A stretch of DNA of 34,044 nucleotides, from positions 1 to 34,044 of IMG/VR virus record IMGVR_UViG_3300035654_000010; one strand, 5' to 3'. The notes beneath the pieces are model-generated. The model did no database searches, was not told where the DNA came from, and saw only the letters and a program-made list of their open reading frames with translations. The translations under genes were made by a program, and so were the position numbers. Source of the DNA: a virus. Below are positions 1 to 34,044 of this stretch, piece by piece (within the stretch, counting starts at the first letter, position 1; every line of letters begins with the position of its first letter).

Positions 1-16
1 GCCTTTAGTAAAAAGT

Positions 17-53
17 AAACCCACAGGTGCCTACCAAGCGATCCTGTGGGTTT
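17..53 (-). terminator. Intrinsic terminator hairpin ending the left accessory operon
   Basis: The 11-bp perfect stem AAACCCACAGG / CCTGTGGGTTT with a 15-nt loop is followed on the minus strand by ACTTTTTACT. It lies downstream of the last leftward gene (stop at 128). Confidence 0.7.
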
Positions 54-91
54 GGGTTAACTGTTAAATTCGTTATGTCTTGGTAGGCAAT
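17..91 (-). ncRNA. Predicted short pseudoknot RNA or attenuator leader
   Basis: On the minus strand an 11-bp hairpin (arms 43-53 and 17-27, CCCACAGG/CCTGTGGG core) is followed by an interrupted U-rich run (ACTTTTTACT), as in an intrinsic terminator. Eleven of the 15 loop bases (28-38) are exactly complementary to 79-89 just upstream in the RNA, which gives an H-type pseudoknot. A CATAAATA promoter at 97-104 predicts a start at 91, two bases before the pairing segment. The result is either a discrete RNA of about 75-80 nt, or, if the genome is circular, an attenuated leader for the gene at 33991. The complementarity is seen; expression and function are inferred. Confidence 0.5.
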
Positions 92-96
92 ACGTT

Positions 97-104
97 TATT
101 TATG
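97..104 (-). promoter_or_regulatory. CATAAATA promoter
   Basis: Perfect CATAAATA, spacer AACGT, predicted start A at 91. There is no ORF directly downstream in the window, only the pseudoknot and terminator. Confidence 0.55.
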
Positions 105-127
105 AGTGACACAAACAAACGTGCAAA

Positions 128-442
128 TTAATACCTAACTAAGTGTGAATCACTAGGTATTACCTTGACCTTAGCTGTTTTAGTTACTTGTTGAGTTTTA
201 GGAGTTCGGTTAAATTCTTCAGCTCTTGACCAATGTTGAACACCACGACCATCACTTTTAGTTGAAATCCAGTACTTAGCACCAACACGTAAGCTGTTTA
301 ATAGAAATCGGTCTTCCATGTTGTATGTCTTCCACGTAAAGGTTTGGTCTTTATTACCGTATGCAAGGTTGTATTTGACTGTTGATTGTGTAATCTCTTG
401 TACGATGATTACGATACTGCTGTAGTTGGCTGACTTGTTCAT
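128..442 (-). CDS. Small beta-rich protein, paralogue of the 31892-32461 protein
   Basis: 104 aa, function not recognised. ATG after TAGGAAAACTT. Residues about 9-62 form a beta-rich stretch with the pattern IVxxxxxTxxTVxYxL, a W about 10-14 residues later and then LRVGAKYWIST. The 31892-32461 protein has the same order (TIVVTKVTEDTVYYRLL, a W, then LSKGGKYVWVST), so the two are probably distant paralogues at opposite ends of the window. No membrane segment or enzymatic motif is seen. It is last in the leftward cluster, separated from the gene before it by a hairpin at 460-481, and followed by the pseudoknot/terminator region. The ORF is secure; its role is unknown. Confidence 0.65.
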   Translation of the reverse strand: MNKSANYSSIVIIVQEITQSTVKYNLAYGNKDQTFTWKTYNMEDRFLLNSLRVGAKYWISTKSDGRGVQHWSRAEEFNRTPKTQQVTKTAKVKVIPSDSHLVRY

Positions 443-459
443 AAGTTTTCCTAAAGTAA

Positions 460-481
460 AGGCTGGGTGTTATCCCAGCCT
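460..481 (-). terminator. Intergenic hairpin, weak terminator
   Basis: An 8-bp stem AGGCTGGG/CCCAGCCT with a 6-nt loop is followed on the minus strand by TTTACTTTA. It lies between the 488-934 gene and the 128-442 gene and could reduce readthrough or act as an RNA processing site. Confidence 0.5.
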
Positions 482-484
482 AAG

Positions 485-492
485 TATTTAGT
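485..492 (-). promoter_or_regulatory. Variant promoter motif ACTAAATA
   Basis: One mismatch from the CATAAATA family. It contains the TAA stop of the 488-934 gene; the sixth base after it is G. It lies upstream of the 128-442 gene, but the hairpin at 460-481 follows at once. This is a weak member of the set. Confidence 0.3.
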
Positions 493-934
493 GCTTATCG
501 CTCAATTTCCGTCTTTTTTCTAACCACCACTCGTCAGTGTCGTGTGAATCGTGGTATTTGTTCTCGATTGACAAGTCATAATTTGGATTGGCTCGTGGAT
601 TAGGTGTACCTAAAGCAATACCAAGTTCAGCTGCACGTGATCCGTAATCGTAACTGTAAGGATTGCCACCAACTTCGCTCACATCGAATGGATTGATTGT
701 TAGGTTTATTGGGATCACATCACGATACTCAGCGACGAACTCGTTGGAGACACGTTCAAGTAAAGCAATGTAGCCAGCACGATTAACGTCAGGAATTGGT
801 TGTGACAATTCCTTTTTGAACATCTTGATCAGCCATTCAATAGTGACAACGTGTTGTAACATGCCGTTAACACGAACGTTTATTTCATCTTGGCGTGTTT
901 GTTTTTCTTCAGGTGTTAGGTGTCTAATAGTCAT
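488..934 (-). CDS. Unknown soluble protein, MTIR-LT-EE start
   Basis: 148 aa, not recognised. Its start overlaps the stop of the previous gene (TAATG), so the two are probably translationally coupled. The first ten residues (MTIRHLTPEE) nearly repeat those of the neighbour encoded at 934-1389 (MTIRYLTTEE), which points to local duplication or a shared N-terminal element. The middle is amphipathic and helical; the C-terminal part has a Pro/Asn/Tyr-rich stretch and ends in charged residues. No signal peptide, membrane helix or catalytic motif is visible. It belongs to the small-gene operon probably driven by the sigma70 promoter at 1784-1812. Confidence 0.65.
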   Translation of the reverse strand: MTIRHLTPEEKQTRQDEINVRVNGMLQHVVTIEWLIKMFKKELSQPIPDVNRAGYIALLERVSNEFVAEYRDVIPINLTINPFDVSEVGGNPYSYDYGSRAAELGIALGTPNPRANPNYDLSIENKYHDSHDTDEWWLEKRRKLSDKH

Positions 935-1389
935 TAGCGAACCCCCCTCAGATTTTCAAAAATGTAATAACATTTAACGTATGTACGAAAAACACTGTCA
1001 GCACCATCAGCACCGTAAACTAAATGAGTGTAAACCACATTGCGAAGCCAATTGTTGAATTGATACTTGGTTATCGGCTGACGTGTTGAAATAGCCGTTT
1101 CAACCTGTTCGGTGTAGGCAGTATCCCAAGTTTCATCATCTGGTATGTGTCTAGCTGACTCAACAAATTGCTCTCTACTAAGTACAATTTTGCCATCTGA
1201 GAAGTCTTCTAGTATTTTGCGATGCTTAGCTAGAAGTGCAAGGTCAGTGATCACGCCGTCGATGGCCTTATCAGCCATCGCAGCTAACTTTGAAACCTCT
1301 TTGTGTGCTCGCTTATTTGATTCGATGAGTTCAACCTGTGTAGGGAAAATCTCACGAAGCTCTTCAGTTGTTAGGTATCTAATAGTCAT
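934..1389 (-). CDS. Unknown protein carrying the local paralogue domain
   Basis: 151 aa. Its start overlaps the previous stop as ATGA, and its stop overlaps the next start as TAATG. The N-terminal 80 residues are helical and charged. The C-terminal part carries W-x3-YTE-x-V, then T, N, RN-x-V, T and L at fixed spacing. This aligns without gaps over about 36 residues with the 1879-2217 protein and more loosely with the 1386-1727 protein, so these adjacent genes look like diverged duplicates. The function of the domain is not recognised. Being early-type, small and non-structural, they are candidates for host-takeover or anti-defence roles (inference only). Confidence 0.65.
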   Translation of the reverse strand: MTIRYLTTEELREIFPTQVELIESNKRAHKEVSKLAAMADKAIDGVITDLALLAKHRKILEDFSDGKIVLSREQFVESARHIPDDETWDTAYTEQVETAISTRQPITKYQFNNWLRNVVYTHLVYGADGADSVFRTYVKCYYIFENLRGVR

Positions 1390-1727
1390 TTTGACACCTC
1401 ACCACATCCAACGTTGCTGTATAACTTATACGCGACGTAAATCAAGTAGCTCTCTGATTGTGTGTGTAAGTGTTGAGTGATGGCTGCACGTAATGCGTTT
1501 GAAGCTTCTGTAGCAGTTATCGAATCACCACTCTTTACACGATCAAAAATTTGTTCGAAATACTGGTAAGAGTTAGATACTTCAGGTTTATCTTTAAGGG
1601 TCGCTAGATAAAGCTGAACGAAATCGCGGTAGACAGGTGAAATTATGTCTCCTACAGGATGGTGATTACGTGATGTTGGAGTTGTGTTACTAGATGGTGT
1701 TGCGGTTGTTACTGGTGTGTCGTTCAT
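1386..1727 (-). CDS. Unknown protein, third member of the local paralogue family
   Basis: 113 aa from the ATG at 1727 (MNDTPV), preceded by GGAATGTATCA. The frame stays open to 1805, but that extension runs back towards the sigma70 -10 box, so the internal start is preferred. A low-complexity Thr/Pro/Ser N-terminus of about 25 residues precedes a helical domain with Y-x-FEQIF, SITATEAS, LRAAIT and HL. Its order matches the domain in the two neighbouring proteins. The stop overlaps the next start (ATGA). It is the first gene after the sigma70 promoter and so probably transcribed early. Confidence 0.6.
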   Translation of the reverse strand: MNDTPVTTATPSSNTTPTSRNHHPVGDIISPVYRDFVQLYLATLKDKPEVSNSYQYFEQIFDRVKSGDSITATEASNALRAAITQHLHTQSESYLIYVAYKLYSNVGCGEVSK

Positions 1728-1783
1728 TGATACATTCCACGTGCACAGGTTGGGTGTTAAGCCATAAATCCTGACACTAGAAC

Positions 1784-1812
1784 ATACTAACAAATTGGGG
1801 TCCACTTGTCAA
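1784..1812 (-). promoter_or_regulatory. Sigma70-type promoter
   Basis: On the minus strand, TTGACA (1807-1812), a 17-bp spacer and TAGTAT (1784-1789). This is the best conventional host promoter seen in the window. It drives the leftward cluster starting with the 1386-1727 gene and is a candidate early promoter read before any phage-specific factor is made. Confidence 0.7.
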
Positions 1813-1849
1813 GTACATAATTTAAGTGGTTTGTCAACACAAATGAAAA

Positions 1850-1871
1850 CACCAGCTTTTTAGGGCTGGTG
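1850..1871 (-). terminator. Intrinsic terminator after the 1879-2217 gene
   Basis: Stem CACCAGC/GCTGGTG (1850-1856 and 1865-1871), followed on the minus strand by TTTTCATTTG. It insulates the sigma70 promoter just downstream. Confidence 0.7.
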
Positions 1872-1878
1872 CTTTGTC

Positions 1879-2217
1879 TTAAAACTCGACTGACTCACGT
1901 AACATTGAAGCTACCATAAGCAGTTCTTCGAGTTCCACTTCATCCGTATGTAGGTAGGTCATAACAGAATTTCTCACGCAATTGTGATACTCATCTATTG
2001 TGACTACGCCACCAGTCGATGATCGCTCAAAGACTTCCTCCGTGTATTCATCAGACCACGTAAAGTCGAACTGGTATTCACCTTCATACTTTAGTGAGTC
2101 TAATAAACTTCCTACGTAATCCATCAGTAGTCTATTCTTACCTTCTTGATCTGTTAAATGGTAAAACGAATCAAGGTTTGAACGGATGTCGTGCTGTGTT
2201 GATGCTACTTGCTTCAT
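1879..2217 (-). CDS. Unknown acidic protein, local paralogue family
   Basis: 112 aa, acidic, ATG after GAGGAAGTACC. Residues about 52-90 (W-x3-YTEEV, then VTIDEY, VRNSV, TYL) align with the C-terminal domain of the 934-1389 protein at 13-14 identities in 36 positions by eye, without gaps. Here the domain follows a 50-residue helical segment. It forms its own transcription unit, with a hairpin terminator on each side (2309-2331 upstream, 1850-1871 downstream). Possible promoters are a TATAAT box at 2285-2290 and GCTAAATA at 2256-2263. No known function. Confidence 0.65.
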   Translation of the reverse strand: MKQVASTQHDIRSNLDSFYHLTDQEGKNRLLMDYVGSLLDSLKYEGEYQFDFTWSDEYTEEVFERSSTGGVVTIDEYHNCVRNSVMTYLHTDEVELEELLMVASMLRESVEF

Positions 2218-2255
2218 GGTACTTCCTCGGTTGACAATCGGTTAACGCATTTCTG

Positions 2256-2263
2256 TATTTAGC
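2256..2263 (-). promoter_or_regulatory. Variant promoter motif GCTAAATA
   Basis: A CATAAATA-like box in the leader of the 1879-2217 gene; the sixth base after it is A. A sigma70-like TATAAT (2285-2290) lies just upstream with no clear -35. Either could start this unit. Confidence 0.35.
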
Positions 2264-2308
2264 TTCTTGCCACGAGGAACGCACATTATAAAACGACAGA
2301 CGAAAAAA

Positions 2309-2331
2309 TAGCCAGTATTCGAAGCTGGCTA
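2309..2331 (-). terminator. Intrinsic terminator after the 2377-2625 gene
   Basis: Stem TAGCCAG/CTGGCTA with a 9-nt loop, followed on the minus strand by TTTTTT. A strong terminator for leftward transcription. Confidence 0.8.
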
Positions 2332-2373
2332 AGTTTTCTTACATAAAGAAAGTCAAATGAACGTTGACAGATC

Positions 2374-2381
2374 TATTTATG
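2374..2381 (-). promoter_or_regulatory. CATAAATA promoter overlapping a stop codon
   Basis: Perfect CATAAATA whose internal TAA (2377-2379) is the stop of the 2377-2625 gene. Spacer GATCT, predicted start G at 2368. The terminator at 2309-2331 lies about 40 nt downstream, so its product may be short or attenuated. Confidence 0.45.
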
Positions 2382-2625
2382 CTTTCTCTGGTGGTGGGTC
2401 AAGTAAAATGTTTGCAGCTGTAATTGCTTTTGAACAATCTTCGCTTTCAAAGTTGTAAGCACTGTATTCAAGTAATTCATTGATCACAGCTTCACGACTT
2501 GGATCGTAAGCCATTAGAAGCTCACACTTACTACGCCACATTTTAATTTGTTGGTCTTTCTTCGCCAACACACCGTTTACATACATACCACCACATACTA
2601 ATGTTATTGCTGCTAATAAAATCAT
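2377..2625 (-). CDS. Small membrane-anchored protein
   Basis: 82 aa from the ATG at 2625, chosen because TGAGGAG lies 7 nt upstream; the longer frame from 2658 has no such signal. Residues 1-21 are hydrophobic (MILLAAITLVCGGMYVNG), fitting an N-terminal membrane anchor or uncleaved signal. The rest is a charged helical domain that would face cytoplasm or periplasm. No lipobox is convincing. Its leader (ATAAATACCTCTGTGAAT then TGAGGAGAT) closely matches that of the 31513-31830 gene, so the two should be co-regulated. Function unknown. Confidence 0.6.
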   Translation of the reverse strand: MILLAAITLVCGGMYVNGVLAKKDQQIKMWRSKCELLMAYDPSREAVINELLEYSAYNFESEDCSKAITAANILLDPPPEKA

Positions 2626-2663
2626 TTTAATCTCCTCAGATTGATGTGAAACATTCACAGAGG

Positions 2664-2671
2664 TATTTATT
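2664..2671 (-). promoter_or_regulatory. AATAAATA promoter
   Basis: Spacer CCTCT, predicted start G at 2658, TGAGGAG further down. The initially transcribed sequence GTGAAT is the same as at 31862. Confidence 0.6.
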
Positions 2672-2697
2672 AGCAGCTGGTTAGTTTTCGTGAAAAA

Positions 2698-2970
2698 TTA
2701 ATACTCACTAGGTAATAAGAGGGTTGTAGCTGATCTGTCATGTTCTGTGATGATCCACACTTTCTCTTTGGTTATGGGTAAAAGGTAAGAAGAAAGCAAT
2801 CTACCACCATGAACTAAAGCATCTTCGTTAGCTTGACGATCTTCCTCGTCTAAAGCACCCCAATCGCCACTTGAATGTCTTCCGAGTAAGTCAATCCATT
2901 GCATGTTATTAGCTTCTAGAACTGGCTGAACTGCTGGTGTCATCACGACTTGGCCTAATAAGAATTTCAT
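2698..2970 (-). CDS. Conserved plasmid/mobile-element-type small protein
   Basis: 90 aa. The sequence (LGQVVMTPA, LLGRHSSGDWG, DEEDRQAN, GGRLLSSY, VWIITEHDRSATT, LLPSEY) matches a small soluble family that I know from proteobacterial plasmids and integrative elements. That family is often labelled plasmid-related or, doubtfully, a restriction-modification subunit; its biochemical role is not established to my knowledge. ATG at 2970 after AGGGT-ACAAA. The AGGGT is complementary to ACCCT at 2999-3003 on the same transcript, so a leader hairpin could cover the ribosome site. It is divergent from the integrase across a palindrome-rich control region. Confidence 0.7.
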   Translation of the reverse strand: MKFLLGQVVMTPAVQPVLEANNMQWIDLLGRHSSGDWGALDEEDRQANEDALVHGGRLLSSYLLPITKEKVWIITEHDRSATTLLLPSEY

Positions 2971-2975
2971 TTTGT

Positions 2976-3003
2976 ACCCTTAAATAAAAAGAATTAATAG
3001 GGT
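2976..3003 (-). promoter_or_regulatory. Leader hairpin that can mask the ribosome-binding site
   Basis: On the minus strand ACCCT (2999-3003) can pair with AGGGT (2976-2980), the Shine-Dalgarno sequence of the 2698-2970 gene. The 33443-33991 gene has the same arrangement (TACCCTA/TAGGGTA, then ACAAA). The stem is short. Confidence 0.35.
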
Positions 3004-3016
3004 CACGAATTCATTG

Positions 3017-3090
3017 GGTGAAGACAACGTGAGATCTAACTTTTGCGGAAAATAATCCGCTTGTCCGTTGTCTTTTTTGTCGTGTTCACC
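3017..3090. promoter_or_regulatory. Nested inverted repeats between divergent genes; possible integrase control region
   Basis: Three nested pairs: GGTGAA/TTCACC (3017-3022, 3085-3090), AAGACAACG/CGTTGTCTT (3021-3029, 3066-3074) and GCGGA/TCCGC (3045-3049, 3056-3060). On the plus strand the middle stem is followed by a T-run (3073-3078), as in a terminator just before the integrase promoter. The region may work as an insulator or operator. Confidence 0.5.
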
Positions 3091-3099
3091 GACGCTGAG

Positions 3100-3107
3100 T
3101 ATAAATA
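3100..3107 (+). promoter_or_regulatory. TATAAATA promoter of the integrase gene
   Basis: The only plus-strand copy noticed, and identical to the T4 late consensus. Spacer CATTT, predicted start A at 3113. A sigma70-like TTGTCG lies 17 bp upstream of TATAAA (3077-3082), so host RNA polymerase might also use it. Confidence 0.6.
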
Positions 3108-3142
3108 CATTTAGTAATTTAACTTTTCTGAGGAGAAAAACA

Positions 3143-4252
3143 ATGATACTTAAACCAGCACACAGCTCTAACTACCATTACAAATTTATGGTTGAAGGCA
3201 AAACATTTAGAGGTAGTTGTCACACAGCTAACAAAGCTAAAGCAGTTCAATACGAAGCTAAAGTGAAGTCTGAAATCTATAATAAGGTCTATCTTGAATC
3301 TGACCGCGAGCACATCACTGTGCGTGAAGCTGTTAAACGTTTCATGAAAGACAACAGCACAGCATTACAAAAGAACCACGACTTCCTACAACGTAAGGTC
3401 TTTGGTGAAAGTAAAAAAGGAACTAAGTTATTTGGTCTTCAGGCAAGGATCACTATAGACAAATTGTCAGAACGTGACTTACAGGAGCTAATTACAGCTC
3501 GTCGTGAAGAAGGTTTTAGCAACTCAATCATCTTGCACGAGTTGGTGTTTATCAACCAAGTGATACTTCATGCTCGTAGACTTGGGTTTCGTGTTCCACA
3601 AATCAACATGTCGGATTTAAAGAAAGCTAATCGTGTACAACCAGCCAAATCACCAATTCGTTATTTGTCACCTGAAGAAGAAACAAACCTAATTAAAGAA
3701 TTAAGTAGAACGGTTGAAGGTTCAGCTGCTGCACATACCAATTTACAACGTATAGACACAATGCAATTCACCGTACTGCTTTTAGACTTAGGTTGTCGTT
3801 ATGGTGAATTGGCAAACATGAAGTGGGATCAAGTCGATCTTGAAAGTGGCTTTATTAGAGTGTGGAGATCTAAGGTTAAAAACGAGTCAGTATTACTTGT
3901 CACTGATCGAGTACGTTCAATCTTAGAAGATAGACTTAAAGTTAAGCACCCTGAACAAATCTACATCTTTGAAAATTCTAGAGGTGGACCACGTAACCAC
4001 ATTCGTGGAGCATTCCAATCTGCTTGTGATAGAGCTGGAATTGAAGGTATTAGTTGGCACAAACTACGTCACACATTTGCTAGTAAATTAGTACAAAGTG
4101 GAATTAGCTTGTATTACGTTCAACAGTTATTAGGTCATGCAAATGTATCTACAACAGAACGCTATGCACATCTAGCACCTAGTTTGGCTGCAACACAAGC
4201 AGCAGCAATTTTAAATAATCTGAACCAAGCTAATTTACAAGTAAACATTTAA
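3143..4252 (+). CDS. int: Tyrosine recombinase (phage integrase)
   Basis: 369 aa from the ATG at 3143 (TGAGGAG 7 nt upstream). The upstream in-frame TTG at 3068 is rejected because it would read through the palindromes and the promoter. It has an N-terminal arm-binding/SAM-like region (about 1-165) and a C-terminal catalytic domain. Catalytic residues: R219 (LGCRYGEL), H306 and R309 (WHKLRHTFAS), H332 (LLGHANVSTT) and the nucleophile Y341 (TERYAHL). The length fits phage integrases. It catalyses site-specific recombination between attP at 4541-4586 and the host tRNA-Phe gene. No excisionase is recognised. Confidence 0.97.
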   Translation: MILKPAHSSNYHYKFMVEGKTFRGSCHTANKAKAVQYEAKVKSEIYNKVYLESDREHITVREAVKRFMKDNSTALQKNHDFLQRKVFGESKKGTKLFGLQARITIDKLSERDLQELITARREEGFSNSIILHELVFINQVILHARRLGFRVPQINMSDLKKANRVQPAKSPIRYLSPEEETNLIKELSRTVEGSAAAHTNLQRIDTMQFTVLLLDLGCRYGELANMKWDQVDLESGFIRVWRSKVKNESVLLVTDRVRSILEDRLKVKHPEQIYIFENSRGGPRNHIRGAFQSACDRAGIEGISWHKLRHTFASKLVQSGISLYYVQQLLGHANVSTTERYAHLAPSLAATQAAAILNNLNQANLQVNI

Positions 4253-4262
4253 GGAGATTCAC

Positions 4263-4475
4263 ATGGTAATTGAAAAAGAAATCGCAGCATTAAAAGACCT
4301 AGTGTTTATAGGTGTGATAGTATACGTCGGAGTTAAAATTTGGATTTGGGTTGAAGACTGGATTGGTTCTTGGGATGAAAATACGTTCTTTGTTCTGATC
4401 GCATTGTTAATCATTTCGGGTATGTTGCTGGGTATAAAATCACTTTTTGCAAGACGTGCAAAGGATGTGGTTTAA
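4263..4475 (+). CDS. Small two-helix membrane protein next to attP
   Basis: 70 aa. ATG with AAGGAG 6 nt upstream, ten bases after the integrase stop, so it is cotranscribed with int. Two hydrophobic segments (about 13-31 and 42-57) flank an acidic, Trp-rich loop (WVEDWIGSWDEN), with a basic C-terminus (FARRAKD). After integration it would be the last phage gene before the host junction, a usual place for lysogenic-conversion or superinfection-exclusion genes. That role is inferred from position; a holin-like role is also possible. Confidence 0.65.
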   Translation: MVIEKEIAALKDLVFIGVIVYVGVKIWIWVEDWIGSWDENTFFVLIALLIISGMLLGIKSLFARRAKDVV

Positions 4476-4540
4476 AAATTAGGGTAACATAACTGCTTGA
4501 TTATAGTGCATGTTTAGTGGTGTAAAAACCATTTAATCGC

Positions 4541-4586
4541 ATTGAAAATCCGCGTGTCACAGGTTCGATTCCCGTCCCGGCCACCA
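4541..4586 (+). other. attP core: 3' part of tRNA-Phe (GAA)
   Basis: Contains the anticodon loop TTGAAAA with GAA, the 3' anticodon stem TCCGC, variable GTGTC, T-arm ACAGG-TTCGATT-CCCGT, acceptor strand CCCGGCC, A73 and CCA. The 5' half of the tRNA is absent: bases before 4541 do not pair with TCCGC beyond one or two positions. Integration would restore the host tRNA at one junction. The T-stem has an A-C mismatch (4561/4573). The full host tRNA should start with GGCCGGG. Confidence 0.85.
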
Positions 4587-4626
4587 GTACTCATGCGGCT
4601 TCTAGCCCGATTTGAAGCAAATACGA

Positions 4627-4662
4627 AAAACCACTGGGTACAATACTGAGACCAGTGGTTTT
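4627..4662. terminator. Bidirectional intrinsic terminator
   Basis: Stem AAAACCACTGG/CCAGTGGTTTT with T-runs on both strands. It ends the leftward structural/lysis transcripts; in the prophage it would lie just downstream of the restored tRNA-Phe gene and could terminate that too. Confidence 0.9.
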
Positions 4663-4665
4663 TTC

Positions 4666-4857
4666 TTACTTATCCGCAATGGATGTAGTCGTTACTGCTC
4701 TCAACACAATTACCAATACCCCAATTACTGAAGTTGCAATCGCATACACATCATTAGGAATTAATGTTTGTAGTTGTGGTAAGTACGTTTGTACTGCACC
4801 TAGGGTAACTAAAGCTGCACCGAAAATTACGGTTTTTGATTTAAGGTATTTTTTCAT
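4666..4857 (-). CDS. Putative holin
   Basis: 63 aa with two hydrophobic stretches (about 9-30 and 38-53) around a short turn (LIPNDVYA) and basic KKYLKSK at the start. Size, topology and position resemble small phage holins of the DUF7940 type, which permeabilise the inner membrane at lysis. It overlaps the upstream gene by a few bases (TAAATG) and sits directly before the terminator as the last gene of the late cluster. The endolysin candidate is distant (11543-11968). The membrane nature is seen; the holin call is inferred. Confidence 0.65.
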   Translation of the reverse strand: MKKYLKSKTVIFGAALVTLGAVQTYLPQLQTLIPNDVYAIATSVIGVLVIVLRAVTTTSIADK

Positions 4858-5135
4858 TTAGTTCTCTTTTCCAATTCGTACACACGACCTTCTAAAGTAT
4901 TGAAGTCATCCTTACGAACATAGTTATTATTCATTTCGTCTATTTTGGTTTCTAGCTTATTTGTCTGTACTGCCAACGCTTCTAGCTTAACCACAAGCTC
5001 GCCTGTGGATCTATTCATGTTGTAGATGAAACTCGCTGAGAACAGGATTGCAGCTGTAATAACTGCATTTAGAACTGTTGCGAAGTTCTTCATAATGATG
5101 CTTTGATTTGGTGTTGCCATGAGTTTTATCCACAT
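4854..5135 (-). CDS. Membrane-anchored coiled-coil protein, lysis-module neighbour
   Basis: 93 aa. ATG at 5135 with AAAGG 10 nt upstream and a CATAAATA promoter at 5151-5158. One hydrophobic helix (about 22-42, VLNAVITAAILFSASFIY) is followed by a heptad-rich coiled coil (about 48-90, VKLEALAVQTNKLETKIDEM). This layout recalls small phage lysis accessory proteins (XhlA or DUF2730-like), but I cannot assign it firmly. It is coupled to the holin candidate by overlap. A spanin role is possible, but there is no lipobox or periplasmic Pro-rich region. Confidence 0.55.
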   Translation of the reverse strand: MWIKLMATPNQSIIMKNFATVLNAVITAAILFSASFIYNMNRSTGELVVKLEALAVQTNKLETKIDEMNNNYVRKDDFNTLEGRVYELEKRTK

Positions 5136-5150
5136 TTTGTTTTGTACCTT

Positions 5151-5158
5151 TATTTATG
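5151..5158 (-). promoter_or_regulatory. CATAAATA promoter
   Basis: Lies 15 nt upstream of the 4854-5135 gene. Spacer AAGGT, predicted start A at 5145. If that start is right, most of the AAAGG Shine-Dalgarno lies outside the RNA, leaving a 9-nt leader. Confidence 0.6.
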
Positions 5159-5182
5159 ATAATGATGGTTTTACGCCCTGCA

Positions 5183-7123
5183 TTACACGCCCCAAAACGT
5201 AATTTGGGGTTGATTGTTTTTGTTATAAACAAACGTAAATGGGTTAGGCAAAGCTTCATTAAAACTCAAAGGTGTAGCACTTACGTTTATAAGTACTCTT
5301 GCAGTAGCTAGTGGTAAAGTTTCAGTAAAAGATAAACTAGACGCAGTAAACCTATCACGAGCGTTAACCGTTGGTGTTTGTAATGTTTGACTAAAGGATA
5401 ATGCAGTCGCATCAACAACAGTTACTGGTGCTGGTAACGTTTGTGTGAAAATTAATTTTGATGCTTGGAAAGTATTACCTACAAAATCCTTGTACTTGAC
5501 TTGAACTTTAAAGTAATCAACATCACAAGTAGTCGTACCAGCAGCATTTTGTACCCAAAAGGCCAAATCAAGCTTATTGAAATTGTTACCAAGTCTATTG
5601 GTTGCATTAATAGTAGACAAGACACTAAAATCGAATCCAACTGATAGTGTTTGCCATCCCCAAACGCCACTGCCAACACTATCCTCGCCATAAGAGTTAG
5701 TACCACCAGCACCTACGCCTGTACCATCGTTTAAAAATTGAGTAAACCAATTGTATGCTGAAGTACCAGTCCTACGTCTCCATACATAAATGTCTAAACT
5801 AGTAACCTCAACAGACGATAGCGTAGGCACACCAAAGTCCTCAGCGTTGATAATTAACCTAGTTGTGCTGCCTGTGGAGGTAGTTGTTACTGAAGCGTAG
5901 TTACCATCATTGTTATTAGCACGATCAGGATTTGACCAACTAAAAGTTCCTACAGCATCTTGTGTGATAGGCTTGAACGGATACACTAGTCCTGTATCGA
6001 CTAGATTGTATTGGGATGGTGGTTGTAATGTCTCACTAAAACTCAATGCAGTAGCATTGACGATGGTGACAATGTTTGTATTAACTATTGGTGTTTGTAA
6101 CGTCTCACTGAAACTCATTAACGAAGAGCTAAACAATGTCTTAGCATTAACCATTGGTGTTTGTAACGTCTCACTGAAACTCAATGCAGTAGCACCAATG
6201 ATCGTGTTAGACGTAGTATTAACTATTGGTGTTTGTAACGTCTCACTGAAGCTCAAAACAGAAGCGTTGAATACCGATTTAGCGTTAATGGTTGGTGTTT
6301 GTAGTGTCTGTGTAGATGTGATGACAGAAGAAGTAACTACAGAGTTATTAACGACTGATGGACTCAGTAATGTTTGTGTAGAACTCATTACAGAAGCAAG
6401 TACAGGGGTGTTGTATAACAGCCTAACATTTACATAATCGATGAACGTATTAATGTCACCACCAGTTGAGGCGTTATCCACAGTACCAGCACCGTAAACA
6501 ACCATACCAAACGTAGGACTATTTAATTCATCGACGGTGAACGATGATAGAGATGTACCATTATCAGAAAAGCTGCTCGGTGAGAATGTTTGAACTTGTG
6601 TTGAATTGGTGGTGGTTAACCCGCTCCACAAAGAACTTCCACTAAACGAAAGAATGTTAGCCGTATTCTTTACGAAACCAAATCCTGTGTCGTATGATGG
6701 TGTTACCCCATTAGTTGAGGTGTAATACCCTTGGTATGTAACCTCAACAGAAGTTATTGTTGTTCCTGCTGGAATGTTAAAACCAAAGTTTGATAGTATT
6801 AACAAGCCACCTTGTGTCAGCCATCCAGTGGTAGTACAAGTAGTGTACGAACCATCGGGCAAGAACGCATTGGAAGGTGTGTTCCAAGCTGGAGATCCTG
6901 ACGATGATGCCGTACTCGGAAATCCTACATTACCACTCCACCCCGTTGATAGCGATTGAGTATACGTTAATACAGGTGCCTTAATTATTTGTGGATTAAT
7001 ACCATCAGTCCAGCCAAAATTGCTATCAGCAATTTCTACGGACGGAGAATTTGAACCAAACTGTGAGGTTTGGCTCAAGATTGATGTACTTGATGCTCCT
7101 TGGATTCTGGTTAGGAAAGCCAT
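5183..7123 (-). CDS. Long repeat-containing virion protein, probable tail fibre or tail-spike component
   Basis: 646 aa, ATG after TAAGGAGCCATAA. Two beta-rich domains of about 180 residues (about 61-240 and 374-555) share features: LLI...F...P, SVEVT, and a C-terminal D-Y-x-V-x-V-x-x-Y strand. They look like duplicated jelly-roll or carbohydrate-binding-like modules. Between and after them are arrays of 22-24-residue units of the type LSFSETLQTPxVN, six at 244-369 and four at 556-628, plus a single related stretch near 50-60. It lies in the distal tail region, last of the structural genes before the lysis genes. Surface binding is the likely role; the family is not identified. Confidence 0.6.
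   Translation of the reverse strand: MAFLTRIQGASSTSILSQTSQFGSNSPSVEIADSNFGWTDGINPQIIKAPVLTYTQSLSTGWSGNVGFPSTASSSGSPAWNTPSNAFLPDGSYTTCTTTGWLTQGGLLILSNFGFNIPAGTTITSVEVTYQGYYTSTNGVTPSYDTGFGFVKNTANILSFSGSSLWSGLTTTNSTQVQTFSPSSFSDNGTSLSSFTVDELNSPTFGMVVYGAGTVDNASTGGDINTFIDYVNVRLLYNTPVLASVMSSTQTLLSPSVVNNSVVTSSVITSTQTLQTPTINAKSVFNASVLSFSETLQTPIVNTTSNTIIGATALSFSETLQTPMVNAKTLFSSSLMSFSETLQTPIVNTNIVTIVNATALSFSETLQPPSQYNLVDTGLVYPFKPITQDAVGTFSWSNPDRANNNDGNYASVTTTSTGSTTRLIINAEDFGVPTLSSVEVTSLDIYVWRRRTGTSAYNWFTQFLNDGTGVGAGGTNSYGEDSVGSGVWGWQTLSVGFDFSVLSTINATNRLGNNFNKLDLAFWVQNAAGTTTCDVDYFKVQVKYKDFVGNTFQASKLIFTQTLPAPVTVVDATALSFSQTLQTPTVNARDRFTASSLSFTETLPLATARVLINVSATPLSFNEALPNPFTFVYNKNNQPQITFWGV
5240..5458 (-). 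repeat. Four coding repeats, C-terminal array
   Basis: Four degenerate units encode LIFTQTLPAP, LSFSQTLQTP, LSFTETLPLA and LSFNEALPNP, related to the array at 6017-6394. They are clearer in protein than in DNA. Confidence 0.7.
6017..6394 (-). repeat. Six coding repeats of 66-72 bp
   Basis: DNA-level repeats visible as recurring GGTGTTTGTAACGTCTCACT (plus strand) encode LSFSETLQTP units of alternating 22 and 24 residues. The strong DNA identity of the central units suggests recent expansion or gene conversion. Confidence 0.85.
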
Positions 7124-7133
7124 TTATGGCTCC

Positions 7134-7919
7134 TTAACCGTTAGATACTTCTGCGTAGATGTCAGGGATACCTGAAGAAGTTGAATCAGCATTGATCAAT
7201 GTTATTAATGCACTGTCAGAGAACACAATAGGCATACCTGTTTTATCCAGTGCATGCACATCACCATCGTTGGCAAGTTTTACACGACCTGTCCAGAGTG
7301 GACGTAGAACTAACACATTAAATGTGCCAACAGTCGCAACTGAACCAACAACGCCAGTAACAGCTTGAATGCCAGTATCACCTGCTGCTAGTGGGATTTG
7401 AACCATACGACCAACAGTACCTGCAACAGTAACTACAGTACCAGTGGTACGACCTGTAGTACCAGCTTGGTTTGTGTATGTGATTGCAACTGATTGAGTA
7501 CCAGTCGATGCTGTTACAAATTCAATCCAAAGTTCTGTATCAGTATAATCACCGCCAGTGATTCGTGAAGAAAACGACGTTGGTGTCTGACCTGTAGTGG
7601 AGGCATTGAAAGCATAGGCTCCACCCTTCCAAAGCATGTCCATAATACGAATACGACTAGCAACAGAATTGCCGTATTCAACTTTTGTTAAGTATCCAGT
7701 GCCTGTGCTGAAGTTGATGATTGGGCAACCAGCAGTTGCGTCGGTAGGAACTACGCCTGTAGTTGTTGATGTACCAGCTAAAGTACCAGCCCCAGGATTT
7801 CCAGCTAAGTCAAACGTACTAAACCAGCCAGTAGCAACAGTTGTACGTGATGCTGTCTTCATTAAAGATAGTTTTTGTTTGCTCGATGCAATGTATCCAT
7901 CTAGTGTAGTAATAGCCAT
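7134..7919 (-). CDS. Virion structural protein of the tail region, unknown family
   Basis: 261 aa, rich in Thr, Gly, Ser and Val with strand-like alternation and almost no charge clusters, as in phage surface or tail proteins. No signal peptide or enzymatic motif. The start overlaps the previous stop (TAATG) and the next structural gene begins 10 nt after its stop. Its position between fibre genes and the long repeat protein suggests a distal tail or capsid-surface component. Recurrent pattern: GTVVTVAGTVGRMVQIPL near 160-177. Function inferred from context only. Confidence 0.55.
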   Translation of the reverse strand: MAITTLDGYIASSKQKLSLMKTASRTTVATGWFSTFDLAGNPGAGTLAGTSTTTGVVPTDATAGCPIINFSTGTGYLTKVEYGNSVASRIRIMDMLWKGGAYAFNASTTGQTPTSFSSRITGGDYTDTELWIEFVTASTGTQSVAITYTNQAGTTGRTTGTVVTVAGTVGRMVQIPLAAGDTGIQAVTGVVGSVATVGTFNVLVLRPLWTGRVKLANDGDVHALDKTGMPIVFSDSALITLINADSTSSGIPDIYAEVSNG

Positions 7920-8104
7920 TAAGTAACTCCTCGTTCGTTGAGGTAATTAATAGCACGAGTGATAGCAGACTGAAGCTGCACTAATTCAGCAGGTGAATAC
8001 CAAATACCAATTGTATCAATAGCGGCACCACTCATACCTTCGTCGGCATGGATGGTGATAATTTTTAGATCTTCACTATTGATGATGTTTTCGATGTTAG
8101 CCAT
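7919..8104 (-). CDS. Small protein in the tail operon
   Basis: 61 aa, ATG after AAGGAGTAACTT, an excellent ribosome site. Predicted short strands then an amphipathic helix (PAELVQLQSAITRAINYLNERG). It is coupled at its end to the 7134-7919 gene by TAATG. It could be a chaperone or small structural partner of the adjacent proteins. Not recognised. Confidence 0.6.
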   Translation of the reverse strand: MANIENIINSEDLKIITIHADEGMSGAAIDTIGIWYSPAELVQLQSAITRAINYLNERGVT

Positions 8105-8114
8105 AAGTTACTCC

Positions 8115-8561
8115 TTATGCCCAAGTAGCTACACCAGAAGCGTTCCATTGAATGGTTAAGTCACCAGCAACGTTACCTTTATCAGCTACCAAATCTAAGC
8201 AGCCAACTAATGCTGAAGTAGAATCAGTACCAGTTGATTTATACAAAATGGCGTAACGTGCATTGGTGAATCCACCTGCGTTTTGCGTCCATGTGGTATC
8301 AGCAGCGTCGAACGTTACTGTTCCGCTGGATTCAGTTAACGTTGGAGAAGTTAGAGTAGCACCACCAGCGGTGTAGTTTGTACCACTCACTTCATTTGTA
8401 ACGTCTGCTTTAGTTGCATGTGTTGTGTAGGTTGGAGTGTAGGTTGCTGTAACTAACATAACCTTGATTGTGTCTGTGTCAAAGTCTATTACCTTTGCAG
8501 ATGTACCAGCTCCACCATTCATTTGGTTGTATAGAAATTTGTTGTATTTTGCGAATGCCAT
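8115..8561 (-). CDS. Phage structural protein of a widespread small beta family
   Basis: 148 aa. The pattern D-TDTIKVMLVTATYTP, THATKADVTNEVSG, TAGGATL, FDAADTTW and ARYAILYKSTG is familiar from many phage genomes, where it is annotated as a hypothetical or minor virion protein of the tail region. Precise function is unknown to me. It has its own promoter (8597-8604) and an unusual (CAA)4 leader ahead of AGGGAACAAATACT-ATG, suggesting strong expression. The next gene starts 10 nt after its stop. Confidence 0.65.
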   Translation of the reverse strand: MAFAKYNKFLYNQMNGGAGTSAKVIDFDTDTIKVMLVTATYTPTYTTHATKADVTNEVSGTNYTAGGATLTSPTLTESSGTVTFDAADTTWTQNAGGFTNARYAILYKSTGTDSTSALVGCLDLVADKGNVAGDLTIQWNASGVATWA

Positions 8562-8583
8562 AGTATTTGTTCCCTGTTAATAA

Positions 8584-8595
8584 TTGTTGTTGTTG
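8584..8595 (-). repeat. (CAA)4 leader repeat
   Basis: Four CAA triplets in the leader of the 8115-8561 gene, starting right at the predicted start site. Unstructured CAA repeats can aid ribosome loading; a longer copy precedes the capsid gene. Confidence 0.5.
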
Positions 8596-8596
8596 T

Positions 8597-8604
8597 TATT
8601 TATG
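8597..8604 (-). promoter_or_regulatory. CATAAATA promoter overlapping a stop codon
   Basis: Its TAA (8600-8602) is the stop of the 8600-9697 fibre gene. Spacer ACAAC, predicted start A at 8591. Drives the 8115-8561 gene and those after it. Confidence 0.65.
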
Positions 8605-9697
8605 ATTTAACGCAACGTAGTACTATGCTTACGTTCGTGGCTACATTTGGATTTGATAATGTGATTGCCAACTTATCACCGACAGTTACTGTATTTAAAG
8701 CTGTAGCAACCGTATTTGTTTGAGTCGTTGTAACAGCTAAAGCACCTAATCCAGTAATCGATGTGCCGTTTTTGGTAATGTTTGCTGTGATAGTTCCTGC
8801 ATCTGTTTTAGTACGAACGCTCAGTACAGTGAAACTCAATGTGCTGTATTCGAGAAGAGTAGACGTAAGGTCAATTCCATAAGGTAAGGTTAATTGAATA
8901 GCGAACTCAATAAAATTTACCGAATCCCAAGTAGTGCCGTTATAACTTTTCATCGTGTGGGTAGTAGTGTCATACCACAATTTACCGAGTACGCCAGTTG
9001 GTGCTGTACTCTGAACCACGTACTGCGCTTGCATTGATGCAAGGCTAGCTGAAGCTAAAGATGCTTGAGTTGTAGCTGTAGTTGCAGACGTCGAAGCGTT
9101 GCCAGCTTGTGTGGTTGCAATACCTGCTTGAGTTGTAGCGGTTGAAGCTGAACTTGCTGAAGCACTTGCAGACGTTGAAGAATTGTTAGCACTAGTTAGT
9201 GCGGCAGCTGCACTAACTGCTGCCTGTGAAACCTGTGAAGTCATAGCAGTATCAACATAATGTTTGGTAGCAACGTCTTGATCGAATACAGGATCCAGCA
9301 CGTTAATGATTCGCTGGTTTTGTGCATCCAATGCACCACCACCAACCGTTTTAACTGTAGATGAACTCAAGTCTTGCACCATCATAACTACACGGTCGAA
9401 GTCAGCATCTAAGGTCGCTGAAGTTAAACCAGCACCTTCTTGATAATCTGACTCACGCTCCAGTGCAACAATACGTTGTAAACGAACTATTACTCCACTT
9501 GTTGGTGGATCCATGAACACAACTGTACCGCCACTCGAATCACCAACTCCATTAATGGTGAAACCAGATGATTGTAAAGCACCATCGAAGAACACATTCA
9601 TGTCACCTTCGGTTAGTAAGTAAAAGGTGAACGGAAAGCTGGTAACTGATCCGTTACCTGTGTACGTGTTGAATGGAATCTGACTTGATACTGGCAT
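8600..9697 (-). CDS. Tail fibre protein with T7-type N-terminal anchor (second fibre)
   Basis: 365 aa. Residues about 1-150 match the T7 gp17 N-terminal virion-attachment domain (PFNTYTGNGSVTSFPFTF, DADFDRVVMMVQDL). An Ala/Ser/Thr-rich coiled linker follows (about 152-230, repeated TTQAGIA/TTQAGNA). Then comes GKLWYDTTTHTMKSYNGTTW, a small motif common in phage fibres, and a beta C-terminal domain likely to be the receptor-binding tip. It shares the anchor with the fibre encoded just upstream (9719-11518) but has a different distal part. ATG at 9697 with AAGGACATTA upstream. Confidence 0.8.
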   Translation of the reverse strand: MPVSSQIPFNTYTGNGSVTSFPFTFYLLTEGDMNVFFDGALQSSGFTINGVGDSSGGTVVFMDPPTSGVIVRLQRIVALERESDYQEGAGLTSATLDADFDRVVMMVQDLSSSTVKTVGGGALDAQNQRIINVLDPVFDQDVATKHYVDTAMTSQVSQAAVSAAAALTSANNSSTSASASASSASTATTQAGIATTQAGNASTSATTATTQASLASASLASMQAQYVVQSTAPTGVLGKLWYDTTTHTMKSYNGTTWDSVNFIEFAIQLTLPYGIDLTSTLLEYSTLSFTVLSVRTKTDAGTITANITKNGTSITGLGALAVTTTQTNTVATALNTVTVGDKLAITLSNPNVATNVSIVLRCVKS

Positions 9698-9718
9698 TTA
9701 ATGTCCTTATTTTTCTTA

Positions 9719-11518
9719 TTAGTAGTCTGTCTCTAAGTACCACTGCATCAAATTCCATGCGACTGCTGATGCAGTAGCGTTATTGGTCATCCAAGCAACT
9801 GGTGCTAGGAATGTTGTAGATGTAGGTATGTTGGATGAACTAAGGGAACCTGATGTTGTTGCACCAGTTGATACATTCGTTACGACGTATTGAACAACCG
9901 TATCGTTAGGTTTTGCGTATAGAGTGAACTCCATTACGTCTGTGGTATTAAGTGGGAACGAAGCTCCAAGTGGAATCACGTTAATACCGATACCACCTTG
10001 TGTGTGAACCAAGTTCCAGTTACCTGTGTTGGTATTTACAGCTAATCCAATTCTTGCGACAGAAGTTAATGTAACGGGATCAACGTTTGTAGGTGCTACC
10101 ACCTGCTCCGACAACCCAGTAAAAAATCTATTACCTGCAACAAGAGTATTGGTTGCAAATCGTTGAGTGAATAAGAAGCCACCTAATCCTGCTGCATCAC
10201 CTCTCCAACACTCGTAGTTCGGTGAGTATGCTGAAGCAAAAGCACCAGCAGTTGCTGCAGATGTGATGGTCAGTCTTCTCATAGAGCTTCTCAAGTTCGC
10301 ATTAGATAACGAAGGTGCACTTAACGTACCCACGGTGGTTACAACCATTCCGAAGGAACTTGGTACAGCACCAGATGCTGTTATTAAACACACACGGCTC
10401 TGACTCAGCGACGGTTGAAAAGAATACTCAGAACCTTCAGGGCCGCGCCACGTTGGAACGATCCTACCAGCTAAGTTGTTGGCATAAAGTACACCATTGC
10501 CACTGGCTGGTGCAGCTTGTGTGCTTGTTGATAGAGTAAGAGCTGTGCCAGTTGAACTAGTAAGCCACGTATCAACATACTGCTTTGTTGCAGCACCTAA
10601 CGCTGCACTTGGATCAGCGTTTAAGATTAATGAGCCAGTCATCGTTGAACCAGCTTTTTGAACAGCACTAGTCGTAGCCGTATTGATTGCACTAGTCTTA
10701 GCTGCATCTACGTATTGCTTTGTAGCAGCACCTAACGCTGCACTTGGATCAGCACTAAGGACTAGTAAGCCAGTCATCGTTGATCCAGCTTTTTGAACAG
10801 CATTGGTTACAGCAGCATTTACGGCTGTTGTCTGATTTGAATCGTTGGTATTAATTGAAGTGGTAAGTGTTGATGCAATCCCATCTACGTACTGTTTAGT
10901 AGTCGCACCCAGTACATTGCTTGGGTCAGCATTTAAGATCAAAGGACCAGTCATAGTTGAACCAGTTTTAACCACTGTATTCGCTAACGTACTGGAAGCA
11001 CTAGCTGCTGCTGCAATTGCTGCATCTCTAGCATTTAGAGTTGCTTCTGTAGCAGCACCCGACAAGTGCTCAACGAAGTACCTAGTAGCATAGTCTTGAT
11101 CGTTTACTGGTTCACCAGCACCTGTGATTCGGCTACCATCTAACTCAATGTTGGAGTCATTTAAGTTGTAGCGAACTACACCTGCATCTAAGTCTTGAAT
11201 TTGTCTAACGACACGATCAATGTCGCTATCTAAAGTCGTAGAAGATAGTGCTGCACCTTCTGTATAGTCAGTATTTCGATCTAATGAAGTAACACGCTTG
11301 ATGTATACCAAAGCATTCAACACTGGTGCAGTAACGAACGTAACTGTTCCACCTGCTGAATTACCTGCGCCTGAAACGCTGTAACCAGTAGCTTGTACTA
11401 TCCCGTTAACATACACTTTTAAATCTGCATTGACGCCAATCTGAAAGGTATACGGAAAGGCTTTAACGGATCCGTTGCCTGTGTACGAGTTGAATGGGGT
11501 TTGAACTTGAGTTGTCAT
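9719..11518 (-). CDS. Tail fibre protein with T7-type N-terminal anchor (first fibre)
   Basis: 599 aa. Residues 1-150 form the gp17-like anchor (PFNSYTGNGSVKAFPYTF, DSDIDRVVRQIQDL). Three copies of a 30-residue unit, KxGSTMTGxLxLxADPS then LGAxTKQYVD, occupy about 183-212, 242-271 and 287-316 and form a trimeric shaft in related fibres. The remaining 270 residues are a beta-rich receptor-binding domain with no recognised enzymatic motif. ATG at 11518 after AAAAGGCTTATAA; own promoter at 11544-11551. Adsorption role. Confidence 0.85.
   Translation of the reverse strand: MTTQVQTPFNSYTGNGSVKAFPYTFQIGVNADLKVYVNGIVQATGYSVSGAGNSAGGTVTFVTAPVLNALVYIKRVTSLDRNTDYTEGAALSSTTLDSDIDRVVRQIQDLDAGVVRYNLNDSNIELDGSRITGAGEPVNDQDYATRYFVEHLSGAATEATLNARDAAIAAAASASSTLANTVVKTGSTMTGPLILNADPSNVLGATTKQYVDGIASTLTTSINTNDSNQTTAVNAAVTNAVQKAGSTMTGLLVLSADPSAALGAATKQYVDAAKTSAINTATTSAVQKAGSTMTGSLILNADPSAALGAATKQYVDTWLTSSTGTALTLSTSTQAAPASGNGVLYANNLAGRIVPTWRGPEGSEYSFQPSLSQSRVCLITASGAVPSSFGMVVTTVGTLSAPSLSNANLRSSMRRLTITSAATAGAFASAYSPNYECWRGDAAGLGGFLFTQRFATNTLVAGNRFFTGLSEQVVAPTNVDPVTLTSVARIGLAVNTNTGNWNLVHTQGGIGINVIPLGASFPLNTTDVMEFTLYAKPNDTVVQYVVTNVSTGATTSGSLSSSNIPTSTTFLAPVAWMTNNATASAVAWNLMQWYLETDY
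10571..10972 (-). repeat. Three GSTMTG/TKQYVD shaft repeats in the fibre gene
   Basis: Three coding repeats spaced about 59 and 45 codons apart. The last two are nearly identical in DNA across AGCACCTAACGCTGCACTTG, which indicates recent duplication. Confidence 0.85.
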
Positions 11519-11542
11519 TTATAAGCCTTTTACTTTATTTGC

Positions 11543-11968
11543 TTATTTATGAATTTCGGGATTAGTAATGGTAAGAGTGACCTTTTCACCACTAGCCAAA
11601 GCATCGTTTATCAACTTGAAAACACTGTTGAACGCCACTCTACTATTCAGTATCGATTGTTTGTCAGCAGCTATTGCAGTACCTACCAGTATGCAACCTT
11701 CGGTATCTTTTTTTGTATTGCCTGAGTGAATACGAACACCAGCAAAGCCAGCCACGTTTCCAAGCAATGGCAGTAGTTTTTTAAATCTAGCTGACATAGT
11801 GATTGTTACTGGATAAGTACCAGCTGGTATTGCAGTTTCTGCGTAGACCTTTTCACCAGTCTTGCGAATGGTGTCTTCTAATGTGTAGCAAAGGAACACA
11901 CCATCCTTAGTTAGTGTGCCAATGGTTGTTCCTGTTGTTGTTTGATTTCTAGTCAGAACTAAATTCAT
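11543..11968 (-). CDS. DUF5675-like protein, candidate cell-wall lysis enzyme
   Basis: 141 aa from the ATG at 11968, which has GGAGGAACAACTT upstream; the open frame to 12064 lies inside the terminase gene and is rejected. Matches the DUF5675 pattern: early TxGTIGxL, YTLED, E-x-AIPAGTYPV and the signature RIHSGNTxxDTEGCILVG (H81, G91, C92). The H...GC arrangement recalls L,D-transpeptidase/carboxypeptidase active sites, so an endolysin-like peptidoglycan role is plausible but unproven. It overlaps the end of the terminase gene by 20 nt, and its final codons CAT AAA TAA form the next promoter. No other lysis enzyme is seen. Confidence 0.65.
   Translation of the reverse strand: MNLVLTRNQTTTGTTIGTLTKDGVFLCYTLEDTIRKTGEKVYAETAIPAGTYPVTITMSARFKKLLPLLGNVAGFAGVRIHSGNTKKDTEGCILVGTAIAADKQSILNSRVAFNSVFKLINDALASGEKVTLTITNPEIHK
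11544..11551 (-). promoter_or_regulatory. CATAAATA promoter formed by the last codons of the lysis gene
   Basis: The codons CAT-AAA-TAA of the 11543-11968 gene are the motif. Spacer AGCAA, predicted start A at 11538. CTCTTACCA lies 17 nt upstream (11569-11577). Drives the first fibre gene. Confidence 0.65.
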
Positions 11969-13481
11969 AAGTTGTTCCTCCGAAGTCGTATTCCACTTCA
12001 ATTTGCGTTGAAGAGACTTCACGTCTAAATGGTTTAAAGTTGTCTGCCTTGTTGGTAACACCACGACCTACGGTTACAGGTAGCAGTTGAATTGCCTTAG
12101 CAGCACTATCGACAAAGTCATCTTTGCCTTTTGATCTGTTGGGATTGAAGTCACGTAGCTGAGAAACTAGCTTTCCAGTTAGCACTTGCTCATGAACGTG
12201 AACAATAGAAAGTCCTAGAGGCACACTGAATGCTTCACTGATGGAATCTGATTTGCTCTTGGATGTGTGTTGACCGACTACGCTAATTTTTAGGCCACGT
12301 GTGTACTTGCGTAAGTTGCTATCCAAGAAGCCACCCAAGCCGTTGGTTTCGACTACGACTGAAGGTACGTTGTATAAGACTAAGTGATCACGAACAGCCT
12401 TACATTGCTGATCGGCATCACCAATCACTGCGAATTGACGATGAATGTAAATGTGACCATCACCTGTTAATGCAACTATCGTTAAGACGGAATCATCACC
12501 AGCAGTTTTAGATAACGATGGATCCCAAAATGATCTGTAGTGAGTAACCAGTTTGTCGCCAAGCTTAACGAGCTCACTCCTGTTAGCTTCATGACGTATT
12601 ACTTCATCGTTGTATTTAACTAGCCTGTCAGGATCGAGATGTGACTCTTCAGAAGACATTGGCACTAATTGATACTGAGACATAAACTCAGCACGTGATC
12701 GACATTCTCTTTGTTTAAAGGCTATGTCTTCATCTGTAAAGCGTTGAGGCCACGCACACTTACCAACCATGTTGGGCCATTCACCATTAATTTCTGTCAA
12801 CATTGGCACTTCAAATACACCAGTACCCCGCTCCTTAATTTCTGAATAGATACATTCGAAGCTGTGAGGTGTACCCACAAAAATACGTTTACCGTTAGGG
12901 TTTAACAAGTGAGCTGATTCTGAAACACGGCTACGCAATCTATCTCGTAGATCTGCACTTTCGCTGTTTTGTGGAACTTCAATGTCATCGTAAATAATGA
13001 TGTCAGCACGAGAACCAGTTACGGATGTGAAGATACCTTTAGCACTTAAAGATAAGCTACGACCAGCTGTCGCACCTACTACTCGCAAGCCATTTGCTGT
13101 CCATACGTTTTTCTTACCACTAAGGTGTTTAGCTAGTGGGTGATGGGTGATGATCTTCTGAACATCACTAACCATCTTTCTAGCTGTTTCGTTATTTGAG
13201 GATTGAACTACGAAGATTAGTTTTGGATTACTGACTAGCTTCCAAACTACGTACACACCAATGATGGTTGACTTAGCTGCATTACGAAACATCTGAATAA
13301 CAGCTGTGTTGTTTTCCCATTTGTCATCGTTTTGTAAAAAGTCAACGATGTCCAAATGAAAGTCGGGAATGTGATCCCAATTCTCTTTAACAGCCCACAT
13401 TGCGAGGAAGTCTTCAAAAGAGACATCTACGCTTTTGTCTGGTCCTGTTAATTTTATTTCTGAAGTTTTACGACGTGCCAC
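11949..13481 (-). CDS. terL: Terminase large subunit
   Basis: 510 aa, T7 gp19-like. ATPase domain: degenerate Walker A RNAAKST (66-72), Walker B IIIYDDIE (161-168) and coupling motif GTPHS (203-207). C-terminal RNase H-like nuclease with D320 (SFWDPSLS), E378 (VVVETNG) and the D454/D455/D458 cluster (KDDFVDSA). Full length. It pumps DNA into the prohead and cuts concatemers, working with the portal (26385-28046) and probably a small subunit (13523-14002?). Own promoter at 13509-13516; GGGGCTTATT lies before the ATG. Confidence 0.95.
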   Translation of the reverse strand: MARRKTSEIKLTGPDKSVDVSFEDFLAMWAVKENWDHIPDFHLDIVDFLQNDDKWENNTAVIQMFRNAAKSTIIGVYVVWKLVSNPKLIFVVQSSNNETARKMVSDVQKIITHHPLAKHLSGKKNVWTANGLRVVGATAGRSLSLSAKGIFTSVTGSRADIIIYDDIEVPQNSESADLRDRLRSRVSESAHLLNPNGKRIFVGTPHSFECIYSEIKERGTGVFEVPMLTEINGEWPNMVGKCAWPQRFTDEDIAFKQRECRSRAEFMSQYQLVPMSSEESHLDPDRLVKYNDEVIRHEANRSELVKLGDKLVTHYRSFWDPSLSKTAGDDSVLTIVALTGDGHIYIHRQFAVIGDADQQCKAVRDHLVLYNVPSVVVETNGLGGFLDSNLRKYTRGLKISVVGQHTSKSKSDSISEAFSVPLGLSIVHVHEQVLTGKLVSQLRDFNPNRSKGKDDFVDSAAKAIQLLPVTVGRGVTNKADNFKPFRREVSSTQIEVEYDFGGTTYEFSSD

Positions 13482-13508
13482 TAATAAGCCCCTAGTTATC
13501 TATGGGCT

Positions 13509-13516
13509 TATTTATG
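13509..13516 (-). promoter_or_regulatory. CATAAATA promoter of the terminase gene
   Basis: Spacer AGCCC, predicted start A at 13503. The box extends to AATAAGCCC, an inverted repeat of the GGGCTTATT near the terminase start codon. Confidence 0.65.
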
Positions 13517-13522
13517 GCTCGC

Positions 13523-14002
13523 TTACTCCTGTGTGGTTTGGCGTCTTTTTAGTAGAGCTTTTGCATCAGCCATGATCTTGACTGTTTCAGTCTCAACCAC
13601 TTTTGTTTCTTCATCAGGCAATGTGTAATCAGAGTTAAGTTTATTGATAGTGCCTTGTAACTTTTCTATCATTACCATCGTTGCAATGTAAATGTTGGTT
13701 TGCTCTTTGCGATACGCCACAGACATCTTGCACGTGTAGTCAACTTCCATTAATGGCTTACCAGCAATCTCATAAGCAAACTGCTCAAGCAAATGCTCAA
13801 GTGATTTCACCAACTTGTTACGAACAGCAACTTTTTCGTCATAGAACTTTTTAGCTTTCATTTTACGAAGTGTAAGTGCGCGCTCTTTACGAGCGAAGTC
13901 ACGTTGTTGTTCTACTTTGGCTACTTCTTTTGATACACGTTTGACGATCACGTTTTCACGCTCTTCCATTGCACCGCTAAATTTTTGATAGTTGCTTGTC
14001 AT
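13523..14002 (-). CDS. Basic coiled-coil protein, possible small terminase subunit
   Basis: 159 aa, highly charged, long helices (1-80) rich in Lys/Arg/Glu, then a hydrophobic helical segment near 80-130 and an acidic tail. In T7-like genomes the gene just before the large terminase encodes the small subunit that binds the packaging site; position, size and helical content fit. No clear helix-turn-helix can be read by eye, so this is inference. ATG at 14002 after AAAGGACAACTA; promoter AATAAATA at 14023-14030. Confidence 0.5.
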   Translation of the reverse strand: MTSNYQKFSGAMEERENVIVKRVSKEVAKVEQQRDFARKERALTLRKMKAKKFYDEKVAVRNKLVKSLEHLLEQFAYEIAGKPLMEVDYTCKMSVAYRKEQTNIYIATMVMIEKLQGTINKLNSDYTLPDEETKVVETETVKIMADAKALLKRRQTTQE

Positions 14003-14022
14003 TAGTTGTCCTTTATTCTTAT

Positions 14023-14030
14023 TATTTATT
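14023..14030 (-). promoter_or_regulatory. AATAAATA promoter overlapping a stop codon
   Basis: Overlaps the TAA stop (14029-14031) of the large ejection-protein gene. Spacer ATAAG, predicted start A at 14017. Drives the 13523-14002 gene. Confidence 0.6.
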
Positions 14031-17000
14031 AGTTACTTTCAGACATGTCTGACGTTTCGTGATCCCACTCATCTAGCATCTTAGATACAGCCCAGTGGTT
14101 TAATACTGGTGCAGTACCTTTGACTAAATTACCAATCTCTTTACTTGGATCAATGTCCTGTTCCATACCAAATGCATAACCACCTAACTTAGTAGCACTA
14201 GCCATACTACTTAAAACTTGATCGTATGCAGCTACTGATGGAATACCAGCACGTTTACGTGCGTATTGAGCTTCGGACCAACTACCAGCTGCTACTTGGT
14301 CATACACTCCGTACCCAACCTTAGACAACATAGCAATCTCAGCTGTCATCATTGGTGCAATGTCACGCAAGGTTTTAGTTTGAAGAAAATCTTCATCAAT
14401 TTGTTCACCTTCTTTTAAGAAGAAGCTAGCACGTAGGTAATTTTGTGCATACGACAACATTGCAAACTTTGCATAGAACGCAGCTGCTGATGAAGCATTA
14501 GATGAGAAGCGAGTTCTTATTTGGTTATTAACAAACGTCATGTTCCAAGACATAAACTGCGCGTATGTACGGCCAATTTCTGTGCTCATAGCTTTAAGTG
14601 GCAATGCATCAATTCTAGGAGTAGTTGTTCTCAAGTCTGTGTATCTAGCAACCACAGAAGAGAAGCGAGTCCGTTCTACTGGATCCCACTTATCAAGATT
14701 GGGATTAATTAACCCATCATCACCTTTAGTAGCAAATTGTCTGTATTGATCTAACATGCGAACAGTGCTTTCATCTTTCACGCCAAACCCCACCCGACCT
14801 AAGTCATGGAATTCAGCTTCTGATAAGCCCTTACTTTTAGCTACATCGTCTACCATGTACAAAAAATCTTCCATGTGAACACGTTTAAACCCACGATCAA
14901 TAGATCTAGCACCCGATGTATACCAAACGCCCTTTGACATTAATTCAGGATACTTTTGCCACAACGGTGCATCTGCATCTAAGTGCATAGCGGTGTCGAT
15001 TAGTGAGTCAACAACAATGCGTGAGTTAATGCCTTCTTGATACACACCCATTTGGTGAGCTAGATCTAAACGTGCATCTTCAGGCAAAGCATTGATCGCT
15101 GACTTAAATTCGTTGAGATTGCCCATGTCTTTAATGCTGGTCTTAACAGCACCAAATAATTTTGTTGGACCACCACCCTTAGTTAATGCCAAATTGGCTG
15201 CATCAGATAACATGGTGAAAGGCACATTCACCAACATCTGAGCTGAAGCAAGAGCACGCATAGCACGACCAACAGCTTCACCTTTTAACTCACCTGTAGC
15301 AGTAGCTAACATTTGTGGGATTAATTCATTTACACCTTCTTTGTAATCACGTTCAATCGTTGCTAAACGGACTTCTAAATCTCTACCTTTTAATGTAGCT
15401 TGTGCCTCTTGCATTAGCGCATTTCGTTCTTCGTCAATGGCAGCAAAGTAAGGCTTAATCATTTGTTGTACGTCTGATACAGGTGACTTTAAAGCCTCTC
15501 TATTTCTAGCGAAGGTATCCATCAAGTGTTCTATCTCTGTATCTAATGCAGGATCACCTAATTCGTACTTACTGTGAATTGCATCACGATCTTTATAGAA
15601 TTGTGTCTCTAATGCATCCAAGTCTTTAGATGCAGCAGCATTGATTTCTTTGACGTTGAAAGCTTTACCGTAGGCAATGCGATTCATAATTTTGCGGTTG
15701 TAACCGCTGAATAAATCATACGAACCAGTCTTAAACATCTTGTCTAGTAATTCGGGCGATACATTGTCCAAGGTTCTAGCTTTAAATGGGTTGTATCCAC
15801 CACGTGTTCTTAAAGTAAGTACGTTACGTTCACCATTGGTAAATTCACCTAACCACTTACGAGCCACTTTCTCAGACATTCCAAGATCACGCTGAGCTAT
15901 ACTAACTAGATCAGATGTTGGTTTATTGAGCTCACGTGCAATAAAATCTTTATCAGCAACACGTGGGCGATACATCTTGTCTGCTAGTGCTTCGTCAGGC
16001 AAGTATCCTGTCGAGTGTAGATCTCTAGCTGCAAACTGACTGTGGTTGTCCATGTGTTTTATAAAGCCTTGCACAGAACTAAATCCACTATCAATACGAC
16101 GGTTACGGTATAAAGTATCCAAGTGACTCATTGTGTCTATTACCACTTTTAAGTCAGCATGTTGTAGATCGTTAGCTAAGGTCAAAGCTGCTTCACGTGA
16201 ATAGCCAACACGTGCGAACTCTACTGCAAGCTTTTCGGGATCAGCCTTCTTTAACTCGTCTACGAAACCAGTAGCTGAAGACTTGTAGTCAAATGAGTGA
16301 AGTGAATGGTCTAATTCACTTTGAACACCACGACGTACAGAGAACAAGTCGACTTCGTTACCAATGCCTTCACGCACTCGGTTTGTTGTTTGGTTATTAC
16401 CGATTAACTTTGCACCTACACTTCTTACAGAAGTAAACATGTTGGTATCCAATAAGTTCTGAGTAGATGTTATTCCACGCATGCCAAGCCAACGAAAGCC
16501 TGAAGAAATACCAGTTGATACTTTGTCCACTAAGCCTGTTGTGTTGTAGCTTGTATCAATTGGTGAGCCTACTATCTTTGATTCATCAACAGCTGCTGCA
16601 CCAACAGAAGTGTGAGCTGATTCACCAACTTGAATTCCTCGTCTTGCCATTGCAGCCTCCAACGAAGCTGTTCTGTCAGCTAATGTTGGACCAGCAGGTT
16701 TAATGGCTTGAGTTGCATGTGCTGAGTCTTGAGCAGCCATAGCCATGTTATACACAGCAGAGGTAGCATCGTCAGATTCAACAGCAGCTTGTAACACAGG
16801 ATTGGATTTAGCTTCGTGTGACTTAGCACTAACACCATCGTATACGTATTTGCTGGCAGATTTACCGAAGCCTTTTGCTAAAGCCATACCAGCACCTTCA
16901 AGTGCTGCTCCACCTATTAATGAGTAAGCAACACGCTCACCAGCACTTTCTAAAGTAATGTCTTTTCCAAGTCCATACAATCCAGCTTGGTTGGCAGCTT

Positions 17001-17436
17001 CTACACCAGCAAACATTGCAGTACGAGCAGCAACACCTGCTAATGTTGGAGCAGCTAAACCACCTGAAGCTAAAGTAGCTACTGCTGCACCAGCCATTTC
17101 AGGCGTGAGGATACCAGCACCCATGTGTTGCAACATGGATGCTTTTCTTAGTGTCTCTTCGTCTTGGTTGTCTCTGACTTGTTGCTCGGCTTTTGTTGTA
17201 CCATCAATTGCGTCAGCTGCTTTATACCCCAAAGCACCTATCGCAGAACCTTGTCTTAAAGTGGCTCCGTACACCTGACCGAAGCTTGGATCTTTATTAA
17301 AAGATGAATCACGTACACGACGTGAGTTGTTCATTTGGTTAAAGCTACTATCACCAACAAAGCCTTCTGTTTTTATCTTGTCATAAAAATCAGATTCTGA
17401 ATGTAGTTGATCGGTTAAATCTATAATTCCAGCCAC
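14029..17436 (-). CDS. Large internal virion (DNA-ejection) protein, T7 gp16-like position
   Basis: 1135 aa, GTG start at 17436 with GGAGG 9 nt upstream; overlaps the previous stop (TAGTG). N-terminus polar; residues about 105-195 are Ala/Gly-rich and hydrophobic (GAAVATLASGGLAAPTLAGVAART), suited to membrane insertion. The remaining 900 residues are helical and charged. It is the largest gene and ends the internal-protein block, as gp16 does in T7, where it forms the trans-envelope ejection channel. I see no lytic transglycosylase motif, unlike T7 gp16. Assignment rests on size, order and composition. Confidence 0.75.
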   Translation of the reverse strand: MAGIIDLTDQLHSESDFYDKIKTEGFVGDSSFNQMNNSRRVRDSSFNKDPSFGQVYGATLRQGSAIGALGYKAADAIDGTTKAEQQVRDNQDEETLRKASMLQHMGAGILTPEMAGAAVATLASGGLAAPTLAGVAARTAMFAGVEAANQAGLYGLGKDITLESAGERVAYSLIGGAALEGAGMALAKGFGKSASKYVYDGVSAKSHEAKSNPVLQAAVESDDATSAVYNMAMAAQDSAHATQAIKPAGPTLADRTASLEAAMARRGIQVGESAHTSVGAAAVDESKIVGSPIDTSYNTTGLVDKVSTGISSGFRWLGMRGITSTQNLLDTNMFTSVRSVGAKLIGNNQTTNRVREGIGNEVDLFSVRRGVQSELDHSLHSFDYKSSATGFVDELKKADPEKLAVEFARVGYSREAALTLANDLQHADLKVVIDTMSHLDTLYRNRRIDSGFSSVQGFIKHMDNHSQFAARDLHSTGYLPDEALADKMYRPRVADKDFIARELNKPTSDLVSIAQRDLGMSEKVARKWLGEFTNGERNVLTLRTRGGYNPFKARTLDNVSPELLDKMFKTGSYDLFSGYNRKIMNRIAYGKAFNVKEINAAASKDLDALETQFYKDRDAIHSKYELGDPALDTEIEHLMDTFARNREALKSPVSDVQQMIKPYFAAIDEERNALMQEAQATLKGRDLEVRLATIERDYKEGVNELIPQMLATATGELKGEAVGRAMRALASAQMLVNVPFTMLSDAANLALTKGGGPTKLFGAVKTSIKDMGNLNEFKSAINALPEDARLDLAHQMGVYQEGINSRIVVDSLIDTAMHLDADAPLWQKYPELMSKGVWYTSGARSIDRGFKRVHMEDFLYMVDDVAKSKGLSEAEFHDLGRVGFGVKDESTVRMLDQYRQFATKGDDGLINPNLDKWDPVERTRFSSVVARYTDLRTTTPRIDALPLKAMSTEIGRTYAQFMSWNMTFVNNQIRTRFSSNASSAAAFYAKFAMLSYAQNYLRASFFLKEGEQIDEDFLQTKTLRDIAPMMTAEIAMLSKVGYGVYDQVAAGSWSEAQYARKRAGIPSVAAYDQVLSSMASATKLGGYAFGMEQDIDPSKEIGNLVKGTAPVLNHWAVSKMLDEWDHETSDMSESN

Positions 17437-19733
17437 TAGTAATTACCTCCTGATGTCATACGCTTAGCGTATTGCTCCATGCTTTCGTAAGGAGCTTTCA
17501 TTCTTTGTTCTGGCGAACCCATTGCATCACGTGATGGGTAAGCTATTTTCTTGCTTGGATCCATAGTTACGACTGAATCTTCAACGTGACCATTTTTAGA
17601 AGATTGTTGTACATACTTCCAGTCTCCTCTTCCATCAGGTATTAATACTTTATAAGCAGGGTTCCCCCTTGAGTCTGTACTTACAAACTCCAACTTGTAC
17701 GGAGTCATGTCAGTTAATCGACCTGATACTGGATCACGACCTGATACTGTCGCTGCATCTTTAAGTGGTAGTGGTACTGATTGCAATACAGAATCTACAT
17801 ACTCATCGGATAAATCAGCAACAACGCCAAATGTTGATGGTGGTTTAACAGCATAGTAGCCATTCTTACCTGAGGATTTAGATACATCGTAGTTACGTTT
17901 TACGTAATCTAAAGCAATTGCTTTCGCCTTAGTTTGATCGCCGTGACTATCTGCATAAGCTTCAGCAAATTTTTGCGAATAAACACGTTGCACTTCTTTA
18001 GAACCACTAACGCCTGACTTAACACCTGCGTCTTCCCAGTTGAATGTTTTATCACCCACAACCTTTTTACCTTGTGCTTCGTAGTATTTGTATTGCTCAG
18101 GGTTAGCTGCAACCTTCTGTTGACGTTTCATTGACTGCTCAACAGTCATACCACTAGTCGTAACATCGTAGTATGTGTTTTGAACATCTTTAGGGAATTG
18201 CTCAAGCAAAGTTTTGTTACGTGGATCTTTAGTCAATTCGTCCAACATTTGAATACCAATCTTTTGTTGGTTTGGATCAGCTGAATTAATCATGCTATTA
18301 ACACGTACTTTTGCGTCGTGAGGTATGTATTGTTTGCGAGTTGCGTACTCTTTAGTCTTAATCCACATTTGTTTTGGATCCGTAATCCCACTCACAGTAG
18401 CTGCAAAACCCTCTTCAGCTAATTTTTTAGAATCAGAATCTGTTACGTCTACAGCTAGTGAGTTGCTTGCATACATAGAAGCCAAGCGTCTACGTTCCAT
18501 TTTCTCAAGTTGCTTCTCACGTTCACGAGCTGCTTTCTCTTGGTTTGCTTGGATCTGATTAGATACTTGATCTTGTGTGCTACGAACATTGTCTTTAATA
18601 CGAGCTAAGGCATCGTATGAGTGACCACTGTCACTGATACCACCATTTTTAAGCGCACTGTCGATCTCTTGTTCTAGTTGGAATTTGTATGTGCGTAGAC
18701 CTTTAGAATCTAACTTAGCCTTGAAATTATCAATTTTGTTGTCGTGGTCTTCAGCAAACTTAGCATCTACCAAATGTTGCTTTTCAGCAGCAATGGCTTT
18801 TGACTCACGTATTTCTTCATCACGTGCAGAGTCAGCATTTTTCCATAACGCGTCTACCATCTTCGGACTTACCCCACGTAGTGGATTAGCCTGACGTATC
18901 AATGGATCTTCACTTACGTTAGATTGTCGTGCTGTGTCGATGTAATGCAATTGCTCTTCAGCAGACATTTGAAGCATTAGGTTTTTAACTTGCTCATCAA
19001 CCCATTCTTGTTTTTTCTGAACTAACTCAATGCTGGATAAACCTGAAGCTACTTGGTAGCGTGGGTCGTACATCTTGTCAGCATTTTGCGTTATCAAAGA
19101 CAAAGCACCAGCCTTATCACCTTGTTGGAATCTAAGATCAGATTGCTCTTTAAGTGAAGCTAATTGTGTTTGTGTGCCTTCTACAACTTCCATTGCTAAA
19201 CGTGGGTATGAGAACTTAGCCTTGTGCGTTTGGTAGTTGTCATTAACAACTAAATCCAATTCTTCTTTTGCATCAGAATTGGTGAAGTTGTATTTGTACT
19301 TTGAGTTCAATTCGTTTTGAACAGAAGCGTATCTGTCTCTGAATTGACTTTCTGATTGATCAGAAGTTAAACGCTTACCCGTAGTTAATTCTTCTTGTTG
19401 CATGTCAGAACGAATGCGCTCAGCAGCTAGGTTTAATTCAACCTTGTGTGTTTGCAAGTCGTGTGACTCTTTAACAGTAGATACCTTTTCGTAGTTATCT
19501 AGTGCAGCACCAACTTGGTCAAATAGCTTCGCATCCACCATGTCTGAGAATGCAGCGTTTTGTGGACTAATAGAAGTCTCTTGATACGTAACTCTTGGAG
19601 CCTGAGCTGCACTACCTCCAACCAAGTTGCCTTGATTTTGTGGTGTAAACGTAGGTTGTGTGATGCGAGGACTAACAGTCTGCGTAGCTTGAATCTCTTG
19701 TGCGTTTGTATCGTTTGGTTGTAGTAAAGCCAT
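17436..19733 (-). CDS. Internal virion (DNA-ejection) protein, T7 gp15-like position
   Basis: 765 aa. Gln/Thr-rich N-terminus (about 1-60), then extended helical, highly charged sequence (about 75-460, with KQLEKMERRRLAS), and a mixed C-terminal domain from about 560. No signal peptide. Order, size and helical nature match the middle ejectosome protein of T7-like phages, which lines the periplasmic tunnel with its larger partner. ATG at 19733 after ACAGGATAATA, two bases after the preceding stop; overlaps the next gene's GTG by one base. Confidence 0.75.
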   Translation of the reverse strand: MALLQPNDTNAQEIQATQTVSPRITQPTFTPQNQGNLVGGSAAQAPRVTYQETSISPQNAAFSDMVDAKLFDQVGAALDNYEKVSTVKESHDLQTHKVELNLAAERIRSDMQQEELTTGKRLTSDQSESQFRDRYASVQNELNSKYKYNFTNSDAKEELDLVVNDNYQTHKAKFSYPRLAMEVVEGTQTQLASLKEQSDLRFQQGDKAGALSLITQNADKMYDPRYQVASGLSSIELVQKKQEWVDEQVKNLMLQMSAEEQLHYIDTARQSNVSEDPLIRQANPLRGVSPKMVDALWKNADSARDEEIRESKAIAAEKQHLVDAKFAEDHDNKIDNFKAKLDSKGLRTYKFQLEQEIDSALKNGGISDSGHSYDALARIKDNVRSTQDQVSNQIQANQEKAAREREKQLEKMERRRLASMYASNSLAVDVTDSDSKKLAEEGFAATVSGITDPKQMWIKTKEYATRKQYIPHDAKVRVNSMINSADPNQQKIGIQMLDELTKDPRNKTLLEQFPKDVQNTYYDVTTSGMTVEQSMKRQQKVAANPEQYKYYEAQGKKVVGDKTFNWEDAGVKSGVSGSKEVQRVYSQKFAEAYADSHGDQTKAKAIALDYVKRNYDVSKSSGKNGYYAVKPPSTFGVVADLSDEYVDSVLQSVPLPLKDAATVSGRDPVSGRLTDMTPYKLEFVSTDSRGNPAYKVLIPDGRGDWKYVQQSSKNGHVEDSVVTMDPSKKIAYPSRDAMGSPEQRMKAPYESMEQYAKRMTSGGNY

Positions 19734-19735
19734 TA

Positions 19736-20353
19736 TTATCCTGTCATCGTATCAAAAGAGTGGAATGTGTTTGTGCTGCTGCTGTTGTAGCCAGAGCCAC
19801 CACCTGAACTACCAAAGCTATTGAATAAATTAGATCCAGTTTTAGATGTGGCAAACGTTGAGAATCCACCTAACAACGAACTGAATGCTTGGTTTCTCAT
19901 TGCCTTGGCTTGGTTTTGTGCATCTTCGTTAATCGCAACAGCTTGACTCACACCGTTCTTAATTAAGTTGTCTGCTGAAGCCATTCCTGACACATACTTG
20001 TGACCAGCATCTTGTAATGTAGCTAGTGCATCAGCACGTGCTAAGTTTTCTGTTTGCTCTTGCAATACAGCAACAGTGCCACCGTCGTATGCAAATCCTT
20101 GAGCAGCAGCTAGTACTCGTTGTGAGCCTTTAAACTCAGCAGCTTGTGCTAGTGTGTTATCTGCAACTACTCGACCAACTCGTTGCGCTTCTTCAGCACC
20201 AAATCGTTCAGCAGCAGCTTGTCTACCAGCTCCCATTGCAGACGCAACAGCGTTGGATGCACCTTGCTTACTTGCAGCACCAGCACCGCTCATTGAACTG
20301 AAGGCACTGAAAGCTGACATTCCCATCATTCCCCATGAAACTGGATCACTCAT
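19736..20353 (-). CDS. Internal virion protein, T7 gp14-like
   Basis: 205 aa, Ala/Gly/Ser-rich. Features shared with gp14-like proteins: a hydrophobic N-terminus (VSWGMMGMSAFSAFSSMSG), an Ala-rich helix with GAGRQAAAERFGAEEA, then the segment SQRVLAAAQGFAYDGGTVAVL and a Gly/Ser-rich tail. In T7 gp14 inserts into the outer membrane during DNA ejection. Its ATG overlaps the end of the GNAT-like gene by 8 nt, within a run of AAGAAG that serves as ribosome site. Confidence 0.75.
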   Translation of the reverse strand: MSDPVSWGMMGMSAFSAFSSMSGAGAASKQGASNAVASAMGAGRQAAAERFGAEEAQRVGRVVADNTLAQAAEFKGSQRVLAAAQGFAYDGGTVAVLQEQTENLARADALATLQDAGHKYVSGMASADNLIKNGVSQAVAINEDAQNQAKAMRNQAFSSLLGGFSTFATSKTGSNLFNSFGSSGGGSGYNSSSTNTFHSFDTMTG

Positions 20354-20822
20354 TTTCTTCTTCTTCTTTAATAAATTTTGAGTAGACCGTGCCTACTTGT
20401 TTAAAGCCAAAATGTTCATAGAACCTTCCAGCTGCTTTTGCTAATTCACCTGAAGCTGGTGCAAACACAACGTCTTTAATAACGCTAGTGATTGGATGCT
20501 TCATTACTGCTTCCATTAATCGGTATGCTGTTCTTCCAGTCCTGTGATCAGGGTGTACGTAGAACAACACATCATTTAAAAATAAGTCTGTGCTCATCCA
20601 ATGCTCTTGAACGAACCCTATGTAGCCACCTACGATAACATCTTCTTTTTTAGCAATTAACAGCACTGCGTTTGGTTGCTTAATCAAAAAGTGAATGTAG
20701 TTGTATACTTTCTCACCATCCAAGGTGATGTGTTTATAGCGATCACTTTCAGCGTGAACTAGATAACCTAGCGTCACCATCTGTAGGATTTCTTCTTCTG
20801 TAGTTACTGGAACAATAGTCAT
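20346..20822 (-). CDS. GNAT-fold acetyltransferase-like protein in the gp13 position
   Basis: 158 aa. GNAT features: strand IVGGYIGFV (63-71), LNDVLFYVHPDHRTGRTAYRLMEAV (about 82-106) with the acetyl-CoA-binding R-x-x-G-x-A at 94-99, and a late FYEHFGFKQVG motif. The slot between tail tube B and gp14-like genes is that of T7 gp13, whose relatives are often GNAT-like. It may be a virion or assembly protein or a modifier of host proteins. There is no Shine-Dalgarno; the ATG coincides with the predicted transcription start from 20828-20835, so translation may be leaderless. Confidence 0.75.
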   Translation of the reverse strand: MTIVPVTTEEEILQMVTLGYLVHAESDRYKHITLDGEKVYNYIHFLIKQPNAVLLIAKKEDVIVGGYIGFVQEHWMSTDLFLNDVLFYVHPDHRTGRTAYRLMEAVMKHPITSVIKDVVFAPASGELAKAAGRFYEHFGFKQVGTVYSKFIKEEEENE

Positions 20823-20827
20823 AGATG

Positions 20828-20835
20828 TATTTACT
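20828..20835 (-). promoter_or_regulatory. AGTAAATA promoter for a leaderless GNAT gene
   Basis: A variant box, with spacer CATCT and ATG starting exactly at the sixth base. It overlaps the TAG stop (20834-20836) of tail tube B. The same spacing occurs at 33142-33149. Confidence 0.5.
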
Positions 20836-22810
20836 ATTCTGCGACGTCAATCTTCATTACCACAGCCAACAAAGTGAAAGGCATTGGTAATACTTGTTCA
20901 ATCTTGATGTTGTTCGGAACACTGTTACCGACTAGGTTTAATTTCTTATCACCTGTGAACGGCACTGGTGCTGTATCCATAGTGTCGCCAACATTGAAGA
21001 ACGGAACGTCTTCACCATTAACTCGACACCCAATTGTTTTGTCTAACACTAGGGTTAGTTCACTAATACCAATTGAACGACCACGAGCAGTACCATCACG
21101 GACGTTGTCAGGGTTTGGGTGTAACAACTCAACGGTTGTTGTGAAAGGCAATCCAAACGCAACTTCTTTAGCTGGAAGATCAAGAGTTACAGAACCACCA
21201 GTGACAAGTTTTGGAGATGCGTTAGAACCATCGGCTACGATTGTTACCAACTTACCTTCTAGGTGACCTAATCCATTCCAAGTAGTCTTAGCTGTTTCGC
21301 TATAACCAAACACCGTAGAATCAGTTTGCGACTCAAGGATGTAGTCAATACTTTCAATGTATTTTTTAACTTCACCATCAATCACTCGTTCAACAACTAC
21401 GTATGTACGATCACTGTTGTTTTCAGGAATACAGGTCAACGCTTTGAATAAACCATCGGTTGTGTGCTTAGCCCAAGCAATAACTTCTTGCTCGTCAAGG
21501 TATGTCATCGAACACATCACACCATCTTTACGGACAAACCAAACAACGTAGTCCGGATCTTGCTGGAACGTTGAATCGATAATGCCTGACTCAGTAATGT
21601 GCTCAGATACAATCGTTAAGTCTTTAGCTTTGTTGGAGCTAATTGAAATGTCATACCCAATAGCACGTACACGAATACCATCACGCTGTACGAATACGAC
21701 GTCAGGGCCAACGCGAATTGGTGCAACTAAGTTACAACCAAACCTTGTTTGTGGTTTGATAATTGCAGTCTTGCTCGTATACACACCGTTGCTAGATTCC
21801 ATGATGAATTCATTTGCATACGATTGAATAAGCAAGTTGTTCGGTGATCCAGCTAAGTGAAGAATCAAGTCATTTGATGAGTTAGCTGCTGTGAACTGAA
21901 CACCGTCTACATCATTAGGACCAATGGTTAAATTAACGTAGTCACCAATAGCAGAACCCCACACTGTTTGTGGTTGAAATGGCGTACCAGCCAAGAACAT
22001 ACGTTGCTGATAAAAAGCTACAGCTGCTGGATAGTTGTTAGTTGTGAATGTGTGTACTTGTGACCCTGATACGGATCCAACCACAGACCATTCTTGTTTT
22101 AGTGAGTCGGCGTATACGCAAGTCACAGTCCATGTTTCAGCAGGACAATCTGGTTTACCAGCAGCTACCACTAAGCCAGTTGGTAGCGGCGTAGTGACAG
22201 AGTGGAATGTATTAGTTGATACGCCACCACCAGCTGGTGTGACCATAGTGAAGTAATCACCAGCTGTGTAATTTGGAACAATTGGAATAATGTTGAACGT
22301 AATAAATGAGTTCTCATACGTATAGCCAGTCAGTGCCTTATGAATAAAAGGCACAGGAGCCAATGTCCAATTCACATCTGATAGACGAGATAGCTTTTGT
22401 GGTGGGTGGAATGGGTGCGTTAGGTAAACGTTGTTGCCAAACTGCGCGAACCGAACTTCATTCAACTCATCAGTTAGGTAAGGATGAGCTAACTCGTAGC
22501 GAACACCAGCACTAACTTCTACAAATTCACCATTCTTAATAAACTGAACGTAACCGTTATTGAAAACACACACATAGCTTTGTGTTCTTGAATACACAAA
22601 TGGAATTAATTTAGTAGCAAATGCACTATTACGCACTTCATCTACAAACAAAGTACCTGCTCTTCGCTTAACGCCACCGTGATAAAACGGCAAAGCATTA
22701 GTTAATGTTTTGCATGATCGCTTGTATTGATCGTTATCTACGCGACCCACCAGACGTGGTGAAACCTCACCACCAGTAAACGCCGTTTGGATGTGATGGT
22801 ATAAAGACAT
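20834..22810 (-). CDS. Tail tubular protein B (T7 gp12-like)
   Basis: 658 aa. The N-terminal signature FTGGEVSPRLVGRVDNDQY, then the NALPFYHGGVKRRAGTLFV region and RFAQFGNNVYLTHPFHPP, is typical of the podoviral tail nozzle protein gp12. Full length is slightly below T7 gp12. It forms the hexameric nozzle below the gp11-like adaptor and participates in DNA delivery. ATG after GAGGTACTAAGC, two bases after the tail tube A stop, so they are coupled. Confidence 0.92.
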   Translation of the reverse strand: MSLYHHIQTAFTGGEVSPRLVGRVDNDQYKRSCKTLTNALPFYHGGVKRRAGTLFVDEVRNSAFATKLIPFVYSRTQSYVCVFNNGYVQFIKNGEFVEVSAGVRYELAHPYLTDELNEVRFAQFGNNVYLTHPFHPPQKLSRLSDVNWTLAPVPFIHKALTGYTYENSFITFNIIPIVPNYTAGDYFTMVTPAGGGVSTNTFHSVTTPLPTGLVVAAGKPDCPAETWTVTCVYADSLKQEWSVVGSVSGSQVHTFTTNNYPAAVAFYQQRMFLAGTPFQPQTVWGSAIGDYVNLTIGPNDVDGVQFTAANSSNDLILHLAGSPNNLLIQSYANEFIMESSNGVYTSKTAIIKPQTRFGCNLVAPIRVGPDVVFVQRDGIRVRAIGYDISISSNKAKDLTIVSEHITESGIIDSTFQQDPDYVVWFVRKDGVMCSMTYLDEQEVIAWAKHTTDGLFKALTCIPENNSDRTYVVVERVIDGEVKKYIESIDYILESQTDSTVFGYSETAKTTWNGLGHLEGKLVTIVADGSNASPKLVTGGSVTLDLPAKEVAFGLPFTTTVELLHPNPDNVRDGTARGRSIGISELTLVLDKTIGCRVNGEDVPFFNVGDTMDTAPVPFTGDKKLNLVGNSVPNNIKIEQVLPMPFTLLAVVMKIDVAE

Positions 22811-22812
22811 GC

Positions 22813-23376
22813 TTAGTACCTCACAGCTAACAACGGAGAAGTTTGCTGGAATAGGTTGTCTGTGATGTCTTCGCTAGCGTCTAAGTATTTAGATCGACGA
22901 AGAACCATCTCGTAGTTCTGCATAGCAGCAGATTGTTCTACTGGATTTTTTGTAAGTGGGTAAGACAGATCAAGACGAAGTTGCGCAATCATCGTGTCTA
23001 CAAAACCAGCTGACCACGAGCTTACGTCTTCTACATCTCTTACGTATTTGATGTAGCAAGTAGAACTATTAGATAAAATCTTACGACCTTCTAGTCGCCA
23101 GTCTGATTGGTAGCTATCTAAGAAGCGGATGTAATCAGCTGGCAGTGTGAATTGATACTCAAATTCGTACAGTGGCTTCTTAGCATCAGGTGCTAATTCA
23201 ATACGCGCTACGGAAAAATTCCATGTGTGTAGGTTTAAAGTTTTAGTGCGTGCTAAATCAAAGAACGTATTGCATAACGTCGATGTAGTAGTGCCTTGAG
23301 ATAAGCTGTTGATTGGTGAAGCACCTAACTGAGCCAACGCTGAGTTACAGATACTTACTTGAGAAATTGATGCCAT
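22813..23376 (-). CDS. Tail tubular protein A (T7 gp11-like)
   Basis: 187 aa. Starts ISQVSICNSALAQLGASPI, then CNTFFDLARTKTL, W-F-A (TWNFSVARIEL), YQFTLPADYIRF and YPLTKNP, all standard features of the podoviral gatekeeper/head-tail adaptor. It forms the dodecameric ring joining portal and nozzle. ATG at 23376 after AAGGGGCTTATCTA; promoters at 23405 and 23489. First gene of the leftward tail-ejection block. Confidence 0.93.
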   Translation of the reverse strand: MASISQVSICNSALAQLGASPINSLSQGTTTSTLCNTFFDLARTKTLNLHTWNFSVARIELAPDAKKPLYEFEYQFTLPADYIRFLDSYQSDWRLEGRKILSNSSTCYIKYVRDVEDVSSWSAGFVDTMIAQLRLDLSYPLTKNPVEQSAAMQNYEMVLRRSKYLDASEDITDNLFQQTSPLLAVRY

Positions 23377-23404
23377 TAGATAAGCCCCTTACAGTTGATA
23401 GGCT

Positions 23405-23412
23405 TATTTATG
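23405..23412 (-). promoter_or_regulatory. CATAAATA promoter of the tail/ejection block
   Basis: Spacer AGCCT, predicted start A at 23399, 22 nt before the ATG of tail tube A. CTCTTACTA lies 16 nt upstream (23429-23437). Confidence 0.7.
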
Positions 23413-23428
23413 ATTTATGGTAAGCGGA

Positions 23429-23480
23429 TAGTAAGAGTTCAGTTCTGAGGAGAACTTTTGAAGGATTTACACTCTTACTA
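23429..23480. other. Long stem-loop between two promoters
   Basis: A 10-bp inverted repeat TAGTAAGAGT/ACTCTTACTA (23429-23438, 23471-23480) encloses a smaller hairpin AGTTCT-GAGG-AGAACT. It would be in RNA started at 23483, and its right half holds the CTCTTACTA element of the next promoter, so it may link the two starts. Confidence 0.5.
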
Positions 23481-23488
23481 CCCATACC

Positions 23489-23496
23489 TATTTATG
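23489..23496 (-). promoter_or_regulatory. CATAAATA promoter just after the capsid terminator
   Basis: Spacer GGTAT, predicted start G at 23483. It restarts transcription directly after the terminator at 23501-23521. Confidence 0.6.
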
Positions 23497-23500
23497 AAAA

Positions 23501-23521
23501 AAGCCAGCACGAGGCTGGCTT
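23501..23521 (-). terminator. Intrinsic terminator after the capsid gene
   Basis: Stem AAGCCAGC/GCTGGCTT with a 5-nt loop; on the minus strand it runs into GGCTTTTTTC. Downstream of the capsid stop (23554). Confidence 0.88.
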
Positions 23522-23553
23522 TTATTTGTTGAAATCCGCTTAGGGAGTTTCTA

Positions 23554-24357
23554 TTACGCCTCTGTACAAGCGATTTCGATTACACCTGCTGGATCGATAA
23601 TCACTGAACCCATTGATACAGTTGTGCTGATCAATGTTGAGTCTTTTTCAGGTACACGTTCAATCAATGTTTTAAGATCTTCACCTGTTGCACAACCAAC
23701 TGCTGACTTGTTGTACATTACACATGAACGAACATTTGAAGCTACTGGTAGCAAGTTTGATTGAATAACATTGAAACCCATCACTTCAGAGATCTTGCCT
23801 GTTTGGGCACCCATCAAAGTTGTGTAGTCACGTGATGTTAATTTTGGATCTTTCAACATGTCGCTGATTTGTTTTGGTGAAACGATTAGGTATAACTCAC
23901 CGTTGTATGCTTCAGCTTGTGCTAATAGTGTTTTTGCTTCTAAAAGTTTGTCAAATGTTAAGCCTGATGTAGCTGTCACTGATGGAGTACCACCAGTTAA
24001 AGTTGTGATCAAGTTCGCATCTACAGCACGGTTAATAGCATTAGCTGTAACCTTAGCGTAGTAAGCACGCATTTGAATGTTTGATTTGTTTTGGTCCATA
24101 CGATCCCAATAAATGGCAGCGTATTTGTCAACCAATGTAGCTGTCACAAATTGGTGATCAGGGTTCAATGGTGTGATGTCACCGTTACGTGTTTTTGATG
24201 TTGCAACTACGCTACCCAATACTGGGAATTGAGCTGTTGAACCTGTAATACCACGCAATAAAGTGGTTGTTCCCATTACTAGGGATTCTGATTGTTGGTA
24301 AGCGATTTTGATTTCGTCGCTAAAATGCTTGATGAAAATGTTATCTACTGCTGCCAT
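23554..24357 (-). CDS. Major capsid protein
   Basis: 267 aa, with the look of the podoviral HK97-fold capsid family: FSDEIKIAYQQSESLVMGTTTLLRG at the N-terminus (N-arm), QFPVLGSVVATSKTRNGDITPLNPDH, a central DKYAAIYWDRMDQNK, helix DKLLEAKTLLAQAE and a C-terminal strand region. Shorter than T7 gp10. Its leader is about 140 nt with (CAA)5 and AAGGAAG before the ATG, and a private promoter and terminator make it a monocistronic, probably abundant transcript. Confidence 0.85.
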   Translation of the reverse strand: MAAVDNIFIKHFSDEIKIAYQQSESLVMGTTTLLRGITGSTAQFPVLGSVVATSKTRNGDITPLNPDHQFVTATLVDKYAAIYWDRMDQNKSNIQMRAYYAKVTANAINRAVDANLITTLTGGTPSVTATSGLTFDKLLEAKTLLAQAEAYNGELYLIVSPKQISDMLKDPKLTSRDYTTLMGAQTGKISEVMGFNVIQSNLLPVASNVRSCVMYNKSAVGCATGEDLKTLIERVPEKDSTLISTTVSMGSVIIDPAGVIEIACTEA

Positions 24358-24384
24358 GATGGTTCTTCCTTAAAAATAAAGTTT

Positions 24385-24399
24385 TTGTTGTTGTTGTTG
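24385..24399 (-). repeat. (CAA)5 leader repeat of the capsid gene
   Basis: Five CAA triplets inside an A/C-rich unstructured stretch 28 nt before the capsid ATG, next to AAGGAAG. Likely a translation-enhancing leader; compare 8584-8595. Confidence 0.55.
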
Positions 24400-24497
24400 T
24401 TTTTTGCTTTACTTATCCAGAAAAACTCTGGGGTAATGGATCGTTCCATTTGGGGGGCAGAAGCCTTGTCCTTACTAAGAAATCACCGCATTGCAGT

Positions 24498-24505
24498 TAT
24501 TTATG
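24498..24505 (-). promoter_or_regulatory. CATAAATA promoter of the capsid gene
   Basis: Spacer ACTGC, predicted start A at 24492; leader of about 135 nt. It follows the HNH stop by a few bases. Confidence 0.65.
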
Positions 24506-24507
24506 CT

Positions 24508-24993
24508 TCACTGAATGTGTGTTTCCACATACCTCAACAAATCCCTTATCTCTTGCAGGGTTAAGGCACTCTTTAGTTGATTTGCTCGCCAAGAAATAAT
24601 CTGAATGTTCGATGGGATGTAGCCTTTGGTTGAGTCGACACGGTCAACAGAAATTGAGTTGGGACCTCGGCCTTCTCCTAACTCTGTTTGGAGCAACGGA
24701 ATACCAAGTACAGGACAAAATTCGGGAACATCTGGAAGGTCTTCGATGGTTAAGCTGAATTCAATGTTTCGTTTTTTAGCACTTGCTCTGAGTCGACCTA
24801 ACATGTAATTTTTTGGGTTTTCAGTTCGCCATTTATGTTCAGCCACTTTCGCTCTTGCTTGGTTTTCAGGAAGAGCGCGTCTTTGTTTCTCAACGATTCT
24901 TAAAGCCTCAGCATTTGCCTCTCTCCATTTTTTAGACCTAATCCTTGCCTGCTCATTTCTCTCAGCTTCGATTGAATTCCTTGATTTACCCAC
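24508..24993 (-). CDS. Free-standing HNH homing endonuclease
   Basis: 161 aa, GTG start with GGAG 8 nt upstream. An N-terminal basic helical region (1-60, KKWREANAEALR) is followed by the nuclease core: CPVLGIPL (93-100), NSISVDRVDSTKGYIPSN (112-129) and IISWRANQLKS (132-142), the pattern of phage HNH nucleases of the endonuclease VII-like type. It makes a double-strand break or nick and probably promotes its own spread. It interrupts the usual scaffold-capsid neighbourhood and has its own promoter and terminator context. Confidence 0.85.
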   Translation of the reverse strand: MGKSRNSIEAERNEQARIRSKKWREANAEALRIVEKQRRALPENQARAKVAEHKWRTENPKNYMLGRLRASAKKRNIEFSLTIEDLPDVPEFCPVLGIPLLQTELGEGRGPNSISVDRVDSTKGYIPSNIQIISWRANQLKSALTLQEIRDLLRYVETHIQ

Positions 24994-25011
24994 GTGTGTT
25001 CTCCATAAAAA

Positions 25012-25039
25012 AGACCAGAAACATTTCTGCGTCTGGTCT
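25012..25039 (-). terminator. Intrinsic terminator after the scaffold gene, overlapping a promoter
   Basis: Stem AGACCAGA/TCTGGTCT (25012-25019, 25032-25039), followed on the minus strand by TTTTTT. Its first arm begins in the CATAAATA box at 25039-25046. Confidence 0.85.
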
Positions 25040-25046
25040 ATTTATG
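25039..25046 (-). promoter_or_regulatory. CATAAATA promoter embedded in the terminator
   Basis: Spacer GACCA, predicted start G at 25033. An RNA started there lacks most of the 5' arm of the terminator stem and would escape it, while readthrough RNA from the scaffold gene would be terminated. Drives the HNH gene. Confidence 0.6.
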
Positions 25047-25079
25047 GCTATGAGCACACCGTGTGCTCAGAGGAACGGG

Positions 25080-25877
25080 TTACTTGCTGTTGCGCTTGTA
25101 CCAATCCTCTACAGCAGAGAATAGTTCTTTGCCTTTTGGTGAGCCTGAACCATACTCAGGATCCTTCATCATGGCGTTCTTCTCTTCTTCAGACATACGT
25201 CCACGAGGTGACGATGATCCACCAGCTGAAGGAGTTGAGTCTTCAGCCATGTCTGCACCAATGCGAGACAGGATGTCAATTAAATAAGGATTGTTACCTA
25301 CAGCTTCCATGGGAATGTCTGATGGAACATAGGCGTTAAAAGCACGTTTTGCGTTTTCAGACATCACGTCGAAACGATCACCCCAAGCTTCGGTTAAGTA
25401 AGCATGAGTTTTTTCAGGAGATGGTAAAAATCTACCCATTTCAGCTTCGTACTGTTGCATCATCCATTGGTATTGATCAGTGGTAATTCCCTTTTCAATC
25501 GCCTGAATTTTTAGATTGCCTAGTATTTCAGGGTCTACATCAAATCCTTGAGGCGTGTATTCGTATGCATCGATTGAGTCAGGAACGTTAGCAATGCCTT
25601 TTCCCTTGGCAAGCTTCTCTAGGTTCGTGTATGACTTAGCCATTAACGCAACATCGGGCAAACCATTCTTCATAAACTTAGCTGGAACCCAGCTATAGTC
25701 AGAAGCTGGTGGTGCTTCGGTGGTAGTTTCTTCTACTTCTACTTCTGCCACTGGTGCTTCTACAGACTGCTCGACTTGCTCTGCAGCTACATTTGATTCA
25801 ACTGTTTGTTCTACAGTTGGTGTTGCGGTTTGTTCTACTACTGGTGCTTCTACTACTGGTGTTGAGTTTTCCGACAT
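25080..25877 (-). CDS. Scaffolding protein (T7 gp9-like)
   Basis: 265 aa, acidic. Low-complexity N-terminus of about 60 residues made of Val/Glu/Pro/Thr repeats (VVEQT, TVEQT, VEAPVAEVEVEE), then YSWVPAKFMKNGLPDVALMAKSYTNLEKL, the conserved scaffold segment, WMMQQYEAEMGRFLPSPE, WGDRFD and a basic C-terminal hairpin ending VEDWYKRNSK. It directs capsid assembly and leaves the prohead. Ribosome site AAGGAGCCCGTT. Followed by the 25012-25039 terminator. Confidence 0.88.
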   Translation of the reverse strand: MSENSTPVVEAPVVEQTATPTVEQTVESNVAAEQVEQSVEAPVAEVEVEETTTEAPPASDYSWVPAKFMKNGLPDVALMAKSYTNLEKLAKGKGIANVPDSIDAYEYTPQGFDVDPEILGNLKIQAIEKGITTDQYQWMMQQYEAEMGRFLPSPEKTHAYLTEAWGDRFDVMSENAKRAFNAYVPSDIPMEAVGNNPYLIDILSRIGADMAEDSTPSAGGSSSPRGRMSEEEKNAMMKDPEYGSGSPKGKELFSAVEDWYKRNSK

Positions 25878-25898
25878 AACGGGCTCCTTAAAAAAATG

Positions 25899-26144
25899 TT
25901 ATCTTGTTGCTGGTTTCCAAAATGGTTCAGCAGTTACTTCAGGCGACAATAGTTCTCGCGCTTTATTTTTATTGGCTTGATACTGCTCAAGCCATTTGGC
26001 TTTGATGAATTCAGGTTCATCGCCTGTTAAGCCGTCCTCATAAGTCCAATTTGCATACTTATTTTGTTCAGCTTCTTGTGCTTCGTTTTGCTTATCCGCT
26101 GCAACTTGATCAGCTAAAGTTGCTTTTGCTTTTTTAAAAGTCAT
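25899..26144 (-). CDS. Small charged head-region protein
   Basis: 81 aa from the ATG at 26144 (MTFKKAKATL); the frame is open to a TTG at 26159, which is less likely. Overlaps the preceding gene's stop by 11 nt. Basic N-terminus, Glu/Gln-rich helix (about 12-31), then WTYEDGLTGDEPEFIKAKWLEQYQ. Between a Bbp19-like gene and the scaffold gene, so probably a minor head or assembly factor. Family not recognised. Confidence 0.6.
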   Translation of the reverse strand: MTFKKAKATLADQVAADKQNEAQEAEQNKYANWTYEDGLTGDEPEFIKAKWLEQYQANKNKARELLSPEVTAEPFWKPATR

Positions 26145-26355
26145 CTTGTATCTCTTCAATTGGTTGTGGTTGTACAGCCGTTAGGATTTGGCGGACGACA
26201 GAACGTCGTCCTTCCAAGAAAGCTGTGTGGTATGGGTCTTGTTTTGTGTACGTTTGAATGTCATAAAAACGCTTTTTGAGATCATCGAGCACTTGTTGTC
26301 CTCGATAATCTGCAAAAAAGTCTTGGTAAAATTCACGTGGAAGTAAATCTTTCAT
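26134..26355 (-). CDS. Bbp19-like small phage protein
   Basis: 73 aa. The sequence FADYRGQQVLDDLKKRFYD, then DPYHTAFLEGRRSVVRQI, is the signature of the Bbp19 family, small proteins between portal and scaffold genes in many podoviruses, with unknown role in head assembly. ATG at 26355; the leader has TGAGGAG in a loop closed by GGGTT/AACCC. Promoter at 26382-26389. Confidence 0.75.
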   Translation of the reverse strand: MKDLLPREFYQDFFADYRGQQVLDDLKKRFYDIQTYTKQDPYHTAFLEGRRSVVRQILTAVQPQPIEEIQDDF

Positions 26356-26381
26356 ACTGGGTTCTCCTCAAATAACCCATG

Positions 26382-26389
26382 TATTTATG
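26382..26389 (-). promoter_or_regulatory. CATAAATA promoter overlapping the portal stop codon
   Basis: Its TAA (26385-26387) ends the portal gene. Spacer CATGG, predicted start G at 26376. Drives the Bbp19-like, small and scaffold genes. Confidence 0.65.
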
Positions 26390-28046
26390 TGACTTGATCC
26401 ACAAGGTTAGAAGTTTGGCCTTTTGTTAGTTGTTGGCCTTGTGATTGCAATAACTGCATTTGCTGTTCTTGCTGTTGTTGAGCTGCTTGTGCGTCTGCAC
26501 GTTGCTTACGAATAGCTTCAACTTCACGATCTTCTCGCATCAATTCAACTGGTATGCCTAACATCTCTGCACGTTTTTGAACTGCCATGTCAGCGTCATA
26601 CAAGTCTAAAACTTGAGGGCCTAACACTTGAGCTGATTGAGCTAATGCTGCTTCAAATCTATCCATAGCAGCTACTTCATCGAAACGTTGTGCTCTTGCT
26701 AGTGGTGATTTGTATTCAGGTACAAACTTGAACATTGCTAATTCTTCAGGTGGTTGACCTAAGTCGCCACCACGATAAGCTAATCCGAACACGCGAGAAA
26801 TTAATGGGTTTAAAAACTCAGCTTGCAAACGACCATACGTAGGGCCTAAGATTTGACGAATGATTTGTGTTCTTGTACGAACCTCTTCAGCAGTCATAGG
26901 ACGATTTTGTTGTGATGGAGCCAACTCATCACTCATCATCATTTGTTTGATTTGTGAACGAAGTTGTAACATAACGTTTTCAGCAATACGGAAGTCACCA
27001 GCTTGGCTTAATGGCTTAATGTGATCCACGTCTTCAACGTAAGTGATAGAGCCTGGCATCACTCGGAATGTATTCGTGTTAATCATTGTGTCAATTTGTG
27101 CAACGTAGCTACCACTGATAGCCATGCTTGCGTTTGTTAACATCAATTTCTTAATTTCGTTTAATGTTTTAACGTCAGGCAATGCATCAGTAAATGGACC
27201 TACCGCGTACTCTGTATTTGGAATTACGCTCCAACGAGGAACGATTACAGGGAATTCGTGATAGCCACTTTCGTAAACCACCTTAGAACTTGACTCACAT
27301 ACGTATGTAGATTCAAAAGGCAATTGCTTATTAGTTTTACCATTAGCTTTACGACCATTTCTGAAGCGTGGACGGATAGTGTGAATGTAGTGATGTTGTT
27401 TAGGGTTATCAGGATCTTCGTCATACATGCGTTGCTGCTCGGCACTCAACCCATTCAATCCAAACTTAGCTACGGCTTCACTTAATGTGTATGCACATCT
27501 ACGGTATAGAGTATTAATCTTTTCAGATTTATCACTATCCATGACATACATAGAGTCTAAAGGCCAACACTCGAAGTGCAAACGACCTGTAGCCTCATTA
27601 CGCTCAACGTATAAACCAGCCATACCAGCAATCGTTACGTCTAAGAAGAACTCAAACGCCTGAGCATCGTAGTTAGAACTGTGGATCATGCTGTACATAG
27701 TTTCAGATGAGCTTTGTAACCACGATCTTACTGAACGTGGAATCTTTGCATCAGGCACGTCAGGAATGCTCAAAGCAAACCATTGACTTGATTTAGGTGT
27801 TAATCCACCAATTAAACTATTAGCTAACAAGCGACACGCTTCCGCACCAGTGGTGTCATAGATTTCTGATCGTTGAGTTCTAGCTAACCCAGCACTCATT
27901 ACTCCGTCGCCCATTGCCCCTGCAAAGAAGCCTTGACCTCTAATCGGAAAGCTATACTGAAATGCCTCACGCCAGTGTTGATCCAACGGTGCTCTTACTG
28001 CTTCTAGTCGTTTAAACGACTTTATTATTTTTGATCCATCAGACAT
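26385..28046 (-). CDS. Portal (head-tail connector) protein, T7 gp8-like
   Basis: 553 aa. Matches the podoviral head-to-tail connecting protein family: RLEAVRAPLDQHWREAFQYSFP at the N-terminus, TTGAEACRLLANSLIGGLTPKSSQWFAL, YVERNEATGRLHFECWPL, a central crown/stem part with PMTAEEVRTRTQ and a Gln-rich C-terminal tail (QAAQQQQEQQMQLLQ). Forms the dodecameric ring through which DNA enters and leaves. Its ATG overlaps the previous stop (TAATG). Confidence 0.95.
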   Translation of the reverse strand: MSDGSKIIKSFKRLEAVRAPLDQHWREAFQYSFPIRGQGFFAGAMGDGVMSAGLARTQRSEIYDTTGAEACRLLANSLIGGLTPKSSQWFALSIPDVPDAKIPRSVRSWLQSSSETMYSMIHSSNYDAQAFEFFLDVTIAGMAGLYVERNEATGRLHFECWPLDSMYVMDSDKSEKINTLYRRCAYTLSEAVAKFGLNGLSAEQQRMYDEDPDNPKQHHYIHTIRPRFRNGRKANGKTNKQLPFESTYVCESSSKVVYESGYHEFPVIVPRWSVIPNTEYAVGPFTDALPDVKTLNEIKKLMLTNASMAISGSYVAQIDTMINTNTFRVMPGSITYVEDVDHIKPLSQAGDFRIAENVMLQLRSQIKQMMMSDELAPSQQNRPMTAEEVRTRTQIIRQILGPTYGRLQAEFLNPLISRVFGLAYRGGDLGQPPEELAMFKFVPEYKSPLARAQRFDEVAAMDRFEAALAQSAQVLGPQVLDLYDADMAVQKRAEMLGIPVELMREDREVEAIRKQRADAQAAQQQQEQQMQLLQSQGQQLTKGQTSNLVDQVT

Positions 28047-28900
28047 TATTTGCCCTTCATAATTACATCAAGGAAAGTACCTTTTAGTTTTTGTTTTTGT
28101 AGTGTTTCCTGATCAGCCAACGTCTTTTGATCGTTAGTGATAGTGCTGGTCTTATCTTCTTGAGAAACCATGTTGTCTCTGAATTCAGACTGACGAATCA
28201 TCGTTCCCAACATCGTTTCACCTGACAGCTTCAACGAAGCAGTTTGGTTAGCTTTTTTCAACGCATCAGCTTCTTCACGTGCCTTCTGTCTAGATGCTGT
28301 ATCTTTTTCGAATTGTTCTTTTTGACGAACTAACTCAGCTGCTGAGTCAGCTTGTGCCTTTTCATACTCAGCTTTTTGCAAAGCAGCTTGTTGTGCAAAC
28401 TCTTCACGTTTAATAGCTGCTGCTTCCTGAGCTTTGGTTAACTCTTGCTTGTAGGCAACTTTCGTATCCTCTAACTGAATGCGATCAATCACCTTCATTT
28501 TGTTTGGATCGTTTTTTGGCTCTAAGTAGTTGTTACCACCTAGGCCAACACCGATCATTCCAATACCAACCTGACCAGTGTTATAAGCTGGCAAGTTACG
28601 TTCATTGGCTGCTAGGTTGTATCGTTCACCTGTCGTTGCTGACTTATAGCCAACTAGAACCTTGCTCGTTTTCTGTGGTGGTGGTCCATTGCCCATACCA
28701 AAGTTAAGCGCACTGTTGTAGTCATTTGCAGCACTACCGAAGCCACCTATGCCCATAATTCCTCCACCCCTAGTAGGCGCAGGAGCACTAGGCGTATACG
28801 TCGTATAGATTGGAATTAGGTTAGTGCCACTAATTTGCGAACCAAACGATTCAACATCTACAGGTTTTGGTTTTGGTTTATTGAGAATGTTGGTAGCCAT
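28046..28900 (-). CDS. Coiled-coil head-proximal protein, unknown
   Basis: 284 aa. A Pro-rich and Gly-rich first half (GGGIMGIGGFGSAAN at about 46-60) with YNLAANERNLPAYN, then a long Ala/Lys/Glu/Gln coiled coil (about 145-225) and a polar tail. Begins at ATG in TAAATG overlap with the previous gene and ends in TAATG with the portal gene, so the three are translationally linked. Likely a virion or assembly protein at the head vertex; no known family recognised. Confidence 0.6.
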   Translation of the reverse strand: MATNILNKPKPKPVDVESFGSQISGTNLIPIYTTYTPSAPAPTRGGGIMGIGGFGSAANDYNSALNFGMGNGPPPQKTSKVLVGYKSATTGERYNLAANERNLPAYNTGQVGIGMIGVGLGGNNYLEPKNDPNKMKVIDRIQLEDTKVAYKQELTKAQEAAAIKREEFAQQAALQKAEYEKAQADSAAELVRQKEQFEKDTASRQKAREEADALKKANQTASLKLSGETMLGTMIRQSEFRDNMVSQEDKTSTITNDQKTLADQETLQKQKLKGTFLDVIMKGK

Positions 28901-29365
28901 TTAGTAAGCCTTAGCAACATTTTGTCGTCTTGTAGTTGTAGTTTGATTAGCTACGTCAGTACTAGAATCGTTATCCAAGTAGTACATAGCTTCAGCGTAT
29001 GTTTTACGTCTAGCCAAATCAGCAGCTAGTTGTGTGCTGTTCAAATCAGATTGATTAGTTGCACGATCGCGCTCTTGCTGAGCCTTTAATTCTTCTTGAT
29101 TCTTTTCTTCCAACAATTTCTTTTCTTCAGCTGCTTTTTGAGCATTGACAGCATCTTGTTGGGTTTTAAATTGAAGATCGCCTTGTTGTTTCAATAAAGC
29201 CATTTGTTGTGCTGACTGCTCACGATCAAACGCCATTTGTGTATTCAATTTTTCTGTTTCGAAATCTTGTTGTTGCTTTAGACGTGCAAGCTCTGCATCC
29301 GCCTCAGCCTTAGCTTGAGCACTTAATTCAGCAGCTGAAGGACCGCTGTAACCACCTTTTGACAT
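28901..29365 (-). CDS. Coiled-coil protein, first gene of the structural operon
   Basis: 154 aa. Residues about 10-112 are a near-continuous Gln/Glu/Lys/Ala coiled coil (KQQQDFETEKLN, KAAEEKKLLEEK); the C-terminus has LARRKTYAEAMYYLD and a Thr-rich tail. Shares coiled-coil composition with the next protein, suggesting partners. ATG at 29365 after AGGAGTTAATT; promoter at 29392-29399. In podoviruses this slot often holds head accessory proteins. Confidence 0.6.
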   Translation of the reverse strand: MSKGGYSGPSAAELSAQAKAEADAELARLKQQQDFETEKLNTQMAFDREQSAQQMALLKQQGDLQFKTQQDAVNAQKAAEEKKLLEEKNQEELKAQQERDRATNQSDLNSTQLAADLARRKTYAEAMYYLDNDSSTDVANQTTTTRRQNVAKAY

Positions 29366-29391
29366 AATTAACTCCTATGATGTAATAGGCT

Positions 29392-29399
29392 TATTTATG
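29392..29399 (-). promoter_or_regulatory. CATAAATA promoter of the structural operon
   Basis: Spacer AGCCT, predicted start A at 29386. CTCTTACTA lies 17 nt upstream (29417-29425). Leader has CCTAT/ATAGG around the ribosome site. Confidence 0.7.
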
Positions 29400-29448
29400 T
29401 TTATGTGTGAGTGAAGTAGTAAGAGATCGTTAGTGGTGGACTATTTAG

Positions 29449-29478
29449 AACGGTTTCGTAATCTAGCAGGAACGGTTT
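29449..29478 (+). repeat. Tandem AACGGTTT boxes
   Basis: Two copies of GAACGGTTT(C/T)GT 22 bp apart, on the same face of the helix. Inverted copies (AAACCGTT) occur at 29580-29587 and 30266-30273. Likely protein-binding sites. Confidence 0.5.
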
Positions 29479-30226
29479 TGTGGAATTTTGCTGAAAATTT
29501 TTTGGGTGACTTATAAAACTTTTGCAAAACCTCTACTGGGGCATACCACTATTTACGCGGTCCTTAAACCTCGTAGGCCAAACCGTTTGAGTCCTTCTTA
29601 CTGTATCCATCCTTCAACTTCTACAGTCTCAGATCGTTTAATCAATTAGGGTAACAACCAATTTTATTTTTAATCGGATTCATAATCCGCAAGCTGTCCG
29701 CATGGTTAGTAGGTTGTAGAAGGACTGAGTACAATCGTAGTCATAAATTGTTATTAACAGTCGTAATACGATAGTTGAGTTAGCTGTTTAGACTATGTGG
29801 TTACTGTTAAGCTGACCGTAGGATGATCAAGCTCGTGAGGTAAAAATCATTAGGTGAGATGACTTTAAACAAATCTACCGCCTTGTTGATCCATACTGAA
29901 TCACCTTAGTATTCCTTCTAATCCATTAGATAGTTCTTATAGTCTCTACTTCTACTATTTCATCTATTAACTAAGTATTCCTACTTCTTCGACGACTTTA
30001 TGTAGTGATTGGGTTCCTATAAACCGTCTAGGACTGGAGATCGTCATCGTGCTGGTGTATTGGCCTAGGCTTAATTCTTCCTAGATTATTCATTTGTTAA
30101 TACTTCTCTTCTTGCTTCTCTTCCTTAATACATTACTGATGTAGATGACATAAAAGATACTTTCATTGTTACTTCTACTGATCAAGAGGGAGGTTGGATA
30201 CACAATTCCTATCGCTACGCTCAGGT

Positions 30227-30250
30227 AACTTCAGCTTCACAACTGAAGTT
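30227..30250. terminator. Hairpin before the plus-strand genes
   Basis: Stem AACTTCAG/CTGAAGTT with an 8-nt loop, followed on the plus strand by AAATTTATTT. A weak terminator or regulatory hairpin. Confidence 0.4.
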
Positions 30251-30335
30251 AAATTTATTTACCCTAAACCGTTGTCCTCATCTCACTTCATGTTGATTGT
30301 TGACTTACCGACTAACAAACAAGTGGAGTTACAAA

Positions 30336-30527
30336 ATGAAAACAGTTCCAGATTTGATTACAGATAATGACTTTAGTGATTGTCATTCAGTAAGTGAAGT
30401 ACGTAACAAGATAGATGAGTACTTCGACAAGATTGTGTTCAGCTTAGAGAAATCAGAGTGGAATTCAATGAGTGAAAGTGTGAAAGCAAACGTAGTAGTT
30501 AGTATTTTTCGTAAACTAGGTTCATAG
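30336..30527 (+). CDS. Small unknown protein
   Basis: 63 aa from the ATG at 30336 (MKTVPDL), preceded by GTGGAGTTACAAA; an upstream in-frame start at 30297 lacks a ribosome site. Acidic, helical (SVSEVRNKIDEYFDKIVFSLEK), C-terminus VKANVVVSIFRKLGS. Ten bases before the next gene, so a two-gene rightward operon opposite to its neighbours. No family recognised; possibly an early or lysogeny regulator by position. Confidence 0.55.
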   Translation: MKTVPDLITDNDFSDCHSVSEVRNKIDEYFDKIVFSLEKSEWNSMSESVKANVVVSIFRKLGS

Positions 30528-30537
30528 GAGATTCATC

Positions 30538-30858
30538 ATGGCTAGACAAACCAAACAACAGTTGATTGCTTCAATGGTAGATAAAGAACAATCTAAATTC
30601 GACAAACGTATTCAGGAATTAAAATTGAGATTAGAAGCTGAAGAGATTAAAAACAAACCTATTGATGGTGACGACGTTGATGTGATTCATTGTGAGATGG
30701 TGATTAAGGAATTGATAGCTTCAAAAGGAATCAATGGATTGAAACTAATCGACTTCTTAGCTAAAGAAATTATTGGTAAGGAAGCTCGTGTGTTGTACAG
30801 GAAACCACGTGTGATTAAAGCTAACATTCCTGTTTTCGGTAAGAAAGGATCAAAATAG
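30538..30858 (+). CDS. Small basic protein with coiled coil
   Basis: 106 aa, ATG after TAGGAGATTCATC. Coiled-coil N-terminus (about 1-40, KEQSKFDKRIQELKLRLEAEE), acidic turn DGDDVD, then a helical-strand part (ELIASKGINGLKLIDFLAKEIIGKEARVLYRKPRV) and basic tail. The middle has the feel of a small DNA-binding domain, but I see no certain helix-turn-helix. Terminated by the palindromic hairpin at 30903-30922. Confidence 0.6.
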   Translation: MARQTKQQLIASMVDKEQSKFDKRIQELKLRLEAEEIKNKPIDGDDVDVIHCEMVIKELIASKGINGLKLIDFLAKEIIGKEARVLYRKPRVIKANIPVFGKKGSK

Positions 30859-30902
30859 ACACCTACAATGCACGTATAAACGATTTAAAAGTAGATGTTA
30901 GT

Positions 30903-30922
30903 AGAGAGGCCTAGGCCTCTCT
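30903..30922. terminator. Perfect 20-bp palindromic terminator
   Basis: AGAGAGGCCTAGGCCTCTCT followed on the plus strand by T5. Ends the rightward genes and, on the minus strand, the leftward small genes whose last stop is at 30926. Confidence 0.88.
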
Positions 30923-30925
30923 TTT

Positions 30926-31090
30926 TTATTCTTGATTTGTATCCTCAGCGATCGGAACGATCTTACGTCTTAGTAAACATCTGATACGATCGTCGTTGTA
31001 AATACTGTTAATCATACAAATAGCCTGAAACAAGTCTTTGAGTTGACTAGGTGGTACGTGAAGTACTGGTAGGTCTTCTACATCATTCAT
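30926..31090 (-). CDS. Very small protein, coupled to its upstream gene
   Basis: 54 aa (MNDVEDLPVLHVPPSQLKDL at the start, RCLLRRKIVPIAEDTNQE at the end). ATG overlaps the previous stop as ATGA, with AAGGAG 11 nt upstream. A short acidic/Pro segment precedes a helix and a basic patch. The stop abuts the palindromic terminator. Found by reading the frames directly; the overlap architecture supports it. Function unknown. Confidence 0.55.
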   Translation of the reverse strand: MNDVEDLPVLHVPPSQLKDLFQAICMINSIYNDDRIRCLLRRKIVPIAEDTNQE

Positions 31091-31260
31091 TCTTGGTACA
31101 ACTCCTTCTTCATCTCAACTGAAGTATCAAACTGTTTAGCTTGTTCAACATCAATGATTAAGTTGTGTCCGTCTTGATGTTGAGTGATGTTGTCTTTTGT
31201 TGTTACTACCCATTTGTTTAACTCAGGTGAATAGAAGCCTGATTTGTTGTTATTTTTCAT
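31087..31260 (-). CDS. Very small protein
   Basis: 57 aa (MKNNNKSGFYSPELNKWVVT ... DVEQAKQFDTSVEMKKELYQE). ATG three bases after the stop of the previous gene, end overlapping the next start by ATGA. The first half looks like two short strands (KWVVTTKDN), the second an amphipathic helix. No family recognised. Confidence 0.55.
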   Translation of the reverse strand: MKNNNKSGFYSPELNKWVVTTKDNITQHQDGHNLIIDVEQAKQFDTSVEMKKELYQE

Positions 31261-31263
31261 TTG

Positions 31264-31509
31264 TTAGTCTTTCATTAATTCAATAGCACGTTTGGCGATG
31301 CGATCTATGTAGTCGTTTTCTTCTTGCAATAGGAGAACTTTGCGTTCTTCGTACTGCACGTTAAGTTTGGATCTGTAATGTTCGACACGTTCATCTATGT
31401 TGGAAGCTTCGTTAATCAATACTGCTCTCCATTCCTCAACTTTACGGTTAATCTCAGAAGTTGATTCTAAGTCTCTAAGTGCTTCTGCTCGCGTCCTTGT
31501 CGTTGTCAT
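31264..31509 (-). CDS. Small charged helical protein
   Basis: 81 aa, ATG after AAGGAATAACAA, three bases after the previous stop. Almost wholly helical and charged (RTRAEALRDLESTSEINRKV, then VQYEERKVLLLQEENDYIDR): a dimeric coiled coil is likely. In the same leftward operon as its neighbours. Function unknown. Confidence 0.6.
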   Translation of the reverse strand: MTTTRTRAEALRDLESTSEINRKVEEWRAVLINEASNIDERVEHYRSKLNVQYEERKVLLLQEENDYIDRIAKRAIELMKD

Positions 31510-31512
31510 TTG

Positions 31513-31830
31513 TTATTCCTTCGCACTCAACAAGTTTTCTAAAACTTCTATTCGATCTTTCAGATCCTTAATTGTTGGTTCATTTGAAGCAGTTGCTTCT
31601 TTTTTGGAACGCATCCTGTCCATTCTTGCTTTGTTCCTGTAAGAATCTTTCATCCCCCACAACAGTACAGCTTCATGACTCGACAATAAGTCAAAAGCAG
31701 TACTTTTGTTAAAGAAGCCATGTTTCATACCATGCAATCGATTTATTAAACCACTTACTTTTTCATACTTTTCTTCGTTACTCAACCTCGAATCGCTCCA
31801 TAGGTCGTCTAAAAAATCCTCTACAAACAT
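31513..31830 (-). CDS. Small helical protein, first in its operon
   Basis: 105 aa, ATG after TGAGGAGATAACAA. Mixed helical N-terminus (MFVEDFLDDLWSDSRLSNEE, SGLINRLHG), a middle basic stretch (SYRNKARMDRMRSKKE) and a leucine-zipper-like end (IKDLKDRIEVLENLLSAKE). Promoter at 31868-31875 with a leader nearly identical to that of the 2377-2625 gene. Unknown; a regulator is possible because of basic and zipper parts. Confidence 0.6.
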   Translation of the reverse strand: MFVEDFLDDLWSDSRLSNEEKYEKVSGLINRLHGMKHGFFNKSTAFDLLSSHEAVLLWGMKDSYRNKARMDRMRSKKEATASNEPTIKDLKDRIEVLENLLSAKE

Positions 31831-31867
31831 TTGTTATCTCCTCAGATTTGTGATCTATTCACAGAGG

Positions 31868-31875
31868 TATTTATG
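31868..31875 (-). promoter_or_regulatory. CATAAATA promoter
   Basis: Spacer CCTCT, predicted start G at 31862. Leader GTGAAT...TGAGGAG shared with 2664-2671. Drives the small genes from 31830 to 30926. Confidence 0.65.
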
Positions 31876-31891
31876 CGTTTACCTTCAAAAG

Positions 31892-32461
31892 CTAGGAAAA
31901 AAGGCCTGAACTATCAATTAATTGGCTTAAATCGTTATTTTCGGTAGTGGGGACCGTTAAAGTTGGTAAAAAGTGATGTCGGAAGTCGTTATTCGATTGC
32001 CAGTATTCAGTTAAGTCATCTACGTCTTCGATGAATAACATCTGTGCTGAAGTCAATTCATGTGCTTCGAAGTCTTCTACAAGCGTTGAATACAAGTCAG
32101 TAATGTGTCTGTAGTCGTTTTTATCCAGCAAATTAATCAATGTGTCTTGATCAATCACCTTCAGCTCTTTGTATTTGTCGTATGTCATTAAGGGGAATGT
32201 TGATACCCATACGTACTTACCACCTTTAGATAGTGTGTTAATGCCGTATGGTTGATCTATTTGGAAGTGATTTGGTTGAAGAGGGGAAGTTTTGGTTGAA
32301 GTCCAATGGTAAATTCGTGGATTACTACTCGAAAGTAGCCTGTAATACACCGTATCTTCTGTCACTTTAGTCACAACAATCGTTAATTGTCTACCTACCG
32401 TCGAAGCTTGTTCATTACCCTTACTTCGATTTACGTTGTATTCCTTATTGTGACTCTTCAC
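31892..32461 (-). CDS. Unknown protein, paralogue of the 128-442 protein
   Basis: 189 aa from a GTG at 32461, chosen because AGAAGGA lies 8 nt upstream and the overlap with the previous gene is 17 nt. An in-frame ATG at 32596 would overlap that gene by 152 nt and is less likely; the start is uncertain. The N-terminal half has the beta pattern TIVVTKVTEDTVYYRLL...W...LSKGGKYVWVST shared with the 128-442 protein. The C-terminal half is acidic and helical (DDLTEYWQSN). Function unknown. Confidence 0.55.
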   Translation of the reverse strand: MKSHNKEYNVNRSKGNEQASTVGRQLTIVVTKVTEDTVYYRLLSSSNPRIYHWTSTKTSPLQPNHFQIDQPYGINTLSKGGKYVWVSTFPLMTYDKYKELKVIDQDTLINLLDKNDYRHITDLYSTLVEDFEAHELTSAQMLFIEDVDDLTEYWQSNNDFRHHFLPTLTVPTTENNDLSQLIDSSGLFS

Positions 32462-32882
32462 GAGCAGCTTCCTTCTCAGCTTTGATTCTAGCTCTTTTAG
32501 CAGCCGCATTAATACTGGCGACTTCTCTGGCTTTAACTCTATTACGTGCTCTACTCTGTGCAGATAGTTTGAGATTGTGTAATCTAATCTCTTCAACTGT
32601 TAGCTTAGATAGATCGGTTCTCATTGCATGAGTATTTGGGTTTTTCTCGTTTTCTTCTGCTTTTTTCATGTCTTCAACGAAAATAATTCGGTCTTGTATG
32701 CCAAAAACTACGTCTTTTAGTAGAACAATGGCTCGTCTGTGTTGTTTGAAGTTCAGCTCATTTGTTTGAAATAGGTGCACTGACAAGTTAGTAATTGAAG
32801 GGATCAGCTCTTCCATAGGAACTACTTCGGTGTAATGCACACCTTGACTAGTCCTGATTATTGCTCTGTATGTAGTTGTCAT
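32445..32882 (-). CDS. Small protein with very basic C-terminus
   Basis: 145 aa, start in ATGA overlap with the preceding stop. The N-terminal 75 residues form a mixed strand-helix domain (TYRAIIRTSQGVHYTEVVPM); from about 95 it becomes an Arg/Ala/Lys helix (SAQSRARNRVKAREVASINA, AKRARIKAEKEA) likely to bind nucleic acid. Because a sigma-like or co-activator protein for the CATAAATA promoter must come from somewhere, it is one candidate, but no sigma motif is visible. Confidence 0.55.
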   Translation of the reverse strand: MTTTYRAIIRTSQGVHYTEVVPMEELIPSITNLSVHLFQTNELNFKQHRRAIVLLKDVVFGIQDRIIFVEDMKKAEENEKNPNTHAMRTDLSKLTVEEIRLHNLKLSAQSRARNRVKAREVASINAAAKRARIKAEKEAAREESQ

Positions 32883-33136
32883 TTCTTGTTCAATTCAGCG
32901 ATTACATGTTTTAATTTGGTCAATTCGGTGATCAATTTGTCACTTGTGATGTGTTTGTCTTTGTGTAATTTGGTTAGTAAGTGGGTTGCTCTCTTAGTTA
33001 ATACCTCAAACTTGCCTGTTGGATCAGTCGAATGTGAAATACCAAAGGCAGTAATTCGATAGCTGTACTTCTTTACTGGCTTTTTATCTGAATTAATTTC
33101 AGCTTTGATGTGAGCTACTAATTGAATTGGTGTCAT
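32879..33136 (-). CDS. Small basic protein, predicted leaderless
   Basis: 85 aa, basic (KKPVKKYSYRI, HLLTKLHKDKH) with a helical C-terminus ending LNKK. No ribosome site: the ATG starts exactly at the sixth base after the AATAAATA box at 33142-33149. Overlaps the next gene by ATGA, so the following genes depend on its translation. Function unknown. Confidence 0.55.
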   Translation of the reverse strand: MTPIQLVAHIKAEINSDKKPVKKYSYRITAFGISHSTDPTGKFEVLTKRATHLLTKLHKDKHITSDKLITELTKLKHVIAELNKK

Positions 33137-33141
33137 CCATG

Positions 33142-33149
33142 TATTTATT
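33142..33149 (-). promoter_or_regulatory. AATAAATA promoter for a leaderless mRNA
   Basis: Spacer CATGG, predicted start at 33136, the A of the ATG of the 32879-33136 gene. Confidence 0.6.
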
Positions 33150-33193
33150 GGCGTTTGGATGTGATGTGGAAAAGGGAATGCGTTAGCAGATCA

Positions 33194-33234
33194 AATAAAG
33201 AGCACACGGGTTTTGGTTCCGTGTGCTCTTTATT
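33194..33234. terminator. Strong bidirectional terminator
   Basis: A 16-bp perfect stem AATAAAGAGCACACGG / CCGTGTGCTCTTTATT with a 9-nt loop. Downstream of the 33443-33991 gene; no long T-run, but the stem is very stable. Confidence 0.75.
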
Positions 33235-33375
33235 GCGAAATGAACGTAGTGAATGCAGCTATTACTTCCGTACACAGGTGACTTATTAGTAACTGGTGTA
33301 ATGACATAGGTTTTATAAACAAATCGGTTCTAGGGTGTTATTATCAATCTAGGAACGACATAAGTATCGATAAAA

Positions 33376-33415
33376 CCCATAATGTCCCATAAAGTTCCAT
33401 AAAGCCCCATAAAGA
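33376..33415 (+). repeat. Four tandem 10-bp iterons, (C/T)CCATAAAG-like
   Basis: Four consecutive 10-bp units: CCCATAATGT, CCCATAAAGT, TCCATAAAGC, CCCATAAAGA. The exact 10-bp period puts each on nearly the same helix face, as in replication initiator or repressor sites. No gene in 33150-33442. Confidence 0.75.
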
Positions 33416-33442
33416 CAGCGCAATGCGGGTTAGAGGCTAGGT

Positions 33443-33991
33443 TTAATCACTAACGTCTTGATTTAATTCAACATCAGGATTATGTGATTGCACTATGAGT
33501 TCAGCGTGTTGTTGAGCTGTTTGCATCATTGGATTGACTGGTGGAAGTGGTTTAAACTTAAAGGTCAGATCAATCTTACGATCCAGTTTCAATAGTATTG
33601 TCACTATACGAACCTGATCATCGTGTGTCTTGTACTTAGACATGTTAGATTTACGAAGCTTACGATCAATCATTGATGTCAAATCACAATCGAACCCACG
33701 TAGACTAGTCACTACACTTGTTAGTTTTTTACACATAGATTGAACATTTGTGTGCCACATGTAGATAGTAATGTCTAAATCACCAATAGCAGTCAGCATT
33801 GAATCGTTATTGAAACGCTGCAAATAATCAGCAACACCTTTCATCCACATGTCCATGTAAGACTTCTCGTCATCGTATGACTGAATGAACTCACGTTTAC
33901 CGTCGATCTCTTGAATGGCAGCAAATGAAGTACCTTTTAAGGTTTTGTTGTTGTCGGTGTAGTGTGCTGTGTATAAGTCGACTTTATTCAT
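33443..33991 (-). CDS. Unknown protein at the right end
   Basis: 182 aa, ATG at 33991 after AGGGTACAAATA. The Shine-Dalgarno can pair with TAGGGTA-complementary bases upstream (33998-34004 with 34021-34027). The N-terminus (VDLYTAHYTDNN...GTSFAAIQEIDGK) and a later DLDITIYMWHTNVQS have the order of RNase HI-like strands but lack the D-E-D-D residues, so this is only a loose impression. Middle: basic helix (DRKLRKSNMSKYKTHDDQVR). Lies next to the iterons; an iteron-binding or replication role is possible but unsupported. Confidence 0.55.
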   Translation of the reverse strand: MNKVDLYTAHYTDNNKTLKGTSFAAIQEIDGKREFIQSYDDEKSYMDMWMKGVADYLQRFNNDSMLTAIGDLDITIYMWHTNVQSMCKKLTSVVTSLRGFDCDLTSMIDRKLRKSNMSKYKTHDDQVRIVTILLKLDRKIDLTFKFKPLPPVNPMMQTAQQHAELIVQSHNPDVELNQDVSD

Positions 33992-33997
33992 TATTTG

Positions 33998-34027
33998 TAC
34001 CCTAATGATTTATTTTTTAATAGGGTA
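33998..34027 (-). promoter_or_regulatory. Leader hairpin over the 33443-33991 ribosome site
   Basis: TACCCTA (33998-34004) and TAGGGTA (34021-34027) form a 7-bp stem; on the transcript the ribosome-proximal arm is the Shine-Dalgarno. An AATAAATC box lies in the loop, a weak promoter candidate. Confidence 0.4.
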
Positions 34028-34044
34028 AGTAGTTGTACTGTTTT

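Follow-up and report, generated by a model that had tools for sequence, protein, structure and literature searches.

The question raised by this locus is whether one short sequence word can drive nearly all the genes of a phage and, if so, which protein reads it. The window, that is, the whole stretch of DNA analysed, is a virus record of 34,044 bases whose ends are not closed, and as a linear record with open ends it is probably fragmentary. The window phage is a small, T7-shaped, temperate podovirus, in which structural genes akin to T7-like families stand in the T7 order. The genes that matter here are as follows.

26385-28046, minus strand: portal gene
25080-25877, minus strand: scaffold-like gene
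23554-24357, minus strand: major head protein gene
22813-23376 and 20834-22810, minus strand: two tail tube protein genes
11949-13481, minus strand: large terminase gene
Minus strand: an acetyltransferase gene, internal virion protein genes, two fibre-like genes and a spanin-like gene
3068-4252, plus strand: integrase gene
30339-30527 and 30538-30858, plus strand: pair of small genes that lack the motif and keep their position in relatives

Among named phages, the closest relatives are YeP4, HTVC010P-type pelagiphages and epsilon15-like phages, whose portal, capsid and tail genes are approximately 30-39% identical to those of the window; a strand-biased intergenic motif was found in none of those examined. 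We rejected the idea that the structural relatives, HTVC010P, YeP4 and Piluca among them, have the motif in common, because NATAAATA occurs in them near expectation or mostly inside genes. Scans of genome collections found no prophages of the window's type. The small gene at 2698-2970, which adjoins the integrase gene, is conserved at 40-47% in two of the closer relatives introduced below, G002 and G003, and the fibre-like genes at 8600-9697 and 9719-11518 share a similar N-terminal part, both matching one fibre gene of G002.

A repeated octamer and its predicted start

The copies of the motif in the window are listed below, where "arm" denotes the 5' arm of a predicted leader hairpin.

97-104, minus: CATAAATA; predicted start 91, downstream gene past the window edge
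485-492, minus: variant ACTAAATA; overlaps the stop codon that ends ORF 488-934; start predicted at 479, gene from 442; GGCTGGG/CCCAGCC forms a strong leader hairpin
2256-2263, minus: variant GCTAAATA; upstream of ORF 1879-2217; weak member
2374-2381, minus: CATAAATA; shares bases with the stop codon of ORF 2377-2658; not followed by an obvious gene of its own ahead of the copy at 2256
2664-2671, minus: AATAAATA; arm CCTC (2660-2663) pairs with the Shine-Dalgarno sequence GAGG (2634-2637)
3100-3107, plus: TATAAATA; before the integrase gene; predicted start 3113; sole plus-strand copy
5151-5158, minus: CATAAATA; start predicted at 5145, with the spanin-like ORF beginning at 5135
8597-8604, minus: CATAAATA; overlaps the stop of ORF 8600-9697; leader to 8561 unstructured
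11544-11551, minus: CATAAATA; falls within the final codons of ORF 11543-12064; leader runs to 11518
13509-13516, minus: CATAAATA; leads into the large terminase gene; AGCCC arm (13504-13508) with GGGCT (13487-13491) as its partner
14023-14030, minus: AATAAATA; before ORF 13523-14002
20828-20835, minus: variant AGTAAATA; predicted leaderless, base 6 (20822) being the first base of the ATG start codon of ORF 20346-20822
23405-23412, minus: CATAAATA; before tail gene 22813-23376; arm AGCCT (23400-23404) pairs with GGGCT (23383-23387)
23489-23496, minus: CATAAATA; tandem partner of 23405
24498-24505, minus: CATAAATA; before the major head gene 23554-24357; leader of about 140 nt
25039-25046, minus: CATAAATA; before the HNH endonuclease gene 24508-24993; predicted start 25033; terminator-like hairpin, arm GACCAGA (25032-25038) pairing with TCTGGTC (25013-25019), then TTTTTT
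26382-26389, minus: CATAAATA; overlaps the stop of the portal gene; arm TGGGTT (26374-26379) pairs with AACCCA (26358-26363), the loop holding the Shine-Dalgarno sequence
29392-29399, minus: CATAAATA; leads into ORF 28901-29365 and the portal block; pairing of arm CCTAT (29385-29389) with the Shine-Dalgarno bases ATAGG (29374-29378)
31868-31875, minus: CATAAATA; arm CCTC (31864-31867) pairs with GAGG (31840-31843), the Shine-Dalgarno sequence of ORF 31513-31830
33142-33149, minus: AATAAATA; predicted leaderless, base 6 (33136) being the first base of the ATG start codon of ORF 32879-33136

The first-pass annotation had taken these 20 places, at all of which the sequence it gave is present, as one promoter family lying upstream of nearly every transcription unit. 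The comparison with shuffled sequence that it proposed revealed a clear excess and a minus-strand bias of CATAAATA, which occurs 13 times on the minus strand and 0 times on the plus strand of the window, as against means of 1.06 and 0.67, respectively, and a largest count of 6, in 300 dinucleotide shuffles. There are 16 minus-strand copies and 1 plus-strand copy of NATAAATA, and by ORF coordinates all 17 are either intergenic or share bases with the final codons of the preceding gene; at 2374, 8597 and 26382, the TAA of the motif is itself the stop codon of that gene. The claim of near-universal placement holds for the minus strand and the integrase gene, but not for the plus-strand pair at 30339-30858, which has no copy. 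The one-base variants, which had been counted as members, are not enriched as a class (130 found, 131 expected), so that it is position alone that speaks for ACTAAATA at 485, GCTAAATA at 2256 and AGTAAATA at 20828, and GCTAAATA is two bases off the motif, not one.

Base 6 after the motif is a purine at all 20 listed places. That list had been selected, in that 19 of the 27 minus-strand TAAATA were taken, but the purine stands in the unselected NATAAATA copies as well (17 of 17; background 0.52, from 1,015 TAAATA in other phage loci), whereas the chance of one in a million that had been attached to it softens, for the window alone, to 0.52^17, or approximately 1e-5. Beyond the octamer, this purine alone stands out in the window. 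Neither a -35 element nor any other conserved upstream column was found in the window or among 39 sites from three genomes, and the extended -10 TG was likewise absent from the 39 sites. The base directly after the octamer is T in 0 of these 39 sites from the first three genomes and in 3 of 58 sites from four.

The four-genome set consists of the window and its relatives G001 (L030), G002 (L031) and G003 (L054). Seven copies of the motif occur in G001 (15.3 kb, GC 0.53) and 15 in G002 (27.7 kb, GC 0.56), the latter mostly along two divergent coding arms; G003 (31.5 kb, GC 0.48) has 15 coding-strand copies with the base-6 purine, and G006 (L144; 21 kb, GC 0.54) carries the motif on the coding strand in fewer copies. 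Almost none would be expected by chance in these relatives of 48-56% GC, and the strict word is common to relatives spanning 41 to 56% GC. Where the coding direction of G002 flips, near 18.5 kb, the strand of the motif flips too, with back-to-back copies at 18462 (minus) and 18525 (plus), and the motif in this respect behaves as promoters do. Across the four genomes, base 6 is a purine in 48 of 58 copies, against the background of 0.52, and base 5 is a pyrimidine in 66%. G005 and G008 are AT-richer, and many of their copies lie inside genes. These sequence statistics give good support to a single family of sigma-type promoters, with a T4-late-like octamer and a predicted start near the sixth base downstream, and nearly all genes of the window appear to be driven from this one short word. 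The observation made in the first pass is confirmed at the level of sequence, and it is stronger than stated once the relatives are included.

The late promoters of T4 carry TATAAATA and depend on gp55, gp33 and gp45. The window motif has in common with them the octamer, repeated ahead of genes on their coding strand, the lack of a -35 element, and the enrichment of a purine at base 6, which was found in 13 of 16 T4 copies of TATAAATA tested alike (two stretches, mostly of the late region). It differs in that its first base is mostly C and that T is rare directly after it, and the phages themselves differ, because the window phage is a T7-like temperate podovirus in which a gp55 homologue was not found. 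The NATAAATA form is known from cyanophage S-PM2 (PMC2984593), and a literature search on CATAAATA promoters in phages found nothing relevant.

Putative leader hairpins overlapping the predicted starts

The predicted promoters are overlapped by a layer of putative leader hairpins, which the first pass had missed and which has the same architecture in relatives. In silico pairing of the nine bases that follow the octamer with bases 12-45 gave an energy of -5.81 kcal/mol over the four genomes, as compared with -3.84 kcal/mol for permuted arms (z = -8.0), and each genome alone gave the signal (p = 0.0004 for the window, 0.0064 for G001, 0.0008 for G002 and <0.0002 for G003). The signal peaks with the arm at the octamer's end and is lost from an offset of +5, and the arm sequences vary from gene to gene, which means that they are not one repeated element. 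The 3' partner usually lies over the Shine-Dalgarno sequence or start codon, as at 1557 in G001, where the GTTCGTC/GACGAAC pairing reaches the ATG, and sometimes the hairpin is a terminator; at 23314 in G002, CCCCCTGA/TCAGGGGG is followed by T-rich sequence. G005 and G008 gave no arm-pairing signal, and G006 gave p = 0.08 only. The hairpin is absent at 5151, 8597, 11544 and 14023 of the window, and at 485 of the window and 15978 of G006 it outlasts truncation at the predicted start.

The predicted cost of opening the Shine-Dalgarno sequence and start codon, in leaders whose start codons were picked by a simple score, is 9.9 kcal/mol in read-through RNA, 3.4 kcal/mol in RNA starting at base 6 and 7.6 kcal/mol with random arms (n = 41). 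The difference is partly due to the mere removal of upstream RNA; the value for random arms leaves approximately 2.3 kcal/mol for the natural arm, so that about one-third of the drop is specific to it. At the terminase gene (13509), opening of the start region is predicted to cost 25.4 kcal/mol in read-through RNA versus 3.6 kcal/mol in RNA from base 6.

The explanation that we favor, with a probability of roughly two in three, is one of T4-late-type promoters with overlapping leader hairpins that partly insulate the genes, read by an unrecognised gp55-like factor. The [C/N]ATAAATA copies would be -10-type promoters, each an extended TATA-like octamer without a -35 element that directs initiation about six bases on, and the octamer would probably be read by the host RNA polymerase with a phage-specific factor, gp55-like in action. 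At many copies, the bases between the octamer and the start would double as the 5' arm of a hairpin that either has the next gene's Shine-Dalgarno sequence or start codon in its 3' arm or loop or acts as a terminator. RNA reading through from upstream would keep the whole hairpin, and translation would be poor or transcription would terminate, whereas RNA from the gene's own promoter would lose most of the arm and be translated. Because the predicted start cuts the arm, read-through RNA would be silent or terminated and own-promoter RNA translatable, and each gene would in this manner be partly insulated from its neighbours. At many genes, probably only messages from their own promoters are translatable.

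Start sites of the T4 genes e, soc, 49 and I-TevI are hidden in upstream-initiated RNA, and in gene e the late promoter is located where the 5' strand of the structure is encoded (PMC3014915). The window leaders resemble that of gene e in that an in silico start-region hairpin has its 5' arm upstream of or across the predicted start, and the arm would be lost from RNA of the gene's own late promoter. They differ from the T4 leaders in that many genes are concerned, those for virion proteins and terminase included, and in that the hairpin is sometimes a terminator; arm pairing is not a general feature of the T4 late region (16 sites, z = -0.9). The systematic overlap of a predicted promoter start with a putatively inhibitory leader hairpin is the new part. 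T4-type late promoter logic combined with hairpin control of the start would now extend to an unrelated small temperate phage, across much of its genome. It also poses a sharp question: are own-promoter and read-through RNAs of one gene translated differently?

The reader of the octamer and competing explanations

Which protein reads a T4-like promoter where gp55 is not found is the question that follows. As the first-pass annotation had said, no sigma factor or RNA polymerase is recognised in the window, here by profile searches, and the T4-late likeness that it proposed stands for sequence and geometry but not for the protein: gp55 was matched neither by the phrog_234 and phrog_12791 profiles nor by phmmer in the contigs searched, which are possibly fragments, and the phrog_12791 search matched T4 as a control. 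The factor may be unrecognised, encoded in missing sequence, or supplied by the host or a helper.

If the missing sequence encoded a single-subunit, T7-type RNA polymerase, transcripts would start at or beside the motif and every mRNA would bear the hairpin at its 5' end. The T7 order and T7-like families of the structural genes and the probably fragmentary window are in keeping with this idea, which we nevertheless regard as unlikely: the polymerase family (PF00940) was detected in none of the window, G001, G002 and G003, nor in YeP4 and HTVC010P, while the T7 control matched; the motif has 8 conserved bases, not about 20 ending at the start; and the base-6 purine is left without explanation. 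It is similarly improbable that CAUAAAUA is no promoter at all and serves as an RNA processing or protein-binding site before a protective or regulatory stem-loop. An A-U-rich single strand beside a stem is a common mark of RNase E sites, and the arm does begin directly at the motif's end, but copies exist without a hairpin, predicted to be leaderless, or before the lone plus-strand integrase gene, and neither the divergent back-to-back copies of G002 nor the strict 8-base word and base-6 purine common to T4 late promoters fit such a role.

Host sigma-70 promoters of the ordinary kind, their -10 element being AT-rich, are a somewhat weaker contender still, given that CATAAAT resembles TATAAT but, if transcription starts at base 6, the invariant TAAATA does not line up with TATAAT base for base, neither a -35 element nor an extended -10 TG is seen in 39 sites, and the strict word is unchanged across relatives of 41 to 56% GC. 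Least probable by our estimate, and very improbable, is a satellite-like phage read by the late sigma factor of a co-infecting T4-like helper. Virophages use the late promoters of giant viruses, T4 late promoters have a matching octamer and base-6 purine, an integrase is present, and none of DNA polymerase A, DnaB-type helicase, RNA polymerase and gp55 was found in the four contigs of 15-34 kb; against this, the contigs are possibly incomplete, the cultured relative HTVC010P likewise has few annotated replication genes, and no helper was seen. The failure to find DNA polymerase A or a DnaB-type helicase in the window, G002 and G003 also raises the question of how the lineage replicates. The window, G002, G003 and G005, at 28-34 kb each, contain structural genes and an integrase, and G005 has a match to a RusA-like resolvase.

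Returning to T4-late-type promoters read by a gp55-like factor, the best local regulator candidate, on position alone, is the plus-strand pair, which is putatively early: a small gene or pair without the motif lies opposite the structural genes in the window, G002, G003 and G005. AlphaFold models one product of the window pair as mostly coiled-coil (pLDDT 70) and the other, of 62 residues, as four-helix (pLDDT 83), and a PDB search with the four-helix model gave no match. We tentatively entertain, as possible though doubtful, that, in this lineage of temperate podoviruses, T4-type late promoters are read by a new, so far unrecognised family of promoter-specificity factors or, in the farthest version, that a lineage without replication and transcription enzymes uses the late sigma factor of a T4-like helper for all virion genes, as a bacterial counterpart of the virophages.

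Other features of the window

The HNH/endonuclease VII-like gene at 24508-24993 has weak PHROG similarity to the T4 Srd and sigma-70 decoy families, and such genes in both the window and G003 are preceded by a promoter at a terminator-like hairpin. A gap of about 900 bases (29400-30338), which separates the structural block from the plus-strand pair, holds no convincing gene; its fold is no more stable than those of shuffles, Rfam gave no match, and G002 has a gap of like length in the same place (approximately 15217-16115). At 30903-30922, between convergent transcription units, AGAGAGGCC/GGCCTCTCT forms a strong inverted repeat accompanied by a T run and is probably a two-way terminator.
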